This document shows, piece after piece, positions 1 to 64,000 of a stretch of DNA of 64,000 nucleotides (positions are counted from its first letter, which is position 1; every line of letters starts with the position of its first letter). This stretch comes from Bradyrhizobium barranii subsp. barranii (GTDB taxonomy: Bacteria; Pseudomonadota; Alphaproteobacteria; Rhizobiales; Xanthobacteraceae): positions 4,075,501 to 4,139,500 of the forward strand of contig NZ_CP086136.1 of assembly GCF_017565645.3 (NCBI RefSeq). The letters are read 5' to 3'. Position numbers and translations under genes: made by a program. The notes beneath the pieces are model-generated. The model searched no databases, had not been told where the DNA came from, and was given only the letters and a program-made list of their open reading frames with translations.

Positions 1-686
1 ACGACCAGCAGCACCTGCACATAGAACCCGCCGATGGCGGCGGCGATCGCGCCGCTCAGCGTGATCGCGCGCAGCTTCCAGGCCAGCGTGTTGATGCCTG
101 CGGCTTCTGCCGCAGCCTCGTTCTGCTTGATCGCCAGCAGCGCCATGCCGAAGCGGGATCGCTCGATCACCTGCGTCAGCACGATGGTGGCAAGCATGAT
201 CGCAAGCCCCAGCAGCGTGTAGATGTGGGGATCGGAGAACTGCATATAGGCGATCGGCGCGTCGCGCTTGATCGGAAGCGTCACCTCCTGGAAGCCGAGC
301 CACTCGAACACGTAGAGAATAGCGAGCGGGTAGGCGAGCATCGCGAGCGCGAAGTAGTGGCCCTGGAGGCGGAAGGTCGGGAATCCGATCAGCAGCCCGG
401 CGATGCCGCCGAGCATGGCGGCGACCGGGATCAGCAGCCAGGGGGAGATATCGAAATAGATCTGCCCGAGCGCGGTCGCATAGGCGCCGATCCCAAAGAA
501 AGCGGCGTGGCCGAACGAGATCAGCCCGGTGTAGCCGCTGAGCAGATTCCAGGACAGGCCGAACACTGCCCACACCGGCACCAGCGTCAGGATGAGCTGG
601 TAGTAGGAGTTGGTGACGCCGAGTGAGATCCCGGCGTAAGCGAGCGTGAAGAGCAGGGGAGGCAGCAGTGAACGCATCCGGAGCAT
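1..686 (-). CDS. livM: Branched-chain amino acid-type ABC transporter permease (LivM family), partial
   Basis: The gene runs off the left edge, so the C-terminus is missing; about 228 residues are visible. The N-terminus reads MLRMRSLLPPLL and is followed by hydrophobic segments and the LivM signature NLLSGYTGLISFGHAAFFG (residues about 48-66), then further membrane spans. LivM pairs with LivH to form the inner-membrane channel of HAAT-family importers. The ATG at 684-686 lies two bases after the stop of the livH-like gene, so the two are translated together. The ATPases and binding protein of this system are outside the window. Substrate cannot be read from the sequence; the family moves branched-chain amino acids, amides, urea or aromatic acids. 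Confidence 0.9.
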   Translation of the reverse strand, partial: MLRMRSLLPPLLFTLAYAGISLGVTNSYYQLILTLVPVWAVFGLSWNLLSGYTGLISFGHAAFFGIGAYATALGQIYFDISPWLLIPVAAMLGGIAGLLIGFPTFRLQGHYFALAMLAYPLAILYVFEWLGFQEVTLPIKRDAPIAYMQFSDPHIYTLLGLAIMLATIVLTQVIERSRFGMALLAIKQNEAAAEAAGINTLAWKLRAITLSGAIAAAIGGFYVQVLLV

Positions 687-688
687 GG

Positions 689-1624
689 TCACGTCCTCTC
701 GACCATGCGCCCGAAGAAACCTTGCGGACGGAAGAAGATGATGAGGAGGAAGACGGCGAAGATCGCGGCGTTCTGCAATTGCGTCGGCAGGATCAGCGTG
801 GACATCTGCTGCACGAGCCCGATCGTCATGCCGCCCCAGAAGGCACCGATGATGCTGCCCATGCCGCCGAGCACGACGCCGGCATACATGACGATCACGT
901 ATTCGAGGCCGACGAAGGGGTGGAACGGATAGTTGGTCGCGAGCAGGCCGCCGGCAATCGCGGTGATGCCGCAGCCGAGCGCGAAGGCCGTGCGGTGCGC
1001 GCGGTCGACGTCGATGCCCATATAGGTCGCGGCGGTCGGATTGTCGGCGGCGGCGCGCAGCGACTTGCCGATCCGGGTCCGCGTGATCAGCAGCGAGAGC
1101 AGAATCATGATCGCGAGCGAAACGATCGCGTCGATGCTGCGCGCCTTGTTGAGGAAGATGCTGATGTCGAAGAAGGGAACGAGCTCCCAGGCCGAGCTCG
1201 ACAGCGGCGTACGGATCGAGGCCAGCACCGATCCGAAAACGATCAGGCCGCCATTCTGCAGGATCAGCGCGATGCCGAGCGTCAGGATGAGCTGGGCGTA
1301 ATGCCCTTCGCCTTCCAGCGAGGCGGTGCGTGTACCCGAGACGCGCGAGATCAGGGCCAGATGGACGAAATAGCCGAACACGGCGAGCACGGGGCCGGCC
1401 AGCAGGATGGCCACGAACGGCCCCACCGTGTTGCCGAACAGCGCCTGGATGCCGGCGGCGGTGAAGAGATAGAAGGCGGCATACATGCCGAGCATCATGA
1501 AATCGCCATGGGCGAAGTTGATGACGCGCATGACGCCGAAGATCAGGCCGAGCCCGACACACATCAGGCCGTAGACGGCGCCGATCAAAAGGCCCGCAGC
1601 GAGCGCTTGAAAGAAGCCTTCCAT
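689..1624 (-). CDS. livH: Branched-chain amino acid-type ABC transporter permease (LivH family)
   Basis: This 311-residue integral membrane protein has the LivH N-terminal pattern GLMCVGLGLIFGVMRVINFA, then NFAHGDFMMLG and a run of about eight hydrophobic segments. An open frame continues upstream to 1897, but the family's usual N-terminus begins at the ATG at 1622-1624 (MEGFFQALAAGLLIG) and the upstream residues do not look like a LivH protein. It forms the second channel subunit with the partial LivM that follows two bases later. The neighbouring MmgE/PrpD and dehydrogenase genes point to a carboxylate or amino-acid-like substrate, which is inference. Confidence 0.92.
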   Translation of the reverse strand: MEGFFQALAAGLLIGAVYGLMCVGLGLIFGVMRVINFAHGDFMMLGMYAAFYLFTAAGIQALFGNTVGPFVAILLAGPVLAVFGYFVHLALISRVSGTRTASLEGEGHYAQLILTLGIALILQNGGLIVFGSVLASIRTPLSSSAWELVPFFDISIFLNKARSIDAIVSLAIMILLSLLITRTRIGKSLRAAADNPTAATYMGIDVDRAHRTAFALGCGITAIAGGLLATNYPFHPFVGLEYVIVMYAGVVLGGMGSIIGAFWGGMTIGLVQQMSTLILPTQLQNAAIFAVFLLIIFFRPQGFFGRMVERT

Positions 1625-1736
1625 CAGCCCCGCCTCCGCGCGGCGCGAGCGCCGGCTTGCTGGCGATTGTGCGCCGTCGGCACTGCTAGGCTGGTCTCCC
1701 GGTCGACCATGTTTCCCCCGTATTGTTTGGCATTTC

Positions 1737-3131
1737 TTATGATGCCGATCGTAAAACTCGTTCCGGCGCATCCAGACGACACCGCGCTGCGATGTCGCCG
1801 GCATTGCCGAGCTGCTCGCAGCCGTCGATGAGTTGCTCGAGCCGGTGCGCGCGATCGTCGCCAAGGACTCTGGTTGCGGCGGCGCGGAAGCGCGCACGAA
1901 TATCTGAAGGCGTTGCGGCGATGACGTCGGGCAAAGCGTGCCGGATCGTCCGGCCGCTGCGCAGATGCACGGTCACCTCTGCGCCCTGCTTGCCGGGGAA
2001 GGCGGCGGTGAAGCCTGGATCTGCCCCGAGATCGGTGACCGCGACCAGGCGAATGATGTCGGCATCATCGAGTTCGGAATAGTTCTCTTCCTCGATCTCG
2101 CCCCGCGTCAGCGTCGCAGCAACGCTGAAGGGAATGCTCATCTTGGCCTGAAGCGCGTTGCGATAGGGCCCCATGGAGTCGCAGCCGGGATAGCGAACGG
2201 CGGCATCGGGTGCGCGAATGATGACGCGGTCGATCTCCTCAGTGCTGGCGAGCTCGTGCGAGACGCGAAGCGCTGCTTGGGCCGCGGTCTGCGCGAAATT
2301 GCAGGCCGGGACCGGCTTGTTGTAGACGGCCATGATCTCGCTCTCGCCATCGGGGAAGAGCGTGATGCTGTCGGGCGCGGCCTGGCGGCGATAGGCGGCG
2401 AACAGGCCGGCTTCGCCCTCCAGTATGGTTTCCGAGCCGAATGCGCCGGCCGCGGCAAGACCGATCGCCTTGATGGCGTTGCTGGAGGCAAAGCCGGGAT
2501 GAAAATACATGTCGGAGCCGCCGGCATGCGGCCACTCGTTCAGCCCGCTGGACGTATTGGCCGCGATCGCGACGGCGCTGGTTGCGGCGTCCTCGGAGAG
2601 GCCAAGCGCGAAACTTCCCGCCAGCGCCGCGCCCGGAGGTGCGACCAGCCCAGTCGGGCGATAGAGGCGTGCGAGGTCGGAGGTCAGGAGCGCGCGGCCG
2701 ATCCGCGCGCCGGTCTCATAGCCGATGATGGCGGCAGCGAGCAGCCTGGCTCCGTGCAGCGGCGTCTGCTCCGACAGCGCGAGCAGCGTCGGCCAGATCA
2801 CGACGCCGTGGTGCGCGATGCTGGCCGCGTGCATGTCTTCGCGGACGAGACCATGCCCCATCACGGCGTTGGCAAAGGCGGCATCGGCCGACGAGGAGAG
2901 TTGTGACGTCCCGATGATCGTTGCAGTGCCGCCGGCTTGTGCGATCGCAACCGCCTGACGGCTCCAGGGATGCTGGCCCGCCTCGAAGGCGCAGGACAAG
3001 AAGTCGAGCAGGCAGAGCTTTGCCTTCGCGACGACCTCCGGCCCGAAATCTCCAAGATCAAGCGCAAGCACGCTCCGCGCCATCTGGCGCGCGAGCGAGA
3101 CCTTGCCTGATCCGGTCGGGCCGATCGTCAT
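1737..3131 (-). CDS. MmgE/PrpD family protein
   Basis: The 464-residue product matches the MmgE/PrpD family (2-methylcitrate dehydratase, iminodisuccinate epimerase and relatives) over its full length. Recognisable landmarks are the LLDFLSCAFEAG segment near residue 45, NAVMGHGLVREDMH near 90 (family consensus has a D-D-x-H type cluster here), the ASSNAIKAIGLAA region near 215 and the C-terminal PGKQGAEVTVHLRSGR stretch. A second MmgE/PrpD gene lies divergently at 4282-5658; the two are paralogues, not duplicates in sequence. The family catalyses dehydration or isomerisation of small hydroxy-carboxylates, and the exact reaction cannot be assigned. The first about 15 residues are atypical, so the true start may be a little further in. 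Confidence 0.88.
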   Translation of the reverse strand: MTIGPTGSGKVSLARQMARSVLALDLGDFGPEVVAKAKLCLLDFLSCAFEAGQHPWSRQAVAIAQAGGTATIIGTSQLSSSADAAFANAVMGHGLVREDMHAASIAHHGVVIWPTLLALSEQTPLHGARLLAAAIIGYETGARIGRALLTSDLARLYRPTGLVAPPGAALAGSFALGLSEDAATSAVAIAANTSSGLNEWPHAGGSDMYFHPGFASSNAIKAIGLAAAGAFGSETILEGEAGLFAAYRRQAAPDSITLFPDGESEIMAVYNKPVPACNFAQTAAQAALRVSHELASTEEIDRVIIRAPDAAVRYPGCDSMGPYRNALQAKMSIPFSVAATLTRGEIEEENYSELDDADIIRLVAVTDLGADPGFTAAFPGKQGAEVTVHLRSGRTIRHALPDVIAATPSDIRARFRAAATRVLGDDRAHRLEQLIDGCEQLGNAGDIAARCRLDAPERVLRSAS

Positions 3132-3161
3132 CGCAATCGCTCTCCCTGAAGGCTTGCGTGA

Positions 3162-4055
3162 TCAGCCGCGCATCTCGACCCCGGCCCACTCCTCGAGCAC
3201 CTTGGCGATCGAGGTGAAGTCGGACGACGCGCCATACTTGGCGTTGGTGATCGCGAGCATCTGCCGCACCACCGCGCCGCAGACCATCGGCACGCCCATG
3301 GCCTCGGCCTCGTCGACGCAGAGCCGGACGTCCTTGTAGGAAAGGCCGGTGGCGAAGCCGAAATCGAACGTGCCGGGCAGCACCGCGCGGGGGAACTTGT
3401 CTTCGGACGCGCTGTTGCGGCCGCTGCTGGCGTTGATGATGTCGATCAGCACTTTTGCGTTGACGCCGCCCTTGACGCCCATCGCGACGGCTTCGGACGT
3501 GATGACCAGCGCCGCGGCCGCCATCAGGTTGTTGGCGAGCTTGGCCGTCTGTGCCACGCCGGGCTTGTCACCGGTGTAGAACAGCTTGCCGAAATTCTTC
3601 AGGATCGGCTGCACGGTCTCGTAGGTCGCCTGCGGGCAGGACACCATCACGGCCAGCGTGCCGTTGACGGCGCCCTTGATGCCGCCGCTCACGGGCGCAT
3701 CGACCAGCGTCATGCCTTTGGCCTTCAGGCCTTCGGCAACGATCTTCGCGGCGCCGGGACCCGAGGTCGAGAGATCGATGACGATCTTGGCGCGGTTGCC
3801 GCTGCTGATACCGTCTTGTCCGAGCGTGACGGCCTTGACGATGTCGGGCGTCGGCAGGCTGGCGAGCACGATATCGGCGCGCGAGGCGACGTCGGCCGGC
3901 GATTTGCCGAGCTGCGCGCCGCGCTTGACCAGCGGCTGGGTTGCATCAGCTTGCGTGTCATAGATCACGAGCGAATAGCCCGCGTCGATCAATCGCCCCG
4001 CCATGGGGCCGCCCATGCGGCCCGTGCCGATTACGCCGAGAATCTCTCCCGCCAT
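3162..4055 (-). CDS. NAD(P)-dependent oxidoreductase of the 3-hydroxyisobutyrate dehydrogenase family
   Basis: This 297-residue protein begins with a Rossmann motif (GVIGTGRMGGPMAGRLIDAG). It carries the family substrate-binding motif VDAPVSGG near residue 137 and the catalytic-lysine region KLANNLMAAA near residue 170. Length and order match beta-hydroxyacid dehydrogenases (3-hydroxyisobutyrate, tartronate semialdehyde or 2-hydroxy-3-oxopropionate reductases). It is the first gene of the leftward set and diverges from the MmgE/PrpD gene at 4282 across a short region that holds a palindromic candidate operator. It probably oxidises or reduces the hydroxyacid handled by the MmgE/PrpD enzyme; the substrate is not known. 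Confidence 0.92.
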   Translation of the reverse strand: MAGEILGVIGTGRMGGPMAGRLIDAGYSLVIYDTQADATQPLVKRGAQLGKSPADVASRADIVLASLPTPDIVKAVTLGQDGISSGNRAKIVIDLSTSGPGAAKIVAEGLKAKGMTLVDAPVSGGIKGAVNGTLAVMVSCPQATYETVQPILKNFGKLFYTGDKPGVAQTAKLANNLMAAAALVITSEAVAMGVKGGVNAKVLIDIINASSGRNSASEDKFPRAVLPGTFDFGFATGLSYKDVRLCVDEAEAMGVPMVCGAVVRQMLAITNAKYGASSDFTSIAKVLEEWAGVEMRG

Positions 4056-4191
4056 CGTCTACTCCCTGTCGCGCGACCCGTGACGGGCGCGCCTTCTTGA
4101 TCTCGTTGGTCAAACGCTTTCGCCGGCCGGCCTTCTCGGCCGCCGTCGTCGTGGCAGCGGGATCCCGCGCCAACGGGCCGGATTGTTATGA

Positions 4192-4202
4192 TTGTCAGAC
4201 AA
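4192..4202. promoter_or_regulatory. Candidate GntR/FCD operator (TTGTCAGACAA palindrome)
   Basis: The 11-base palindrome TTGTC-A-GACAA sits between the divergent genes starting at 4055 and 4282. FCD-type GntR regulators commonly bind short TTGT-N-ACAA palindromes, and a GntR/FCD regulator is encoded at 6998-7726 in the same cluster. The link between the two is inference. An open frame with a TTG start begins inside this element, which argues against that TTG as the true start of the downstream gene. Confidence 0.5.
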
Positions 4203-4281
4203 GCTGTCAAGCATAACATTTGGGGTCGACAGTTTGCCGCGGATCGTCATATGGTCCGGGAAAACGAGGAAGACGCCCCGC

Positions 4282-5658
4282 GTGCCGCAAGCTTCAATTC
4301 CGAGTGTGAGCAAGACGCTCGCCGATTTCGTCGCGTCCTCGTCGTGGGCGGACGTGGAGGCGCAGAGCCCTGAGGCGAAGCGATCGATCCTCAATTTCTT
4401 TGCGACCGCGCTCGGCTCCGCACGCGATCCGGTGGTCACGGCCGCGATGCGCACGCTGTCGCCGTTCAGCGGCGCCGCGACATCGACAATCATCGGCCAT
4501 TCGCAGTCCATGGACGCGCTGTGCGCGTCGTTTCTCAATGCCATCTCGGCGAATCTGCTCGACTTCGACGACACGCATCCTGAAACGATCATCCATCCGG
4601 CCGCGCCGGTCGCCGCGCCGATATTGGCGCTGGCAGAGACGCGCAAGCTGACGGGGCGCGCGGTGCTGACCGCGTTTATCCTTGGCGTGGATGTGGAGTG
4701 CCGCATCGGCAATGCAGTCTCGCCGCGTCATTATGCCCGCGGCTGGCACATCACCTCGACCTGCGGGATTTTTGGCGCTGCGGCGGCGTGCGCGAAGCTG
4801 TTGGGCCTGCCCGCGGAAGGGATTGCGAACGCGATCGGACTTGCGGCGAGCCAGTCGGCCGGCAATGTCGAGAATCTGCCAAGCGCCGCCAAGAATGTCA
4901 GCGTCGGCAATGCCGCACGTAACGGGTTGTTCGCCGCGCTGCTTGCGCAGCAGGGCTATGAGGCTGCGCCCCACGCCATCGAAGGTCCGCTCGGCTGGGC
5001 GCGTACCATGGGGGATGAGCCGGATCTCGCCCGCATGCTCGATGGCCTCGGAAAGACCTGGGAGATCGCGAAGAGCACCTACAAGCCCTATCCCGCCGGC
5101 ATCGTGTTCCATTCGGTCATCGACGCCTGCCTGCTGTTGCGCGAACGAATTGGACGACGCGTTGACCGGATCGAGTCGGTGACAGTGCAGGGCTCGGCAC
5201 TGCTGCTCGCGCGCGGTGATCGCCCCGTGAACAACGAGCGCGATGCGCGCGTCAGCATCCATCATTGCGTGGCTTGCGGACTGTTGCTCGGCGCGGCCGG
5301 TGTGGCCGAGTTCGCGCAGGAGACCGTGGTCCGGCCCGATATCGTGCGGCTGCGGCAGAAGGTGAGGGCGGAGCTTGATGCTCAGATGCCCGACGGCGCT
5401 GCGCGCGTCACCTTGCGCCTGTCGTCTGGTGAAATTCTCACAGAGACCGTGACTTCGCCGCGCGGCAGCCGGGCTGCGCCGCTTACAGACGGCGATCTCG
5501 AGGCCAAGCTGCGCGAAGGCGTGCGGACCGATCGAAGTGACTGGGACGCGGACCGCGTCATCGACGCAGTCTGGCGGCTCGACGCGGCGGATGACGTCGG
5601 CGCGCTGCTGCAATCACTGCGGCCGCCATCGGCGTCGCGCCAAACAATTTCCAACTAG
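4282..5658 (+). CDS. MmgE/PrpD family protein (second paralogue)
   Basis: A second MmgE/PrpD protein, about 458 residues from the GTG at 4282. Typical blocks are TLADFV near the N-terminus, the segment LLDFDDTHPETIIHPAAPVA (D-D-T-H cluster), ASQSAGNVENLPSAAKNV and a YPAGIVFHSVIDACL block. The open frame extends to a TTG at 4192, but that TTG lies in a palindromic regulatory site and the extra 30 residues are not family-like. A GAGGA sequence at 4266-4270 lies 11 bases before the GTG, and a further GTG at 4306 is also possible. It leads the rightward set with the PcaC-like and lactonase genes, consistent with catabolism of a cyclic or dicarboxylic acid. Confidence 0.87.
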   Translation: MPQASIPSVSKTLADFVASSSWADVEAQSPEAKRSILNFFATALGSARDPVVTAAMRTLSPFSGAATSTIIGHSQSMDALCASFLNAISANLLDFDDTHPETIIHPAAPVAAPILALAETRKLTGRAVLTAFILGVDVECRIGNAVSPRHYARGWHITSTCGIFGAAAACAKLLGLPAEGIANAIGLAASQSAGNVENLPSAAKNVSVGNAARNGLFAALLAQQGYEAAPHAIEGPLGWARTMGDEPDLARMLDGLGKTWEIAKSTYKPYPAGIVFHSVIDACLLLRERIGRRVDRIESVTVQGSALLLARGDRPVNNERDARVSIHHCVACGLLLGAAGVAEFAQETVVRPDIVRLRQKVRAELDAQMPDGAARVTLRLSSGEILTETVTSPRGSRAAPLTDGDLEAKLREGVRTDRSDWDADRVIDAVWRLDAADDVGALLQSLRPPSASRQTISN

Positions 5659-5686
5659 AATCTCTCAAGACCGGAAAGGGACGATC

Positions 5687-6073
5687 ATGAGCAAGACCGA
5701 ACTGTTCGAAAAGGGCCTCAAGGTTCGTAAAGAGGTGCTGGGCGAGGACTACGTCAACAAGTCGATCGCCGGTGCCGACGAGTTCACGCGCACGATGGCG
5801 GAGTGGTCGACCGAATTCTGCTGGGGCGCGCTGTGGACGCGGCCCGGCGTCGACCGCCGCACGCGCTCGATCGTCAATCTGGCGATGCTGGGCGCACTGA
5901 ACCGCCCGCACGAACTGAAGCTGCACGTCAAGGGCGCCCTGAAGAACGGGCTGACCAAGGAGGAGATCAAGGAGATCCTGCTCCAGGTCGCGGTCTATTG
6001 CGGCGTGCCCGCCGGCATCGACGCCTTCCGCAACGCGCGCGAGGCCTTCAACGAGGTCGACGCGGGGTCCTGA
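5687..6073 (+). CDS. pcaC: Carboxymuconolactone decarboxylase family protein, PcaC-like
   Basis: The 128-residue protein resembles 4-carboxymuconolactone decarboxylase over its length: LFEKGLKVRKEVLG near the start, EFCWGALWTRPGVDRRTRS in the middle and EEIKEILLQVAVYCGVPAG toward the end. PcaC decarboxylates gamma-carboxymuconolactone in the protocatechuate branch of the beta-ketoadipate pathway, but many relatives with this fold have other roles and no other pca genes are visible here. The ATG at 5687 is preceded by GGAAAGGG at 5672-5679. It follows the MmgE/PrpD gene by about 30 bases and probably shares its transcript. The pcaC symbol marks family resemblance, not proven function. Confidence 0.82.
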   Translation: MSKTELFEKGLKVRKEVLGEDYVNKSIAGADEFTRTMAEWSTEFCWGALWTRPGVDRRTRSIVNLAMLGALNRPHELKLHVKGALKNGLTKEEIKEILLQVAVYCGVPAGIDAFRNAREAFNEVDAGS

Positions 6074-6094
6074 GTCCGCTTGATTGGAAGCCCC

Positions 6095-6928
6095 ATGGCT
6101 GACCCGGAATACGAGCTCTTCGCCATCCGCTATGCAACGCGGGATGCCCAGCGGAGCGAGCACTTCATCGGCGGCGACCCGCATGACGGACCGATGCCGA
6201 TGGACTATTTCATGTGGCTGGCGAAGGGAGAGGGGCGTACCTTCGTCATCGACACCGGGTTCAACGCCGAAATCGCAAAGCAGCGCAGGCGAACATTCCT
6301 GCGCTGCCCGGTGGAGACGCTTGCCGCGTTCGATATCGACGTGGCCGACGTCAAGGATGTGATCCTCACGCATCTGCACTACGACCACGCCGGCAATTTC
6401 GACCGGTTTCCGAATGCGCGGTTTCATCTTCAGGAGCGCGAGCTCGCATACGCCACCGGGCGCTATATGCAGTATCCGAGGCTGTCGCATTCCTTCGAGG
6501 TCGAGGACGTCTGCGGGATCGTGCGGCTGAGCTATGCGCGCCGGGTGCTGTTCTACGACGGCGACGCCGAGATCGCGCCCGGACTGACGGTCCACGCGGC
6601 CGGCGGACATTCAGCCGGTCTTCAGTTCGTCCGCGTCAACACGCGCCGCGGCCCGGTCGTGCTCGCCTCCGACGTCAGTCATTTCTACGAGAACATGATG
6701 AGCGAGCGTCCGTTCACGACAGCATTTCATGTCGGTGACATGCTGGTGGGCTTTGACAAGCTGCGAGCCGCGGCGCCGGACGCGGACCATATCGTTCCCG
6801 GCCATGATCCGCTCGTCATGAAGCTCTACCCGGCGCCAGGCCCGGATTTGAAGGGTGTAGCGGTTCGTCTCGACGTGGCGCCATCCAGGGCCGTGCATTC
6901 CCAGGACGTTGGGCAAGGCGTAGCGTAA
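6095..6928 (+). CDS. Metallo-beta-lactamase-fold hydrolase, N-acyl-homoserine lactonase-like
   Basis: The 277-residue protein carries the zinc-binding motif THLHYDHAG (H93, H95, D97, H98) plus later ligands in VHAAGGHSAG (near residue 200) and LASDVSH (near residue 222) and IVPGHDP (near 262), the AiiA/AttM arrangement. The ATG at 6095 follows GGAAG at 6086-6090; a TTG at 6080 is less likely. AttM-type enzymes open gamma-butyrolactone or N-acyl-homoserine lactone rings. Placed directly after a carboxymuconolactone-type gene, a role in opening a catabolic lactone is more natural than quorum quenching, which is inference. A second protein of this type is at 25205-26053. Confidence 0.9.
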   Translation: MADPEYELFAIRYATRDAQRSEHFIGGDPHDGPMPMDYFMWLAKGEGRTFVIDTGFNAEIAKQRRRTFLRCPVETLAAFDIDVADVKDVILTHLHYDHAGNFDRFPNARFHLQERELAYATGRYMQYPRLSHSFEVEDVCGIVRLSYARRVLFYDGDAEIAPGLTVHAAGGHSAGLQFVRVNTRRGPVVLASDVSHFYENMMSERPFTTAFHVGDMLVGFDKLRAAAPDADHIVPGHDPLVMKLYPAPGPDLKGVAVRLDVAPSRAVHSQDVGQGVA

Positions 6929-6940
6929 CCTAGGCTAGAA

Positions 6941-6959
6941 AAAATCGATTTTCGATTTT
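6941..6959. promoter_or_regulatory. 19-bp inverted repeat upstream of the GntR gene, candidate operator
   Basis: AAAATCGA and TCGATTTT are perfect 8-base arms separated by TTT. The site lies between the stop of the lactonase gene (6928) and the start of the GntR regulator (6998), where autoregulatory GntR sites are usually found. It is A/T-rich in a G/C-rich neighbourhood. Binding by the adjacent regulator is inference. Confidence 0.5.
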
Positions 6960-6997
6960 CTGTTGACCCGCGGCCGCCGCCTTGCAATCATCCGACC

Positions 6998-7726
6998 ATG
7001 GGTCCGCTTCAGTTCCAGTTGTCCGGAAGCCCCGGGGATGGTCCGCGCAGCCTGACGTCGGCGCTGCACGAACGTTTGCGCGCCGACATCCTGGCGACGC
7101 GGCTGCCTCCGGGCCAGAAGCTGCATATCGCGGGGCTCGCCAAACAGTTTTCCGTGAGCCTCGCCGCCGTGCGCGAGGCGCTGTCGCGACTTGTCGCGGA
7201 CGGGCTCGTGCAGGCGTCGGACCAGCGTGGCTTTCGCGTGAGCCCGGTGTCGCTCGCCGATCTTGCCGACGTGACGCAGACCCGCATCGACATCGAGGGG
7301 CTTGCGCTCCGTCGCTCGATCGAGCGGGGCGATGAGGCCTGGCTCGCATCGGTGAAATCCGCCTGGGCGGATTTGAAGGCCGTTCCCCATCGTTATCCCG
7401 ACGATCCGACCGTGCACTACGAGGAGTGGGTGATCCGTCACCGCATCTTCCATCGTGCGCTGGTCAACGCGTGCGGCTCGCCATGGCTGCTCGGCTTCCG
7501 CGACGTGCTGCACGAGCAGAGCGAGCGTTATCGCCGCCTCTCGATCCGGCGAGAGGCCGGTGGCAAGCCACGCAACGTCGAAGCCGAACACAAGGCGATC
7601 GTCGCCGCCGTGATCAGGCGCGATGCGGATGCGGCAGTTCGCGCCTTGTCAAAGCACTTCGGCACCACCAAAGAATTCGTCGAGCTCGCCGCCTCTCGCA
7701 TTGCGGAGGTGAGCCGTACGACCTGA
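6998..7726 (+). CDS. GntR family transcriptional regulator, FadR/FCD subfamily
   Basis: The 242-residue product has an N-terminal winged helix (LTSALHERLRADILATRLPPG, then AAVREALSRLVADGLVQ and GFRVSPVS, residues about 14-80). It is followed by an all-helical FCD effector domain (residues about 90-230) with the pattern TQTRIDIEGLALRRSIE and a C-terminal EHKAIVAAVIRRDADAA segment. FCD regulators sense small carboxylates and usually repress a neighbouring catabolic operon. It is flanked by two inverted repeats (6941-6959 and 7730-7743) and sits between the lactonase gene and the importer operon, so it probably controls one or both. Confidence 0.93.
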   Translation: MGPLQFQLSGSPGDGPRSLTSALHERLRADILATRLPPGQKLHIAGLAKQFSVSLAAVREALSRLVADGLVQASDQRGFRVSPVSLADLADVTQTRIDIEGLALRRSIERGDEAWLASVKSAWADLKAVPHRYPDDPTVHYEEWVIRHRIFHRALVNACGSPWLLGFRDVLHEQSERYRRLSIRREAGGKPRNVEAEHKAIVAAVIRRDADAAVRALSKHFGTTKEFVELAASRIAEVSRTT

Positions 7727-7729
7727 CGT

Positions 7730-7743
7730 CCGGAAAATTCCGG
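7730..7743. promoter_or_regulatory. Perfect 14-bp palindrome before the importer operon
   Basis: CCGGAA-AA-TTCCGG lies four bases after the GntR stop and 35 bases before the importer's first start codon. It could be an operator or a short hairpin; there is no T-run, so it does not look like an intrinsic terminator. Confidence 0.35.
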
Positions 7744-7777
7744 CACACAAAAAACAGAGACCGGGAGGAAACCAATA

Positions 7778-8737
7778 ATGAAGATCAATCACGCGTTGAT
7801 GTCGCTGATCGCCGCCGCAATTCTGGCGGGGCCTGCGAGCGCCGCCGACACCATCCGCGTCGGCCTGCCGACGAAAACCTATTGGCCGACGACGATTGCC
7901 GAGACGGCGGTGCGGCAGAAACTGTTCGAGAAGGAAGGCATCCAGGCGGAGTTGACGATCTACCGCAGCGGCGCGGAGACGTTCGAAGGCATGGCTGCGG
8001 GCGCGGCCGACATCATTCTCGATCCGCCGTCGCTGGTCTCCGCCGGACGCAAGAAGGGTGTCATGTCGCGGATCGTCGCCAATGCCGCGATGGGCAATTT
8101 CGGCTGGCAATTGATGGTCCCGACCAAGTCGACGCTCGACGTCAAGGACCTCAACGGCAAGAAGGTGGCGATCACCGCGGCCGGCTCCGGCTCCGACCTG
8201 CTCGCGCTGTGGACCATCCAGGACAAGAAGATCGATTTTACGCGCGTTCCCGTCGGCGGCGGTGGCTTGGTGCCGAACCTGCTGGCCGGAAATGTCGAGG
8301 CGGCCGTGGTCTATTCGCCTCTGAGTTTCCAGATATCGAAGTCCGGCGAGGCGAAGCCCATCCTCGATTACGCGACCGCGGTCCCGCCGAACCTCACTGC
8401 GGGCTGGATCGTGCTCGACAAATTCGCCGAGGCCAAGCCCCAGATGGTGCAGAAGGCGGTGAACGCCCTCTATGGTGCGGTCGCGTTCATGCGCGCCAAC
8501 CGCGACGTCACCGTCAAGCTGATCGCTGAGCTCTATGAAATGCCGCCGGAGATCGCGGGCCTTGAGTACGACAACACGATCATGAAGCTCGAGACCAGCG
8601 GCGACATGGGCGCGGCCGACGTCAATGCGGCCGTGCAGCTCTCGCTCGACCTCGCCAAGCTCGGCGGGCTCAAGGACATCGTGCCGGTCGAGGACGTGAT
8701 CTCGGCCAAGTTCAAGCCCGTCCCGACCAAGCCGTAA
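7778..8737 (+). CDS. ABC transporter substrate-binding protein, NitT/TauT/SsuA type
   Basis: The 319-residue periplasmic protein starts with a signal peptide (MKINHALMSLIAAAILAGP, cleavage near ASA-AD). It continues with the NMT1/SsuA fold: TIRVGLPTKTYWPTT, the GAADIILDPPSLVSA lobe and the KKVAITAAGSGSD hinge segment. The start is fixed by GGGAGGA at 7764-7770. Three transporter genes follow with overlaps, giving a complete importer. Proteins of this class bind sulfonates, nitrate, taurine, pyrimidine precursors or aromatic acids; the ligand here cannot be deduced. Confidence 0.92.
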   Translation: MKINHALMSLIAAAILAGPASAADTIRVGLPTKTYWPTTIAETAVRQKLFEKEGIQAELTIYRSGAETFEGMAAGAADIILDPPSLVSAGRKKGVMSRIVANAAMGNFGWQLMVPTKSTLDVKDLNGKKVAITAAGSGSDLLALWTIQDKKIDFTRVPVGGGGLVPNLLAGNVEAAVVYSPLSFQISKSGEAKPILDYATAVPPNLTAGWIVLDKFAEAKPQMVQKAVNALYGAVAFMRANRDVTVKLIAELYEMPPEIAGLEYDNTIMKLETSGDMGAADVNAAVQLSLDLAKLGGLKDIVPVEDVISAKFKPVPTKP

Positions 8738-8739
8738 CG

Positions 8740-9495
8740 ATGCAAAGCACGTTCGTCATCAACCTTGCGCGGATCGCGATCATCATCGCGGTCCTGGCGC
8801 TGTGGGAGGTGCTGTCGCGAACCGGCATCGTCAATCCGCGCCTGCTGCCGTCGGCGTCCGACACGTTTGCAACGCTCGGCGATCTCCTGCAGCGCGCGGC
8901 GGTGCAGAAGGATTTGATGGTGACCGCGACCGAGGTGCTGGCCGCGTTCGCGCTGGCCGTGCCGTTCGGTGCGGTGATCGGCTTCCTGGTCGCGGAGAAC
9001 CGCTACTTTGCGGACGTGGCCAAGCCGCTTTTGTTCTTTGCCTTCAGCATCCCGAAGTCGATCTTCCTGCCGATGTTCATCCTGGTGTTCGGCGTCGGCT
9101 TTGCCCAGAAGGTGGGATTCGGTTTCTTTTCGACGATCTTCATCGTGATCATGTCGACCACCACGGCGGTGGAATCGGTCAAGGTCGAGCATCTGACAGT
9201 GGCGCGTTCATACGGCGCCACGCCGATGCAGACTGCGTTCCGGGTCTATCTGCCGAGCATGCTGCCGGTGCTGCTGGAGGCCTTGCGGATCTCCATGATC
9301 TTCAACCTCACCGGCGTGATTTTGGCCGAAATGTACGCCTCGCGTGACGGCATCGGTCACCAGATCGCGACTTGGGGCGAGAACTTCCAGATGAAGCAGC
9401 TCCTCGCCGGCGTCGTGATGGTCGCCGCGATCGCCATGACCTTCAACGAACTTGTCAGATGGGTGGAAACGCGATGCAGCCATTGGCGAACGTGA
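8740..9495 (+). CDS. ABC transporter permease, SsuC/TauC type
   Basis: This 251-residue membrane protein of the BPD_transp_1 family has about six membrane spans. It carries the ATPase-contact loop EHLTVARSYGATPMQTAFRV near residues 149-168, close to the EAA consensus. It starts two bases after the binding-protein stop, and its last codons overlap the start of the ATPase gene. A second permease at 10288-11085 suggests the channel is a heterodimer. Confidence 0.92.
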   Translation: MQSTFVINLARIAIIIAVLALWEVLSRTGIVNPRLLPSASDTFATLGDLLQRAAVQKDLMVTATEVLAAFALAVPFGAVIGFLVAENRYFADVAKPLLFFAFSIPKSIFLPMFILVFGVGFAQKVGFGFFSTIFIVIMSTTTAVESVKVEHLTVARSYGATPMQTAFRVYLPSMLPVLLEALRISMIFNLTGVILAEMYASRDGIGHQIATWGENFQMKQLLAGVVMVAAIAMTFNELVRWVETRCSHWRT

Positions 9496-10280
9496 CCCCG
9501 TTGAAGCCCGCCGCGCGGGCCGGCGCGATCGAGGTGAAGAACGTCGGTCAGGTCTTCAAGACCCGGTCGCAGGACGTCGTCGCGCTGGAGGGCGTCTCGC
9601 TCGAGGTCAAGCCCGGCCGCTTCGTCGTCCTGGTCGGCCCGAGCGGCTGCGGCAAGTCGACCCTCTTGATGATGATGGCGGGCCTGCGCCAGCAGACCTC
9701 CGGCACGATCACCATCAGCGGCGCGCCGATCCTTCAGCCCGACCCCGACAGGGTCGGCGTGGTGTTCCAGGAAGCGAGCTTGTTCCCGTGGCTGACGGCG
9801 GAGGACAATGTCGAGTTTCCGCTGGCGCTGCGGGGCGTGCCCAAGGCCGAGCGCCGCGCCAAGGCGCAGGACGCGCTCAAGCTGGTCGGCCTCGACGGCT
9901 TCGGCAGGCGTCATCCCCACGAATTGTCCGGCGGCATGAAGCAGCGCGTCTCGATCGCGCGCGGGCTGGTGCAGGACCCGCCAGTGCTGCTGATGGACGA
10001 GCCGTTCGCCGCCCTCGACGAGCAGACGCGCATGACCATGGGCGACGAGCTGCTGCGGATCTGGGCTGCGACCGGCAAGACGGTCGTTTTCGTTACGCAC
10101 AGCCTCACCGAGGCCGTCTATCTCGCCGACGAGGTGATCGTGATGTCGGCGCGGCCCGGCCGCATCGTCGACCATCTCCAGGTCCAGCTGCCGCGGCCCC
10201 GCACCTACGAGATGCTGAGCGGCGACGCCTTTGGTGCGCTGCGCGACCGCATCTGGCGCCACATCCGCAAATCGGCGTGA
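9474..10280 (+). CDS. ABC transporter ATP-binding protein, SsuB/TauB type
   Basis: The 268-residue ATPase shows Walker A (GPSGCGKST near residue 57), Q-loop VVFQEASLFPWLT, signature LSGGMKQRVSIARGL and Walker B LLMDEPFAALDE with the following H-loop FVTHSLTEAVYL. The SsuB/TauB/NrtD subgroup is indicated by the LFPWLT sequence after the Q-loop. The ATG at 9474 lies inside the end of the upstream permease gene and follows GGGTGGA; the longer open frame upstream is antisense-like sequence of that permease. It powers the importer made of the flanking genes. Confidence 0.94.
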   Translation: MQPLANVTPLKPAARAGAIEVKNVGQVFKTRSQDVVALEGVSLEVKPGRFVVLVGPSGCGKSTLLMMMAGLRQQTSGTITISGAPILQPDPDRVGVVFQEASLFPWLTAEDNVEFPLALRGVPKAERRAKAQDALKLVGLDGFGRRHPHELSGGMKQRVSIARGLVQDPPVLLMDEPFAALDEQTRMTMGDELLRIWAATGKTVVFVTHSLTEAVYLADEVIVMSARPGRIVDHLQVQLPRPRTYEMLSGDAFGALRDRIWRHIRKSA

Positions 10281-10287
10281 GGCGGAG

Positions 10288-11085
10288 ATGAGCGCCAAAA
10301 CGCTGCGATATCTGATCGTGATCGGCCTGATCGCGCTGTGGGAGCTGTTGCCGCGCACCGGTCTCATTCCCGAGCTGTTCCTGCCGTCGCTGTCGTCGAC
10401 GCTGATCGCCGGATGGACCGATGCTGCCGAATATGGTCATGCGCTAGCGGTGACGCTCTATGAGGTCGTGGTCTCCATGGCATTCGCTTGCGGCGGCGGC
10501 ATCCTGCTCGGCGCCATCGTCGGCAGCCTGCCGCGTCCGCGCGTCCTGATCATGCCGATGGTGTCGAGCCTGTATGCAGTGCCGCTCGTGATCCTTTATC
10601 CCGTCTTCACGGTATGGCTTGGCATCGGCTCGGAGTCCAAGATCGCGTTCGCCTCGATCTATGGCTTCCTGCCGACGATGCTCGCCACCGCCGCCGGCAT
10701 CCAGACGATCGATCCGCAGCTCCTGCTCGCGGCACGCAGCATGGGCGCCACGCTGAGCCAGCGGCTGGTTCGCGTCATCATCCCGGCGGCGATTCCGACG
10801 GTGCTGTCGGGCCTGCGCGTCGGCGGCGCGCTGGTCATCGTCGGCGTCGTCGTCTCGGAGATGCTGATCTCGTCGGCCGGCATCGGCTATCTGATCTCAC
10901 GCTACCGCACGATCCTCGACAGCCCGCACGTGTTCGCGGGCGTGCTGCTCGTGCTGTTCCTTGCCATCGCCTTCAATGCCGCGATCCGGTGGATCGAGCG
11001 CAAGGCGGCGATCTGGCAGACCGGTACGCGGGCCGGTCAGGCCAATGACGAGATCGCGTCGAGCGCGATGCAGCCGGCGACCTGA
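10288..11085 (+). CDS. ABC transporter permease, SsuC/TauC type (second subunit)
   Basis: The 265-residue permease has about six spans and the loop LLAARSMGATLSQRLVRVII (EAA-type coupling motif) near residue 150. The ATG at 10288 follows GGCGGAG and lies seven bases after the ATPase stop. It resembles the permease at 8740-9495 in layout (both open with an ALWE-L-RTG motif) but is clearly a separate paralogue. Two permeases with one ATPase and one binding protein is an uncommon but known arrangement. Confidence 0.92.
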   Translation: MSAKTLRYLIVIGLIALWELLPRTGLIPELFLPSLSSTLIAGWTDAAEYGHALAVTLYEVVVSMAFACGGGILLGAIVGSLPRPRVLIMPMVSSLYAVPLVILYPVFTVWLGIGSESKIAFASIYGFLPTMLATAAGIQTIDPQLLLAARSMGATLSQRLVRVIIPAAIPTVLSGLRVGGALVIVGVVVSEMLISSAGIGYLISRYRTILDSPHVFAGVLLVLFLAIAFNAAIRWIERKAAIWQTGTRAGQANDEIASSAMQPAT

Positions 11086-11094
11086 GGTATTTGC

Positions 11095-11754
11095 GTGTAC
11101 GATTTGACCCTGACATTCGACAACGGCCCCGATCCGGATGTGACGCCGCGTGTGCTCGACATTCTCGCCGAGCACGGCATCAAGACCACCTTCTTCGTCA
11201 TCGGCGAGAAGCTCGCAGACCCCGCGCGGCGCGGCCTTGCGGTGCGTGCGCACGGGGAGGGGCACTGGATCGGCAATCACACGTTTACGCACAGCATTCC
11301 GCTCGGTGAGCAGGCGGATCGCGGGACGGCAGAGAACGAAATCGGGCGTACGCAGTCTGCGATCTCTGATCTCGCGCATCCTCAGCGCTGGTTCCGGCCG
11401 TTCGGTGGCGGCGGCAATCTGGATGCGCGGCTGTTGAAACCCTCCGTCGTGGACTATCTCATCCGCAACAAGCACAGCTGCGTGCTCTGGAATGCGATCC
11501 CGCGCGATTGGGACGACCCTGATGGCTGGACTGAGCGCGCACTCGTCCAGTGCAACCGGCAGCCCTGGACGCTGATGGTGCTGCACGATCTTCCGACCGG
11601 TGCGATGGACCATCTCGAACGTTTCCTTGACGCTGCCGAGGCGGCCGGCGCCCGCTTCCGCCAGGACTTCCCACCGCAATGCGTTCCGATCCGCAACGGC
11701 GAGATCGTGCTTCCGATCAACGACTATGTTTCCTCCCTCGAAGAGAGTGTTTGA
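11095..11754 (+). CDS. Polysaccharide deacetylase (NodB-fold) family protein
   Basis: The 219-residue cytosolic protein has the NodB-homology fold: motif 1 as LTFDNGPD (residues 6-13), motif 2 as GNHTFTHS near residue 60, motif 3 as WFRPFGGGG near 100 and a C-terminal LMVLHDLP. In the usual motif 1 (TFDDG) the second aspartate binds the metal; here it is Asn10, a visible departure. It begins with GTG ten bases after the permease stop, with TGAGGT just upstream. Relatives include PuuE-type allantoinases and other C-N hydrolases, so a ring- or amide-cleaving role in the imported compound's breakdown is possible. Confidence 0.85.
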   Translation: MYDLTLTFDNGPDPDVTPRVLDILAEHGIKTTFFVIGEKLADPARRGLAVRAHGEGHWIGNHTFTHSIPLGEQADRGTAENEIGRTQSAISDLAHPQRWFRPFGGGGNLDARLLKPSVVDYLIRNKHSCVLWNAIPRDWDDPDGWTERALVQCNRQPWTLMVLHDLPTGAMDHLERFLDAAEAAGARFRQDFPPQCVPIRNGEIVLPINDYVSSLEESV

Positions 11755-11757
11755 CTG

Positions 11758-12612
11758 ATGAAAGTTGCAAGCTTCACGATCGCCGGCACCGCGAGCTATG
11801 GCATCGTCACCGACAAGGGCGTCATCGATGCCGGCAAGCGCCTGAAGGCCTATCCGACGCTGAAGGCGCTGCTTGCGAAGGGATCGCTCGACGAGATCAA
11901 GAAACTCGCCGGTGAGAAGCCCGACTACGCGCTGCAGGATGTCGCGCTGCTGCCGACCGTGCCCGATCCCGACAAGATCTTCTGCATCGGCGTCAACTAT
12001 GCCACGCATCTGGCCGAGAGCGGCCATCCGACGCCGGCGCATCCGATGATCTTCACCCGCTTCGCCAACAGCCAGGTCGGCCATGGCCAGCCGATGATCC
12101 GGCCGTTGGAGTCCGAGCGTTTCGATTACGAAGGCGAGATGGCCGTCATCATCGGCAAGGCCGGTCGCCGCATTTCGCGCGAGGCTGCGCTGAGCCATGT
12201 CGCCGGCTATGCCTGCTACAATGACGGCAGCATCCGCGACTGGCAGCGCCACACCTCGCAATTTGCGCCGGGCAAGAATTTTGCCGGCACCGGCGGCTTC
12301 GGGCCCTGGATGGTCACGACCGACGAATTGACCGACGTGACCAAGCAGACGCTGATCACCCGGCTCAACGGTGTCGAGGTGCAGAAGGCCCCGATCTCCG
12401 ATCTCGTTTTCGACGTGCAGGCCTTGATTGCTTACTGCTCGACGTTCACCGAGCTTGCGCCCGGCGATGTCATCGTCACCGGAACGACCGGCGGCGTAGA
12501 CGCCTATCGCACGCCACCGCTGTGGATGAAGGGCGGCGACGTCGTGGAGATCGAAATCTCCGGCATCGGCATCCTGCGCAACCCCGTCGAGGACGAGGGA
12601 CGCGCGGCCTGA
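11758..12612 (+). CDS. Fumarylacetoacetate hydrolase (FAH) family protein
   Basis: The 284-residue protein contains the FAH catalytic fold: PDKIFCIGVNYATHLAE, MIFTRFANS, the metal-binding FDYEGEMAVIIGKAG (E-x-E) and YACYNDGSIRDWQ near residue 160, then a GDVIVTGTTGGV block near residue 240. Family members hydrolyse C-C bonds or decarboxylate beta-keto or oxo acids in aromatic degradation (HpcE, acylpyruvases, ureidoglycolate lyase-like enzymes). It starts three bases after the deacetylase stop, so it is co-translated with it. The substrate is unknown. Confidence 0.92.
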   Translation: MKVASFTIAGTASYGIVTDKGVIDAGKRLKAYPTLKALLAKGSLDEIKKLAGEKPDYALQDVALLPTVPDPDKIFCIGVNYATHLAESGHPTPAHPMIFTRFANSQVGHGQPMIRPLESERFDYEGEMAVIIGKAGRRISREAALSHVAGYACYNDGSIRDWQRHTSQFAPGKNFAGTGGFGPWMVTTDELTDVTKQTLITRLNGVEVQKAPISDLVFDVQALIAYCSTFTELAPGDVIVTGTTGGVDAYRTPPLWMKGGDVVEIEISGIGILRNPVEDEGRAA

Positions 12613-12648
12613 TCGGCTGCACTCAACAACAATAAGAAGGAGAATCCC

Positions 12649-13692
12649 ATGCCCATGCCAACGCATATCCTGCCGACCACGGTGGTCGGCAGCTACCCGC
12701 AGCCGGAATGGCTGGTGAATCGCGCCATGCTGTCGAAGGTGGTGCCGCGCACGCGCCTGCACGACATGTGGCGGTTGCCGGCGGAGCATCTGGAGGAGGC
12801 GCAGGACGATGCGACCATCGTCGCGATCCGCGACATGGAGCGCGCCGGCATCGACATCGTGACCGACGGCGAAATCCGCCGCGAGAGCTACTCCAACCGC
12901 TTCGCCACTGCACTCGACGGCATCGACGGGGACAATCCCGCGATGATCGTGGCGCGCACCGGCAACACCCAGACCCCGGTGCAGCGCGTCGTGGGTCCCG
13001 TGAAGCGGAAGGGACCGGTCGAGCTGCACGACATGCAGTTCCTGCGCAAGAACACCGATCGCGCCGCGAAGATCACTTTGCCGGGCCCGTTCACCATGAG
13101 CCAGCAGGCCAAGAACGAGTTCTACAAGGACGAGGAGGAACTCGCGATGGCCCTGGCCGAGGCCGTCAATGCCGAGGCGCTCGATCTGCAGAAGGCGGGC
13201 GCGGATGTGATCCAGCTCGACGAGCCCTGGGTGCGCAACAATCCGGAGCTTGCCAAGCGCTACGCCGTCAAGGCGATCAACCGGGCGCTGAGGGGCATCA
13301 CGGTGCCGACCGTCGTGCATCTCTGCTTCGGCTATGCCGCGGTCGTGCCGGGCTCGAACAAGCCGGCCGGCTATTCCTTCCTCGCCGAGCTCGACGACAC
13401 CATTGCCGACCAGATCTCGATCGAGGCCGCGCAGCCGAAGCTCGACCTCGGCGTGCTCAAGGACCTGTCGTCGAAGAAGATCATGCTCGGCGTGCTCGAC
13501 CTCGCGGATCCCGCGATCGAGAGCGTCTACACCGTGGCCGCCCGTATCCGCAACGGCCTGAAATACGTCTCGCCGGACCGCCTGGTCCCGGCGCCCGATT
13601 GCGGCATGAAGTACATGCCGCGCGCAACCGCGTTCGGAAAACTGAAGGCGATGTGCGATGCGGCGGCCATGGTCCGGCGGGAGATCGGCTGA
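12649..13692 (+). CDS. Cobalamin-independent methionine synthase (MetE C-domain) family protein
   Basis: The 347-residue product matches only the C-terminal catalytic half of MetE, which is about 750 residues in full. It has TTVVGSYPQPEWL at the N-terminus, DIVTDGEIRRESY near 80 and DVIQLDEPWVRN near 185. VPTVVHLCFGYAA near 225 holds the zinc-ligand H-x-C pair, and ADRLVPAPDCGMKYMP-like sequence near 310 holds the second cysteine. A strong AAGAAGGAGAA precedes the ATG. Stand-alone MetE-core proteins transfer methyl groups to thiols from varied donors or act in catabolism; with an FAH protein and an importer upstream, a demethylation or C-S role in the same pathway is plausible. Confidence 0.88.
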   Translation: MPMPTHILPTTVVGSYPQPEWLVNRAMLSKVVPRTRLHDMWRLPAEHLEEAQDDATIVAIRDMERAGIDIVTDGEIRRESYSNRFATALDGIDGDNPAMIVARTGNTQTPVQRVVGPVKRKGPVELHDMQFLRKNTDRAAKITLPGPFTMSQQAKNEFYKDEEELAMALAEAVNAEALDLQKAGADVIQLDEPWVRNNPELAKRYAVKAINRALRGITVPTVVHLCFGYAAVVPGSNKPAGYSFLAELDDTIADQISIEAAQPKLDLGVLKDLSSKKIMLGVLDLADPAIESVYTVAARIRNGLKYVSPDRLVPAPDCGMKYMPRATAFGKLKAMCDAAAMVRREIG

Positions 13693-13701
13693 ATAGAGCT
13701 G

Positions 13702-13730
13702 GGCCGGCGAGGATCGTTCGTTCGCCGGCC
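13702..13730 (+). terminator. Hairpin after the MetE-like gene, possible terminator
   Basis: GGCCGGCGA and TCGCCGGCC form a perfect 9-bp stem beginning 10 bases after the stop codon. No T-run follows, so termination efficiency is uncertain. It lies between convergent genes and could act in either direction. Confidence 0.45.
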
Positions 13731-13783
13731 ATCGCCTGGCTGTGGCCAGCCTGGTCGAAATCTGCGCGGGCGTCAGCTGCCGT

Positions 13784-14791
13784 TCAAGCCGAGAGGAATT
13801 TGGCTAGAAGCTCCGTTGTGTCGGTGGGGTTTTCCTCAGGAAAGAAGTGACCGCCCTTGACGGCCCGACCTTGTACGTTGCCGGCCCACTTCTTCCAAAT
13901 TCCCAATGCGCCGCCATTCTGCTCGTAGAATGTATCGAGTGGCCCGCCGGAAGCCCACAGGTGCAGCATAGGGCACTTAATGCGCCGGCCTTCCTTCTGG
14001 TCCGCCTTGTCGTGCTCGATATCCAGGGTTGCGGCCGCGCGGTACTCTTCGCAGATCGCATGCACCCGAGCCGGATCGCGGTAGGTTTCGATGTATTCCG
14101 CTTTCACCTCGGGGCCGAATGAGCCCTGGCCGAAGGGATTGTCGAATACCGCGTCCGGCGCACCGATCAGGTATTTTTCGGGAAGCGGTGCCTTCTGTGA
14201 GAGTAGACTCCATGGCCAGTAGGTCATGGCGAACTTTGCGTCGGCGTGTCCCCAGGCTTCCGAGATCGGCAGCACGTCAAACACTGCGAGACGCTGCACC
14301 TTCTCCGGGTGATCGAGCGCTAGACGGTAGGAAACGCGACCGCCCCGATCGTGTCCAACCAGATCGAATTTGGAAAAGCCGAGCTTATCCATCACGGCGA
14401 CAAGCTCGTTCGCCATCGCCCGCTTTGAATAGGGATAGTGATCCTCCGCGGAAGCGGGAACGCCGCTGCGGCCATATCCACGAAGATCGACGCAGATGAC
14501 CATGCGATTACCGGCGAGATGCGGCGCGACATGACGCCACATCAGGCTGGTTCGCGGAAATCCATGGACCATGAGCAGTGGCGATCCGCTCCCGTAGCGC
14601 CTGATGAAAATGGTGTTGTCATCGGTCTTGATCTCCTTTGTCTCGAAGAGATCGGAAGCGTTCGAGGTGGAGTTGTTTGGGGATTGGCCGGCCGCGCGTC
14701 GCGGTAGAAGCGCCAGTGATAGAGCGGCGCTCGATGCAGCGGTCATCACCTGGACGAAGGTGCGGCGCTCGATCTTTGTCTTTTCTGTCAT
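13784..14791 (-). CDS. Tat-exported alpha/beta hydrolase, haloacetate dehalogenase/epoxide hydrolase-like
   Basis: From the ATG at 14791 the product has 335 residues with a twin-arginine signal (ERRTFVQVMTAASSAALSLA, residues 8-27). The body is an alpha/beta hydrolase: oxyanion segment HGFPRTSLMW (76-85), DLRGYGRSG (102-110), nucleophile elbow VGHDRGGRV with Asp148 as nucleophile, and a C-terminal GGHFFPEENP with the catalytic histidine. An Asp nucleophile in HDRGG is typical of fluoroacetate dehalogenases and some epoxide hydrolases. A 24-codon ORF with a strong ribosome site ends in an ATGA overlap with this start, so translation is probably coupled. The physiological substrate is unknown. 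Confidence 0.88.
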   Translation of the reverse strand: MTEKTKIERRTFVQVMTAASSAALSLALLPRRAAGQSPNNSTSNASDLFETKEIKTDDNTIFIRRYGSGSPLLMVHGFPRTSLMWRHVAPHLAGNRMVICVDLRGYGRSGVPASAEDHYPYSKRAMANELVAVMDKLGFSKFDLVGHDRGGRVSYRLALDHPEKVQRLAVFDVLPISEAWGHADAKFAMTYWPWSLLSQKAPLPEKYLIGAPDAVFDNPFGQGSFGPEVKAEYIETYRDPARVHAICEEYRAAATLDIEHDKADQKEGRRIKCPMLHLWASGGPLDTFYEQNGGALGIWKKWAGNVQGRAVKGGHFFPEENPTDTTELLAKFLSA

Positions 14792-14862
14792 CCCTGAGGT
14801 CCTTCGAGGTTCGCGCGACGTTCCTGGCAAACGCCCCCCTCAATGACGACGCGGTGAGACAT
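14788..14862 (-). CDS. Predicted 24-residue leader ORF coupled to the hydrolase
   Basis: The ORF starts ATG at 14862, six bases after a perfect GGAGGT (14869-14874 on the minus strand), and encodes MSHRVVIEGGVCQERRANLE followed by GPQG. Its TGA overlaps the ATG of the hydrolase as ATGA. The hydrolase's own start has only a weak upstream GAAGGA. The layout is that of a translationally coupled leader peptide or a very small protein. No family is recognised. The alternative is that the GGAGGT is a chance match. Confidence 0.45.
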   Translation of the reverse strand: MSHRVVIEGGVCQERRANLEGPQG

Positions 14863-15090
14863 GTTAGCACCTCCGTGGAAGCACGCTTTCGCAGGATTAG
14901 CGTCTCTGAACCGTTCGTGCTGATGATTTCGGTCATCCGGCTGGCGCGATGGGGCAGAGGCGGGGGCAGTCGGGAAGTGATCGCTGGAATGATCCTCCGC
15001 CTGTAACCAATGTGGTCGCGTTGCCGAATAGCGGGAGGTCAGGGTAAGCGGAGGTGCGTCAACGCAAGCCGCCAGAGCAATGGAGGATCC

Positions 15091-15954
15091 ATGTCCGACG
15101 AAATCAACCACGATCGCCGGCGTTTCGTTGGTGCTGCGGCAACGACAGTAGCTGCAGCACAATTCGGCGTGATCGCGCCTGCGGTTGCAGATCCCCGAGC
15201 GAGCAAGAAGGTCGCCCGCGACGTCAGCAGAAGATCGGAAGCGGCGGGGACGGACGCCACCGTCGTTCTCGTACATGGCGCCTGGGCCGACGGTTCAAGC
15301 TGGGCGCACGTCATTACGCTACTGCAGTCCGAGGGACTGAAGACGATGGCGGCGCCGATCCCGCTCACATCGCTATCGGATGATGTTGCGGCGCTTGAGC
15401 GAGCGTTGGAGCGGCCCGACGGGCCGGTTGTCCTTGTCGCACATGCCTATGCCGGCGCCGTGATTGGTGCGGTCACGCAGGAGAGAGTGCGGTCGCTGGT
15501 CTTCATTTCGGCTCTCTCTCCCGACGAAGGCGAAACAGTCGCGCAAATATTCTATCGCGACAAGCCGTCGCCGGAGGCGCCGAAACTCACCCCCGACAGT
15601 CATGGTTTCCTCTGGATGCCGAACGACCGGTTTGGCGCGGCCTGGTGCCAGCATGCCCGACCTGAGCAGGCTGCGCTCCTTGCTGCGATCCAGCGTCCCA
15701 TTGCCGTCGCGGCAATCCAGGAAAAGGCTCCGAAAGCCGCATGGAAGGCAAAGCCGTCGTGGTACCTGGTCGCCGAGGAGGATCGAATGATCAATCCGGC
15801 GACACAGCTATTTCTGGCACGACGAATGGGTGCGCAGGTTCGCTCCGAGAAAGTCGATCATGCATCGCCGATCACCGCGCCGAAGCTGGTCGCCGGAATG
15901 ATACGCGAGGCCGTCGCCAACGCAGGTCCGAACGCCACGCAGCAACACGGCTGA
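15091..15954 (+). CDS. Tat-exported alpha/beta hydrolase-fold protein with nucleophile replaced
   Basis: The 287-residue protein has a twin-arginine leader (NHDRRRFVGAAATTVAAAQF, residues 6-25). Its hydrolase core has LVHGAWADGSSWAHVI near residue 60, and the nucleophile elbow reads LVAHAYAGAVIG. The position normally occupied by Ser in HSYGG is Ala119. A C-terminal histidine (VDHASPITAP) and an acidic residue (AEEDRMI) are present. The ATG at 15091 follows TGGAGGA. Relatives with an intact HSYGG motif are esterases; this one may be inactive as an esterase or may act as a lyase, cofactor-free oxygenase or binding protein. It diverges from the hydrolase at 13784-14791. Confidence 0.85.
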   Translation: MSDEINHDRRRFVGAAATTVAAAQFGVIAPAVADPRASKKVARDVSRRSEAAGTDATVVLVHGAWADGSSWAHVITLLQSEGLKTMAAPIPLTSLSDDVAALERALERPDGPVVLVAHAYAGAVIGAVTQERVRSLVFISALSPDEGETVAQIFYRDKPSPEAPKLTPDSHGFLWMPNDRFGAAWCQHARPEQAALLAAIQRPIAVAAIQEKAPKAAWKAKPSWYLVAEEDRMINPATQLFLARRMGAQVRSEKVDHASPITAPKLVAGMIREAVANAGPNATQQHG

Positions 15955-16053
15955 ACTGTCGCTATCGGCGCGATATGGTTGAACGTGCCATTGGCATCTT
16001 TTCCAATAGGCTTCGCGACCTCGGCTTGTGCAAACAACTGGACGGAGTCACCA

Positions 16054-16104
16054 GCTGACTCTTAGTCAGCGGGGCCCAGGTTCGAGCTCGGGTCCCGCCC
16101 ACGA
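16054..16104 (+). tRNA. Degenerate 3' half of a tRNA-Lys(CTT), likely remnant
   Basis: Positions 16054-16070 form a perfect 5-bp anticodon stem (GCTGA/TCAGC) around the loop CTCTTAG with anticodon CTT. A 5-base variable region follows, then the T-loop TTCGAGC (16081-16087) and an acceptor-like CCCGCCCACGA end. The T-stem is broken by apparent indels, the end is CGA in place of CCA, and no matching 5' half (acceptor strand, D-arm) lies in the 26 bases upstream. It therefore looks like a partial copy or decayed gene, the kind of remnant left when an integrative element recombines at a tRNA 3' end. It lies between the convergent genes at 15954 and 16118. Confidence 0.5.
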
Positions 16105-16117
16105 CCCTCAAAGCATC

Positions 16118-16876
16118 TCACACCCAGCCGCCATCCACGACGTAGTGCTGAGCGGTGCAGGCGGAGGCCTCGTCGGACGCGAGGAACAGAGTGAATTTCG
16201 CGACCTCGTCCGGTACCAGCCGGCGCTTCAGGCACTGTCGCTGCTGCAGTTCGATCTCGCCCGCCGGCGTCATCCATTTCTCGAGCTGGCGCTCGGTCAT
16301 GATCCAGCCCGGCGCGATCGCGTTCACGCGGATGTTGTAGGGGCCGTAATCGCGCGCGAGGGAGCGCGTCAGACCGACCACGCCCGACTTGCTGGCCGTG
16401 TACGCGGCCATGCCGCCTTGACCGGCCATCCACGACACCGAGCCGAAATTGATGATGGCGCCGGCATTCGCCGCCTTCATGTCCGGCAGCACGGCTTGGG
16501 CAGCGAAGAACTGGTGCTTCAGGTTCACCGCGATGCGGTCGTCCCAGTATTCCGGCGTCATCTCCTCGGTGTTGTGCCGTTCGTCATGTGCGGCATTGTT
16601 GACGAGGATATTGATCGCGCCGTGCGCTTTGCGCGCCGCGGCGATGCCGGCGCGCAACGCGGCGATGTCAGTCAGGTCGACGCGCTGGAAATGCGCAGCC
16701 AGACCCTGATCCGACAGCTCGCGTGCGAGGCGTTGGCCCTCGTCGGCCTTGATGTCGGAGAACACGACATTGGATTTCTGCTGCGCGAAGCGCCGCACGA
16801 TCGCAGCCCCAATCCCCGATGCGCCACCGGTGACGAGAACGACCTTGCCGGCAAGGTCGGAATAAACGGCGGCCAT
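16118..16876 (-). CDS. Short-chain dehydrogenase/reductase (SDR) family oxidoreductase
   Basis: The 252-residue classical SDR has the cofactor motif VTGGASGIGAAIV (TGxxxGxG), the NNAA motif (NILVNNAAHDE) and a catalytic Ser region in INFGSVSWMAG. Its active-site YTASK (Y-x-x-x-K) is followed by VRVNAIAPGWI-type sequence and a C-terminal VDGGW. An acidic residue at the end of strand 2 (FSDIKADEG) favours NAD. The ATG at 16876 is chosen because GAGAGGTG lies just upstream; a GTG two codons earlier is possible. It diverges from the sugar ABC cluster and may act on the same sugar or polyol. Confidence 0.93.
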   Translation of the reverse strand: MAAVYSDLAGKVVLVTGGASGIGAAIVRRFAQQKSNVVFSDIKADEGQRLARELSDQGLAAHFQRVDLTDIAALRAGIAAARKAHGAINILVNNAAHDERHNTEEMTPEYWDDRIAVNLKHQFFAAQAVLPDMKAANAGAIINFGSVSWMAGQGGMAAYTASKSGVVGLTRSLARDYGPYNIRVNAIAPGWIMTERQLEKWMTPAGEIELQQRQCLKRRLVPDEVAKFTLFLASDEASACTAQHYVVDGGWV

Positions 16877-17040
16877 GGGCACCTCTCAAATTGCGTTGCG
16901 GGCGGTGCGAGGCGCCGCCCAGTTGTCCCGCTAACCTTAGCCATTCCCCGCGTGAGGTGCATAGATCAGAATTTTAGTTGCGTACCTCAAAAATCGAAGG
17001 CAGGATTGCAGCCAAAGAATAAGAGCCGGTTGGGAGGAAT

Positions 17041-18303
17041 GTGACGAGACTGCTCGGGAAGCTGGGACTCGCCGCCGCCGCATGCCTGCTTTGGGCCAAC
17101 TCCGCCGCGGCCGACACGACCGTCAAGTGGTTGCACATCGAAGCCAATCCGGCCCAGGTGAAGATCTGGGAGGAGGTTGCGCGCGCCTATGAGGCGTCGC
17201 ATCCCGGCACCAAGATCGAGATGCAGTTCCTCGAGAACGAGGCCTACAAGGCCAAGCTGCCGACCATCCTGCAATCCAAGGACCGGCCGAACATCATCTA
17301 CAGCTGGGCCGGCGGCGTCCTGAAGACGCAGATCGAGGCTGGCGTCCTCGACGACATCACCGATCAGGTGAAAGGGTACAGCGACAGCCTCACGCCGGCA
17401 GCGCTCGCCGCCTTCACGGCCAACGGCCGCGTTTATGGTCTTCCGACCGCGCTGTCGCAGGTTGGCTTCCTCTGCAACAAGGAGCTGATGGCCAAGGCAA
17501 AGGTCGATCCTGCAGGCATCAAGAGCTGGGACGATCTGCTTGCCGCGGTGAAAACGTTGAAAGCCGCCGGCGTGACCCCGATCGTGGTCGGTGGCGCCGA
17601 CAAATGGCCGCTGCACTTCTATTGGACGCATCTTGCGGTGCGGGTCGGCGGCAAGCCGGCGTTCGATGCGGCGCTGCGCGGCGAGAACGGCGGCTTCGCC
17701 GGCGAAACCTTCCAGAAATCCGGCGAGCTGTTCAAGCAACTCGTCGATCTCCAGCCGTTCCAGAATGGCTTCCTCGGCTTCAAGAATCCGCAAGCCGTCG
17801 GCTATTTCGGCGATGGCAAGGCGGCGATGACGCTCGCCATCAGCACGGTCTATCATTTGCAGCGCGCGCTTGCCGCCGACAAGGTCGGATTGAGCGAAGA
17901 CAAGATCTGCTGGTTCGACTTCCCGGTCGTGGCGGGCGGCAAGGGCGCGCCAACCGATACGCTCGGCGGCATCACCGGCTGGCTGATCACCAAGGGCTCG
18001 CCGAAGGAGGCCGTCGATTTCCTGAAATACTTCGTCTCCAGGGATGTGCAGACGCGGCTTGCAGCGGGCAATTTCATCATCCCGGTGGTGCAGGGCGCGG
18101 ATGCCGGTCTCAACAACGCCTTCATGAAGCTGATCGCGGCCAATCTGGCGAAGTCGAACTACCACCAGAACTTCTATGACCAGAGCCTCGGCCCCTCGGT
18201 TGGCCGCGTCGTCAACGACGTCACCGCCGAGATCGCCGGCGGCAGCATGAGCCCGCAAGACGCGGCCAAGGCGATCGAGGCGGCGTGGAAGCAGGGCAAC
18301 TGA
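17041..18303 (+). CDS. Carbohydrate ABC transporter substrate-binding protein (CUT1 type)
   Basis: The 420-residue protein starts at a GTG preceded by GGGAGGAAT and has a signal peptide (LLGKLGLAAAACLLWANSAA, cleaved near AAA-DT). It continues with the SBP_bac fold: VKWLHIEANPAQVKIWEEVA, the YGLPTALSQVGFLCNK segment that lines the sugar site, YFGDGKAAMTLAIS and LGGITGWLITKGS. It is the first gene of a cluster with two permeases, a Gfo/Idh/MocA dehydrogenase, a ThuA protein and a LacI regulator, which supports a sugar or sugar-acid ligand. Confidence 0.93.
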   Translation: MTRLLGKLGLAAAACLLWANSAAADTTVKWLHIEANPAQVKIWEEVARAYEASHPGTKIEMQFLENEAYKAKLPTILQSKDRPNIIYSWAGGVLKTQIEAGVLDDITDQVKGYSDSLTPAALAAFTANGRVYGLPTALSQVGFLCNKELMAKAKVDPAGIKSWDDLLAAVKTLKAAGVTPIVVGGADKWPLHFYWTHLAVRVGGKPAFDAALRGENGGFAGETFQKSGELFKQLVDLQPFQNGFLGFKNPQAVGYFGDGKAAMTLAISTVYHLQRALAADKVGLSEDKICWFDFPVVAGGKGAPTDTLGGITGWLITKGSPKEAVDFLKYFVSRDVQTRLAAGNFIIPVVQGADAGLNNAFMKLIAANLAKSNYHQNFYDQSLGPSVGRVVNDVTAEIAGGSMSPQDAAKAIEAAWKQGN

Positions 18304-18305
18304 CG

Positions 18306-19244
18306 GTGGCACGCCGGGCCGCGAGCGTGTCGGCGATGGACGTTGCCGGTGAGCTCCCGCAGGTCGCCGAGCGCGGCCCGAGCTGGGACGGCAGGCTGAC
18401 GGTCCTGATCCTGTTCCTGCCGCCGGCGCTGCTGTTGTTCACGCTGTTCGTGGTGCTGCCGATCGGCGAGGCGGCCTGGTACTCGGCCTTCAACTGGAAC
18501 GGGTTCGGCAGGCCGACCAACTGGATCGGCTTCGACAATTACCGTTTCGTGTTGGAGACACGCGCCTTCTGGCTCGCGCTGCGCAACAACGGGCTGATCA
18601 TCGCTGTTTCGCTCGCCATCCAGCTGCCGCTTGCGCTCACGCTGGCCTTGATGCTCGCCGAACGCTTCCGCGGGGCGGTGGCGCTACGCATGCTGTTCTT
18701 CATGCCTTATATCCTGGCCGAGATCGCGACCGGGCTGATCTTCAGCTTCGTTTACGACGGCGACTACGGCCTTGTCGCCTCGATCTGGCGCAGCTTCGGC
18801 GCCGAGCCCCCGCATCTGCTGGCCTCGACCGATACGGCAATGCTGGCCGTGCTGATCGTCGTCGTCTGGAAGTACTTCGGTTTTCACATGATGCTGTTCA
18901 TCGCGGCGCTCCAGGGCCTCGACAAGAGCCTGATCGAGGCCGCGCGCATCGACGGCGCGACGCGTTCGCAAGCCCTGCGACACGTGGTCATCCCCTTGCT
19001 CTATCCGACGATTCGGCTCTCGGTGTTCTTCGCCATCGTCGGCTCGCTGCAGCTGTTCGACCTCGTCATGCCGCTGACGCGCGGGGGGCCTGCGGACTCC
19101 TCGAACACGCTGGTGAGCTTTCTCTACAACAACGGCATCTCCCGCATGCGGGTCGGATATGGCAGCGCCATCGGTGTCATTCTGTTCACGATCTGCGTGA
19201 CCTTTGCCTTCACGTACAAGCGATGGTTCATGCGTGATGAGTAG
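18306..19244 (+). CDS. Carbohydrate ABC transporter permease (CUT1, MalF/UgpA type)
   Basis: The 312-residue membrane protein has about six spans and the coupling loop LIEAARIDGATRSQALRHVV (EAA motif) near residue 212. Start choice is uncertain: GTG at 18306, with GCAGGG eight bases upstream, or ATG at 18336. It follows the binding-protein stop by two bases and overlaps the next permease gene by eight bases. Confidence 0.92.
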   Translation: MARRAASVSAMDVAGELPQVAERGPSWDGRLTVLILFLPPALLLFTLFVVLPIGEAAWYSAFNWNGFGRPTNWIGFDNYRFVLETRAFWLALRNNGLIIAVSLAIQLPLALTLALMLAERFRGAVALRMLFFMPYILAEIATGLIFSFVYDGDYGLVASIWRSFGAEPPHLLASTDTAMLAVLIVVVWKYFGFHMMLFIAALQGLDKSLIEAARIDGATRSQALRHVVIPLLYPTIRLSVFFAIVGSLQLFDLVMPLTRGGPADSSNTLVSFLYNNGISRMRVGYGSAIGVILFTICVTFAFTYKRWFMRDE

Positions 19245-20085
19245 CACCGAGACCAGTCGTACGCCGTTCGATCCTGCCGTGCTGTTCAAGGCGGTGTTCC
19301 TCGCCGTCGTTGCCGTCTTCGTGCTGGTGCCGCTGCTCGCGACCTTGCTCGGCGGCTTCAAATCGCTCGGCGAACTGCGCGTCAATCCGTTCGGCCTGCC
19401 ACGTCGCTGGGAGTGGCAGAACTATGCCGACATCCTGTTCTCCTCGCGCTACTGGCAGCTCTTGCGCAACTCGCTGATCATCTCGACGCTCACGGTGACC
19501 CTGACCCTGATCGTCGCCTCGATGGCGGCGTTCACCTTCGCCCATGTCAGGTTCTACGGCTCATCGATGCTGCTGAGCTACCTGACGCTCGGCCTGCTGT
19601 TTCCGGCCGCGACCGCGGTGCTGCCGCTCTTCATCAAGGTGCGCGATCTCGGGCTGCTCGATACCTATTTTGGCGTGGCGCTGCCGCAGGTGGCCTTCAG
19701 CCTCGCGATGAGCGTGCTGCTGCTGCGGCGCTTCTTCAAGGACATTCCCTATGAACTGCTCGAGGCCGCGCTGGTCGACGGCTGCAGCTATATCAAATTC
19801 TTCCGCTATGTGACGCTGCCGTTGTCGCGACCGATCCTGGCGACCGTCGGGACCATCACTTTCGTCAATAGCTGGAACGCCTATCTGTTGCCGCTGGTGA
19901 TGCTCAACACCGATGCGCTCTATCCCTGGCCGCTCGGCATCATGGTTTATCAGGGCGAGTATTCGTCCGAATGGCACCTGATCCTGGCCTTCATCACGCT
20001 GACCATCCTGCCCACCATCATTCTGTTTCTTCTGGCGCAGAAGCACATCGTCGCCGGCCTCACCGCAGGCGCGGTCAAGGGATGA
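19237..20085 (+). CDS. Carbohydrate ABC transporter permease (CUT1, MalG/UgpE type)
   Basis: The 282-residue permease has about six spans and an EAA-type loop LLEAALVDGCSYIKFFRYVT near residue 183. It overlaps the upstream permease by eight bases. No ATPase gene follows in this cluster, so the system presumably uses a shared MsmX/UgpC-like ATPase encoded elsewhere, as some CUT1 importers do. Confidence 0.93.
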   Translation: MSSTETSRTPFDPAVLFKAVFLAVVAVFVLVPLLATLLGGFKSLGELRVNPFGLPRRWEWQNYADILFSSRYWQLLRNSLIISTLTVTLTLIVASMAAFTFAHVRFYGSSMLLSYLTLGLLFPAATAVLPLFIKVRDLGLLDTYFGVALPQVAFSLAMSVLLLRRFFKDIPYELLEAALVDGCSYIKFFRYVTLPLSRPILATVGTITFVNSWNAYLLPLVMLNTDALYPWPLGIMVYQGEYSSEWHLILAFITLTILPTIILFLLAQKHIVAGLTAGAVKG

Positions 20086-20107
20086 ACGATACCTTACGGA
20101 GATTACA

Positions 20108-21205
20108 ATGAGAAAAGTCGGCATCGGAATCATCGGTTGCGGCAATATCAGCACCGCCTATCTGAAGGCGGCCCAGCGCTTTCCGGTCATGGAAATCAAG
20201 GCGCTGGCCGACATGCGCAGCGATGCGGCAGAGCGGCAGGGCGCCGCCTTCGGGCTGCCGGCGATGCGGGTCGACCAACTGCTCAAGCGAGAGGATGTCG
20301 AGATCGTCATCAATCTCACCGTGCCGCTCGCCCACGCCGACGTCAGCCTCGCGGTGCTGAACGCCGGCAAGCACGTTCATTCCGAGAAGCCGCTCGGCAT
20401 CGACGTCGCAGAAGCCCGCAAGGTGATGGATCTCGCCGCGCAGAAGGGCCTTCGCGTCGGCTGCGCGCCCGATACGTTCCTTGGCGGTGGGCACCAGACC
20501 GCGCGCAAGCTGATCGACGATGGCGCGATAGGCACGCCGGTCGCGGGCAGCGTCTTCTTCGGCTGCCCTGGCCATGAGCGCTGGCACCCGTCGCCGGGCT
20601 TCTATTACCTTCGCGGCGGGGGGCCGATGCTCGACATGGGACCGTACTACATCACGGATCTCGTGCAGCTGCTTGGCCCGGTCGCGAGCGTGATGGGCTC
20701 GACCGCGCGTCCGAAATCCGAGCGGTTGGTCACCAGCCAGCCGATGAACGGTGCCTTGATCCCGGTCGAAGTTTCGACCCATGTCGCCGGCACGCTGGAA
20801 TTCGAGAGCGGGGCGGTCGTCTCGATCGCGATGAGCTTCGATGTACCGAAGCACCGGCACGCGCCGATCGAGATCTATGGCGACAAGGGCAGCATGTTGG
20901 TGCCGGACCCGAACCGGTTTGGCGGCGAGGTGCAGGTCGCGAAGACTGGCGGTGAATGGGAGCCGGTGCCGCTGACCCACGGTCATGTCGATGGCGAGTT
21001 TCGTTCCATCGGGGTCGCCGACATGGCCTCCGCGATCCTGAACAACCGTCCGCATCGCGCCAGCGGCGCGCTCGCTTTCCATGTGCTCGAGGTGATGGAG
21101 GCGTTCCAGACCTCCGCCGACGAAGGACGCCGCGTCAAGATCGGCAGCTGTGTCGAGCGGCCGGCAATGCTGCCGGCCGGACGTGAAACCGGACAGATCG
21201 ACTGA
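20108..21205 (+). CDS. Gfo/Idh/MocA family oxidoreductase
   Basis: The 365-residue dehydrogenase begins with the Rossmann motif VGIGIIGCGNISTAYLKAA. It carries the family motif EKPLGIDVAEARKVM (E-K-P with the catalytic lysine) near residue 97 and a C-terminal substrate domain with GGGPMLDMGPYYITDLVQLL (residues about 171-190). ACGGAGATT precedes the ATG. It probably oxidises the imported sugar or its derivative at a hydroxyl using NAD(P). The ThuA gene follows, a pairing common in trehalose/trehalulose-like and inositol-like sugar loci. Confidence 0.94.
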   Translation: MRKVGIGIIGCGNISTAYLKAAQRFPVMEIKALADMRSDAAERQGAAFGLPAMRVDQLLKREDVEIVINLTVPLAHADVSLAVLNAGKHVHSEKPLGIDVAEARKVMDLAAQKGLRVGCAPDTFLGGGHQTARKLIDDGAIGTPVAGSVFFGCPGHERWHPSPGFYYLRGGGPMLDMGPYYITDLVQLLGPVASVMGSTARPKSERLVTSQPMNGALIPVEVSTHVAGTLEFESGAVVSIAMSFDVPKHRHAPIEIYGDKGSMLVPDPNRFGGEVQVAKTGGEWEPVPLTHGHVDGEFRSIGVADMASAILNNRPHRASGALAFHVLEVMEAFQTSADEGRRVKIGSCVERPAMLPAGRETGQID

Positions 21206-21215
21206 GGGAATGACC

Positions 21216-21860
21216 ATGCGCAAGGCAATGATTGTATGGGGCGGCTGGCCGGGACACGATCCCGATCTCTGCGCCTCGATGATCCGCGGCTGGCTGAAGG
21301 CGGAAGGCTTTGAGGTTCGGGTCGAGACCACGACGGCGGCGTTCGCCGATCCCGCGATCCACGATCTGTCGCTGATCATCCCGATCTACACCATGTCGAA
21401 GATCGAGAAGGCGGAAGCGCTCAATCTCTGCGCGGCGGTGCGTGGCGGCGTCGGGCTGGCCGGCCATCATGGCGGAATGTGCGATGCGTTCCGCGAGTCC
21501 GTCGACTACCAGTTCCTGTGCGGCGGGCAGTGGGTCGCGCATCCCGGCAACATCATCGACTACAAGGTCGACTTGACGAAGCCGGATGACCCCATCATGA
21601 AGGGGCTGAAGAGTTTCGAGCATCGTTCCGAGCAGTACTACATGCATGTCGACCCCGCCAACGAGGTGCTGGCGACGACGACCTTCACCGGCGAGCACGC
21701 GCCCTGGATCGACGGCGTGGTGATGCCGGTGGTCTGGAAGAAGCGATACGGCGCGGGCAGGGTGTTCTACTCCTCGCTCGGCCACCGCGCTTACGAGCTC
21801 GACGTACCGGAGATCCGAACGTTGATGACTCGCGGCATGCTGTGGGCGGCGCGCGAATGA
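21216..21860 (+). CDS. ThuA-domain (trehalose utilisation-type) protein
   Basis: The 214-residue protein has a class I glutamine-amidotransferase-like ThuA fold: AMIVWGGWPGHDPD at the start, AAVRGGVGLAGHHGGMCDAF in the middle and GRVFYSSLGHRAYELD near the C-terminus. Two ATGs lie at 21210 and 21216; the second has GAGGGA at correct spacing and is preferred. ThuA takes part in conversion of disaccharides to 3-keto derivatives in rhizobia, and here it adjoins a Gfo/Idh/MocA dehydrogenase, which fits such a role. Confidence 0.9.
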   Translation: MRKAMIVWGGWPGHDPDLCASMIRGWLKAEGFEVRVETTTAAFADPAIHDLSLIIPIYTMSKIEKAEALNLCAAVRGGVGLAGHHGGMCDAFRESVDYQFLCGGQWVAHPGNIIDYKVDLTKPDDPIMKGLKSFEHRSEQYYMHVDPANEVLATTTFTGEHAPWIDGVVMPVVWKKRYGAGRVFYSSLGHRAYELDVPEIRTLMTRGMLWAARE

Positions 21861-22906
21861 CAGCTGGCGCGGCGCAGCCGGCGGTTCGCGCCACGCTGGA
21901 GGACGTCGCGCGTGCGGCGGGCGTTTCGCTCGCTACCGTCGACCGAGTCGTCAACCGGCGCGAGGGCGTGCGTGCCAAGACCGTCGCGCGTGTCGAAGCT
22001 GCGGTTGCAAAACTCGGCTATCGTGCCGACGTCGCGGCCGCGCGGCTCGCCCGCGGGCAGACGTTCCGCTTCGCCTTCGTGCTGCCGAGCGGCAGCAACA
22101 GCTTCATGACCAACCTGGCCGAGCAGGTCCAGCGCACCGCGGAGTGGCTCGCCGGCCACCGCGGCTTCATCGATATCCTCCATGTCGACGTGTTCGATCC
22201 GGATGTGCTCGCCGGTGCGCTGGAAAACCTGTCGCCGGCCTATCAGGGCGTCGCCGTCATCGCGCTGGACCATCCCAGGGTGCGCGCCGCGATCGACGAG
22301 CTCGCCGCGCGCGGGGTCGCCGTGGTGACCCTTGTGTCGGACGCGCCGAGTTCGCGGCGGCTGCATTATGTCGGTATCGACAACCCGGCCGCAGGGCGAA
22401 CTGCGGCAACGCTGATGGGACGTTTCCTCGCCGGCCGCGAGGGGAAGGTTGCCGTGATCGCGGGATCGTTATCGCTGCGCGATCACACCGAGCGGCAGTT
22501 CGGCTTCCACCAGATCCTGTCCAGCGAGTATCCGAACCTGCTCGCGCTGCCGGTGATCGAAGGTCGCGACGACAGCGAGCGCACGCGGGAGCTCACGGCC
22601 GCGCTGCTGGCGCGCCACGTCGATCTCCGCGGCATCTACTGCTGCGGCGCCGGGAACCGCGGCATCGCCAATGCGCTGGAGACCTCGGGCCGCGCGCGTG
22701 AGGTGGTCTGGATCACGCACGAGCTGACCCAGTACACGCGGCGTTTCCTGGTCCGTGGCACGCTCGATGCCATCATCAACCAGGATCCCGGTCACGAGGC
22801 GCGATCTGCTGCGCGAGTTCTGCTCGCGCATTGTTCGGATGAGCCGATCAGCCCCGACCAGGAGCGCATCCGCATCGATATTTTTCTGCGCGACAATCTG
22901 CCGTGA
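21857..22906 (+). CDS. LacI family transcriptional regulator
   Basis: The 349-residue product carries the LacI helix-turn-helix (ATLEDVARAAGVSLATVDRV, residues about 12-31) and hinge (AKLGYRADVAAARLARGQ). A periplasmic-binding-type effector domain follows (FRFAFVLPSGSN, YVGIDNPAAGRTAATLMGRF). Its ATG overlaps the ThuA stop as ATGA, so it belongs to the sugar operon and is the likely repressor. The effector region resembles the sugar-binding type, not the purine type. Confidence 0.93.
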   Translation: MTAGAAQPAVRATLEDVARAAGVSLATVDRVVNRREGVRAKTVARVEAAVAKLGYRADVAAARLARGQTFRFAFVLPSGSNSFMTNLAEQVQRTAEWLAGHRGFIDILHVDVFDPDVLAGALENLSPAYQGVAVIALDHPRVRAAIDELAARGVAVVTLVSDAPSSRRLHYVGIDNPAAGRTAATLMGRFLAGREGKVAVIAGSLSLRDHTERQFGFHQILSSEYPNLLALPVIEGRDDSERTRELTAALLARHVDLRGIYCCGAGNRGIANALETSGRAREVVWITHELTQYTRRFLVRGTLDAIINQDPGHEARSAARVLLAHCSDEPISPDQERIRIDIFLRDNLP

Positions 22907-22977
22907 TTCGCGTTCGCAGGTGATACGCAGCTTGCTTCGATAGATGTCGCGAAGCGACGCAGCGGCCTCAACGGTGC

Positions 22978-23607
22978 TCAGAAGTTCGCTGCCATTGCTG
23001 CGATGTGCTGATGGGCTCTTTCGCGGGCGGCCTCGATGGGTTGTTGCGGTCCGGTGGTCGGCCCGATCGGCACGAAACGGACATTGCTGATACCGATAAA
23101 GCGCAAAATTTCCCGCAGGTAAGGCGTTGCCATGTCGATGCGTCCGCGGTTCATTCCGGTGGCGAAATCGCTGCCACTGGCGAGGATCACCGTGGTCGGC
23201 CGGTCCTTCAGCAGCGGGAGATATCCCAGGGAGGGATCGAAACGAAAGGTGAGCCCGGGCTGGACGATGACATCGAACCATTGCTTGAGCTTGTAGGGAA
23301 TGCTGAAGTTCCACATTGGCGTCGAGATCAGCACACGATCGGCCAGTGAAAACCGCAGCGCCATCCGCTCCGCCTCGGCAAAGCTGTCCCGTTGTGCGTC
23401 GTTGAAGGGCTGCGCCTTCATGCGCGCATATTTGGCCTCGACGATGGGACCTGCGAATTCCGGCAGCCGCTCGCGCCAGAGATCCACGACGTCGATATCC
23501 CAGTCCGGACGGGCCTGCCGAAATCCGTCAAGAAAGACGCGCGCGCCGGCGCTCGACTCGGAGTCGGCGCGGGGCGAGCAGGAGAGGTGCAAAAGCTTTG
23601 CCACCAC
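22978..23607 (-). CDS. azoR: FMN-dependent NADH-azoreductase (flavodoxin-fold)
   Basis: The 209-residue protein matches AzoR: KLLHLSCSPRADSESS at the N-terminus with the FMN-phosphate loop, STPMWNFSIPYKLKQWFDVI near residue 95 and a VILASGSDFATG segment (family TSRGG-like) near 141. The GTG start at 23605-23607 abuts the stop of the SMP-30/isochorismatase fusion gene. AzoR enzymes are two-electron quinone and azo reductases. As the last gene of the long leftward run it could reduce a quinone formed by the pathway. Confidence 0.9.
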   Translation of the reverse strand: MVAKLLHLSCSPRADSESSAGARVFLDGFRQARPDWDIDVVDLWRERLPEFAGPIVEAKYARMKAQPFNDAQRDSFAEAERMALRFSLADRVLISTPMWNFSIPYKLKQWFDVIVQPGLTFRFDPSLGYLPLLKDRPTTVILASGSDFATGMNRGRIDMATPYLREILRFIGISNVRFVPIGPTTGPQQPIEAARERAHQHIAAMAANF

Positions 23608-25182
23608 TCATCCCAGCGCTCTGATGACGGCGTCCGCCCGGGTGACGATTGCGACGTTCTGCATGGCAAAATTGATCGAGGCGGAGTGCCAGTCGGCATT
23701 CATGGTCGAGCAGCAGTCTTCCGGCACAATCATGAAATAGCCCTTGTCGGCGCCGGTGCGCGCGGTGTGCTCGACCGACATGTTGGTCCATGCGCCGGTA
23801 TTGATGATCATGTCGCGCCCCGTGGCCTTGAGGATCGTCTCCAGCCGGGTGCCCTCCCAGGCGCTCATCCGCATCTTCTCGACGACGAAATCGCCGGGCC
23901 GCGGCTCGAGGCCGGAGACCGGGGCGGCGCCCCAGCTGCCGCGCACCATCGCCTTGCTGTCGACGAGACCCTCGAACAGCGGTGCGTTCAGCGTCACGCC
24001 GGGGGCGCCGGGCTCGACCACAAACCAGACGTGGATGATGGCGACGCCGCGCGCGCGAGCTGTCTCCGCCAAGCGCCGGACGTTCTCGACCACATGCTGT
24101 TGCTTCGCATGACCCGGTGCGCCTGACTCGGCGAACGCGCCGCCATCCATGATGACGTCGTTCTGAAGATCCTGGATGATCATGGCGCAGCGGCTCGGAT
24201 CGAGCCGCATCTCGCCGTCGGCGAGGATGGGCGCCGCAGAGGCGGGGCCGGCACTTGCGCCGCCGCTGCCGCGTTTGCCGCTCATATAGGGCTCGTGGCG
24301 CGGCCCGGCCTTGGTCGGGATCGAATAGACCGAATGCGTCGACGTCAAATAGAGCGTGCGGAAATCCGGGCCACCCCAGGCAAGGTTGGCGACGAGCTCA
24401 GGCACGCGGACTTTCCCGAGCAGCTCGCCGCGCGGTGAATAGACCCAGACGCCGCCGGGCGCGGTGACCCAGACATTGCCATGCTGGTCGCACTTCATGC
24501 CGTCGGGCAGGCCCGGCTCCAGCTCGGAGCGGATGCCGCTCGCAAACACGCGCGCGTTCGACAGCGAGCCGTCGCCGTTGACGTCGAATACGCGGATCAG
24601 CGCCTGCACGGTGTCGTTGACATAGAGCAGTTTCTCGTCGGGCGAGAAGCACAGCCCGTTCGGCTGGTCGAACAAATTGCGGTCCACCACGAGCGTCGGC
24701 TCGCCGCCGGGCATGACGCGATAGACGCCCTGGAAGCCGAGTTGGCGCGGCCGCTCGACGCCATAGACCGGCATGCGGCCATACCAGGGATCGGAGAAAT
24801 AGATGGCACCGGAGGAGTGCACGCAGACGTCGTTGGGGCTGTTGAGCTCCTGTCCCTGGAAGTGCGAGGCCAGCACCTCGTGCCGCCCGTCCGGTCGCTC
24901 ACGGATCAGCGACGAGGTCGCGTGCTCGCAGACGATCAGATTGAGCTCGGCATCGTAGGTCATGCCGTTGCATTTGTTCGACGGGCGCTTGACCTCCGCG
25001 ACGCCGCGCCGCGAATCCCAGCGTCGCCGCACGTCGCCCGGCATGTCCGAGAACAGGAGATAGTGATCGACCGGATGCCAGATCGGCCCCTCCGTGAAGT
25101 CAAAGCCCGTTCCGACCTGCGCGACCGGCGCATAGGGGTCGATCAGGCTCTCGAATTCGGAGCGCAAGGTGACGTGCGTCAT
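23608..25182 (-). CDS. Fusion of SMP-30/gluconolactonase and isochorismatase-like domains
   Basis: The 524-residue protein joins two enzyme folds. Residues about 20-295 form an SMP-30 beta-propeller lactonase with the expected metal ligands: E31 in TEGP, N117 in SPND, N175 in QPNG and D227 in PDG. A Gly/Ala/Ser-rich linker (about 300-322) leads to an isochorismatase-like domain (about 323-520). That domain has D338 in IIQDLQND and K436 in VVEKMRMSAW, but the usual catalytic Cys (TNVCVE) is Ser469 in WTNMSVEHT. The second domain may therefore not be a standard cysteine amidase. The fusion suggests sequential lactone and amide or vinyl-ether hydrolysis in one pathway. Confidence 0.88.
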   Translation of the reverse strand: MTHVTLRSEFESLIDPYAPVAQVGTGFDFTEGPIWHPVDHYLLFSDMPGDVRRRWDSRRGVAEVKRPSNKCNGMTYDAELNLIVCEHATSSLIRERPDGRHEVLASHFQGQELNSPNDVCVHSSGAIYFSDPWYGRMPVYGVERPRQLGFQGVYRVMPGGEPTLVVDRNLFDQPNGLCFSPDEKLLYVNDTVQALIRVFDVNGDGSLSNARVFASGIRSELEPGLPDGMKCDQHGNVWVTAPGGVWVYSPRGELLGKVRVPELVANLAWGGPDFRTLYLTSTHSVYSIPTKAGPRHEPYMSGKRGSGGASAGPASAAPILADGEMRLDPSRCAMIIQDLQNDVIMDGGAFAESGAPGHAKQQHVVENVRRLAETARARGVAIIHVWFVVEPGAPGVTLNAPLFEGLVDSKAMVRGSWGAAPVSGLEPRPGDFVVEKMRMSAWEGTRLETILKATGRDMIINTGAWTNMSVEHTARTGADKGYFMIVPEDCCSTMNADWHSASINFAMQNVAIVTRADAVIRALG

Positions 25183-25204
25183 CGGTCGATATCCTCAGGT
25201 CACG

Positions 25205-26053
25205 TCAGGCAGGGAACCAGTTGCGCGCAGGCAGCGACTGCACGATCGGGCCGGGGACCTGGTCGTGCAGCCGTCCGACGACCATGCCGCCCTCGATCTT
25301 GGCCGGCCTGTCGTGCACCGGCAGCAGATAGCGCGAATTGCTCAGGAGCTTCTTGATCGACGCCTTCTCGGCCCGCTTGCTGGTGCCGTGGTTTCCCGTC
25401 GTCCGCGGCTCCCAGTCGTGGATCTCGTTGAAGGGCGTGACGATCTGGTCGTTGAAGTCGTAGATCACGTCGCCGCAGATCGTCGCGATTCCGTCGGCTG
25501 TCTCGACGATGACGTTCATCGATCCCTCGGTATGTGCATTGGCCGCATCGCAATAGACGCCGGGCATCAGCTCGATAGGACCTGTGATCTCGAGGTCGAG
25601 GAAGCGCAGCGCACTCTTGGTGTGCAGTCGGTCGATGAGATGCTTGATGTCGGGCGCCGGATATTGCGGATGCATCAAGCCGGAGACGGAATATTCGAGT
25701 TCTTTCCGGTTGAGGACGACGGTCGTGTTCATCGGAAACAGATCGTCCTTGCCGGCGTGGTCGATGTGCAGATGGGTATGGCAGACGAAGCGGACGTCGC
25801 CCATGCGCACGCCGTGGCGGGCGAGCTGGTTCTCAATCATGTGCTCGTGGTATTGCAGGCCGCGCATCCCCAGCGTTTCCATGATCTGGTTGGAGCGGTA
25901 GCCGGTATCGACCACGACCGGATATTTGCCGCCGAGGATCAAAAAGCCGAGCGTGAGGACGCGGCGTGTGCGGCCGCAGTCGCGGCCGAGGACCAGAAAG
26001 CTCGATTCCAGCTCGATATCGCCATAGTCCAGGATCTTGATCTCCAGCGCCAT
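25205..26053 (-). CDS. Metallo-beta-lactamase-fold hydrolase, N-acyl-homoserine lactonase-like
   Basis: The 282-residue protein has the dinuclear-zinc motif CHTHLHIDHAGK (H94, H96, D98, H99). Further ligands are visible in DAANAHTEGSMN (near residue 175), TICGDVIYDF (near 197) and a C-terminal LLPVHDRP. It lies between the amidohydrolase gene and the SMP-30 fusion, 22 bases from the latter. It is only moderately similar to the protein at 6095-6928. In this setting a catabolic lactonase is the likeliest role, with AHL degradation as an alternative. Confidence 0.9.
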   Translation of the reverse strand: MALEIKILDYGDIELESSFLVLGRDCGRTRRVLTLGFLILGGKYPVVVDTGYRSNQIMETLGMRGLQYHEHMIENQLARHGVRMGDVRFVCHTHLHIDHAGKDDLFPMNTTVVLNRKELEYSVSGLMHPQYPAPDIKHLIDRLHTKSALRFLDLEITGPIELMPGVYCDAANAHTEGSMNVIVETADGIATICGDVIYDFNDQIVTPFNEIHDWEPRTTGNHGTSKRAEKASIKKLLSNSRYLLPVHDRPAKIEGGMVVGRLHDQVPGPIVQSLPARNWFPA

Positions 26054-26083
26054 TCGTTTCCCTCCCTGTTCTGTTCTTGTCTG

Positions 26084-26968
26084 TCAAAGCCGGTAGACGC
26101 GCGTCGCCGTCGTCCTGAAGATTGCGTCCTGCTGCTCGGTCGTCAGCCTCGCGGCTGCGGCACGAAAGGCGTCGACGAGCTCCGGATAGCTGGTCCACAA
26201 TTTCTCGATCGGAAAATTGGAGCCGAACAGGCAGCGCTCCGCGCGGAAAATCGCGACGGTATCGGTGAGGACGGCCGCGATGTGCGCGGGATCGTTGCGA
26301 TGGATGAAGGTGCCGAGCCCGGAGAGTTTTGAGACCACGTTCGGACAGGTTGCGAGCCGGGCCATCCCGGCGCGCCAGGCGGCCCGGCCCGCCGGCGAGA
26401 GGTCCTCCAGCATGCCGGCATGCTGGAGGATGAAGGTCACCCTGGGGCAGGACTCGGCGAGCAGCGCTGCATCCGGCATCTGCGGCGTGAAGACCTGGAG
26501 GTCAAAGCTCCAACCGTAATCGGCCAGGCGTGCGATGTTGCGGCGGACCATGGGATCGACGCAGAGATCGGGCTTGGCCGCGAAGCGATAGAGCGGATTG
26601 TCGTGCCAGTGCAGCTGCATGCGCACGCCGCGCACGAGCGGGTAGCGCTTCAGGCGATCGAGTTGCGGGCGCACGTCGTCGACGGCGAAATCGGCGTAGG
26701 CGACGATGGCATGCGGCCAGCCGTGCTCGTCGGCAGTCTGCTGGACCCAGGCTGCCTCGTCCTCGAAACGGTCGTTGGCCCAGTTGGTCTGGACATAGAC
26801 CGAACGGGTGACGCCGGTGCCCTTGAGGTCGTCGAGATATTCCCGGATCGGATAATCGCGACGGATCGGCTCGTAGGGTCCAAAGATGCGCGGCTGCATC
26901 GGGCCGGTCAGCCAGGGCAGGTCGGCCTGCCGCCAGATGTGATGATGGCCGTCGACAATGTCGCTCAC
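26084..26968 (-). CDS. Amidohydrolase family protein (TIM barrel, PDC hydrolase-like)
   Basis: The 294-residue protein starts with the metal-dependent hydrolase motif VDGHHHIWRQADLPWL (H-x-H region) and shows VRGVRMQLHWHDNP, FILQHAGMLEDL, NVVSKLSGLGTF and CLFGSNFPIEKLW, the order found in amidohydrolase-2 enzymes such as 2-pyrone-4,6-dicarboxylate hydrolase and L-rhamnono-lactonase. The GTG start overlaps the stop of the VWA gene as GTGA. A ring-lactone hydrolase role fits the neighbouring lactonases; the substrate is unknown. Confidence 0.9.
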   Translation of the reverse strand: MSDIVDGHHHIWRQADLPWLTGPMQPRIFGPYEPIRRDYPIREYLDDLKGTGVTRSVYVQTNWANDRFEDEAAWVQQTADEHGWPHAIVAYADFAVDDVRPQLDRLKRYPLVRGVRMQLHWHDNPLYRFAAKPDLCVDPMVRRNIARLADYGWSFDLQVFTPQMPDAALLAESCPRVTFILQHAGMLEDLSPAGRAAWRAGMARLATCPNVVSKLSGLGTFIHRNDPAHIAAVLTDTVAIFRAERCLFGSNFPIEKLWTSYPELVDAFRAAAARLTTEQQDAIFRTTATRVYRL

Positions 26969-28086
26969 GCCGCTCTCCTCCGTCCCAACGTCAGAATGTG
27001 CGCGACAATCGACGCGCTTGAACCGCCATCCACGAGATCATCGACGAAGGGCTGGATGGCCACCAGCGCCTCGGTCTGTGGGCGGAAGTCCGGGCCCGTC
27101 GCGAGCGGCGTCAGCCAGCTCACGCGCCAGGCGCGCCGCGACAGCTTTGCGACCGCGTCGCGTAACGCATCGACTTCGCCGCGCTCCAGCCCGTCCGACA
27201 CGACGACGACGGCCGCGCCTCGCGCGTAACCACCGAACCGCGGCACCGCGAGGAAGGCTTGCAGCGCGTCGCCGATGCGGGTGCCGCCATCCCAGTCGCT
27301 GACGAGGTGCGCCGCCGCGCTCAGCGCCTGCTCGCGCCGCTTGAGGCGCAACGGGCGGGTGACGCGGGTCAGCCGCGTGCCGAAGGTGAAGACCTCGACA
27401 TTGGGCGCGGCCTGTACCAGCGCATGCGCGAGCTTCATGTTCTCCTCGGTGCGCGTCTTCATCGAGCCGGAGACGTCAATCAGCAGCAGGAGTTTTCGTC
27501 GGCGCGGGCGCCGCTTCAGGTGCCCGAGCCGCAGGATCTCGCCGTCGTTCCGGACACACTCGCGCAGGGTTCGGCGAAGGTCGGCAAACGGCCCGCGGCG
27601 GGCGCGCATGCGCCGGTGGCCGCGACGCTGCGGCAGGCGCCGGGAGGCCTCGCGGGCCAGGCGCCGGAGCGCGTCGGTGGTGGAGAGCTGGGCGAAGCGG
27701 CGCTCCACCAGCGCCTCGGCGCGCGTCGCGGCGAGGCCGGATTCGTTGGCGTCGTCGGAGAACAGGGGTTCCTGTTCGCCGCGGCCCTCTTCCTGGAGCC
27801 GGACAGTCTCGTCGTCGTCGCCGTCATCGACATGTTCGATGGCTTCGCTGCCGCGGAAGTGCAGGTCGAACAGCCGGTCGAAGGTCTTGCGGCGCTCGGG
27901 TGGCGGGGCGAGTGTGGCCAGCGCCGATTGCCAGATGTCGTTGAGGTCGCGCGGCCCGAGCAGCTCGATCGCGGCGAGATAGGAGGTGGTCTGCTCGGGC
28001 GCGACGGCAAAGCCGTTGGCGCGCAGCAGCGCGACGAAGGAGACGAAGATGCGGGCAGCGCGTGGAAGCTCAGGCTCGGTGCTCAT
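26965..28086 (-). CDS. VWA-domain protein, CoxE-like
   Basis: The 373-residue protein has an N-terminal helical region (residues 1-180) followed by a von Willebrand factor A domain. Its metal-site motif is LLIDVSGSMKTRTEENMKLA (D-x-S-x-S), with later VEVFTFGTRLTRVTRPL and VVVSDGLERGE. This is the CoxE architecture. CoxE works with the MoxR-type CoxD ATPase in assembling the sulfurated molybdenum-copper site of CO dehydrogenase, and CoxD/CoxE homologues often accompany other molybdenum hydroxylases. Its ATG overlaps the stop of the AAA+ gene as ATGA. Confidence 0.9.
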   Translation of the reverse strand: MSTEPELPRAARIFVSFVALLRANGFAVAPEQTTSYLAAIELLGPRDLNDIWQSALATLAPPPERRKTFDRLFDLHFRGSEAIEHVDDGDDDETVRLQEEGRGEQEPLFSDDANESGLAATRAEALVERRFAQLSTTDALRRLAREASRRLPQRRGHRRMRARRGPFADLRRTLRECVRNDGEILRLGHLKRRPRRRKLLLLIDVSGSMKTRTEENMKLAHALVQAAPNVEVFTFGTRLTRVTRPLRLKRREQALSAAAHLVSDWDGGTRIGDALQAFLAVPRFGGYARGAAVVVVSDGLERGEVDALRDAVAKLSRRAWRVSWLTPLATGPDFRPQTEALVAIQPFVDDLVDGGSSASIVAHILTLGRRRAA

Positions 28087-28964
28087 GCGGTTGCCTCCGC
28101 GAGCATGACGTCGAGCCGGGGCGAGATGAAGTGCAGGTCTTCCTCGTCTTTCAGCGCCACGCCGATCGAGCATTTGAAGGCGTCGGGCCAGCGCGCACCG
28201 CCCTTGTGAAGGAGCGTCGCCGCTTCAGCCCAGTCGACGGCTTCCGCGATGCCTGGTGCCTTGCTGAGCGGCTCGCGGCGCAATTTGCCGACGGCCGCGA
28301 CGACGGCCCGCGCTGTCGCCTCGGCGACGCTGGAGGCCCGCAGCATCACGATACGCGCCTCCCGCTCTTCAGTGGGATAGTCGATCCAGTGATAGACACA
28401 GCGGCGGCGCAGGGCTTCGTGTAGGTCGCGCGTCCGGTTAGATGTCAGCACGACGACAGGACGTTCGGCCGCGCGCACCGTGCCGCGTTCCGGGATCGAG
28501 ATCTGGAAGTCCGAGAGAAATTCGAGCAGGAACGCCTCAAACTCCTGGTCGGCGCGGTCGATCTCGTCGATCAGCAGCACGGTGGAGTCGGGTGCGCGAA
28601 GCGTCGCCAGCATCGGCCGCTCAATCAGAAACGTCTCGCCATAGATGTCGATGCTCTCGTCGCCAGCCTGGCGGATCGCGAGCATCTGGCGTGGATAGTT
28701 CCACTCGTAGAGCGCGGCCGAGGCGTCGATGCCCTCGTAGCATTGCAGGCGGATGAGGCGGCGGCCGAGGACGGCGGCGATGGCTTTCGCGGCCTCGGTC
28801 TTGCCGACGCCGGGGGCGCCTTCGAGCAGGAGCGGCTTGCCGAGGGCAAGGCCGAGATAGGCCGCGGTCGCGAGCCCTTCATCGGCGAGGTAATAGGCTG
28901 CCCGAAGCGCCTTCTCCAGCGCTTCGGGGCTGTCGATGCCAACGATGTTGCTGCGGACTGCCAT
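28083..28964 (-). CDS. MoxR-family AAA+ ATPase, CoxD-like
   Basis: The 293-residue ATPase shows Walker A GAPGVGKTEAAKAI near residue 50, a conserved RLQCYEGIDASAALYEWNYP segment characteristic of CoxD-type MoxR proteins, Walker B VLLIDEIDRADQEFEAFLLE and sensor-1 VLTSNRTRDLHEALRRRC. It starts at the ATG at 28964; an open frame continues upstream but without family similarity. With the CoxE-like VWA protein it probably matures the molybdenum hydroxylase encoded directly upstream. Confidence 0.92.
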   Translation of the reverse strand: MAVRSNIVGIDSPEALEKALRAAYYLADEGLATAAYLGLALGKPLLLEGAPGVGKTEAAKAIAAVLGRRLIRLQCYEGIDASAALYEWNYPRQMLAIRQAGDESIDIYGETFLIERPMLATLRAPDSTVLLIDEIDRADQEFEAFLLEFLSDFQISIPERGTVRAAERPVVVLTSNRTRDLHEALRRRCVYHWIDYPTEEREARIVMLRASSVAEATARAVVAAVGKLRREPLSKAPGIAEAVDWAEAATLLHKGGARWPDAFKCSIGVALKDEEDLHFISPRLDVMLAEATA

Positions 28965-28972
28965 GGCCAGTC

Positions 28973-29995
28973 TCAGCGTCGCGCCTGTGGCCGCGCGCCG
29001 CCCTGGGTCTTGATCGCGCGCAGCACCTTTTCCGGCGTAATCGGCAGATCGTCGATGCGCACGCCGACGGCGTTGAAAATCGCATTCGCGACAGCCGGCA
29101 GCACGGGATTGGCGCACATTTCGCCCGGTCCTTTGGCGCCGAACGGTCCATCTGGCGCGGGGCGCTCCAGCACGGCGATATCGTGCGGGCAAATGTCACC
29201 CGGGCCGGGCATCAGATATTCGACGAAGTCGCGGGGGCCGTGAACAGGGTCGGGATAGTGAGGCTCCGTGGTCTCGTACAGCGCGTGGCTGATGCCCATC
29301 CAGGCGCCGCCCACGAGCTGCTGCTCGACCAGGCGCGGATTGAGCGCGCGGCCGAGCTCGTAGGCAGAGTCCATCCGGACCATCGCGACTTCACCGGTCT
29401 CGTCGTCGACCTCGACCTCCGCCACGAGACAGGCATGGGCGTAGCAGGTCGCCGGCGACATCTCGCCGGTTTCGGGGTCGACGTTGGACAGAGGCACGAG
29501 GAATATGCCACGGCCGGAGATGGTCTTGGCCTGCTTGAACTGGGCGGCGATGGCGACGTCCTTGGTCGAGATCGAGCGATGCGGCGCACCCTTGACGTGG
29601 ATGTTGCCACGTCCGTCGGTTTCGAGATCGGCGGCGTTGACCTCGAGCTCCTCGGCAGCCGCCTCCATCATCACGCCGCGTGCCTCGCGCGCCGCGGCCA
29701 TCACCGCATTGCCGACGCGATGGGTGCCGCGCGAGGCGAAGGAGCCCATGCAATGCGGACCGGTGTCGGAATCCGCGGTATCGACATAGACGTCCTCGAC
29801 GGGAACGCCCAGCGTCTCCGCGCAGATCTGCCGCGTCACCGACTTCATGCCCTGGCCGAGGTCGATCGACGACAGCGCCACCGTGAACTTGCCGCTCGGG
29901 TTGGAATGAACCAACGCCTGGCTGGGATCGCCGCCGAGATTCATGCCGATGGGATAGTTGATCGACGCCATGCCGCGTCCGCGATGCAGGGTCAT
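28973..29995 (-). CDS. Molybdopterin-binding large subunit, C-terminal half (split gene, part 2)
   Basis: The 340-residue product corresponds to the second molybdopterin-binding domain of the xanthine dehydrogenase/CoxL family. It has PSGKFTVALSSIDLGQGMKS, SDTGPHCMGSFASRGTHRVG and the C-terminal GAKGPGE (286-292), whose Glu292 aligns with the catalytic base. It lacks the first domain, which is the upstream gene, and the two overlap as ATGA (29993-29997), so translation is coupled. Intact proteins of this family have about 770-800 residues in one chain. The conserved key residues argue for a functional split and against decay. Confidence 0.86.
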   Translation of the reverse strand: MTLHRGRGMASINYPIGMNLGGDPSQALVHSNPSGKFTVALSSIDLGQGMKSVTRQICAETLGVPVEDVYVDTADSDTGPHCMGSFASRGTHRVGNAVMAAAREARGVMMEAAAEELEVNAADLETDGRGNIHVKGAPHRSISTKDVAIAAQFKQAKTISGRGIFLVPLSNVDPETGEMSPATCYAHACLVAEVEVDDETGEVAMVRMDSAYELGRALNPRLVEQQLVGGAWMGISHALYETTEPHYPDPVHGPRDFVEYLMPGPGDICPHDIAVLERPAPDGPFGAKGPGEMCANPVLPAVANAIFNAVGVRIDDLPITPEKVLRAIKTQGGARPQARR

Positions 29996-31587
29996 CAGCG
30001 CCTCCTGGTGCCGAACACGGAGGAGAAGCGGGGCGCGCCATGCGAGGGCGCGGCCGGCCGCGGTGGAGGTGGCGACGGCGCAGGGGGCGGCGGCTCACGC
30101 GGTGGTTCGCGGGTGACGGTGGGCGGGAGCCGGTCATAGCTGGTGCGCTGCTGGACTGGTGCGGCCGGCCGGCTGCGCGAATCCGTCGGTGTCGGCGGGA
30201 TCACGGCGCGGCTGCCGCCGCCGTCCTTGCGCGACGACGCTCGCTTGAACTCCTCGCGGATCGGCCATTTCGCCTTCTCGGCGGCGACCTGGACGCATTC
30301 GATCAGCGCGGTGTTCTTGGCTTCGCGCCGATGGGCCTTCATGTCGCCGTCGCGATAGGCATTGAGGATCCGGAACTCCATCGGGTCCATGCCGACGAGG
30401 TTCGCCAGCTTGTCCATCTGGCACTCGATCGCAAAATCCATCGCGGTGACGCCGAAACCGCGCATCGCGGTCGCGGGCGTCCGGTTGGTGAAGACGCAAT
30501 AGACGTCGCCATAGACGTTCGGGATGGTATAGGGCCCGGGCAAATGCGCGGCGCATTTCACGGCGGCGTAGCTGGACAGCCGCGTATAGGCGCCGCTGTC
30601 GAAATAGGCGCGGATCTTGCGCGCAACGATGCGGCCGTCGCGCATCACGCCGTCCTTGATGTAGATGCGCTCGGCGCCGCGAGGCGGGCCGTATTGCATC
30701 TCCTCCTCGCGCCCGAACACGTAGCGGACGGGACGCCCGGTCAGCATCGCACCCAGGATCGCGAGCGGCTCGGTCAGCGTATCCACCTTGCCGCCAAAGC
30801 CGCCGCCGACGGTGCCGCCGATGAAGTGGAAGGTGTTGGATGGCAGGTCCAGGATCTTGGCGCAGGTGTCGACCGAGAAGAACAATGCTTGCGTCGAGGT
30901 GTAGACGACGTAGCGGCCGTTGGTGTCGGGCGCGGCGATCGCGCCATTGGTTTCGGTTGGCGCGTGCTCGATCGGCGACATCTGGTAGCGCTGTTCGAGC
31001 ACGTGGTCGGCGGTCGCGAGCGCGGCGTCGGCATCGCCGAAGCGCAGCTTCTGGTGATCATGGACGTCGTAATAGATGAAGGCGTTCTTCGGATAGGTCT
31101 CGTTGACGACGGGCGCCCCGGACTTGAGCGCGTCTTCGACGTCGAGCACGACGGGCAGCGGCTCGTAGTCGATCCGCACCTTTGCGATTGCCTCGAACGC
31201 CTCGCGCTCGCTGTCCGCGACGATAGCCACGACCGGTTCGCCCTTGTAGCGGACCTTGTCCGCCGCCAGCGTAGGCTCGTCGTCCTTGCCGAAGTTGATG
31301 AGGCTGAGAAGCGTGTTGAGATTGCGCGGCACGTCGGCGCCGCGGATGATCCGGCGTACGCCGGGCGAGCGTTCGGCTTCCGTGGTGTCGATATGGCGCA
31401 ACCGCGCGTGCGCCTGCGTCGAGCGGACCACTTTCAGATGCAGCATGCCCTGAAGCTTGTGGTCGTTGAAATAGCTCGACGTGCCCGTGACATGGCCGAG
31501 CATGTCCTGGCGCTGCGTGCCCTTGCCGATCTCATTGAGATTGTCGTCGCGCTCGTCGGCGAAAATGTCCTTGCGCAGTTCCAGCAT
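29995..31587 (-). CDS. Molybdopterin-binding large subunit, N-terminal half with Pro-rich tail (split gene, part 1)
   Basis: The 530-residue product contains the N-terminal domain (residues 20-160) and the first molybdopterin-binding domain: GGTVGGGFGGKVDT at 257-270 and ATAMRGFGVTAMDF at 373-386. The AMRGFG sequence is of the xanthine dehydrogenase/aldehyde oxidase type, not the CSFR or RGAGR active-site loops of CO dehydrogenases. Normal sequence ends near 450; residues 451-530 are a low-complexity tail rich in Pro, Arg and Ser with no counterpart in usual family members. The second half is the next gene, overlapping by four bases. The enzyme likely hydroxylates an N-heterocycle or oxidises an aldehyde. 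Confidence 0.86.
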   Translation of the reverse strand: MLELRKDIFADERDDNLNEIGKGTQRQDMLGHVTGTSSYFNDHKLQGMLHLKVVRSTQAHARLRHIDTTEAERSPGVRRIIRGADVPRNLNTLLSLINFGKDDEPTLAADKVRYKGEPVVAIVADSEREAFEAIAKVRIDYEPLPVVLDVEDALKSGAPVVNETYPKNAFIYYDVHDHQKLRFGDADAALATADHVLEQRYQMSPIEHAPTETNGAIAAPDTNGRYVVYTSTQALFFSVDTCAKILDLPSNTFHFIGGTVGGGFGGKVDTLTEPLAILGAMLTGRPVRYVFGREEEMQYGPPRGAERIYIKDGVMRDGRIVARKIRAYFDSGAYTRLSSYAAVKCAAHLPGPYTIPNVYGDVYCVFTNRTPATAMRGFGVTAMDFAIECQMDKLANLVGMDPMEFRILNAYRDGDMKAHRREAKNTALIECVQVAAEKAKWPIREEFKRASSRKDGGGSRAVIPPTPTDSRSRPAAPVQQRTSYDRLPPTVTREPPREPPPPAPSPPPPRPAAPSHGAPRFSSVFGTRRR

Positions 31588-31598
31588 GACAAGATCCT

Positions 31599-32075
31599 TT
31601 AGGCACTGGCCCGGCCGCCCGAAGCGGCGAGGATGGCATCGATGATGGGTTCGTACCCGGTGCAGCGGCAGATGTTGCCGGAGATCGCCTCGACGACCTC
31701 GGCGCGGCTAGGCTGCGGATTGCGATCGAGCAGCGCCTTTGCGGCCATCAGCATGCCCGGCGTGCAATAGCCGCATTGAGCGGCAAAATTGTCGGCGAAG
31801 GCACGCTGGAGCGGATGCAGGTTCGGGCCCTGCTTGAGGCCGTCGAGCGTCTCGACCGATCGGCCGGCAACGATTTCCGCCAGCGTCAGGCATGACAGGT
31901 GCAGCTCGCCGTCGATCAGCACACTGCAGGTGCCACAGCCGCCCTGGCCGCAGCCGAATTTCGGCGTCATATCGCCGATCAGTTCGCGCAGAGCGACCAG
32001 CAGATTGGTGCCGCCATCGACGAAGATCGCGACGTCGCGGCCGTTATGACGAAATTGCAGGGCGGTCTTGGCCAT
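31599..32075 (-). CDS. Molybdenum hydroxylase [2Fe-2S] subunit (CoxS/XDH small-subunit type)
   Basis: The 158-residue protein has the plant-ferredoxin-type cluster motif FGCGQGGCGTCSVLIDG (C42, C47, C50, with C62). The second, helical cluster domain has CGYCTPGM (C101, C104) and ICRCTGYE (C136, C138). This is the full two-cluster small subunit that passes electrons from the molybdenum centre to FAD. It lies between the FAD subunit and the split large subunit, the usual M-S-L order. Confidence 0.95.
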   Translation of the reverse strand: MAKTALQFRHNGRDVAIFVDGGTNLLVALRELIGDMTPKFGCGQGGCGTCSVLIDGELHLSCLTLAEIVAGRSVETLDGLKQGPNLHPLQRAFADNFAAQCGYCTPGMLMAAKALLDRNPQPSRAEVVEAISGNICRCTGYEPIIDAILAASGGRASA

Positions 32076-32081
32076 GACGAG

Positions 32082-32900
32082 CTATTCCTGACCCGAGAGG
32101 AGACGGCGCAGATGTACGCCGGCGATCTCGCGGCGATACCAGGCGCTGCCGAGCGCGTTGTCGAAGGGGGAGGTGCCCTCGGTGACGGCGGACGCCGCGG
32201 CAGCGATGGTCGCGGCATCCAGCGAACGTCCCTCGAGCACACGCTCGGCGGCGCGTGCCCGAATCTGGGTCGGCGCCATCGAGCCCAGCGCGATCCGTGC
32301 CCCGGCGATCCGTCCGCCGCTGATCGGCAGATGGGCTGCGAGCGTAATGACGGAGCCGCCCTTTGGCTTGATACGGGCGACCTTGTGATAGCGGAAGGCG
32401 TCCGCGCTCGCCGGCCGTGCGCAGGACACCGAGAGCACCAGCGTGCCGGCCTGCCGCTCGCGCGACTGCAAGAACTCTTCGATGGCGATGTCGCGTGTGC
32501 CAAAGCCGCCCTGCACGGCGACGGTGGCATCGAGCGCAAGCAGCGCCACCGTGAAGTCGCCATAGGGACTTGGCGCGAACAGGTTGCCCCCGACCGTGCC
32601 CATGTTGCGCACCGCAGGTCCGCCGATCGAGCGGGCAGGGGCATGCAGGAAGCCGAGGTCGCGCTCGGCGAGGATTTTTGCGAAGGTGATGCCGGCCCCA
32701 AGCGTCACGCGCGGGCCCGACGCGTCGATCCGGGTCAGGGCCTGGTCGCTGGCGCGGATGACGGTCGAGACAGAGACGTCACCCTCATTCAGCGCCCGCA
32801 TCACCAGCGTGCCGCCGCCGAGATAGCGTGCGCCGCGATCTGCCGACAGCGCGCCGGCCGCTTCGCTGGTGCTGGCAAAAGTCTTCACTGTCACGGCCAT
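32082..32900 (-). CDS. Molybdenum hydroxylase FAD-binding subunit (CoxM type)
   Basis: The 272-residue subunit starts at the ATG at 32900 (MAVTVKTFAS). It carries the FAD-contact motifs YLGGGTLVMRAL near residue 28 and GGPAVRNMGTVGGNLFAPSP near residue 97, and a C-terminal CoxM-type domain ending in HLRRLL. It completes the three-component hydroxylase with the iron-sulfur and split molybdopterin subunits. The start lies two bases from the stop of the SRPBCC gene upstream. Confidence 0.93.
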   Translation of the reverse strand: MAVTVKTFASTSEAAGALSADRGARYLGGGTLVMRALNEGDVSVSTVIRASDQALTRIDASGPRVTLGAGITFAKILAERDLGFLHAPARSIGGPAVRNMGTVGGNLFAPSPYGDFTVALLALDATVAVQGGFGTRDIAIEEFLQSRERQAGTLVLSVSCARPASADAFRYHKVARIKPKGGSVITLAAHLPISGGRIAGARIALGSMAPTQIRARAAERVLEGRSLDAATIAAAASAVTEGTSPFDNALGSAWYRREIAGVHLRRLLSGQE

Positions 32901-32902
32901 TG

Positions 32903-33346
32903 CTATGCCGCCTCCTTCAGGTGCCGGCGGATCGCCTCGAAGCCGGCTTGATAGATGTCTTCTGCGACCATGTGGATGATGCGATCGCGGTCCTCCGGCC
33001 TGGTGCTGAAGCGCGACTCCCAGTGCCAGAAGGTGCGGTCGCCGTCGGTCACCGGCAGCAGGCGGACATGCGCCACGTAGTTGAACATCGGCACCGGCGT
33101 ATCGAGCAGGCAATAGCTGAAGGTCTGCTCGAGATCGGACAGCGCCAGCAATTGCTCGCGCAGCTCAGATCCATCCTGCAGCTTGAAGCGCCTGACACAG
33201 CCGATCTTGTCAGGGGAGTGCGCGCGCTCGATCGTGGAGCTCGCGACCGCCGGATGCCAGCGATCGTGTCCGTTGAAATCGCGCAGCACGTTCCACACCG
33301 CATCGGTGGACGCATCCAGGATCGTGCTCTTGACGATATGCGGCAC
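32903..33346 (-). CDS. SRPBCC family protein, CoxG-like (copy 2)
   Basis: The 147-residue protein has the START/SRPBCC lipid-pocket fold typical of polyketide cyclase/CoxG relatives: VWNVLRDFNGHDRWHPAVAS, DKIGCVRRFKL, a central beta sheet and a C-terminal helix YQAGFEAIRRHL. The GTG at 33344-33346 is supported by GGAGGG eight bases upstream; the longer frame has no SRPBCC similarity. It is a tandem paralogue of the next entry. CoxG proteins bind hydrophobic molecules and assist CO dehydrogenase at the membrane, so a quinone or substrate carrier for this hydroxylase is plausible. Confidence 0.85.
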   Translation of the reverse strand: MPHIVKSTILDASTDAVWNVLRDFNGHDRWHPAVASSTIERAHSPDKIGCVRRFKLQDGSELREQLLALSDLEQTFSYCLLDTPVPMFNYVAHVRLLPVTDGDRTFWHWESRFSTRPEDRDRIIHMVAEDIYQAGFEAIRRHLKEAA

Positions 33347-33351
33347 GGAGC

Positions 33352-33789
33352 TCACCCTCCGAACTGGCGCTTGAGGGCGTCGAAGCCGCCCTGGAACACG
33401 CCGCCGCCGATATTGCCGACGAGCTCCGCTTCCCGTTCGGGTGCGCAGTCGAACTCGGCGGTCCACTCCATGAAGGTCTGGTCGCCGTCGGTGACCGGCG
33501 TTAGCCGCAACGTCGCGACGTAATTCTCGACGCCCATGGGGGATTCCAGGATCGAATAGGTGCAGAACATGTCGTAGTCGGAAAGGCCGAGCAGCTTTTC
33601 GCGGATGCGGTCGCCGTTGCGCAGGCGAAAATCCCTGACACAGCCGATCTTGTCCGAGGGCTCGCCGCCCTCGATCCGGCTTTCCGCGATCGCGGGATGC
33701 CAGTTCGGCATGCCGTTGAAGTCGCGCACCCGCGCCCAGACGCGATCGTTGCGCGCACTGACGACGGTTGAGACATAGACGCGGGCCAT
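33352..33789 (-). CDS. SRPBCC family protein, CoxG-like (copy 1)
   Basis: The 145-residue protein has the same layout as its neighbour: VWARVRDFNGMPNWHPAIAE near residue 17, DKIGCVRDFRLRNGD near 47 and a C-terminal VFQGGFDALKRQF helix. Shared motifs (DFNG-WHPA, SDKIGCVR) show the pair arose by duplication. No transmembrane anchor is visible, unlike the C-terminal anchor of some CoxG proteins; the flotillin encoded eight bases upstream could supply membrane location, which is inference. Confidence 0.86.
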   Translation of the reverse strand: MARVYVSTVVSARNDRVWARVRDFNGMPNWHPAIAESRIEGGEPSDKIGCVRDFRLRNGDRIREKLLGLSDYDMFCTYSILESPMGVENYVATLRLTPVTDGDQTFMEWTAEFDCAPEREAELVGNIGGGVFQGGFDALKRQFGG

Positions 33790-33798
33790 GATGCGACC

Positions 33799-36711
33799 TC
33801 AGCTCTTCTTCCGGGGGCTGCGCTCCGCGGACGGTTCGCCCTCGGTGGAAGGCGAGGGAGCTGCAGCCGGCTTCTCGCCGCCTCCGCCTCCACCGCCGCC
33901 CTTGCGGGCGGCCTCCTTGATGCCTTGCATGTCGCGGGCCTCGCGGATCAGGCCCGGCATCTTGGCGAGGCTGCCGCCCTCGACGCCGATATCCGCCAGA
34001 AGCGAATCGATGAGCGGCGCCTGGACGCGGTAGCGCAGCGCCGAGTCGATCACCTCGTCGGTGGCGCTGCGGCCGCCATTGCCACCATGGCCGTTGCCGT
34101 TGAGGCCGTCGACCTGGAGGATGCGGATGCCCTCGATCTTCTCCATTGGCTTGACGCTCTCGCGCACGATGCCTTCGATGCGGTCGAGCAGCTTTCTGCG
34201 GAACAGCGAGTAGCGAGCCTGGTCGGTCAGCACGTTCTCGGCCTCGTTGAGCAGCCGCTGCGCCTCGGCCTCGACGGCCGCGCGCACGCGTTCGGCTTCG
34301 GCGGCAATTCGGGTCTCCTCGGCCTGCTTCTCGGCGATCACGATTTCCACGCTCTTGCGACGCCTGGCGATCTCGTTTTCACGTGCGGTGATGACGCGCT
34401 CGGTGGCCTCCGTCGCATGTATCCGCGCTTCCTCGGCCGAGGCCCTGGCGGCGGATTCTTCCAGCGACTTCAGGTGGATCGCGATCGCCTTCTCCATCAG
34501 AACGGTCTCGACCTCCTTCTCGCGATTGACTTCGAGCTTCCGCAGCTCGCGCTCACGGCCGATGCGGGCTTCATCCAGGCCGCGATCGGAGGCAATGCGG
34601 GCGCGCTCGACCTCCTCGCGCGCGGCAATCTCGGCTTCCTGGAGCGACTGGACGCGGGCGACCTCGAGTTGCTCGATCGAGCGGCGGCGTTCGATCCGCG
34701 CCGCCTCCAGCGCCTGCTCGCGCGAGACGTCGGTGGTCTCGACGTCTTTGCGTGCGACGATCTCGGCCTGCTTGACCTGGCGGTCGGCGTCGATGCGTTC
34801 GGAGCGCTTGGTGGAGAGCGCGATGACGCGGTCCTCGTCCGCGATCTCGATCGCCTTCTTTTGCTCGATATTGAGCACTTCGCGCTTCTTGGACGAATTG
34901 ATCCGCTCGGACTCCAGCGCGAGATCGACGCCGATGCGCTGGCGCTCGATCACGTCGCGCCGCTTGAGGTCAGCCGCCTCGACTGCGGCGGTTCGCTCGA
35001 TCTCCAGCGCCTTGGTCTCCCTGTCGGCCTGGATCCGCTCGGCCGCGATCGCCTTCTCCTGCGCGATGCGCGCGGCCTCGATCGCTTCGCGGGAGGCGAT
35101 ATCGGCTTCCTCGACGGCGCGGTTGCGGGCGATCTCGAGCGAACGAACTCGTTCTTCCTGGGCGATGCGGGAGGCTTCGGTGGCTTCGCGCGCGCTGATT
35201 CCCGCGACGTCGAGTGCCTGGTTCCGCTCGATCTCCAATTGCCGCGTATTCTGCTCAGCGGCGATGCGCTCGGCGGCAAGCGTCCGCTCGCGGGCGATGC
35301 GCGCGGCCTCGACCGCGCGCTGGGCCTCGATCTCGGCTTCCTGGATCGTGCGCACCTGCTGGATCTCAAGCGCGCGGGTGCGCTCGTCTGACGCGATGCG
35401 CTCGACATTGACAATCAGGGTCTGGGCGATGCGGGCCTTTTCGGTCGCTTCGCGGGCGGCGATCTCGGCTTCGTCGACGGCGCGGGTCCGCTCGATCTCG
35501 CGGCGCCGTGTCTCTTCTTCATTGGCAATACGGGCGTCGGTCACCACCCGGTCCTGCTGGATGCGCGCTTTCTCGATCGCCTCGCGGGCGGCGATCTCGG
35601 CTTCCTCGATAGTACGCATCCGCTCGATTTCGCGCTGGCGCACCTCGCGCTCGGAGGCGATGCGGCTGGTGTCGATCGAGCGCTGGTTAGCGATCCGGGT
35701 CTTCTCGATCTCCTCGCGGGCGAACAGTTCCTTCTCTTCGATGGTGCGGGTGCGCTCGATCTCCCGTTGGCGCGTCTCGCGCTCCGAGGCGATGCGGGCT
35801 TCCGCGATCGCCTGGTCGTTGGCGATGCGTGCCTTCTCGATGGTCTCCCGCGCGGAAATCTGCGCCTGCTCGGCCTCGGTCTCGCGCAAGGCCCGCTCAC
35901 GCGCGACCTCGGTGCGTTGCAGGGCGCGGCGCATCTCGATGTCACGCTCCTGCTCGAGGCGCGCCGTCTCGCTTTCGCGCTCGATCTCGAGGGCCTGTCG
36001 CTCGGCCTCCAGATTGCGGGAGCGGATCTTGATCATCGAATCCTGCTCGATGTCGTTGCGCAGCTTGCGCTTGGCCTCGATGTCCTCCATCAGGCGTGTC
36101 AGACCTTCGGCGTCGAAGCGGTTCGAGGGATTGAAGAATTCGAGATCGGTCTGGTCGAGATCGGTGATCGCAACGGATTCCAGCTCGAGTCCGTTCTGAG
36201 CGAGGGCCTCAGCCGCGTTCGCCTTGACGCGGGCCACATACTCGCCGCGCTGCTCGTGCATCTGCTCCAGGGTCATCTCCGAGGCAATCGAACGGATCGC
36301 GGAGATGAATTTGCCGGCGAGGAGGGCGTGGAGCTTCTCGGGCTCCATGGTGCGGCGGCCGAGCGTGGCGGCGGCGATGGACACGGCTTCGCGGGTCGCC
36401 TGAACGCGGACATAGAAGTCAGCCTCGATGTCGACGCGCATGCGGTCACGGGTGATCACGGCGTCCTGCCGGGAGCGCACGATGCCCATCGGCTGCACGT
36501 TCATGTTGACCGGCGTGTAATCGTGGATGAAGGGCAGCACGAAGGCGCCGCCGTTGATCACGACGCGCTCGCCAAGCAGGCCGGTCCGGACGAATGAGGT
36601 CTCCTTGGAGGAGCGATGGTAGAGCCAGTTCACGATGTAGACGCCGACCACGATCACCACGATGGCGACGATCAGCCAGAGGATCAATTCACCGACCAGA
36701 GTCCCTGACAT
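33799..36711 (-). CDS. Giant flotillin/SPFH-family protein with 44-residue coiled-coil repeats
   Basis: The 970-residue protein has an N-terminal membrane segment (residues 8-28) and an SPFH/band-7 domain (about 35-200). A very long charged helical region spans about 210-830, with a conserved flotillin C-terminal part (835-935), an eight-glycine run (938-945) and a Pro/Ser tail. Bacterial flotillins usually have 420-700 residues. The extra length is a repeat array beginning REIER or LEIER at residues 272, 316, 360, 404, 448, 492, 525, 569 and 613: spacing 44, with one 33, that is multiples of 11 (hendecads). A weaker continuation lies at 649, 682 and 726. Flotillins organise membrane microdomains. 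It sits between the transporter and hydroxylase genes in one transcription unit. Confidence 0.92.
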   Translation of the reverse strand: MSGTLVGELILWLIVAIVVIVVGVYIVNWLYHRSSKETSFVRTGLLGERVVINGGAFVLPFIHDYTPVNMNVQPMGIVRSRQDAVITRDRMRVDIEADFYVRVQATREAVSIAAATLGRRTMEPEKLHALLAGKFISAIRSIASEMTLEQMHEQRGEYVARVKANAAEALAQNGLELESVAITDLDQTDLEFFNPSNRFDAEGLTRLMEDIEAKRKLRNDIEQDSMIKIRSRNLEAERQALEIERESETARLEQERDIEMRRALQRTEVARERALRETEAEQAQISARETIEKARIANDQAIAEARIASERETRQREIERTRTIEEKELFAREEIEKTRIANQRSIDTSRIASEREVRQREIERMRTIEEAEIAAREAIEKARIQQDRVVTDARIANEEETRRREIERTRAVDEAEIAAREATEKARIAQTLIVNVERIASDERTRALEIQQVRTIQEAEIEAQRAVEAARIARERTLAAERIAAEQNTRQLEIERNQALDVAGISAREATEASRIAQEERVRSLEIARNRAVEEADIASREAIEAARIAQEKAIAAERIQADRETKALEIERTAAVEAADLKRRDVIERQRIGVDLALESERINSSKKREVLNIEQKKAIEIADEDRVIALSTKRSERIDADRQVKQAEIVARKDVETTDVSREQALEAARIERRRSIEQLEVARVQSLQEAEIAAREEVERARIASDRGLDEARIGRERELRKLEVNREKEVETVLMEKAIAIHLKSLEESAARASAEEARIHATEATERVITARENEIARRRKSVEIVIAEKQAEETRIAAEAERVRAAVEAEAQRLLNEAENVLTDQARYSLFRRKLLDRIEGIVRESVKPMEKIEGIRILQVDGLNGNGHGGNGGRSATDEVIDSALRYRVQAPLIDSLLADIGVEGGSLAKMPGLIREARDMQGIKEAARKGGGGGGGGEKPAAAPSPSTEGEPSAERSPRKKS
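34876..35898 (-). repeat. Array of eight 132/99-bp coding repeats inside the flotillin gene
   Basis: This stretch encodes flotillin residues 272-612: seven units of 44 residues and one of 33. Consensus elements are EIER-R near the start of the unit, EAEIAAREA-E-ARIA in the middle and ARIA-E-E-R at the end. Both spacings are multiples of 11 residues (33 bp), so loss of one hendecad explains the short unit. The DNA copies have diverged and are not a CRISPR-like or tandem satellite array. Confidence 0.8.
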
Positions 36712-36736
36712 ATTTCCCTCCCTCGACCTTCCGGCG

Positions 36737-37570
36737 TTATCGCGCGCCGATCGCCTTGAATTTGCGTACCTGATCCGTCAGCGCCCGCTCGACCGGCAGC
36801 CGCTCCATCGAGGAGGCGCCGTAAAAGCCGTGGCAGTAGCGGGTGTTCTTCATGATGAAATCGGCGTCGTCCGGATCGGCGATCGGTCCGCCGTGGGCGA
36901 GCACCAGAATGTCCGGATTGACGCTGAGCGCGGCGGAGGCCCAGGTATCGATGCGCGCCGGGCAATCCTTGAGCTTGGGCGCGGTCTGCGCGCCGATGGT
37001 GCCCCCGGTCGTGAGGCCGAGGTGACAGACGATGATATCCGCGCCCGCGATCGCCATCGCGGCGGCTTCCTTCTCGGTAAAGACGTAGGGCGTCGTCAGC
37101 AGGTCCTTCTCGCGCGCCTTGGCGATCATGTCGATCTCGAGCGCGTAGGACATGCCGGTCTCTTCGAGATTGGCGCGGAACACGCCGTCGATCAGGCCGA
37201 CGGTCGGAAAGTTCTGCACGCCGGCGAAACCGAGGGCCTTCAGCTGGTCCAGGAAAACGTCCATGTCGCGGAACGGATCCGTGCCATTGACGCCAGCGAG
37301 CACTGGCGTTTTGGTCACGACGGGCAGCACTTCGCCGGCCATCTCCAGCACGATGGCGTTGGCGTCGCCATAAGCCATCAATCCTGCGAGCGAGCCGCGG
37401 CCGGCCATGCGATAGCGGCCGGAATTGTAGATGACGATGAGATCGACGCCACCGGCTTCCTCGCACTTGGCCGACAGGCCGGTGCCGGCGCCGCCGCCGA
37501 TGATGGGCTCGCCGCGCTTTGCCATGTCGCGGAAGCGTTTCAACAGTTCTGCGCGTTCAAACCGGGCCAT
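36737..37570 (-). CDS. Phosphoenolpyruvate hydrolase-family TIM-barrel protein
   Basis: The 277-residue product matches the PEP-hydrolase-like family (PF09370 type): [20 protein letters not shown] near residue 25, [20 protein letters not shown] near 47, [13 protein letters not shown] near 88, [10 protein letters not shown] near 120 and [11 protein letters not shown] near 183. The family name is historical and its reaction is poorly defined. It adjoins a Tm-1-like domain (fused to LivF in the next gene); the two families recur together in other genomes, and together resemble the two halves of Tm-1-type plant and fungal proteins. Confidence 0.88.
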
Positions 37571-37573
37571 CGG

Positions 37574-39787
37574 TCACCTCGCTAGTCTCCGGCGCGCCCC
37601 GGTGCGGCCGAACGAGGTCCGGAACGCGCTGACAATGATGGAGGCGAACTCGGGATCGTTGATGTTCTTGGGGACGCGGATGAGCTGACGGTTGGCGGTC
37701 TGCCGCACGTTCCGCTCCAGCGCACGGAACAGCGCCGCATCGGCATCGGGATCCCAGAACGGCTGTCCTCGTGTATCGAGCGCGGAGACGCCGCCCTCGG
37801 GCAGGAAGAAGCGCACCGGGCCGTCCATCTGGTTGAGCCGATCGGCGATCCAGCGGCCCATGCGTTCGTTTTCCTCGGCCGTGGTCCGCATCAGGGTGAC
37901 CTGGGGGTTGTGGACGTGGAATTTGCGGCCGCGGTAGCGCTCGGGAATGGTGTCCGGGGCGCCGAAATTCACCATGTCGAGCGCGCCCACCGAGCCGACG
38001 TAAGGCAGGCGGCCGCGGATGATCGCACCAAAGCGGTCGTCGGTTGCCGGGAACACGCCACCCATCAGGAGATCGCAGATTTCCGTGGTGGTGAGATCGA
38101 TGACGCCGGCGATCTGCCCGGAATCGACGAGCTTCTCCATTGAGCGGCCGCCAACGCCGGTGGCGTGGAACACGAGGCACTCAAAATCCTCGCGCAGGTC
38201 GGCCGCGATCTTCTGGACCGCCGGCGTGGTGACGCCGAACATGGTGATGCCGACCGACGGCAATCCGCCATCGCCGAGATCCTTCCGCGCGTGCTGATCG
38301 AGGCGCGCCCTGACCATGCCGGCCAGCGCATTGGCGCCATTGGCGAGCACGGCACGCGAGATCGAGTTGAGGCCCTGCACGTCGGTGACCGAATGCATCA
38401 TGGTGATGTCGGCGGGGCCGACATAGGGTCCGACGTCGCCGGAGGCGACGGAGGAGATGATCAGCTTGGGCACCCCGACGGGGAGGGTCCGCATCCCCGG
38501 CGCGACCAGTGACGCTGCGCCCGAGCCGCCCGCCGAAATCACGCCGGCAATATTGCTCTGGCGTCGCAGCCAGCTGGCGAAGGCATCGGCCATCGCGGTG
38601 ACGGCAGCGCCGCGGTCGGGTCCGAACACCGCCGATCCGCCGCGCCCATGGTTCAAGGCAATCTCCTGGGCAGAGACGTCGCTGGTTGCGTGCCGGCCGC
38701 TGGTGGAGACATCGACCAGTCGCGTGCGCAGGCCGCTCCCGGCGATGATGTCGCGGATGAAGCGAAGCTCCGTGCCCTTGGTGTCGAGCGTGCCGACGAC
38801 GAGCACGACCGGGGGGCCCTGCGTTTGCGCCGCGACCGGCTCGCGCCGGCGCCGGGCGGTCTCGTCGAGACGCGCCACCTGGGTCGAGAGCGTGCGGGCG
38901 GCGGCCTCGATGCGGGCGATCGGGACCGGCTGCGACCATCGGGTGGGGGGCGTCGGGTTGGAGATGTAGACGCGGATCGGGCCGCCTGGACGGGACGGCT
39001 GCGGTGCGGCCTTCGCCCCGGTGCCTGCAGCCGGCACGTCGACGGCGGGCTCGAGCTCGGCGTGGAGGCCGACGCCGAGCAGGCGCTGCTGCAACTCCCG
39101 GTCCGCGGCAAGGCGCGCGGAATCGATGATGCGGTTGATGCGGCCGTTGACCATGATCGCGACGTTGCGCGAGACGGCCGTGGCCACACCGATGTTCTGC
39201 TCGATCACGAGCACGGACATGTCGCCGTCCTCGCCAAGCCGTACCAGCATCTCCTCGACCTGGGCGACGATGACGGGCGCAAGCCCCTCGGTCGGCTCGT
39301 CCATGATCAGGAGCTGCGGATTGGTGAGCAGCGCGCGGGAGATCGCCAGCATCTGCTGCTCGCCGCCGGAGAGCTGGCCGCCGCCATGGTCCTTGCGCTC
39401 GGCCAATCGCGGAAAGGTCTCGTAGATGCGCTCGACCGTCCAAGCCCCGCGCCGCAGGCCCGCGGCAAGCTGCAGATGCTCGTCGACGCTGAGCGAGCGC
39501 CACAGCCGCCGGCCCTGCGGCACGTAGCCGACGCCAAGCCGAGCTATGTGGGCGGGCGGCCGCCGGGTGACGTCGTCGCCGCGGACGCGGATCGAGCCGC
39601 CGCTGACCGGCACCAGCCCCATGATCGCCTTGCACAGCGTGGTCTTGCCCATGCCGTTGCGACCGACCACCGAGAATACGCCGGCTTCGAGCGTCAGGTC
39701 CACGCCTTGCAGCGCATGCGAATGCCCGTAGTAGACGTCGAGGCCGCGGACTTCGAGGGCGGCGGCGGAGCGGCGGACCTCATTCAT
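37574..39787 (-). CDS. Fusion of LivF-type ABC ATPase and Tm-1-like (UPF0261) domain
   Basis: In this 737-residue protein, residues 8-245 form a complete LivF ATPase: Walker A VGRNGMGKTT (41-50), Q-loop YVPQGRRLW, signature LSGGEQQ (139-145), Walker B LLIMDEP (159-165) and VIEQN. Residues about 246-325 are a Pro/Ala/Arg-rich linker. Residues 326-735 form a Tm-1-like ATP-binding domain with VGTLDTKGTE (331-340), SAGGSGAASL (418-427), FHATGVGGRSME (540-551) and FLPEGGVSALD (661-671). The ATG overlaps the livG stop by eight bases. A transporter ATPase fused to this enzyme-like domain suggests direct coupling of import with a first processing step. Confidence 0.92.
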   Translation of the reverse strand: MNEVRRSAAALEVRGLDVYYGHSHALQGVDLTLEAGVFSVVGRNGMGKTTLCKAIMGLVPVSGGSIRVRGDDVTRRPPAHIARLGVGYVPQGRRLWRSLSVDEHLQLAAGLRRGAWTVERIYETFPRLAERKDHGGGQLSGGEQQMLAISRALLTNPQLLIMDEPTEGLAPVIVAQVEEMLVRLGEDGDMSVLVIEQNIGVATAVSRNVAIMVNGRINRIIDSARLAADRELQQRLLGVGLHAELEPAVDVPAAGTGAKAAPQPSRPGGPIRVYISNPTPPTRWSQPVPIARIEAAARTLSTQVARLDETARRRREPVAAQTQGPPVVLVVGTLDTKGTELRFIRDIIAGSGLRTRLVDVSTSGRHATSDVSAQEIALNHGRGGSAVFGPDRGAAVTAMADAFASWLRRQSNIAGVISAGGSGAASLVAPGMRTLPVGVPKLIISSVASGDVGPYVGPADITMMHSVTDVQGLNSISRAVLANGANALAGMVRARLDQHARKDLGDGGLPSVGITMFGVTTPAVQKIAADLREDFECLVFHATGVGGRSMEKLVDSGQIAGVIDLTTTEICDLLMGGVFPATDDRFGAIIRGRLPYVGSVGALDMVNFGAPDTIPERYRGRKFHVHNPQVTLMRTTAEENERMGRWIADRLNQMDGPVRFFLPEGGVSALDTRGQPFWDPDADAALFRALERNVRQTANRQLIRVPKNINDPEFASIIVSAFRTSFGRTGARRRLAR

Positions 39788-40562
39788 GGCCGCCTCCGAG
39801 GTAAAGCTCCTGCACCTCTGGATCGGACTCGATCTCCTGCGGCAGGCCTTCCTTGAAGATGCGCCCGTTGTGCATCATCGTGACGCTCTCGACGACGCGT
39901 AGCGCCACGTCCATGTCGTGCTCGATGATGATGTAGCCGATATGCGCCGGCAGCGAGGTCAGGATCTCGACCAGCTCGGCACGCTCGGTCGGAGACAGGC
40001 CCGCGGCCGGCTCGTCGAACAACACGAAGCGCGGCGCGCCGGCGAGCGCCAGTGCGATCTCGAGCTGACGCTGCTGGCCATGCGCAAGCTCCGCGACGCG
40101 CTGGTCCTTCACGCCTGTGAGATGGACGGCCTGCACGAGATTATCGGCCGCGCTCATCAGCGCGTCGTTCTGTCCGGGGCGCAGGAACGAGAAGGGTCCG
40201 CGCGAGACGCCGCGGCAGGCGAGGTAGACGTTGTCCTGGACGGTGAGACCGGGAAAGAGCGCTGAGATCTGGTAGGTCCGGCGCAGGCCGCGGCGGATGC
40301 GCTCGTAGGGCGGGAAGTGGGTGACGTCCTCGCCGAAGAACCGGATGGTGCCGGAGGAGGGCGGGAAATCGCCGGTGATGCAGTTGAACAGGGTGGTTTT
40401 TCCGGCACCGTTCGAGCCGAGCACCGCGCGCCGCTCGCCGGGGCGCACGGTAATGGTGACGTCGGTGAGCGCGGCCAGCGCGCCGAACAGGCGCGTCACG
40501 CCGCGAAGCTCCAGCGCCGCGCCGGCGCCGACGGCTGAGAGGCGTTGCGCGACGCTATCCAT
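39780..40562 (-). CDS. livG: Branched-chain amino acid-type ABC transporter ATP-binding protein (LivG)
   Basis: The 260-residue ATPase has Walker A LGSNGAGKTTLFNCITGDFP, the LivG-type RTYQISALFPGLTVQDNVYL, signature-region LAHGQQRQLEIALAL (LSGGQ variant AHGQQ, common in LivG) and Walker B FVLFDEPAAGLSP with YIIIEHDMDVAL. Its start overlaps the livM stop by eight bases and its stop overlaps the LivF-Tm-1 start. It is the second ATPase subunit of the importer. Confidence 0.94.
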   Translation of the reverse strand: MDSVAQRLSAVGAGAALELRGVTRLFGALAALTDVTITVRPGERRAVLGSNGAGKTTLFNCITGDFPPSSGTIRFFGEDVTHFPPYERIRRGLRRTYQISALFPGLTVQDNVYLACRGVSRGPFSFLRPGQNDALMSAADNLVQAVHLTGVKDQRVAELAHGQQRQLEIALALAGAPRFVLFDEPAAGLSPTERAELVEILTSLPAHIGYIIIEHDMDVALRVVESVTMMHNGRIFKEGLPQEIESDPEVQELYLGGGHE

Positions 40563-41664
40563 GACCGGATCCTTGACCAGATCCTCGGCCGTGACGTTCG
40601 CTTGAACGGGCCGCGCCGGATCGCTGGCGCTGTCGCCAGCTCTGCCAGAGCCCGATCACGCCGTCCGAGGACCAGAAGACGATGACGAGGAAACCGAGGC
40701 CGATCAGCAGCCGGAAGCGGTTGCCGTCGAGCCCGAGCTTGACCAGGAAGTCGAGCGCGAAGGTGCGTAGCAGCACGAAGATCAGCGCGCCGATGAAGGG
40801 GCCGATGGGACGCGTGATGCCGCCGACGACGGCGATGATGAGGATATCGATGCAGGCGCCGACGCTCACGGATCCCGGCGAGATCTGCCCGTAGTTCCAG
40901 ACCTGGAGAACGCCGGCCAGCGCCGCGACAAAGGACGCGAAGGCGTAGGCGGCGACGCGGTGCGCATTGACGTTAAAGCCGAGCGCCGCCATGCGGCGGG
41001 GATTGTCGCGCACACCTTGCAGCGCCAGGCCGAATGGTGCGCGGGAGATGTATTCAACGGCGAAGTAGCACAGCGCAGCAACCGCGAGCACGATATAATA
41101 GAAAGGAATGTCGGCGCGCCAGTTGACGCCCCAGAAATGCGGCGTGGCGACGGTGTTGATGCCGGTATGGCCGTTGAAGATCGCCCAGTTCTGGTTGGTG
41201 AAATAATAGAAAGCCGCGCCGATCGCGAGCGTGATCATGATGGTGTAGATGCCCTCGGTGCGCACGGCCAGCGCGCCGCCAAGCGTGCCGAACAGGGTCG
41301 CGAGCGCGAGCGCCATCGGGACCGCGAGCCACCACGGCCAACCTAGGCTGATATTGGCGTTGCCGCTGACGCCGAACACCGCGACCATATAGGCGGAGAA
41401 GCCTGCGATGGTGAGCTGCATCAGGCTGACCATGCCGCCGTAGCCGGCGAGGAACATCAGGCTCAGCGCCATGATGCCGAGGATCAGCGTGGTCGCAAAG
41501 ATCTCGATCAGGAAGAAGCCGTTGGCTATCAGCGGCATGATCAGGAGAATGGCCGCGACAATCCAGGCTGCGGGATTGTTGATCTCCGGCCATCCGCGCA
41601 AGGTGGGGCGCTGCGCGGCTGCGGCGGGACGAACGGTGACGCGGGCGTCGTGGGCGAGCGACAT
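40555..41664 (-). CDS. livM: Branched-chain amino acid-type ABC transporter permease (LivM)
   Basis: The 369-residue membrane protein has a cytoplasmic N-terminal extension (about 28 residues), then the LivM pattern ALSLMFLAGYGGMVSLMQLT near residue 82 and about nine hydrophobic segments. It has a QGVRDNPRRMAALGFNVNAH coupling loop near residue 216 and an Arg-rich C-terminus. Its start is one base after the livH stop. It is a different system from the LivM at the left edge. Confidence 0.94.
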   Translation of the reverse strand: MSLAHDARVTVRPAAAAQRPTLRGWPEINNPAAWIVAAILLIMPLIANGFFLIEIFATTLILGIMALSLMFLAGYGGMVSLMQLTIAGFSAYMVAVFGVSGNANISLGWPWWLAVPMALALATLFGTLGGALAVRTEGIYTIMITLAIGAAFYYFTNQNWAIFNGHTGINTVATPHFWGVNWRADIPFYYIVLAVAALCYFAVEYISRAPFGLALQGVRDNPRRMAALGFNVNAHRVAAYAFASFVAALAGVLQVWNYGQISPGSVSVGACIDILIIAVVGGITRPIGPFIGALIFVLLRTFALDFLVKLGLDGNRFRLLIGLGFLVIVFWSSDGVIGLWQSWRQRQRSGAARSSERHGRGSGQGSGHG

Positions 41665-41665
41665 C

Positions 41666-42676
41666 TCAGCGCCTCGCCAACAGGCCTTGCGGCCGGACTG
41701 CCAGTACCAGCACCATGATCAGGAAGGTCACGACGATGGCGTAGGTCGGGATGTAGACCGAACCAAGCTGTTCGGCGAGGCCGATGATGAGCGCGCCGAG
41801 CGCGGCACCGGGGATCGAGCCCATGCCGCCGACGATGACGACGACGAGCGAGGCAAGCAGGAAGCGGATGTCTTCGCCAGGCGAGAGAGACTGGAAGGTG
41901 CCGCCGACGACGCCGGCGATGCCGGCAAGCCCGGCACCGAGCGCAAAGACCAGCACGAAGACGAGCTGGTTCCGCACTCCGGTCGCGGCCAGGATGTCGC
42001 GATCGTCGACACCGGCGCGGATGATCATGCCGATGCGTGTGCGGTTGAGCGCCAGCCACATCGCCAGGCCGATCACGACGGACGCGGCGAAGATCACCAG
42101 CCGGACCAGGGGATAGCGGAGATAGACCGGTTCGCCCGAGGATTTCACCGCAGTGACCAGCGGCAGCTCGATCGGGCCGATCAGCCAGTTCGGTGTCTGG
42201 ATCTGATAGAAGTCGCCGCCGCAAGCCCACAGCATGAGATCGGCGAAAACGATCGAGAGACCGATCGTCACCATGGTCTGCCGCAAGTCCTGGCCTTCCA
42301 TGCGGCGGAAGACGATGAGCTGAAGCAGGACGCCGACCAGCGCCGTCAGGATGAAGGCGACGATGAAGCTGAGGAGCCAGGAGCCGGTCGAGGCGCTGAT
42401 GGCGTAGCCGACATAGCCGCCGAACAAATACAGCGAGCCGTGCGCGAGGTTGACGTTGCGCATCAGGCCGAAGATCAGGGTGAAACCGCTGGCGACAAGG
42501 AAGTAGAGGCCGCCGAGCGTGATGCCGTTGAACACGGCGTTCAGGAAGACCCGCTTGCGGCCGATCGCCTCTTCAAGTCCGGGCGGCCACACCGCCAAGG
42601 TCAGCCACAGTGCGAGCGCGATCGCGACGATCACGATCAGGGCCCAGGCCGGATGACGTTCGACGAAGCGCGTCAT
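41666..42676 (-). CDS. livH: Branched-chain amino acid-type ABC transporter permease (LivH)
   Basis: The 336-residue membrane protein has an N-terminal extra span (WALIVIVAIALALWLTLAVW) and then the LivH core: GGLYFLVASGFTLIFGLMRN, NVNLAHGSLYLFGGYVG and the coupling loop IRAGVDDRDILAATGVRNQL near residue 225. It is the first gene of the 18-gene leftward run, and the 239 bases upstream (to the AraC gene) are the likeliest promoter region for it. Confidence 0.94.
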   Translation of the reverse strand: MTRFVERHPAWALIVIVAIALALWLTLAVWPPGLEEAIGRKRVFLNAVFNGITLGGLYFLVASGFTLIFGLMRNVNLAHGSLYLFGGYVGYAISASTGSWLLSFIVAFILTALVGVLLQLIVFRRMEGQDLRQTMVTIGLSIVFADLMLWACGGDFYQIQTPNWLIGPIELPLVTAVKSSGEPVYLRYPLVRLVIFAASVVIGLAMWLALNRTRIGMIIRAGVDDRDILAATGVRNQLVFVLVFALGAGLAGIAGVVGGTFQSLSPGEDIRFLLASLVVVIVGGMGSIPGAALGALIIGLAEQLGSVYIPTYAIVVTFLIMVLVLAVRPQGLLARR

Positions 42677-42915
42677 GTCAACTGCCTCATCCCCGCCTCG
42701 CGCCCCCGCAAACGGGAAGAGGGCGCGATCAGGCCGCTTCGACCTCGCCCTGCCTCATGTTTTGAACGCTGGTCGAACAGCCTTGCGTAGGCTGCGTACC
42801 TCGCCATGGACGTGCGTCCTCCCGGACTTGCGATCCTCTTTTCGGGATCGCGTTCCGACCATCTTAGCGAGGGCACAAGGGGAGCGTTTGATCGTCAGTA
42901 TCTTTTCGCGCGCGG

Positions 42916-43743
42916 TCAGGCCCGCAAAACCTTGGCGGCGCGGCGGTAATCGGTCGGCGCCATCCCGACATTGGCGGTGAAGAAGCGTGTGAAGCCGCTT
43001 TGCGAGGAGAAGCCGAGGTCGAAGCCGATGTCGGCGATCGGTGCTTCGCCGGCGACAAGGGCTTCCAGCGCCTGTTCCATGATCAGGGTGTTGAGGTAGA
43101 GATGCGGCGTGACGCCGGTCTGGGTGCGGAATAGCCGGTAGAAATGCGGTCGCGATAGGCCGGATTCGCGCGCGATCGTGTCGAGCTCCATTTCGGCGCC
43201 CGGACTTTCCGACATCAGCTTGATGCATTTGCGCACGCGGAAGTCGGTGACGGCGCCGGCCGTGCGCGCGTCGCGCGCGATCTCGGCCTGCTGCCAGCTT
43301 TCGTCGTAGCAGATGTCGATCAGCCGCCGCAGCTCGGCATCGAGGCTGGAGAGCGACGGTGCGCCGCACACAAGCGCTGCGGTTCGTCTGATGTGCTTGT
43401 CGAGTGCGACCGTGCGCTTGAACTGGGTGCGGCCGAAACGCAGGCGGTCGGCGCCGGGCGCATCGGGGGCGAACCACTCCGGATTGACGTAGAGCACGAA
43501 GAAGATCGCGCCACCGTCGAGATCGGACGGCAGGAAATTGTGAGGCTCCCAAGGATTGACCGCGACGATGGAGCTTTCCGTAAGGTCGTAGTGCCCGTTA
43601 CAGACGTCGATGCATGCGGACTGGCCGCCAACATGGAAGATCAGATGACCTTCGCGATGTGCGTGCACGTTGAAGGGGCGGTTCAACTGATAGACCGTCG
43701 CCCGACCGAACCGGCCGTGAAAGACGGCAAGCGCCCGGCTCAT
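42916..43743 (-). CDS. AraC family transcriptional regulator
   Basis: The 275-residue regulator has an N-terminal cupin-like sensing domain (VHAHREGHLIFHVGGQSACI near residue 24, SSIVAVNPWEPHNFLP near 57). Its C-terminal double helix-turn-helix has DTIARESGLSRPHFYRLFRT near 187 and ADIGFDLGFSSQSGFTRFFT near 238, then VGMAPTDYRRAAK. It lies between the binding-protein gene and livH in the same direction and is the obvious activator candidate for the operon. Confidence 0.94.
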   Translation of the reverse strand: MSRALAVFHGRFGRATVYQLNRPFNVHAHREGHLIFHVGGQSACIDVCNGHYDLTESSIVAVNPWEPHNFLPSDLDGGAIFFVLYVNPEWFAPDAPGADRLRFGRTQFKRTVALDKHIRRTAALVCGAPSLSSLDAELRRLIDICYDESWQQAEIARDARTAGAVTDFRVRKCIKLMSESPGAEMELDTIARESGLSRPHFYRLFRTQTGVTPHLYLNTLIMEQALEALVAGEAPIADIGFDLGFSSQSGFTRFFTANVGMAPTDYRRAAKVLRA

Positions 43744-43879
43744 GCCTTCCCTCCTGAATGTTCTTGTCTTTTCAGTCAGCGTTCAACAACCGGGGCGAGA
43801 TTGCAAGAGCGCAAGATATCGCGCCTGCAAATCGCTCCCGGTTGCCGGAGAGCATGCGAAACGAGCGACGGTGAATGCG

Positions 43880-45130
43880 TCAGTACTTCTTACATTCCGG
43901 GACCGTGCGGCTCGGCAGTCCGATCTTGGCGAACACCGCCGGATCGTAACCGAGCGTCTGGTTCACGTTCGGGATCACCTTCACGACCTTGCTGAACAGC
44001 GCGCCCTTGCCGTCATCGACGACCTCGGTGACGAAGTTGGTGCCGATCGCCTGGCGGTTGGCGTCAAGCTTGATCTTGCCGTTCGGTGCGTCGATCTCGA
44101 TCTTGGCCAGCGCCTCCTTGTACTTGGCCTGGTTGTTGGAAAGATCGCCATTGACCTCACGGAGCGCGAGGATCAGCGCCATGGTCGAGCCGTAGTAGTT
44201 GGTCGCAAGAAGCGATGGGCTCGGGAAGCGCTTGTTGGGCGGAAACGCGTCCTGATACGCCTTCACGAACTTCTGCCAGCCCGGATCCTCCCAGGTGTCG
44301 GCTTGGCCGCTCGCCGCGATGGTGCCGACCAGCGCATTCTTGGCGTTGCCCTTCGAGGACAGGATGGTCTGGTCGATCATGATGGAGCCGCCCATCAGAT
44401 GCGCCTTGCCGCCGGCCTGCTGGTATTGGTTCAGGAAGTTGACGGCATCCGCACCGCCGAGGCCGAGATAGATCGCATCGACATCGTCGGGCAGCGCCGC
44501 GATGACGGAGGCAAAATCCTTGGTGCCGAGCGGCACCCATTGCCGGTTGGTGACCTGGCCGCCGGCGCCGCAGAATTCGAGCACGAGGCCGAACACCTGG
44601 GTGTAGATGAAGGAATAGTCCTCGCCGACGGTCGCGATCTTGCGATATTTCTTGGTTTCATAGGCGTATTTGCCGAGGCCCACCTGCCACTGCGCGCCGT
44701 CCATGTTGTAGCGGAAGAAGTTCGGAGCGGGATCGACATAGGTCGTCTCCTGCGCGCCGGATGCCGCATTGATGAAGGTCAACTCGGGATGGGTCTTAGC
44801 GAAGTTCTTGACCGCAATGCCCTCGTCGCCGGAGAGAGGCGACAACAGGATCTGCACCTTGTCCTGCTCGATCAGCTTGCGCACGGCGCGCACCGCGGAA
44901 TCCGGTGTCGCGTCGGTCGAGGCAACGATGAATTCAAGCTCTTTGTCGCCGACCTTCTTGCCAAGCACATTGAGCGCCGTCTGGTGGCCGCGCATGCCGT
45001 CCTCGCCGAGCACCGTGTAGGTGCCTTCCAGCGTTGCGGTGACGCCGACCTTGATCTTTTCCTGGGCGATTGCCGCGCCTGAAAGGAAAAGGCTGCTTAG
45101 CGCGATCAGTCCCACACTGCATTTCAACAT
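43880..45130 (-). CDS. Branched-chain amino acid-type ABC transporter substrate-binding protein
   Basis: The 416-residue periplasmic protein starts at the ATG at 45130 with GGAGGAATGAA just upstream. It has a signal peptide (MLKCSVGLIALSSLFLSGAA, cleaved near AIA-QE), then the Peripla_BP_6 fold with IKVGVTATLEGTYTVLGEDG, ILLSPLSGDEGIAVKNFA, SDTTYVD-like contacts and DAIYLGLGGADAVNFLNQYQ. It presumably delivers substrate to the LivHMGF importer encoded downstream, with the AraC gene between. Ligand class cannot be read reliably; relatives bind amino acids, amides and aromatic acids. Confidence 0.92.
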   Translation of the reverse strand: MLKCSVGLIALSSLFLSGAAIAQEKIKVGVTATLEGTYTVLGEDGMRGHQTALNVLGKKVGDKELEFIVASTDATPDSAVRAVRKLIEQDKVQILLSPLSGDEGIAVKNFAKTHPELTFINAASGAQETTYVDPAPNFFRYNMDGAQWQVGLGKYAYETKKYRKIATVGEDYSFIYTQVFGLVLEFCGAGGQVTNRQWVPLGTKDFASVIAALPDDVDAIYLGLGGADAVNFLNQYQQAGGKAHLMGGSIMIDQTILSSKGNAKNALVGTIAASGQADTWEDPGWQKFVKAYQDAFPPNKRFPSPSLLATNYYGSTMALILALREVNGDLSNNQAKYKEALAKIEIDAPNGKIKLDANRQAIGTNFVTEVVDDGKGALFSKVVKVIPNVNQTLGYDPAVFAKIGLPSRTVPECKKY

Positions 45131-45578
45131 TTCATTCCTCCCTCTATGGCCAAATTTTTCGCTGAATTGGCGCGGCGCCGTGGCTCCCGAAAGGCGCCCG
45201 GCTGTTGAACGAAGGCTAACCGAAGTCGGATGCAGTGCACGCATGGGCGCATCGTGCGGCTTGACGGGCAGTCTCATTTTGAATGTTGCGGCGCAATTGG
45301 CTTCGCGGTGCAATAGGCGGCCGGCTTGCCCAATTTGAAGGGCGGTGCGCGAGGGGCACGATCCTCCGCTTGGTCCGTGCATGGAGCCTGACCCAGCACA
45401 GGCCTGGTCCGGTTCAAATCCCCAAGGGAGGGTGGGGCGGAAACAGCCCCCCGACGGCTGGATCCAGCTTAAATTTGCCGACAGGGTGCCACGGATCGCG
45501 GCCGGCCGGCCCTGATCCCGCCGCCGCTATTCAACCTAGGGTGAATTTGCCCCAGATTTCCATTACCATCTGGTGGAA
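45131..45578. other. 448-bp intergenic region between divergent genes
   Basis: This region separates the leftward binding-protein gene from the rightward MHYT kinase gene and must contain both promoters. The ribosome sites at each end are clear (GGAGGAATGAA on the left, GGTGGA on the right). No convincing gene, tRNA or long inverted repeat was found. A GGTTCAAATC sequence at 45411-45420 resembles a tRNA T-loop but has no matching stem. Confidence 0.6.
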
Positions 45579-47849
45579 ATGAATCACCATACGGCCTCTC
45601 ACGATCCCGTTCTTGTGGCGCTGTCGATCCTGATCGCCGCGCTCGCCTCCTACACAGCGCTCGACCTCGCGACCCGGATGCGTGCCGCGTCCGGGCGGGC
45701 TCGTCCGGCTTGGCTTGCAGCCGCGGCGACGGCCATGGGCGGCGGCATTTGGTCCATGCATTTCGTCGGCATGCTGGCCTTCAGGCTGCCTGGGGTCGAT
45801 ATCTCCTACGATCCAATCCTCACCTTTCTATCGCTTGTCGTCCCCATCGTTGTCGCGGCCGCGGCCTTTGCCGCGGTCGGAAGACGCCCGCAGGCGCTCC
45901 TGGTGTCCGGCCTTGCGATGGGGCTCGCCATATCCGGCATGCACTATACGGGCATGGGCGCGATGAGAATGGCGGCATCCGTCGCGTACGATCCTCGGTG
46001 GGTCGTGCTCTCGGTCGTGATCGCGATGTGCGCTTCGGTCGTGGCGCTCTCGCTCGCCTTTCGCAAGACAAGTGCGACGCAGCGGCTGTTTGCAGGACTT
46101 GTCATGGGTCTCGCGATCTCCGGCATGCATTACGCAGCTATGGAAGGTGCCTCGTTCGAGCCTGCGAACACCATGGCGGGACACGCTGGACATTTCGTGG
46201 GTCGGGCGCCGCTGGCATTTCTGCTCGCCGGCGCCACCATCCTGATCCTGAGCTTCGGGATTGCCGCTGCCGTCTACGATCGGGCCTCGGCGGAGCGCGC
46301 CCAACGCGAGGCCAGCGCGCTGAGGCGAAGTGAAGAACGCTTTCGGCTCCTGGTGGAGGGCATCGCCGATCACGCCATGTTCATGATCGAGCCGAATGGG
46401 TCCGTGGGAAACTGGAATCTCGGCGCGCGCCGGCTGATGGATTATGGCGACGACATCGTCGGGACCAGCTACGCGATCCTTCATACCGACGAAGACCGCG
46501 CGTCCGGGGCGCCAGCACGTGCTCTCCTTGAGGCGGAGCGGTGCGGCAAGTCAGCAGTGGAAGCCTGGCGCGTGCGCCGGGATGGCAGCCGTTTCTGGGC
46601 AGAGGCAACCCTGGTCGCGGTACGGAATGAAAGCGGCTTGATCACTGGGTTTGCCAAGATCGTGCGCGACATCAGCGAGAGGAGGCGGGCACAGGACGCG
46701 CTGGATCGGGCACGCGAAGCGCTGACGCTGTCGCAGAAAATGGAGACCATCGGTCAGCTTACCGGCGGCGTGGCCCACGATTTTAACAACCTGCTCGCCG
46801 CCGTTCTGGGCAGCCTTGAGCTTCTGAAAAAACGCCTGCAAACAGACGATCCGAAGATACAGCGTCTCGTGGACAACGCGATGCAAGGCGCGCAGCGGGG
46901 CGCTCTGCTAACCCAGCGCTTGCTTGCCTTCGCTCGCAAACAGGATCTCAAGCCGGCTGTCGTCGATATCGCCGCACTGGTGCGGGGCATGGCGTCACTG
47001 CTGAAATTCGAGGCAGGCGTCCGTATCGACACACTCTTTCCGCTGGACCTGCCAAACGTAAAGATTGACGCCAACCAACTCGAACTGGCCATCCTCAATC
47101 TCGCCGTAAACGCGCGTGATGCGATGCCGGCCGGCGGCCTGATAACCATCTCCGCCCGAGACGAGCAGCACGAAGCTGGCGCTCCCCGCTACGTCGCGCT
47201 CTCGGTGAGCGACACCGGCTGCGGCATGGACGAGGAAACGCTGAAGCACGCTCAGGAGCCGTTCTTCACGACGAAGGGTATCGGCAAAGGCACCGGGCTC
47301 GGACTATCGATGGTTCACGGCCTCGCCGAGCAGTCCGGCGGCAGGCTCGTCTTGAAGAGCCGCCTTGGGGTGGGCACGACGGCCGAGATCTGGCTGCCGG
47401 TGGCCGAGGAGGAGGCCGCGCTGCCAGCACCGCGCGCGGAGTCCCCGGCACCCATGCTTCGGGCCGACCGCCGGCTTTCTGTGCTTCTGGTCGACGACGA
47501 TCCTCTCGTGCTCGAGAATACGGCGGCAATGCTGGAGGATCTCGGGCATGCGGTGGTCGAGGCACGCTCGGGCGAAGAGGCATTGGATCTCCTCCGCCGC
47601 ACGCAGACCATCGAACTCGTCGTCACCGACTTTGCGATGCCGGTCATGACCGGCCTGCAGCTTGCTGAAGCCGTGGTCGTGGAGCGTCCCGGTACGGTCA
47701 TCCTCCTGAGCACCGGGTATGCGGAGCTTCCCATCGACGCGCGTTCCAATCTGCGCCGCCTGTCGAAGCCGTTCGATCAGGCTGCCCTTGAGAAGGCTAT
47801 CGAGGGAGCGATGCGAGAGCGGGGGAGCGCGAGATCTGTCGTCGCCTGA
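45579..47849 (+). CDS. MHYT-sensor hybrid histidine kinase (MHYT-PAS-HisKA-HATPase-REC)
   Basis: The 756-residue protein has a seven-span MHYT domain (residues about 10-235) with the three MHYT-like motifs SMHFVGM, GMHYTGM and GMHYAAM, proposed metal/gas ligands. It continues with a PAS domain (about 250-370), a phosphoacceptor box GGVAHDFNNLL (His400) and an ATPase domain with NLAVNARDAMP, DTGCGM and GKGTGLGLS. A C-terminal receiver has LLVDDDPL and acceptor Asp684 in VTDFAMP. The ATG at 45579 is preferred over the GTG two codons earlier. No output regulator is adjacent, so the partner may be one of the NarL-type regulators at 49-51 kb or lie elsewhere. Confidence 0.93.
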   Translation: MNHHTASHDPVLVALSILIAALASYTALDLATRMRAASGRARPAWLAAAATAMGGGIWSMHFVGMLAFRLPGVDISYDPILTFLSLVVPIVVAAAAFAAVGRRPQALLVSGLAMGLAISGMHYTGMGAMRMAASVAYDPRWVVLSVVIAMCASVVALSLAFRKTSATQRLFAGLVMGLAISGMHYAAMEGASFEPANTMAGHAGHFVGRAPLAFLLAGATILILSFGIAAAVYDRASAERAQREASALRRSEERFRLLVEGIADHAMFMIEPNGSVGNWNLGARRLMDYGDDIVGTSYAILHTDEDRASGAPARALLEAERCGKSAVEAWRVRRDGSRFWAEATLVAVRNESGLITGFAKIVRDISERRRAQDALDRAREALTLSQKMETIGQLTGGVAHDFNNLLAAVLGSLELLKKRLQTDDPKIQRLVDNAMQGAQRGALLTQRLLAFARKQDLKPAVVDIAALVRGMASLLKFEAGVRIDTLFPLDLPNVKIDANQLELAILNLAVNARDAMPAGGLITISARDEQHEAGAPRYVALSVSDTGCGMDEETLKHAQEPFFTTKGIGKGTGLGLSMVHGLAEQSGGRLVLKSRLGVGTTAEIWLPVAEEEAALPAPRAESPAPMLRADRRLSVLLVDDDPLVLENTAAMLEDLGHAVVEARSGEEALDLLRRTQTIELVVTDFAMPVMTGLQLAEAVVVERPGTVILLSTGYAELPIDARSNLRRLSKPFDQAALEKAIEGAMRERGSARSVVA

Positions 47850-48054
47850 CGGTGTCGGGCTGACGGCCGCCGATCGGTGCCGCCAGCACATTTGCCTCCA
47901 GCTCCGCGACCAACCAATATGATTGCGTTGAGCCATTAGATCGTGCTTCGACCGGAGAGAATAACGGCGCTTCAGCGACGAGAGATTGCCGCTGTCCCGG
48001 TGAAAGCATGCCGGTGCTTGGCAACTGTGTTGCCGATTCGATAAAGGGCTAAAT

Positions 48055-48606
48055 TCAAGTCGGCGTCGCGCGCGGATTCACAACCGTGTACCCCCTCAAA
48101 GAACGCGCGTGTATTCTTGTTGCGCGTCCACCTGAGTTGCCGTCGTACGCCATCCAGACGTCGCCCCCGATGTGCTGCTCGAGGACGAAAACGTGCCCGC
48201 GTCTTGCCGCGACCATTCCTGGTGCCGGCGACGTACGCGGAAATCTCAGCCAGTTTGCCGCGAGATTCAATTCCGGAACGATGCGACCAAACAGGCGCAG
48301 GGCTGCGGCACAACCGCAGAATGAGGAGGGGCAGCCCGTGGGGCGGCCGCCAACGATCCGAGTGCTGACGGGACTATCAGACGCCGCAATATTTGTATTG
48401 GCGACGACGGAGAGTTGTTTGGTTCGGTGTATCCGCAATGAGTCTCGCGCCTCTCTTCGCTGGTTCGGGATTTGCGCGTAGTTCGAGAAGTCGCATGGCA
48501 TGGTGACGTTGCATTCAGAGGCGTGCTGCATGCGATAGGGTCGTGCATCGGAATTGAGCGAGGTGATCACAACGAGGCAGCACGCAGAAATAACTTGCTT
48601 GAACAT
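48055..48606 (-). CDS. Predicted secreted protein of unknown function
   Basis: The 183-residue product has an N-terminal signal-like segment (MFKQVISACCLVVITSLNSD). The C-terminal half is compact and looks conserved: GGRPTGCPSSFCGCAAALRL, LNLAANWLRFPRTSPAPGMV and AARRGHVFVLEQHIGGDVWM. It ends in a YDGNSGGRATRIHARSLRGY-like tail. Similar tails occur in rhizobial hypothetical proteins and suggest an NlpC/CHAP-like surface-associated fold, which I cannot confirm. The long low-complexity middle and several cysteines are notable. The frame extends further upstream, but the ATG at 48606 gives the signal peptide. Confidence 0.65.
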   Translation of the reverse strand: MFKQVISACCLVVITSLNSDARPYRMQHASECNVTMPCDFSNYAQIPNQRREARDSLRIHRTKQLSVVANTNIAASDSPVSTRIVGGRPTGCPSSFCGCAAALRLFGRIVPELNLAANWLRFPRTSPAPGMVAARRGHVFVLEQHIGGDVWMAYDGNSGGRATRIHARSLRGYTVVNPRATPT

Positions 48607-48789
48607 CGCAGGCTCCGGGATTGATGGATCCTGCCCCGAGCAACGAGCAACTAACAAAGATTGGCTGAAATGGGTCAAAAGAGCGGCCCAATGCTGGATC
48701 AGGGGCCGGCTATACTTCTGGAGTAACTCAAAACGCGTCGTTGAAGAGCGCCTTCTGCCGCGAGTGGGGCCGTGAACGCTGCGCCCGCT

Positions 48790-49068
48790 TCACGTGTCGA
48801 TCATGGCCACGTAGTCCACGTGAAGAGTAATTGGTCCCTTCGATCCGTCCAGAATGACGCGGAGGCTCTTCGGATAGTATCCGGCCCCAACCACGGTCCC
48901 GGTCTTTCCAGATAAGCGAGGACCGGCTGCCGGCTTTACCTGAATTCGTGAACCCGGCGGAAACTTGAGGTTCGTTTGGGCCGACCCTGAGATGACGTCC
49001 TCGGCAGCAAATGAGCTGATTCTACTCGAAAAATCGCCAGCGCGCGGCACAGCGAACGGGTGGGACAA
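48790..49068 (-). CDS. Small hypothetical protein with KOW-like motif
   Basis: The frame encodes up to 92 residues from a TTG at 49068. The recognisable part is the C-terminal half: KFPPGSRIQVKPAAGPRLSG then KTGTVVGAGYYPKSLRVILD, a pattern of alternating strands like a KOW/SH3-type barrel, ending LHVDYVAMIDT. The start is uncertain because no ATG is present and no strong ribosome site is seen. Function unknown. Confidence 0.5.
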   Translation of the reverse strand: MSHPFAVPRAGDFSSRISSFAAEDVISGSAQTNLKFPPGSRIQVKPAAGPRLSGKTGTVVGAGYYPKSLRVILDGSKGPITLHVDYVAMIDT

Positions 49069-49113
49069 ATTCGATTCGCGCGCGCTATCAAAAAGAGCTC
49101 TCCAGCCACGGCG

Positions 49114-49341
49114 CTAGAGGCAAGGCATGCCGGCACCTAATGCTTCCGCAATTTTCGTCGCCAGGAACTGCGGCTGCTGGTTGAGCTGGTGCGGGCCGTG
49201 CTTGTATTTGCGCGTCCAGATAGAAGCAGCGTCGGGATCTGCGATGTATCGGCAAACGGCTCGTCCCGGATGGCCAGGCTCCTGCGGCGACCAGGAATAT
49301 TGGTCGCCGATGCTTTCTAGCTGAGTCGCAACGCGCATCAT
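49114..49341 (-). CDS. Small hypothetical protein
   Basis: The frame encodes 75 residues, beginning with two ATGs (49341 and 49338). It is rich in His, Gln and Trp (YSWSPQEPGHPGRAVCRYIA, KYKHGPHQLNQQPQF). No family is recognised. Its orientation and spacing fit the neighbouring leftward small genes, but ribosome-site support is weak, so it may not be expressed. Confidence 0.35.
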   Translation of the reverse strand: MMRVATQLESIGDQYSWSPQEPGHPGRAVCRYIADPDAASIWTRKYKHGPHQLNQQPQFLATKIAEALGAGMPCL

Positions 49342-49409
49342 TTGAATGCAGGAGACGTCTCGAAATGTTGCGGATGCACGGGCAGGCTCTGATCCTCTCG
49401 ATCGATAGA

Positions 49410-50303
49410 TCAGTCCGGCGCGGCTAGCTGGGCGGCGCGTACAGGGGCCGCCCGGGATTTGTTGAGGGCGTGATGGGCGTCAGGCCGATCGGCCAGGCTA
49501 GTCCGGCTCTGAGGCGTCGATTTCGTGACGTCCGCGGTCGCTTGACACATGCTGAGCGTAGGTTCCCGATCGATTGACAACGGCAGCGCGTGACCATTCG
49601 AGACCCGCACCAGTGATCCGTTGTTCATTCCCCAAATTGCGGCCTGCGTCCTGTTCTGGACCCGTATCTTGCGCAGGATCGCCTTGACGTGAACCTTCAC
49701 GGTCGCCTCGGCAATATCGATCTTTCGCGCAATGCACTTGTTGGAATTGCCCTCGATCAGATAGGAGAGAATCGCCCGCTCTCGCGGTGACAGATGAGGT
49801 GCTATCCGTTCTTCGGCCGCAACGAGGAGATTTGATCGCTCTTCGATCGCTGGCTGAAGCTGAGGCTCGCGATCGAAACCGCTATCGAGCACGAATGACA
49901 GGAAAGCCGGTGGAAACACCGTCTCGCCCATCGTCACGAGTTCGATGGACTTGATGAAAGCGTCGCATGAATTGACGTCGACGAAGTAGCCGCTGGCGCC
50001 GGCCTTGTAGGCCGCGATCAACTCATCCGGCCGGTAGTGGTCCGAAACGATCGCGACGCGCGCGTCCGGATAGTGCTCTCTTACAAATCCGATGTGCTTC
50101 ATGGCTGCATCGAATTCGCCGGTGCTGTGGATAATCACAAACAGGAGCTGCTGATGTGCCTGGAGTGTGCTTGTAACTTCATCGGTGCTCGAGGCCGAGA
50201 CCGCAATTTGAAAATCTGCCGCATGCAGTATTTGAGAAATTCCCTCTCGCAGCAAAATATTTCGTCCGATCAAAACAACTTTGCAGGATTGCCGCCTCCT
50301 CAT
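49410..50303 (-). CDS. NarL/LuxR-type regulator with degenerate receiver domain
   Basis: The 297-residue product starts at the ATG at 50303 after GGAGGGTAAG. Residues 8-125 have the receiver fold (VVLIGRNILLREGISQIL, KAGASGYFVDVN) but lack the acidic pocket (GRN at 13-15 where DDH is usual). The phospho-acceptor Asp is replaced (IIHSTGE, His59 in that position) and so is the switch lysine (GYFVD). Residues about 190-255 are a LuxR helix-turn-helix (LSPRERAILSYLIEGNSNKC, then TVKVHVKAILRKI). A 45-residue tail follows. It is probably phosphorylation-independent. It diverges from an intact NarL-type regulator at 50886. Confidence 0.88.
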   Translation of the reverse strand: MRRRQSCKVVLIGRNILLREGISQILHAADFQIAVSASSTDEVTSTLQAHQQLLFVIIHSTGEFDAAMKHIGFVREHYPDARVAIVSDHYRPDELIAAYKAGASGYFVDVNSCDAFIKSIELVTMGETVFPPAFLSFVLDSGFDREPQLQPAIEERSNLLVAAEERIAPHLSPRERAILSYLIEGNSNKCIARKIDIAEATVKVHVKAILRKIRVQNRTQAAIWGMNNGSLVRVSNGHALPLSIDREPTLSMCQATADVTKSTPQSRTSLADRPDAHHALNKSRAAPVRAAQLAAPD

Positions 50304-50885
50304 CTTACCCTCCGCAACCAACGCAATGACACAACTTGAATGAAAAACACGCAGGAAAAGGAACAAAGCGTCTCATGGCCCGGTTTTTCTGATTTACAGA
50401 AGCCGGGCGCCGTTTAGTTAATAATTACTGAAGGTTAGATTCGATCTTTCGATTTTGCCTATATACCTTTGGTTATAGGCCGATGGGTCCCCAAGCTGTT
50501 GGTGAACGGCCGTCAGAGATTGACTTGGGGGCGAAAGAGAATACTGATTCAACCTTTGAATGTTCGCCCTGAGCGGGTGAATCCGTTCGCGAAAGCCTTG
50601 CTCCATCGCGATGCTTTCGAACTTGCCAAGTGGCAAGACCGCTCTCCAGCGGTTGTGAGCCGTGACCACCGGGTTCATACGGCCCTTTGATCCGGCGAAC
50701 TTGATGTATATTGCGATCACAGACTCGTGCGGTTATTTGCCTCATAGGTCCGCTACGCCAAATGATACTTTAGGGAATTGCTCGAAGTTTATTTGTTGGT
50801 GATCAATTGATGTTGGAGCGGCAAGGGCGGGGGCCTGTAGCTTCAATCGCGGGAATTTTGGGGGCGGCAGGTTAGGGAGCGCCCG
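50304..50885. other. 582-bp A/T-richer region between two divergent regulators
   Basis: This region separates the two NarL-type regulator genes and is clearly richer in A and T than the surroundings, as expected for a long divergent promoter region. It holds one strong inverted repeat (listed separately). Short open frames are present but none has a ribosome site or recognisable product. Confidence 0.55.
50457..50480. promoter_or_regulatory. 24-bp inverted repeat between divergent regulators, candidate operator
   Basis: Perfect 7-base arms GCCTATA and TATAGGC flank a 10-base centre that itself contains ACC-TTT-GGT, so nearly the whole element is palindromic with one extra T. NarL/LuxR-type proteins bind inverted heptamers of this kind. 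There is no T-run on either side, so a terminator is unlikely. Confidence 0.45.
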
Positions 50886-51593
50886 ATGCGTCGTGCGACT
50901 GTAGTGATTGCAGACCGACACCCAATGGTTTTGCAGGGTCTCGCAAGTGTTCTCGGTTCAGAATCCGATTTTGAGGTCGTTGCATCCTGCGGCGATGCTG
51001 CGAGTTGCATCCAGGCAATTTTGACGCTTGCGCCCGATATAGCGATCATGGATGCGGCAATGCCGGAGCTGACCGCGCTGATGAACAATTCGCTCAGCCA
51101 TTCGGACAGCCGACCAACGCGGTTTGTGTTCTTCGCGCCCAGCGAGGACTATGATCTTGTGTTGGCGGGCGCCCCCGCCGGGTACAGTGTCCTTCTCAAG
51201 GAGATGACAGGCCAAGCCGTGGTGCAAGGCTTGCGAGACATTGCCAACGGCCAGACCGTTGTTCCGTTGTCGCCCACCGATCAGGCCGCGCCTCGCGAGC
51301 ACAGTCCGAATCCGGAAAGTGCGCTCGCGGTGCTTACCGAGCGCGAGCGGCAGATCATGCGCCTGGTCTCTCGTGGTCTGTCCAACAAGGAAATTGGCCG
51401 CCGGCTCAACATTGCAGACGGCACCATCAAGGTTCACCTCCACAACATTTTCCAGAAGCTTGAAATCGGCAATCGCACTGCGCTGGCTGCCCTCGCCATC
51501 TCGCAGGATGACCGCGCCAATTCGGCGCAGGACAAACCGGCGCAGGACAAACCGGCGCATGCTGGATCGGATCCGGTGCCCGGGGAGCGCTAA
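50886..51593 (+). CDS. NarL/FixJ-type response regulator
   Basis: The 235-residue protein has an N-terminal receiver with Asp10 (VVIADRHPM), the phospho-acceptor Asp56 (AIMDAAMPE) and the switch Lys105 (VLLKEMTG). A C-terminal LuxR helix-turn-helix follows (LTERERQIMRLVSRGLSNKE and IADGTIKVHLHNIFQKLEI, residues about 150-210). The tail holds a duplicated AQDKP unit from a 15-bp direct repeat. Unlike its divergent neighbour the receiver looks functional. No cognate kinase is adjacent. Confidence 0.92.
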   Translation: MRRATVVIADRHPMVLQGLASVLGSESDFEVVASCGDAASCIQAILTLAPDIAIMDAAMPELTALMNNSLSHSDSRPTRFVFFAPSEDYDLVLAGAPAGYSVLLKEMTGQAVVQGLRDIANGQTVVPLSPTDQAAPREHSPNPESALAVLTERERQIMRLVSRGLSNKEIGRRLNIADGTIKVHLHNIFQKLEIGNRTALAALAISQDDRANSAQDKPAQDKPAHAGSDPVPGER

Positions 51594-51598
51594 GACAT

Positions 51599-51626
51599 CA
51601 TATCGCACTGTTTGCAGTGCGATATG
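51599..51626 (+). terminator. Perfect 12-bp hairpin after the response regulator
   Basis: CATATCGCACTG and CAGTGCGATATG pair perfectly around a TTTG loop, beginning five bases after the stop codon. There is no following T-run. It could be a terminator working in both directions between the convergent genes, or a copy of a dispersed palindromic repeat. Confidence 0.5.
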
Positions 51627-51708
51627 CGGGCATTTCGCCGAAACCCAGCCGAGCGACTGTTGCACCTTCAGATTGTGCAAGCGCCGGCAAAGCTGCGTTT
51701 TCGGTCTC

Positions 51709-51945
51709 TTATCCCTCGATGGAGAACTGAAGAACGAACAGCGACCGGCCGCCAAGCTCGGGGCTGTCGCTGACTTCCACCTGCCAGGAAATGTAATGCA
51801 GGAGTGGGTCCATCACGTCGTGCTTGAGGATCTCGCCGCTCAGTTCGATCGCAGTGGTCCGCGCCGCGGAAATGTCGGGGAGATCAAGTCCGACATCGTC
51901 GAGCACTGAATGACCGTCGTGGATATGAAAGAAATACCGCGGCAT
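51709..51945 (-). CDS. DUF6894-type small protein
   Basis: The 78-residue protein starts MPRYFFHIHDGHSVLDDVGL and continues DLPDISAARTTAIELSGEIL, then strands VEVSDSPELGGRSLFVLQFS. This pattern (short beta strands, D-x-x-G, then an A-rich helix) is common in Bradyrhizobium and Methylobacterium proteins of the DUF6894 family, whose function is unknown. The ATG at 51945 is preferred; the longer frame upstream shows no family similarity. Confidence 0.75.
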   Translation of the reverse strand: MPRYFFHIHDGHSVLDDVGLDLPDISAARTTAIELSGEILKHDVMDPLLHYISWQVEVSDSPELGGRSLFVLQFSIEG

Positions 51946-52337
51946 GGATGTCTCCGGACAACGCGAACATTCCGATGACTGCAGCGAGCCCCCCGCATCA
52001 CGGTCAAGATTTCGCATCGCAGGGGCGCGCATAGCAAGCGGCTATTCTAGGAGGGCTCAATCATCATTGATGGGTACCCCGACGTTGATCTCTATGATCA
52101 CGAATTCAGAATGAACAATTGCTTCTCGAGGACTACTATGATGTTGCGTCGACGGAGCCCACTTCGGCGCAGCGTTGCGGCCCCGGCCCTGCGAATCCCC
52201 AATGCCCCCGCCGGGGCCGCGCTCTTTTCTTCGCAAGTCCCGCTTGGTCGTCCATCACCGCCGCGCAGAAGTTGCAACCGATACTCCGGTCGATCGGGAG
52301 CGGACGGTTTGACCCTTGGGGAGATGATCTCGAAAAA
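51946..52337. other. 392-bp region without a clear gene; possible small RNA ending at 52227
   Basis: No convincing protein is encoded here. A strong AGGAGGG lies near 52048, followed only by a 14-codon frame (MGTPTLISMITNSE). A classic rightward terminator at 52177-52227 has no gene upstream in that direction, so a short untranslated transcript between about 52040 and 52227 is possible. Confidence 0.35.
52177..52227 (+). terminator. Strong hairpin with T-run, orphan terminator
   Basis: GCGGCCCCGGC (52177-52187) pairs perfectly with GCCGGGGCCGC (52210-52220) across a 22-base loop, followed by GCTCTTTTCTT. It points rightward although no rightward gene precedes it within 580 bases. It may terminate a small RNA or act in reverse for the leftward epimerase gene, which stops at 52338. 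Confidence 0.55.
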
Positions 52338-53345
52338 TCATATCCGGTAGTAGTCGCGATACCAGCGGACGAAATTGGATATGCCGGTTTCGATAGGGGT
52401 GGAGCGCGAAAACCCGGTATCGCGCATGAGATCGCCAACGTCGGCAAACGTTTCCGGAACTTCCCCAGGCTGCATTGGCAGCATTTCCTTCGCCGTGGTT
52501 CGTCCGAGCTCTTTCTCGATCAATTCGAGGACGTGCATCAGCGCTTCCGGGCGGTTATTGCCTACATTGTAGAGCTTGGCCGGTGCGCGCGCCGCATCGG
52601 CGTTGTCCTCCGGAGCGCGCTCGATCAGCCGCGAGATGACGCGCGTGACGTCGTCGACATAGGTGAAGTCGCGCCGCATCCGGCCATGGTTGAAGAGCTT
52701 GATCGGCTTGCCTTTGACGATCGCGTCGGCGAACAGGAATATCGCCATGTCGGGCCGGCCCCACGGGCCGTAGATCGTAAAGAACCGCAAGCCGGTGACC
52801 GGGAGCCGGTACAGGTGGCTGTAAGAATGGGCCATCAGCTCGTTGGCTTTCTTCGTCGCGGCATAGAAGCTGACGGGGTGGTCGGTTTTATGCCGGGTCG
52901 AAAATGGCAACTCGGCATTGGCGCCGTACACGGACGATGATGATGCGTAGATCAAATGACCACAGGCGTTATGCCTGCAGCCTTCGAGGACGTTGAGGAA
53001 CCCCTCAAGATTGGCGTCGACATAAGCGTGCGGCTGATCGATCGAATGCCGGACGCCGGCCTGAGCGGCCAAATGGACCACTCTCGCAAAACGATGTTTT
53101 GCGAACAACTCGGCCATCGTCGACCGATGTCCAAGATCGATCTGCACGAAGGAAAAACGCGGATCGCGGCGCAGAATGTCGAGACGCGCGCGCTTCAAGG
53201 CGGGATCGTAGTAGCTGTTGATGTTGTCCAATCCGACGACACGACGCCCTTCATCGAGCAGTCGACGGGCAACATGAAAACCGATGAAGCCAGCAGCTCC
53301 GGTCACCAGGACGTCGTCGGCAACTTGCTCTGAGCGAGATGACAT
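52338..53345 (-). CDS. NAD-dependent sugar-nucleotide epimerase, UDP-glucuronate 4-epimerase type
   Basis: The 335-residue extended SDR has GAAGFIGFHVARRLLDEG (GxxGxxG), DNINSYYDPALKRARL (typical of UDP-glucuronate 4-epimerases), VVHLAAQAGVRHSIDQPHAY, ASSSSVYG, the catalytic SFYAATKKANE (Y-x-x-x-K), LRFFTIYGPWGRPDMA and RRDFTYVDDV. These match GlcA 4-epimerases, which make UDP-galacturonate for surface polysaccharides. It heads a small leftward unit; nearby sugar genes (aldo/keto reductase, GlmS) support a polysaccharide role. Confidence 0.92.
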   Translation of the reverse strand: MSSRSEQVADDVLVTGAAGFIGFHVARRLLDEGRRVVGLDNINSYYDPALKRARLDILRRDPRFSFVQIDLGHRSTMAELFAKHRFARVVHLAAQAGVRHSIDQPHAYVDANLEGFLNVLEGCRHNACGHLIYASSSSVYGANAELPFSTRHKTDHPVSFYAATKKANELMAHSYSHLYRLPVTGLRFFTIYGPWGRPDMAIFLFADAIVKGKPIKLFNHGRMRRDFTYVDDVTRVISRLIERAPEDNADAARAPAKLYNVGNNRPEALMHVLELIEKELGRTTAKEMLPMQPGEVPETFADVGDLMRDTGFSRSTPIETGISNFVRWYRDYYRI

Positions 53346-53719
53346 TCGCTGTCCAAGTTAGATGGAGTTCGAACGGCGAAGAAGGCGCCATCGATCGCAG
53401 AAAGTTAACTCCCAATCGCGCTGCATCTCGATTGCGCAAATGAGCACACCTGACGATGGCGGCGGAGCCGAGCTGCCAGCGGCGCTCGAACGGACTACTC
53501 CGTGCATCCCCGCCACTGTCTCAAATTCCAGGGGCGTAGCGTATGTAATGTCCGAGCGAACCCCGTCATCATCCATTTGCATGAAGATGAAGCCAGGCAA
53601 ACCTGCAGAGATGTTTCGGCGGCGGGCTTGCCCGACGTGGCCGTCGGCTTGGAGTACGCGCTGTCGAACGATCGACGTCGGTGACTTGAGCACAAACGGC
53701 GTGGTCAGGGGTGTTTGCG
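53346..53719. other. 374-bp region between divergent genes, no supported gene
   Basis: Overlapping open frames exist on both strands (53358-53693 leftward, 111 codons; 53362-53739 rightward, 125 codons). Neither shows a recognisable family, a signal peptide or a good ribosome site. The leftward one contains a plausible segment (MQMDDDGVRSDITYATPLEF) and could be a small orphan gene. Confidence 0.35.
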
Positions 53720-54706
53720 ATGAAGATGGTCCGTGTTGATGCTCTCGGCGCGAATGTATCGAGCATCGGTTTCGGCTGCGCGTCGCTCGGGGGGCGCGTT
53801 GGGGCTCGCAGGGGGATCGAGGGGCTCGAGCGCGCGTACGACGCCGGAATAACCTGGTACGACGTGGCGCCTTCGTATGGCGATGGGATGGCCGAGTCTA
53901 TTTTGGGCCAGTTCGTATCCAGCAAGCGCGGCAGCGTCCATATCTGCACAAAGGTCGGGATGCGCCCGCGTGATACCTCCGCCGTCATGCGGATCCTGAA
54001 GCCGATGGCGCGCGCCGCTCTTGCGGTGTTTCCCGGGATCCAACCGCGCCTCTCCGCAATGAAGTCGAAGCCCTTCAAAGTGCCGCTATCGGCCGAGCTG
54101 ATCAGGACGAGCATCGAGGCCAGCTTGAGGCGACTTCGCACGTATTATGTAGATGTGCTTGCTCTCCACCGTCCCACCCGCGAAGAGGTCGTTCGCGAAG
54201 ACATCATTCGAGCGGTCGAGCGCATCGTCCAGGACGGGAAGGCCCGCGCCATTTCGATTGCGGGCAATAACGAGGGCGGAATTGACGACCTCCATGAATC
54301 GCTACCATACCGGCTGATACAGATCGCGAATAATCCACTCGAGCCGAATCTTCAGAGATCGACGGAGATTGCGCGGCGCAGGACGTTTGTCACGTATGGA
54401 TCATTCTCGAGCGTCGATCCGCTTGTCGCGAGGCTGGGATCGGAGAAGGAAATACTGAACGGCCTTTACGAGATGGGATACCGGGGCGACCTCACCGAGA
54501 TCGCTGCTGCCTTCGTCGTGGATTACGCGCTGGCAACGAACTCTACAGGAGTCTCACTGTTTTCGATGTTTCGGAAAGAGCATCTCGCGTTCAATCTGCG
54601 CCGGTCAGCGCAAATCCCGGCGCTTCATCAGCTCAATCGCATCGTCGCCGAGCTCTCGAACGGGCCGCGGCAAACCGAACGATTGGTCATGCGTGCGTCG
54701 GTGTAG
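53720..54706 (+). CDS. Aldo/keto reductase family protein
   Basis: The 328-residue protein has AKR landmarks: GANVSSIGFGCASLGG at the N-terminus and ITWYDVAPSYGDGMAESILG with the catalytic Asp/Tyr. HICTKVGMRPRD supplies the Lys, and YYVDVLALHRPT the His. The usual catalytic tetrad D-Y-K-H is all visible. The C-terminal cofactor loop is less standard. The ATG at 53720 lies eight bases after AGGGG; a second ATG at 53726 is possible. It may reduce a sugar aldehyde or ketone in the surface-polysaccharide context. Confidence 0.85.
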   Translation: MKMVRVDALGANVSSIGFGCASLGGRVGARRGIEGLERAYDAGITWYDVAPSYGDGMAESILGQFVSSKRGSVHICTKVGMRPRDTSAVMRILKPMARAALAVFPGIQPRLSAMKSKPFKVPLSAELIRTSIEASLRRLRTYYVDVLALHRPTREEVVREDIIRAVERIVQDGKARAISIAGNNEGGIDDLHESLPYRLIQIANNPLEPNLQRSTEIARRRTFVTYGSFSSVDPLVARLGSEKEILNGLYEMGYRGDLTEIAAAFVVDYALATNSTGVSLFSMFRKEHLAFNLRRSAQIPALHQLNRIVAELSNGPRQTERLVMRASV

Positions 54707-54994
54707 CGATCTAGTGCGGAGCTTATGGGCATGAGGTCTACTCCGTCATCATCATACAATCGGCGGCTGCGCGTGCTAGAATTCGCGTCCCACGATACTA
54801 CTCGCCAATGTTGTCGACGATATTCGACAGGCGCGCGGGCGGCCGGGAGGCGGCTAGCTTGAGCGTCTCGCCGAAGCATGCGCAGCAGGGCAGGCCAAAG
54901 GTGAGGGGGCCAGGCCGATGCCGTCGCGTTAGGAGATTGCCCGCAATCGTGGTTGCGCTTGGTGGGCCCGTTGGTAGTTGCTCGGAGAGAGGCC

Positions 54995-56818
54995 ATGTGC
55001 GGAATTGTTGGTGTCGTCGGGCGGGGCCCAGCCTCTGCTCTTCTTTTGGATGCGCTGAAGCGGCTTGAATATCGCGGATATGACTCAGCCGGTATTGCCA
55101 CTCTCGAGGACGGTTCGCTGACGCGACGTCGTGCGGTCGGAAAGCTCGTGAACCTCAAGAGTCGGCTCGACTCGGAGCCGCTTGCCGGGCGGATCGGAAT
55201 TGGTCACACCCGCTGGGCAACGCACGGCCGTCCCGATGAGACGAATGCGCATCCTCACATGGTTGATGGTGTGGCGATCGTGCACAATGGGATCATCGAA
55301 AACCATCGAGAGTTGCGCAATGATCTCAAAGCGGCCGGTGCACATTTTGCGACCGAAACCGACTCCGAAGTGGTTGCGCATCTCGTTAGCCGCGAGCGGA
55401 AGAACGGATACGAGCCGGTCGCAGCGGTGCGTAAGGTGCTCCCGCGCTTGAACGGAACGTTCGCGCTCGCCTTCCTGTTCGAAGGGCACGACAATCTCCT
55501 GATCGGTGCCCGAAAGGGCTCGCCGCTTGCTGTCGGCTACGGTTGCGGCGAAATGTTCCTGGGTTCGGATGCGATGGCGCTCGCGCCTCTGACGGACATT
55601 GTCGCCTACCTTGAGGACGGCGATCTCGCCGTCGTGACCCGGGAGCAGATCGAGTTTATGGACGTGAACGGCGCGCGCCTGCGCCGTACGTCGGCCAAAA
55701 TCGCCGGTGCCGCCGTGATTGTTCACAAGGGCGAGCATCGCCACTTCATGGCGAAGGAGATTCACGAACAGCCGAAGGTGGTTGGGCAGACGCTTGCGCA
55801 GTATATCGCGGGCGACGGGACAATCAGGTTGCCGGCGGGCGTGGATGTGAACTTCGGGACAGTCGATCGCGTGTCGATTGTCGCTTGCGGGACCTCCTTC
55901 TACGCCGGTCTAATTGCGAAGTACTGGTTCGAGCGCTACGCCAAGCTCCCGGTTGAAATCGATATTGCATCGGAGTTCCGCTATCGCGACGTTCCGTTCG
56001 GCGCGGGCAATTTGGCGATTTTCGTGTCGCAATCCGGCGAAACGGCCGATACGCTCGCCTCGTTGGAGTTCGCCAAGACCCACGGCCAGCGTATTCTCTC
56101 TGTCGTCAACGTGCAAACCTCGACAATGGCTCGTTCGAGCCACATGGTAATGCCCACATTGGCCGGTCCGGAAATAGGGGTCGCATCGACAAAGGCATTC
56201 ACCTGTCAGCTGGCAATCTTGCTCTGCATTGCAATCGCTGCCGGTCGCAGTCGCGGTGTGCTCTCGGCCGAAGACGAGCGCTCACTCGTCCGGACCCTTG
56301 CCGAGATTCCAGACTATATGGCCCGCGCGCTCGAACTGGAGCCGAAAGTCCATGAGCTCGCGCGTGAGATCGCCAGGGCCAGAGACGCTCTGTTCATAGG
56401 CCGGGGCACCAATTATCCGCTGGCATTGGAGGGAGCCCTCAAGCTCAAGGAGGTCACTTACATTCACGCAGAGGGCTATGCGGCCGGTGAGCTCAAACAT
56501 GGACCGATCGCGCTGATCGACAAGGGCCTGCCGGTCATCGTCATTGCGCCGTACGACGCGACGTTCGAAAAGACCATGTCGAACATGCAGGAGGTGATCG
56601 CCCGTGGGGGCCGCATCATCCTCTTGACCGACGAGAGAGGTGCTTCACTCGCCGCGTCCAGTGGTTGCTCGGTCCTGGCCTTACCGGATATGCCCCCGAT
56701 CGTGGCGCCGCTGGCTCTCGCGGTGCCGCTACAGCTCCTTGCCTATCACAGTGCCGCGATTATGGGGACCGACGTGGACCAGCCGCGGAATCTCGCGAAG
56801 TCCGTGACCGTCGAATAG
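54995..56818 (+). CDS. glmS: Glutamine-fructose-6-phosphate aminotransferase (isomerizing)
   Basis: The 607-residue enzyme starts MCGIVGVVGRG, with Cys2 as the glutaminase nucleophile after Met removal. It shows LEYRGYDSAGIA, GHTRWATHGRP and HNGIIENHRELR of the glutaminase domain. Two SIS isomerase domains follow (CGTSFYAGLIAKYWFERYAK, VSQSGETADTLASLE, FIGRGTNYPLALEGALKLKE) and a C-terminal DQPRNLAKSVTVE. It makes glucosamine-6-phosphate for cell wall and lipopolysaccharide or Nod-factor synthesis. Its position away from glmU/glmM and beside other sugar genes suggests a paralogue, comparable to nodM. CGGAGAGA precedes the ATG. Confidence 0.95.
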   Translation: MCGIVGVVGRGPASALLLDALKRLEYRGYDSAGIATLEDGSLTRRRAVGKLVNLKSRLDSEPLAGRIGIGHTRWATHGRPDETNAHPHMVDGVAIVHNGIIENHRELRNDLKAAGAHFATETDSEVVAHLVSRERKNGYEPVAAVRKVLPRLNGTFALAFLFEGHDNLLIGARKGSPLAVGYGCGEMFLGSDAMALAPLTDIVAYLEDGDLAVVTREQIEFMDVNGARLRRTSAKIAGAAVIVHKGEHRHFMAKEIHEQPKVVGQTLAQYIAGDGTIRLPAGVDVNFGTVDRVSIVACGTSFYAGLIAKYWFERYAKLPVEIDIASEFRYRDVPFGAGNLAIFVSQSGETADTLASLEFAKTHGQRILSVVNVQTSTMARSSHMVMPTLAGPEIGVASTKAFTCQLAILLCIAIAAGRSRGVLSAEDERSLVRTLAEIPDYMARALELEPKVHELAREIARARDALFIGRGTNYPLALEGALKLKEVTYIHAEGYAAGELKHGPIALIDKGLPVIVIAPYDATFEKTMSNMQEVIARGGRIILLTDERGASLAASSGCSVLALPDMPPIVAPLALAVPLQLLAYHSAAIMGTDVDQPRNLAKSVTVE

Positions 56819-57330
56819 TCGGTCCGGTCGCGCCACTTCCGCTTCAGAAAGAGGTGCTGTCGAAAGCAGGATGCCGGTCTGACAGACTGGGAGGCTCCGA
56901 AATGGGTGCCTCTTTCGACCAATCCGCGTTCTCGGCGGCTCGGGGTAAAATCTGGTGGCCTTCGGGCCTAGGTTAAGCACCGACGTCCGTAGGGCAGGCG
57001 GCCCCGCTATATTGTAACCGCGTTGGCGGGGCCGCTGCTGCCAAGAAGCGAGCTAGCACCTGGGGGGCTGCTTCCATCCGTCGAAGCGAGTGGGGTTTCC
57101 CGGGGCGGTGCGGCTCGGACTTGAGATACGCAACTCCTCAGAACCAGCCGCCTTGCGCGCGCTCCGCAGCCGGATCTTCGCAGACTCTTCGGCATCAGGC
57201 CGCAAGGGCAGCCCGATCAGGAGTAGTCCTTTCGGGTTATTGGAAGACGGTTCCGCTTCGAGATAGCTTCAGACAAGCCCGTCCGGTCGACGAGCTCGTT
57301 TGGCATCTTACGTGCGCTTCGCGAGGGATC
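56819..57330. other. 512-bp intergenic region with hairpin and a possible 24-codon ORF
   Basis: Two elements stand out. A frame at 56902-56976 (MGASFDQSAFSAARGKIWWP, then SGLG) has GGGAGG seven bases before its ATG. A 10-bp hairpin (GCGGCCCCGC / GCGGGGCCGC) at 56998-57035 follows it. The hairpin has an 18-base loop and no T-run. The rest shows nothing recognisable. Confidence 0.35.
56998..57035 (+). terminator. Hairpin downstream of glmS, weak terminator candidate
   Basis: GCGGCCCCGC (56998-57007) pairs with GCGGGGCCGC (57026-57035). It lies 180 bases after the glmS stop and has no T-run. Its arms resemble those of the hairpin at 52177-52220, so both may belong to a dispersed G/C-rich repeat type. 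Confidence 0.3.
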
Positions 57331-57531
57331 ATGTCGGTTTTGACGGGAACAGCCGGCGCGGACATTCGACGTGGTGATATGATTAAGGTGATCAAAGGGA
57401 GGCTGTTCCCGGCGCTCCTTTACGAGCATTATGAGGGCGGCGCCGCCGAAGATATTCCCGAGGGCGCCCGTGCCTATTGCCTCAAAGACAAAGTCTGGCG
57501 AACGATGCCTCCGGGCTTCCGCCCCTCCTAG
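57331..57531 (+). CDS. Small hypothetical protein
   Basis: The 66-residue protein begins MSVLTGTAGADIRRGDMIKV after CGAGGGA, and continues IKGRLFPALLYEHYEGGAAE and AYCLKDKVWRTMPPGFRPS. It looks like a compact strand-rich domain and has normal codon use, but no family is recognised. The frame extends upstream to 57121 without family-like sequence. Confidence 0.5.
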   Translation: MSVLTGTAGADIRRGDMIKVIKGRLFPALLYEHYEGGAAEDIPEGARAYCLKDKVWRTMPPGFRPS

Positions 57532-57559
57532 AGCTTGTTGGCAAACCAGCATCGCAAAA

Positions 57560-57580
57560 TGGCCGAGCCAGGCTCGGCCA
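57560..57580 (-). terminator. Intrinsic terminator of the Gly/His-rich gene
   Basis: TGGCCGAGCC-A-GGCTCGGCCA is a perfect 10-bp palindrome followed, in the leftward direction, by TTTT (57556-57559). It lies about 70 bases after the stop of the leftward gene ending at 57652. Confidence 0.65.
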
Positions 57581-57651
57581 AGTCGTGAGCGGGCCGGGAC
57601 CGCAACCTCCGCGATAGGTCTGGACCGACGGCGGTGCGCCGTGTGTGCAGA

Positions 57652-58050
57652 CTAGCTGCAGCTCAGCGGCAACGGCTGGTCGGGGTGAAACTCGTACCAA
57701 TCGTAGCAATCTGGATAGGCGCCGTAGAATCCGTATCCGGGTCGATAGCGACCAAAGCGGTGGAACGCATGTTGGCGCAGGCCGATGCCGCCGGCGCCGG
57801 CATGACCGCCGAACCCGAGATGTTCGCCGCCAAAGCCTCCCTCATGCGCCATGCCGCCGAAATGCGCGCCGCCGCCGCCGAAGCCCATATGTCCGCCGCC
57901 AAAGCCACCACCGCCAAAACTGGCGTGGCCGCCGCCGCCAAAGCCACCACCGTGGCCCCCGCCGCCGCCACCGCCGTGCGCCTCGGCCGCGCCGATGGCC
58001 AGGGTCGAGGCAAGCGCCGCTGTTGCCAAAATCATGATTGCTCGTTTCAT
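57652..58050 (-). CDS. Secreted glycine/histidine-rich protein
   Basis: The 132-residue protein has a clear signal peptide (MKRAIMILATAALASTLAIG, cleaved near AEA-HG). A repeat region (residues about 25-90) is built of GGGF, GGGH and GFGG units with many His. The C-terminal part is rich in Tyr, Pro and Cys (RYRPGYGFYGAYPDCYDWY). His/Gly-rich exported proteins of this kind are common in Bradyrhizobium; metal binding or a structural surface role is possible but unproven. A terminator lies downstream at 57560-57580. Confidence 0.8.
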   Translation of the reverse strand: MKRAIMILATAALASTLAIGAAEAHGGGGGGGHGGGFGGGGHASFGGGGFGGGHMGFGGGGAHFGGMAHEGGFGGEHLGFGGHAGAGGIGLRQHAFHRFGRYRPGYGFYGAYPDCYDWYEFHPDQPLPLSCS

Positions 58051-58251
58051 GGGACACTCCTTTCGTGTCGATCTGCCTGGTCATCCATGCAATCCGCTCT
58101 CGCGTCGTGCCGTCGCCGAAGCTCCTGATGACAAGGCTCGTGATGAAAGGAGAGGTAGGAGCGATGCGCAGCAATCCCACTAAATTCGACTTCAGGAACG
58201 AGGCGCGCCGCTAGGGAAGGTGATCCTGCCGCGGGGGCCGCGGCCCACAAA

Positions 58252-58280
58252 GGGGCGGGCTGAACATTCCAGCCCGCCCC
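58252..58280 (-). terminator. Intrinsic terminator of the small secreted-protein gene
   Basis: GGGGCGGGCTG pairs perfectly with CAGCCCGCCCC around a 7-base loop; in the leftward direction it is followed by TTTGTG. It lies 59 bases after the stop at 58339. Confidence 0.6.
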
Positions 58281-58338
58281 CGTCGTTCGATGAGGAGCGG
58301 CCGACCGAAGCGCCCGGCCGGCCAGGGAAATGCCGTGA

Positions 58339-58587
58339 TCAGAAGCTGCCCGTGCCGGGCTCGCACGGCACGTTGTTGCCGGTCCACGGCGCCGTCGCGA
58401 AAGCGCCGACGCGCGGCGCGGGAACGCAGACGCGGCCTCCCTGCTGATAGAAGGGCGCATCCGGTGCGGCCGTATCGGTTGTCATCGCGGGCTGTCGCAT
58501 GACGGAATGGTGCTCGCGCGCCATGACGGGTCCCCCGAGCACGGCGGCTGCAATCAATCCCGTCGACAAGAGTTTGAGAGTGGTCAT
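58339..58587 (-). CDS. Small secreted protein of unknown function
   Basis: The 82-residue product starts at the ATG at 58587 with a signal peptide (MTTLKLLSTGLIAAAVLGGP, cleaved near VMA-RE). The mature part is about 58 residues with two cysteines (GRVCVPAPRVGAFATAPWTG and VPCEPGTGSF), possibly a disulfide. No family is recognised. It is followed by a strong terminator, so it is probably monocistronic. Confidence 0.65.
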   Translation of the reverse strand: MTTLKLLSTGLIAAAVLGGPVMAREHHSVMRQPAMTTDTAAPDAPFYQQGGRVCVPAPRVGAFATAPWTGNNVPCEPGTGSF

Positions 58588-58819
58588 TTCGGCTTCTCCT
58601 TTGATGACATCAGGCCGACCAAGCGGCTCACCATCAACGTATGGACGGCCGGGCGTCATCCAAATGCACGAATTGCTCACCTGATTTCAACGGCCTGTGA
58701 CCCGGCGCGTCGCTGCAAGCACGATCGTGCGAATGCGCAACATCCGTTGCCTTGAGAGTAACGGGGAGCGCATCGCAGGCATATGTTCATGAAAGCGCAG
58801 TTCAGAATGGAGGCGGAAG

Positions 58820-58999
58820 ATGATCACGACGACAGCGAGACGTATGGCCATCGCGCTGGCCCTGTTGGCGACGGGCTCGGCGCGCTTCCTGAATCGCTAT
58901 TTAGTGGTGCCCCATGCTCCGCAGGACTATCTCGTCAGACAACGAGTGGCCTATGGCAGGCTGGCGCGGCGCCGCGCGTTCAGAGCGGGCGGGCATTGA
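58820..58999 (+). CDS. Predicted 59-residue membrane or secreted microprotein
   Basis: The ATG at 58820 is preceded by GGAGGCGGAAG. The product has an N-terminal hydrophobic segment (MITTTARRMAIALALLATGS) then a basic tail (YLVVPHAPQDYLVRQRVAYG, ending RRRAFRAGGH). It ends 77 bases before the response-regulator gene and probably shares its transcript. Small proteins encoded just ahead of two-component genes can act as accessory sensors; this is inference. No family recognised. Confidence 0.45.
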   Translation: MITTTARRMAIALALLATGSARFLNRYLVVPHAPQDYLVRQRVAYGRLARRRAFRAGGH

Positions 59000-59076
59000 A
59001 CATGACGCTCCGGACCGCCGAGCCCGTGCTCCTCCGCCGCAGGCCGAAACGCCTCGCAGAACGTGGGAGCAGGATC

Positions 59077-59757
59077 ATGACGCGGATTCTTCTGATCGAA
59101 GATGATGCCGAAACCGCCGAGGTGATCGTCGCCGAACTCGCCGATCGCGGTTTTGAGGTCCAATGGGCCCCTGACGGCGTCGACGGTCTCGATCGGGCGC
59201 GCGCGGCGTGTCCGGATGCCATGATCGTCGATCGCATGCTGCCCGGAATGGACGGGCTGACCGTGATCGAGGCCTTGCGCAAAGATCGGGTCGGGACGCC
59301 GGTGCTGGTTCTGAGTGCGCTCGGCGCCGTGGACGATCGGGTGCGCGGATTGCGTATGGGGGGAGACGACTATCTCACCAAGCCATTCGCAATCATCGAG
59401 CTTGTCGCACGGATAGAGGCATTGCTGCGCCGTCCGATGGACAGCCGCGAGACCACGTTGCATGTCGGGCCGCTGGAGCTCGACCTGATCGAGCGGACCG
59501 CGCGACGGGACGAGCGCGAGATCGACCTGTTGCCGCGTGAGTTCCGCCTGCTCGAATACATGATGCGCCGGAGCGATCAGTTGCTCACGCGCGCGATGCT
59601 GCTCGAAGAGGTCTGGAACTACAAGTTCGTTCCTGCAACGACGAATCTGATCGACGTGCATATGGGCCGGCTGCGCCACAAGGTCGATGGTCCCGGCGAT
59701 ACGCAGCTCATCCACAATGTTCGCGGCTCCGGCTTCATTCTGCGTTCGCGCGCATAG
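59077..59757 (+). CDS. OmpR/PhoB-type response regulator
   Basis: The 226-residue protein starts at the ATG at 59077 after GGGAGCAGGA. The receiver has the acidic pocket (LIEDDAE), acceptor Asp52 (MIVDRMLPGMDG), switch residues VLVLSALG and Lys in YLTKPFAI. The C-terminal winged helix shows IDLLPREFRLLEYMMRRSDQ and LIDVHMGRLRHKVDGPG, then NVRGSGFIL. A histidine-kinase gene follows 60 bases later, so this is a classical pair. The RND pump and sigma factor downstream suggest metal or envelope stress as the signal. Confidence 0.94.
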   Translation: MTRILLIEDDAETAEVIVAELADRGFEVQWAPDGVDGLDRARAACPDAMIVDRMLPGMDGLTVIEALRKDRVGTPVLVLSALGAVDDRVRGLRMGGDDYLTKPFAIIELVARIEALLRRPMDSRETTLHVGPLELDLIERTARRDEREIDLLPREFRLLEYMMRRSDQLLTRAMLLEEVWNYKFVPATTNLIDVHMGRLRHKVDGPGDTQLIHNVRGSGFILRSRA

Positions 59758-59816
59758 AGACGCGAAACCCAGGGGCTCGCGGAGCACATCTCGGACGAAT
59801 ATCGAGTGCCGGTTCG

Positions 59817-61238
59817 ATGCGCCAAATTCAGTTCATCCGTTCGAACACGTTCCTCTGGGCCCTGGCGGTGGCGGCCGCATTTGCGCTGTTCGTGGTCGGG
59901 CTGTTCGCGTTCACCTATTGGAAGCTCGATGACTATCTGATCGCGCGATCCGACCGCATGATCATGACCCGGATCAATTTCATCGCCGATTTGCCGTCGG
60001 CGCGCCGCATCGGAGCGATCTCCGATCATCTCGAGCAGGATTCCAGAGGCGTGCAGTACGCGGGACTTTTCAACGGTGCCGGCACCCGGCTTGCCGGCAA
60101 CATCGACAGCTTGCCGCGCGCACTCGATCTCGGCGGAGCGGCGCAGGGTGTGCAGCTCGACCTCATCGAGAGATCGGCGGTCCACGGACCGGTCATCAGG
60201 GTCGTGGGCAGGCGTCTTGAGAACGGCGATGTCTTGGTGATGGGACGGAATGTCGATGAGACGCGCGAAATCTCAAGTGTCGTGGGGCAGGCACTCGCGC
60301 TTGGCCTGCTGCCGGCGTTCTGCCTCTGTCTGCTGGCCGGAGCGTGGCTGAGCGTTCGCGCCCAGAGACGCGTGGAGGAGGTGAACCAGCGGGTGCAGCG
60401 GATCGTGGCCGGGGAGTTGCGCGAGCGGCTTCCGGAGGACAATTCCGACGATCCGTTCGCGCGACTGGCCAGGATCGTCAACGGCATGCTCGCCGAGATG
60501 GAGACCATGATCAACGCGCTTGCCGGTGTCGGCAACGATATCGCCCATGATCTCAGGACGCCGCTCACGCGCGCACGCCTGGCGCTGGAGCGCGGCCGAA
60601 CGCATGCGACCACCCTGGAGCAGCTCCAGGAGGTCACGGACAAGGCAATGGCCGGAATCGACCAGTCGCTCGCGATCGTCACCGCCTTGCTGCGCCTCAC
60701 CGAGATCGAGAACAGCCGCCGCACCGCCGGTTTTGGTAACGTTGCGCTCGACGAGATCCTGCGCGAAGTGTGCGACGTCTATGAGCCCATCGCCGAAGAC
60801 AAGGGCATCGGGCTTGGCGTCGTCATCGATCGCAATGTGCAGGTGTGGGGCGATCGGGACCTGTTGTTCGAAGCGATGGCCAATCTCGTGGACAATGCCG
60901 TCAAGTTCACGCCGCCCGGCGGCCAGGTGAGGCTCGAACTGGTGTCGGAAGACGACACGGCGCTCGTGCGCGTAAGTGACACCGGACCCGGCATCAGCAC
61001 GCAGGAGCGCGAAGCGGTGCTGCGGAGATTCTATCGTTCCGACAAGATGCGCAATACGCCGGGGGTTGGGCTGGGGCTGAGCCTGGTGGCTGCCATCGTC
61101 AAGCTGCATGGCTTTCGATTGATCATCGGTCCGGCTCCCGGCGGGCGGATCGAGATCCTTGCCTGGACCGGGAGGGCGAGCAAAGCCGCCGCATGCCGGT
61201 CCCGGACCCCAACTCTCGCAACCGTCAATCAGATGTGA
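59817..61238 (+). CDS. Sensor histidine kinase (TM-periplasmic-TM-HAMP-HisKA-HATPase)
   Basis: The 473-residue kinase has two membrane spans (residues about 13-33 and 156-178) enclosing a periplasmic sensor of about 120 residues, then a HAMP domain (about 178-232). The phosphoacceptor is IAHDLRTPLTRARL (His244). The ATPase domain has NLVDNAVKFTPPGG, VSDTGPGIS, a KMRNTPGVGLGLSLV lid and GGRIEI. It is the partner of the OmpR-type regulator upstream. The final 25 residues are an extra tail. Confidence 0.94.
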   Translation: MRQIQFIRSNTFLWALAVAAAFALFVVGLFAFTYWKLDDYLIARSDRMIMTRINFIADLPSARRIGAISDHLEQDSRGVQYAGLFNGAGTRLAGNIDSLPRALDLGGAAQGVQLDLIERSAVHGPVIRVVGRRLENGDVLVMGRNVDETREISSVVGQALALGLLPAFCLCLLAGAWLSVRAQRRVEEVNQRVQRIVAGELRERLPEDNSDDPFARLARIVNGMLAEMETMINALAGVGNDIAHDLRTPLTRARLALERGRTHATTLEQLQEVTDKAMAGIDQSLAIVTALLRLTEIENSRRTAGFGNVALDEILREVCDVYEPIAEDKGIGLGVVIDRNVQVWGDRDLLFEAMANLVDNAVKFTPPGGQVRLELVSEDDTALVRVSDTGPGISTQEREAVLRRFYRSDKMRNTPGVGLGLSLVAAIVKLHGFRLIIGPAPGGRIEILAWTGRASKAAACRSRTPTLATVNQM

Positions 61239-61396
61239 TGCCCCTCATGATGCGCGATGTTCTCGATGCCATGACATGCCGAGTGACATGCCGAATGTCT
61301 GAAGGCGAATTCAGGTTTGTTACGCTCAATTCAGTGGCCTCCTCCTTCGGAGGCTTCCTAGAGTCCGCTCGCCGGTTTCGTATGTGGGAGTGACAG

Positions 61397-62353
61397 ATGC
61401 AGATCCGCCCCGAAGGCGTGAGGAATGGTGCCATGGCTGTCGCGGCCGGAGCCCCATCGCCCTCCTTCCTCAGCGCCTATTCCGCGGCCATCAAGCGCTA
61501 TGAACTGCTTGAGCCCGGTCACGAGCAGCAGCTTGCACGCCGCTGGCGCGAGACGCGGGACCGCGGTGCCGTGAACGCGCTCGTCACGAGCCATCTCCGG
61601 CTCGCAGCCAAGGTGGCGCGCGGCTACAAGGGGTACGGTCTGCCCTTGGCCGATGTGATTGCGGAGGCAAATCTCGGCCTCGTCATCGCGGCGTCACGCT
61701 TCGAACCCGGCCGCGGTGCGCGGTTCTCCACCTATGCGGTTTGGTGGATCAAGGCCTCGGTTCACGAATACATCCTGCGCTCCTGGTCTCTGGTCAGGAT
61801 CGGCACGACGGCAGCGCAGAAGAAGCTGTTCTTCAAGCTCCGTAGCGAGATGAGGAAAGCCGCGGGCGGCGCGATGGCGGCGCTCACGCCCGATGTCGCC
61901 GAGACGATCGCGGAAAGGCTCGACGTCACGGCGCGTGAGGTGATCGAGATGGATTCCCGCCTGAACGGTGACATGTCGCTGAATGCGCGCGTTGGCGACG
62001 ACGAGCAGGGAACCGAATGGGAAGCGTTGCTGGTCGATCAGGCGATCGACGCGGAGACGGTGCTCGCCGATCATGAGCAGACGGAGCGCCGTACCAACGC
62101 CTTGCGCGTTGCGCTGGGCATGCTCACGGCGCGCGAGCGTCATATTCTGGAGGCAAGGCGGCTGGCGGAATGCCCGGTTACGCTGGACCAACTCGGCTTC
62201 GAGCTTTCGATCTCCAGCGAGCGGGTTCGGCAGATCGAGATCCGCGCCTTTGCCAAGGTCAGGCGAGCCGCAATTCTTGCCGCGCAGGATGCGGCACGCA
62301 AGCGCCCCGACGGCGCCTCGGGCTCACGGCCGCGGGAGCTCACCGCTCCATGA
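61397..62353 (+). CDS. rpoH: RNA polymerase sigma-32 (RpoH) type sigma factor
   Basis: The 318-residue protein has region 1.2/2 sequences (HLRLAAKVARGYKGYGLPLA and DVIAEANLGLVIAASRFEPG, then RFSTYAVWWIKASVHEYILR). The RpoH box is TTAAQKKLFFKLR, and region 4 has LTARERHILEARRL and LSISSERVRQIEIRAFAKV. The QKKLFF motif identifies the RpoH group. The C-terminal 25 residues are extra. Alphaproteobacteria often carry several rpoH copies with separate stress roles; this one lies between a two-component pair and an RND pump. Confidence 0.92.
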   Translation: MQIRPEGVRNGAMAVAAGAPSPSFLSAYSAAIKRYELLEPGHEQQLARRWRETRDRGAVNALVTSHLRLAAKVARGYKGYGLPLADVIAEANLGLVIAASRFEPGRGARFSTYAVWWIKASVHEYILRSWSLVRIGTTAAQKKLFFKLRSEMRKAAGGAMAALTPDVAETIAERLDVTAREVIEMDSRLNGDMSLNARVGDDEQGTEWEALLVDQAIDAETVLADHEQTERRTNALRVALGMLTARERHILEARRLAECPVTLDQLGFELSISSERVRQIEIRAFAKVRRAAILAAQDAARKRPDGASGSRPRELTAP

Positions 62354-62492
62354 GCGATCGAGAAGCGGTGATGCCGGTACGAATGATGTCTGTCCTGCCG
62401 CGGAGCATCTGAATTCGTTTTCATTTGAACGGATGCTCTCCCGTCCTCATCTGTTCAATGATCCCGCGCAACTTGCTTCAGGCAGAACCACC

Positions 62493-64000
62493 ATGGGAAT
62501 TGTTCGCTTCGCGCTACGGTTTCCGCACACGTTCTATGTGCTTGCGGCGCTGATCCTGTTTCTCGGCGGCATCGCGATCTGGTCGATGCCGACGGACATT
62601 TTTCCGGAGATCCGCATTCCCGTCGTCACGGTGGTATGGAGCTACACCGGCCTGTCGACGCCCGAGATGGAGCAGCGGGTCAGCACCTACAGCCAGTACT
62701 CGATCAGCGCCAATGTCAGCGGCATCAAGAACATCGAGGCGCAAACTCTCAACGGCCTGTCGGTTCAGAAGATCTACTTCCAGCCGGACGTGAATCTCGA
62801 CCTCGCAATCTCGCAGATCGTCTCGGCAACCAACGCCATCCGCGCTCTGATGCCGCCGGGCATTCAGCCGCCAATCATCGTGCAGTTCAATGCATCGAGC
62901 GTGCCGGTGCTGCAGCTCAGCCTCGAGTCCAATAGTCTGAACGAGCAGCAATTATACGATTTCGGCATCTACCGTATCCGGCAGCAATTGGCGCCTGTTC
63001 CGGGCGTGACGCTGCCCACGCCTGCCGGCGGCAAGTACCGCCAGATCATGGTCGACATCGATCCGAACAAGCTCCTGTCGCGCGGATTGACGCCGCTCGA
63101 CATCGTCAATGCGGTGAACACCCAAAATCTGACGCTGCCCACCGGGACGACGAAAATCGGCGACACCCAGTACACCGTTCGAACCAACGCCACGCCAGCC
63201 TCGATCAAGGATCTCAACATGATCCCGGTCAAGTTCGTGAACGGGGCCACGATCTTCCTGAAGGACGTTGCCCAGGTCCGGGACGGCTCCCAGGTCCAGC
63301 AGAACATCGTGCGCGAGGACGGTCATCGCGCCGTCCTGCTCAGCGTGATCAAGAACGGAAATGCCTCGACGCTCGCTGTCGTCAACGGGGTGAAGAAGGC
63401 CTTGAGTTCGATTCGCGCGTCGGCTCCTGCAGGGCTGAAGATCAACGAGCTGTTCGATCAGTCGGTCTTCGTCACCCATTCGGTCGATGGCGTGCTGCGC
63501 GAGGGCGCGATCGCGGCCGGCCTCACGGCGCTGATGATCCTGCTGTTTCTGGGATCGTGGCGATCGACACTGGTCGTCTTGATCTCGATCCCGCTGGCGA
63601 TGCTGTCTTCGCTGGTGGTGCTGTATTGTCTCGGCGAGACCTTGAATACGATGACGCTCGGCGGGCTTGCACTCGCGGTCGGCATCCTGGTCGACGATTC
63701 GACGGTAACGATCGAGAACACGCACCGGCTCTGGACCGAGGAAGGCATGCCGTTGCCTGATGCGACGCTGCACGGGGCGGCTGAAATCGCGGTGCCGACG
63801 CTCGTCTCCACGCTTGCCATCAGCTGTGTGTTCACCTCGGTCGTCTTTCTGGAAGGGCCGGCCAAATACCTCTTCACCCCGCTGGGCCTGGCGGTGGTGT
63901 TCGCGATGCTGGCGTCGTATGCATTGTCGCGAACGCTGACGCCGATCACCATCGGCCTGCTGCTGAAAGGCGAACGGCGCCATGGCGAGGGCGGAAGCCC
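62493..64000 (+). CDS. RND efflux transporter permease subunit (AcrB/MdtB-like), partial
   Basis: The gene runs off the right edge; about 502 residues are visible from the ATG at 62493. The N-terminus (MGIVRFALRFPHTFYVLAAL) is the first membrane span. Porter-domain motifs follow (PTDIFPEIRIPVVTVVWSYT, GLSTPEMEQRV, TNAIRALMPPGIQPP, PTGTTKIGDTQYTVRTN), then TM2-TM6 with LVVLISIPLAMLSSLVVLYC and GGLALAVGILVDDSTVTIEN, where the D-D pair is part of the proton relay. This is the inner-membrane pump of a tripartite exporter. Its adaptor and outer-membrane partners are not visible and are not encoded immediately upstream. Confidence 0.93.
   Translation, partial: MGIVRFALRFPHTFYVLAALILFLGGIAIWSMPTDIFPEIRIPVVTVVWSYTGLSTPEMEQRVSTYSQYSISANVSGIKNIEAQTLNGLSVQKIYFQPDVNLDLAISQIVSATNAIRALMPPGIQPPIIVQFNASSVPVLQLSLESNSLNEQQLYDFGIYRIRQQLAPVPGVTLPTPAGGKYRQIMVDIDPNKLLSRGLTPLDIVNAVNTQNLTLPTGTTKIGDTQYTVRTNATPASIKDLNMIPVKFVNGATIFLKDVAQVRDGSQVQQNIVREDGHRAVLLSVIKNGNASTLAVVNGVKKALSSIRASAPAGLKINELFDQSVFVTHSVDGVLREGAIAAGLTALMILLFLGSWRSTLVVLISIPLAMLSSLVVLYCLGETLNTMTLGGLALAVGILVDDSTVTIENTHRLWTEEGMPLPDATLHGAAEIAVPTLVSTLAISCVFTSVVFLEGPAKYLFTPLGLAVVFAMLASYALSRTLTPITIGLLLKGERRHGEGGS

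Follow-up and report, generated by a model that had tools for sequence, protein, structure and literature searches.

Among the described molybdenum enzymes, the aerobic CO dehydrogenase is encoded in the cox operon of Oligotropha, in which the molybdenum hydroxylase with its FAD and FeS subunits is accompanied by a MoxR ATPase and a VWA protein. A second relative is the enzyme of PDB 3hrd, which we take to be the nicotinate dehydrogenase of Eubacterium barkeri with separate FeS and FAD subunits; we know of no linkage of this enzyme to a flotillin. In encapsulins, enzymes carry a short conserved C-terminal cargo-loading peptide after a flexible linker. To our knowledge, what bacterial flotillins hold together is an open question. 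For human flotillin, the available part of PMC11260169 states that the length of the wall helices likely influences the size of the cage, and plant Tm-1L is described in the available part of PMC5028733 as a fusion of UPF0261 with a TIM-barrel partner. In the literature searched, no enzyme function was found for the bacterial Tm-1/UPF0261 and PF09370 families, whose structures have been solved.

In the present study, we analysed an operon in a 64,000-nucleotide stretch of Bradyrhizobium barranii subsp. barranii (the window; contig NZ_CP086136.1, positions 4,075,501 to 4,139,500). The following features were identified by the open reading frame listing and Pfam scans:

43880..45130, minus strand: Liv-type periplasmic binding protein, upstream of AraC (PF13458, E 3.8e-47)
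42916..43743, minus strand: AraC-family regulator (PF12833)
41666..42676, minus strand: LivH permease (PF02653)
40555..41664, minus strand: LivM permease (PF02653)
39780..40562, minus strand: LivG ATPase (PF00005)
37574..39787, minus strand: LivF ATPase fused to Tm-1-like UPF0261 (PF00005, PF06792, PF23189)
36737..37570, minus strand: PEP-hydrolase-like TIM barrel (PF09370, E 1e-129; PDB 2p10, E 1.5e-120)
33799..36711, minus strand: giant flotillin, 970 aa (PF01145, PF15975)
33352..33789, minus strand: SRPBCC protein 1 (PF10604)
32903..33346, minus strand: SRPBCC protein 2, GTG start set from relatives (PF10604)
32082..32900, minus strand: FAD subunit of the Mo hydroxylase (PF00941, PF03450)
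31599..32075, minus strand: 2x[2Fe-2S] subunit of the Mo hydroxylase (PF01799, PF00111)
29995..31587, minus strand: MoN, N-terminal half of the Mo subunit (PF01315, PF02738)
29998..30183, minus strand: proline-rich linker and C-terminal peptide of MoN (peptide RFSSVFGTRRR at 29998-30030)
28973..29995, minus strand: MoC, C-terminal half of the Mo subunit (PF20256; best PDB match 3hrd_B)
28083..28964, minus strand: CoxD-like MoxR AAA ATPase (PF07728; NF047784 267 bits, below the cut-off of 475)
26965..28086, minus strand: CoxE-like VWA protein (PF05762, E 1.1e-46)
26084..26968, minus strand: Amidohydrolase_2, fuconolactonase-like (PF04909; NF052480 104.7 bits, cut-off 400)
25205..26053, minus strand: metallo-beta-lactamase-fold hydrolase, lactonase-like (PF00753; lactonase matches weak)
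23608..25182, minus strand: gluconolactonase-like (SGL) and isochorismatase-like hydrolase, one fused gene (PF08450, PF00857)
22978..23607, minus strand: AzoR-like flavodoxin-fold reductase (PF02525)

The sequence-only reading had described the eighteen leftward genes from LivH (42676) to AzoR (22978) as contiguous, and this was borne out: gaps are at most 30 bases, with several overlaps. From the likely starts, the spacing from LivH toward AzoR is 1, overlap 8, overlap 8, 3, 25, 9, 5, 2, 6, 11, overlap 1, 8, overlap 4, overlap 4, 30, 22 and 0 bases. AraC and the binding protein lie upstream of this run, separated by 239 and 136 bases; the start of the binding protein was placed at a signal-peptide-like Met, and the listed frame extends to 45382. 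Most domain calls of that reading also stood, except that the SRPBCC proteins matched PF10604 and not CoxG, and that gluconolactonase and isochorismatase form one gene. Its expectation of co-occurrence in other genomes was supported by a set of 36 loci taken around Tm-1-like matches (selected by that match, not at random), of which 29 are collinear as far as contig or stretch reaches; the others are L035, cut by a contig end, and 6 with an unfused Tm-1 and without the operon. Within the 29, the amidohydrolase match is absent in L027 and CoxE is partial in L044, while the AzoR match is absent in L019, L032 and L033 despite about 1.9-2 kb past the gluconolactonase-isochorismatase gene; AzoR is thus a less fixed member of the operon. 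Gene order is mostly kept in Bradyrhizobium and other alphaproteobacterial families, and the conservation of the operon is far beyond chance. Shared regulation was likewise supported by published B. diazoefficiens transcriptomes, where the apparent orthologues of the cluster go down together in a phaR mutant and seven of them go up in a nasT mutant. No functional study of the cluster was found in the literature searched, where two papers name it among regulated genes.

The cluster is a merger of two modules that also exist separately, the one comprising the importer, the LivF-Tm-1 fusion and the flotillin without molybdenum genes, and the other comprising the split molybdenum hydroxylase, CoxD and CoxE without flotillin. 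In L163 and L165-L168, an AraC regulator 33-35% identical adjoins the flotillin-less molybdenum operon. The merger coincides with two changes not noticed in the sequence-only reading, namely a linker and tail on MoN and a longer flotillin rod.

The enzyme is a xanthine-oxidase-type molybdenum hydroxylase, as Ald_Xan_dh_C, MoCoBD_1, MoCoBD_2, FAD_binding_5 and Fer2/Fer2_2 are all above the Pfam cut-offs. Its large subunit is encoded by two ORFs here and in 29 relatives, and MoN terminates before MoC in the complete copies compared; hence a frameshift or sequencing artefact was rejected. The same division is seen in operons that lack flotillin and corresponds to the one in nicotinate dehydrogenase: MoC residues 4-331 align to residues 3-328 of 3hrd_B, with the split at the MoCoBD_1/MoCoBD_2 border. 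Judged by its gene architecture, the enzyme is a nicotinate dehydrogenase-like split hydroxylase. An identity as aerobic CO dehydrogenase was rejected because both halves, scored separately, fall far below the cut-offs for the large subunit, MoN with 176.9 bits and MoC with 119.1 in TIGR02416 (cut-off 991), and 166.9 and 146.3 in NF040766 (cut-off 950). MoN carries TAMRGFG, where CO dehydrogenases presumably have AYxCSFR or AYRGAGR. The neighbouring SRPBCC proteins had been read as CoxG-like, but PF10604 was the only family returned for either in Pfam (E <= 0.001), and no CoxG match was obtained at that threshold or in NCBIfam (E <= 1e-5); by family search, this assignment was therefore rejected. 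SRPBCC proteins also accompany Tm-1/PEP-hydrolase loci without hydroxylase.

In the operon, MoN has gained a proline-rich linker that ends in a conserved peptide. Among 139 distinct complete MoN sequences (loci with MoC missing or MoN cut, L177, L190 and L209 among them, were dropped), a flotillin was in view for 120, and 119 of these end in RF...RRR and one (L191) in RRR only. The tail was found in none of the 12 loci without flotillin over at least 8 kb viewed upstream, where MoN stops 23-27 residues past the last conserved block and lacks both linker and tail; the other seven, at contig or stretch ends, were left unjudged (six with the tail, one without). Outside Bradyrhizobium, RF...RRR was present in 30/31 flotillin loci, with RRR alone in 1/31, and in 0/12 loci without flotillin, five being unjudged. 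Between the last conserved block and the final 11 residues lie 79-170 residues with a median proline content of 33% (115 tail-bearing copies measured). Within the genus, the 11-residue length and the RFSS..G pattern are nearly uniform. Among the 31 copies from outside, RFS(S/T) occurs in 20, RFAS in 5, RFIS in 5 and neither in 1, and the G is absent in some (L188), so that across families the constants are mainly RF and RRR. The view that S and G are as fixed was rejected, since it rested on 95 motif-picked sequences requiring them. A protein search with the tail region only (MoN residues 518-566 of L133) gave no match at E <= 1 and is thus uninformative about other tagged proteins.

A second short island, PTRWS, lies at residues 281-285 in the linker of the LivF-Tm-1 fusion, in which both UPF0261 domains are present (PF06792 197 bits, PF23189 309 bits). 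Of 135 distinct fusions, each with a flotillin in view, 134 carry the form (T/N/P)RW(S/T/G/N). The sole exception is L095, counted as a miss although a different frame of this draft gene encodes the island. In L162 and L164 it reads PNRWN, which escapes a TRW-based pattern that allows S, T or G in the next position. Where flotillin is lacking (14 loci), Tm-1 is encoded on its own. The island resembles the MoN peptide, and the likeness of RFSS to TRWS, being short, could be due to chance. From 10 similar rows (88-98% identical to the first), AlphaFold2 modelled the fusion at a mean pLDDT of 42.9; this poor model carries no information about docking and was not used.

From its Band_7/SPFH and Flot domains, the giant protein is assigned to the flotillins (PF01145 67.2 bits, PF15975 131.5 bits, both above the cut-offs); it gave no match to PDB sequences. 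An N-terminal hydrophobic helix is followed by the SPFH domain, a rod with a 44-residue period and the Flot domain, and the rod is free of proline from residue 196 to 800. Measured between two landmark blocks, the rod has 402 residues in 7/7 flotillins without molybdenum genes and 581-834 residues in 100 flotillins with them. At least 33 flotillins in which a landmark block could not be located were skipped; L067 and L125, listed without molybdenum genes in this measurement, belong to the same genus and lie at contig ends. Besides the merged operons, the flotillin is found in 12 loci that have the importer module but no molybdenum genes of this type in line, and in L162 and L164 without hydroxylase; hence it was rejected as a hydroxylase-specific partner. 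For the membrane-docked uptake and oxidation complex proposed earlier, the link between hydroxylase and flotillin was upheld by the tail, which occurs only in flotillin operons among the loci judged, but the flotillin is evidently not confined to operons with the hydroxylase. As a separate observation, weak and unproven, the amidohydrolases of sister operons have an N-terminal extension with (F/Y)xxW(G/A/S)G in 7 of 10 sequences; that of L139 reads PTRWSG, and both of L146 are without the extension.

We tentatively favour, at a little short of even confidence, a merged uptake-and-oxidation operon on a flotillin scaffold, to which the tail and the island dock the hydroxylase and the importer. 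The Liv-type importer would take up a small substrate, and its LivF ATPase is covalently joined to the Tm-1-like enzyme through the poorly conserved linker. The hydroxylase, built from MoN, MoC, FeS and FAD subunits, would be matured by CoxD and CoxE. The end residues RFSSVFGTRRR of the proline-rich MoN tether would dock onto the flotillin assembly, and so would the PTRWS island, by which importer, Tm-1 enzyme and hydroxylase would be kept at one membrane site; the oxidised product, a lactone or a lactam, would then be ring-opened by the hydrolases. We infer the binding by tail and island, the flotillin as their partner and the chemistry; an N-heterocycle, a lactone and a sugar-like lactol are all possible substrates. 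A more specific version, which is conceivable but doubtful, takes the membrane-bound flotillin cage as a size-tuned reaction chamber, the wall helices having been lengthened by repeat expansion on gaining the hydroxylase, which would enter together with the importer-bound Tm-1 enzyme via the RF...RRR tail and the P-T/N-R-W island. On this version, the same scaffold with its shorter rod may hold other enzymes in sister operons without hydroxylase, namely an SRPBCC-quinone-reductase fusion, a fumarylacetoacetate hydrolase and an amidohydrolase.

In the MoC tree, the match of tail and flotillin maps to a single branch with good support; three flotillin-undecided loci were labelled apart in this tree, raising the number of changes. 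It therefore represents a single event, which leaves room for other partners or a lipid. It is rather unlikely, in our estimate, that RF...RRR is a lipid-binding foot on an anionic membrane, with a flotillin that merely shapes the membrane and no protein partner needed. Such a foot would agree with a short, aromatic and strongly basic tail, with RF and RRR as the most constant residues across families while S and G vary, and with flotillins being membrane proteins, but the near-uniform length and RFSS..G pattern within the genus go beyond the need of a lipid, an argument weakened by the close relatedness of the genus. Docking of the hydroxylase to SRPBCC 2, to the LivF-Tm-1 fusion, or to CoxD/CoxE during maturation, with the flotillin as a bystander, also appears unlikely. 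SRPBCC 2 is present in 117/117 and LivF/Tm-1 in 116/117 flotillin loci with at least 8 kb upstream in view, and SRPBCC 2 and the fusion were gained on the same branch as the tail; yet CoxD and CoxE occur in most tail-less operons (11/12 and 10/12), and L187 has the tail and the flotillin with LivF/Tm-1 absent from the 14 kb view. The PEP-hydrolase was rejected as a required tail partner, as it was not found beside the operon in 4/117 of these loci.

That the conserved MoN end is mainly a translation signal, its AGG AGG being the ribosome-binding site of MoC, which starts at the stop codon, seems highly improbable. Codons -3 and -2 are indeed AGG in 90/95 and 70/95 motif-picked copies, adjoining the MoC start. 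Against this, L134 encodes RRR as CGG CGG CGC and L135 as CGC CGG CGC, which shows that other constraints act besides the overlapping AGGAGG. RFSS precedes the signal, and in the same 95 copies the peptide shows synonymous variation at its R, F and S codons. In five tail-less operons, the MoC start likewise lies no more than a few bases from the MoN stop. As the sole cause of the tail, the ribosome-binding site is largely refuted by the codon data. There is equally little to expect from an ordinary catabolic operon that neither flotillin nor tail helps to organise: an importer together with an oxidase, its maturation proteins and hydrolases makes a usual set and similar molybdenum operons exist without flotillin, but the tail and the linker island stay conserved amid poorly conserved stretches in many families.

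Compared with the known systems, the large subunit is split at the same place as in nicotinate dehydrogenase, whose medium subunit (3hrd_B) is the best match of MoC. With the cox operon, the locus has in common the molybdenum hydroxylase, the FAD/FeS subunits, the CoxD-like MoxR ATPase and the CoxE-like VWA protein; it differs in the split large subunit (MoN 176.9 versus 991 bits) and in an SRPBCC pair without a CoxG match. The UPF0261 and TIM-barrel partners are those of plant Tm-1-like proteins (PDB 3wry, 3wrw), whereas in this operon the TIM barrel has a gene of its own and UPF0261 is joined to LivF; if the favoured docking holds, this would place the bacterial Tm-1/UPF0261 and PF09370 families, with their solved structures, in a first context. 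With the flotillin/SPFH cages (human FLOT1/2, HflKC), as far as described in the available part of PMC11260169, the flotillin has the SPFH and Flot domains in common, as well as an extended wall-helix region, with a rod of about 600 residues versus 44-189 in the proteins compared there; it differs in its 44-residue repeat and in an operon shared with enzymes. In the present case, the flotillin is part of a catabolic operon, and the tag on the candidate cargo enzyme follows it in every locus judged; this suggests an ability of bacteria to attach metabolic enzymes to flotillin scaffolds. Pfam scans found no encapsulin-type shell family among the genes of the operon. As with encapsulin cargo, MoN has a linker followed by a short C-terminal peptide, and the candidate scaffold here is the flotillin.

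In the present study, the packed leftward run from livH to azoR that had been claimed by the sequence-only reading was borne out. In the ORF listing of the window, which belongs to a host genome of 11.4 Mb, 18 genes follow one another on the minus strand and no intergenic gap exceeds 30 bases. The features are listed below, the operon in its reading order; MoN and MoC are the N- and C-terminal halves of the split Mo subunit.

22978-42676, minus strand, first part: LivH, LivM, LivG, LivF-UPF0261 (Tm-1-like) fusion, PF09370 PEP-hydrolase-like protein
Same run, minus strand, middle: 970-residue flotillin, two SRPBCC proteins, FAD subunit, FeS subunit, MoN, MoC
Same run, minus strand, last part: CoxD-like ATPase, CoxE-like VWA protein, amidohydrolase, metallo-beta-lactamase-fold (MBL) hydrolase
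Same run, minus strand, end: gluconolactonase-isochorismatase fusion, then AzoR-like reductase
Immediately upstream of the 18-gene run: AraC regulator and binding protein
17041-22906, plus strand: separate sugar-type ABC transporter operon that points toward the cluster from its azoR side (binding protein, two permeases, GFO/IDH/MocA oxidoreductase, ThuA-like protein, LacI regulator)

This operon is a conserved unit. The conserved co-occurrence of its genes, which had been proposed as a check, was confirmed among relatives, as gene order was retained in 29 of the 36 fetched loci up to the limits of the stretch or contig; this count admits loci in which single genes were not found (L019, L027, L032, L033 and L044), and the rest are L035, which is cut, and six loci with an unfused Tm-1 elsewhere. 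A near full-length LivF-Tm-1 fusion was present in 27/36 same-genus genomes (own included) and in four of 24 further genomes from the order, with one of these copies cut by a contig end. In the species collection of loci of the first SRPBCC protein (SRPBCC 1), the best 80 of 356 relatives were all Bradyrhizobium. This protein was matched at E <= 1e-25 in 35 of the 385 genomes of the class-level sample and at E <= 1e-40 in 19 of the 398 genomes of the phylum-level sample, all 19 from the same class.

The window operon joins an importer-flotillin module and a Mo-hydroxylase module, since the two also occur separately. Surroundings were fetched for 28 of the 35 class-level genomes, the other seven being the window's genome, another Bradyrhizobium genome and five with weaker matches. 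The window-type arrangement was found in four loci (L132-L135). Twelve sister loci (L136-L141, L143-L147 and L149) hold the importer, LivF-Tm-1 fusion, PEP-hydrolase, flotillin and SRPBCC 1 with no Mo genes of the window type in line; in L144, a distant, unsplit Mo hydroxylase lies nearby in opposite orientation. In 9/12 of these sister operons, SRPBCC 2 clusters with a protein bearing a C-terminal zinc-type oxidoreductase, identified by Pfam in L138 only; this is the second domain to which SRPBCC 2 is fused in L136-L139, L141 and L143-L146. Some carry a fumarylacetoacetate hydrolase, alpha/beta hydrolase and amidohydrolase where Mo genes would be, and relatives of these L138 enzymes were found in five, four and nine of the loci, respectively. 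Flotillin was not found in L148 and L151-L159, some of which hold the importer, Tm-1, PEP-hydrolase and SRPBCC 1; L142 and L150 were too short for judgement. The Mo genes occur with neither flotillin nor fusion in view in another 12 loci (L163, L165-L168, L201-L203 and L205-L208). FAD, FeS, MoN and MoC were present in all of them, CoxD in 11 and CoxE in 10, together with an amidohydrolase (8/12), AraC (7/12) and SRPBCC (6/12), the counts below 12 being partly due to stretch ends. Both modules are present, apart, in the genomes G486 (L162/L163) and G545 (L164/L165), each having one operon with flotillin that lacks Mo genes and one flotillin-less Mo operon whose MoN has no tail. Neither the LivF-Tm-1 fusion nor the PEP-hydrolase was found within the 14 kb viewed of L187, a locus that has Mo genes with the tail, flotillin and both SRPBCC proteins.

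The tail is a C-terminal extension of MoN, which in flotillin-type operons extends beyond the last conserved block, through a proline-rich stretch, to a conserved terminal peptide. Among 139 distinct complete MoN, flotillin was in view for 120, and 119 of these end in RF...RRR; the other (L191) ends in GTRRR without RF. For 12 MoN, the 8 kb or more viewed upstream held no flotillin; none of these has the linker or tail, and all stop 23-27 residues past the conserved block. Seven were undecided for flotillin because of contig or stretch ends, six with the tail and one (L204) without. The variants include RFSSVFGTRRR (the window), RFSSISGFRRR, RFASISGLRRR and RFISGTRRR, and the 31 flotillin-linked tails from outside the genus comprise 20 with RFS(S/T), five with RFAS, five with RFIS and one with neither, so the fixed parts are RF and the terminal RRR. 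In the window (about 29998-30006) and most relatives, the final AGG AGG arginine codons of MoN are also the likely ribosome-binding site of MoC. Since RRR is retained through other codons in L134 and L135, and the codons upstream of it vary synonymously, the tail peptide itself is under selection.

The linker of the LivF-Tm-1 fusion is poorly conserved apart from one island. Where the hydroxylase is present, this island is mostly SNPxxPTRWSxPVP; in many operons lacking the hydroxylase, it is PPTRWSxxxW. The pattern (T/N/P)RW(S/T/G/N) was found in 134 of 135 distinct fusions; the exception, L095, is a draft gene with an interrupted LivF-Tm-1 frame and has the island in another reading frame. 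The motif was not found in the Tm-1 of 14 flotillin-less loci examined, where Tm-1 is a separate protein. Amidohydrolases of the sister operons bear an N-terminal extension with an aromatic-x-x-W-G/A/S-G pattern in 7/10 cases; that of L139 reads PTRWSG, resembling the island, and both amidohydrolases of L146 are without the extension.

The rod, the long repeat region between the SPFH and Flot domains of the flotillin, has a period of 44 residues (four hendecads), which ranked first or second in strength in 21 of the 24 tested flotillins and was not among the top periods in those of L144-L146. The window flotillin has no proline at residues 196-800 and four glycines past residue 203. Where both landmark blocks were found, the rod between them measured 402 residues in all seven flotillins of operons without Mo genes and 581-834 residues in 100 flotillins of operons with them. 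Total ORF lengths were 558-690 without Mo genes (735 in L162 and 756 in L164, stop-to-stop) and 872 upward with them, shorter ORFs of the latter kind (427, 573, 175 and 525) being cut by contig ends. In the available part of a paper on the human complex, SPFH wall helices span 44-189 residues and their length likely influences overall size (PMC11260169). A rod consisting of a single helix would imply a much taller cage. The sole other flotillin gene of the genome lies outside the window (G000:C1:5406022-5406375, 583-residue frame).

We suggest that the tail docks the hydroxylase, and flotillin has close to an even chance of being its partner. In a MoC tree of 52 rows, 37 flotillin rows (+2 undecided) were split from 12 flotillin-less rows (+1 undecided) by one branch with support 100/99, so the tail-flotillin match reflects a single evolutionary event and cannot by itself tell flotillin from other genes gained or lost then. 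Another operon protein could therefore be the partner, which we consider unlikely; about equally improbable, the tail, with its fixed RF and RRR, may bind lipid. The R-aromatic-S likeness of tail and island, although short, hints at a common partner. With flotillin as that partner, the Liv importer would take up the substrate, the Tm-1 and PEP-hydrolase-like proteins may carry out a first step or activation, the docked hydroxylase, matured by CoxD and CoxE, would carry out the oxidation, and the hydrolases may open the ring, with flotillin keeping the components near one membrane site by way of the tail of MoN and the island of the fusion.

The hydroxylase domains are of the xanthine oxidase family and reached no NCBIfam equivalog cut-off. 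The amidohydrolase (fuconolactonase-like), SGL domain and MBL protein all belong to families that include lactonases. Next to the flotillin-less Mo operons at four loci checked are sugar-type transporter genes (L166), an aldehyde dehydrogenase (L168), a 6-phosphogluconate dehydrogenase (L205) and a RES-domain protein (L203). Given these families and neighbours, a lactol or sugar-like substrate yielding a lactone is as likely as an N-heterocycle; the nitrogen option stays because of the isochorismatase-type domain and the nasT response.

The Bradyrhizobium diazoefficiens entry for the fusion (P0082), 89% identical overall to that of the window, is named bll3382, a tag that we take to be of strain USDA 110; other tag numbers were assigned by counting and published descriptions. 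In the available part of one transcriptome study, on a phaR mutant, bll3369-bll3384 are reported to drop over fourfold and are labelled a polyketide synthesis cluster (PMC6201568). This label perhaps comes from the name of the SRPBCC proteins, polyketide cyclases; the genes point to catabolism, not polyketide synthesis. Under denitrifying conditions, bll3369 (gluconolactonase), bll3376 (coxS), bll3377 (coxM) and bll3383-bll3386 were 2.3- to 5.4-fold higher in a nasT mutant, and bll3386 was reported as induced in symbiosis; bll3371, bll3373, bll3375 and bll3380-bll3382 are not named in the available part of that paper (PMC6759348). It labels bll3383 a permease and bll3384/bll3385 ATPases, which disagrees with our counted order LivG, LivM, LivH. 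These data fit shared regulation and a tie to nitrogen/carbon status, without proving one transcript. The available parts of both papers hold no study of the function of the cluster.

In our literature search, the cluster surfaced solely in these two studies, among the regulated genes, and no functional study of the module, tail or island was found. Should flotillin turn out to act as a scaffold that loads enzymes, the system could be of a categorically new kind. The component families are all known, and the split hydroxylase and the CoxD/E set are of known kinds. The closest PDB match of MoC is the medium subunit of nicotinate dehydrogenase, in which the Mo subunit is split in the same way as MoN and MoC.
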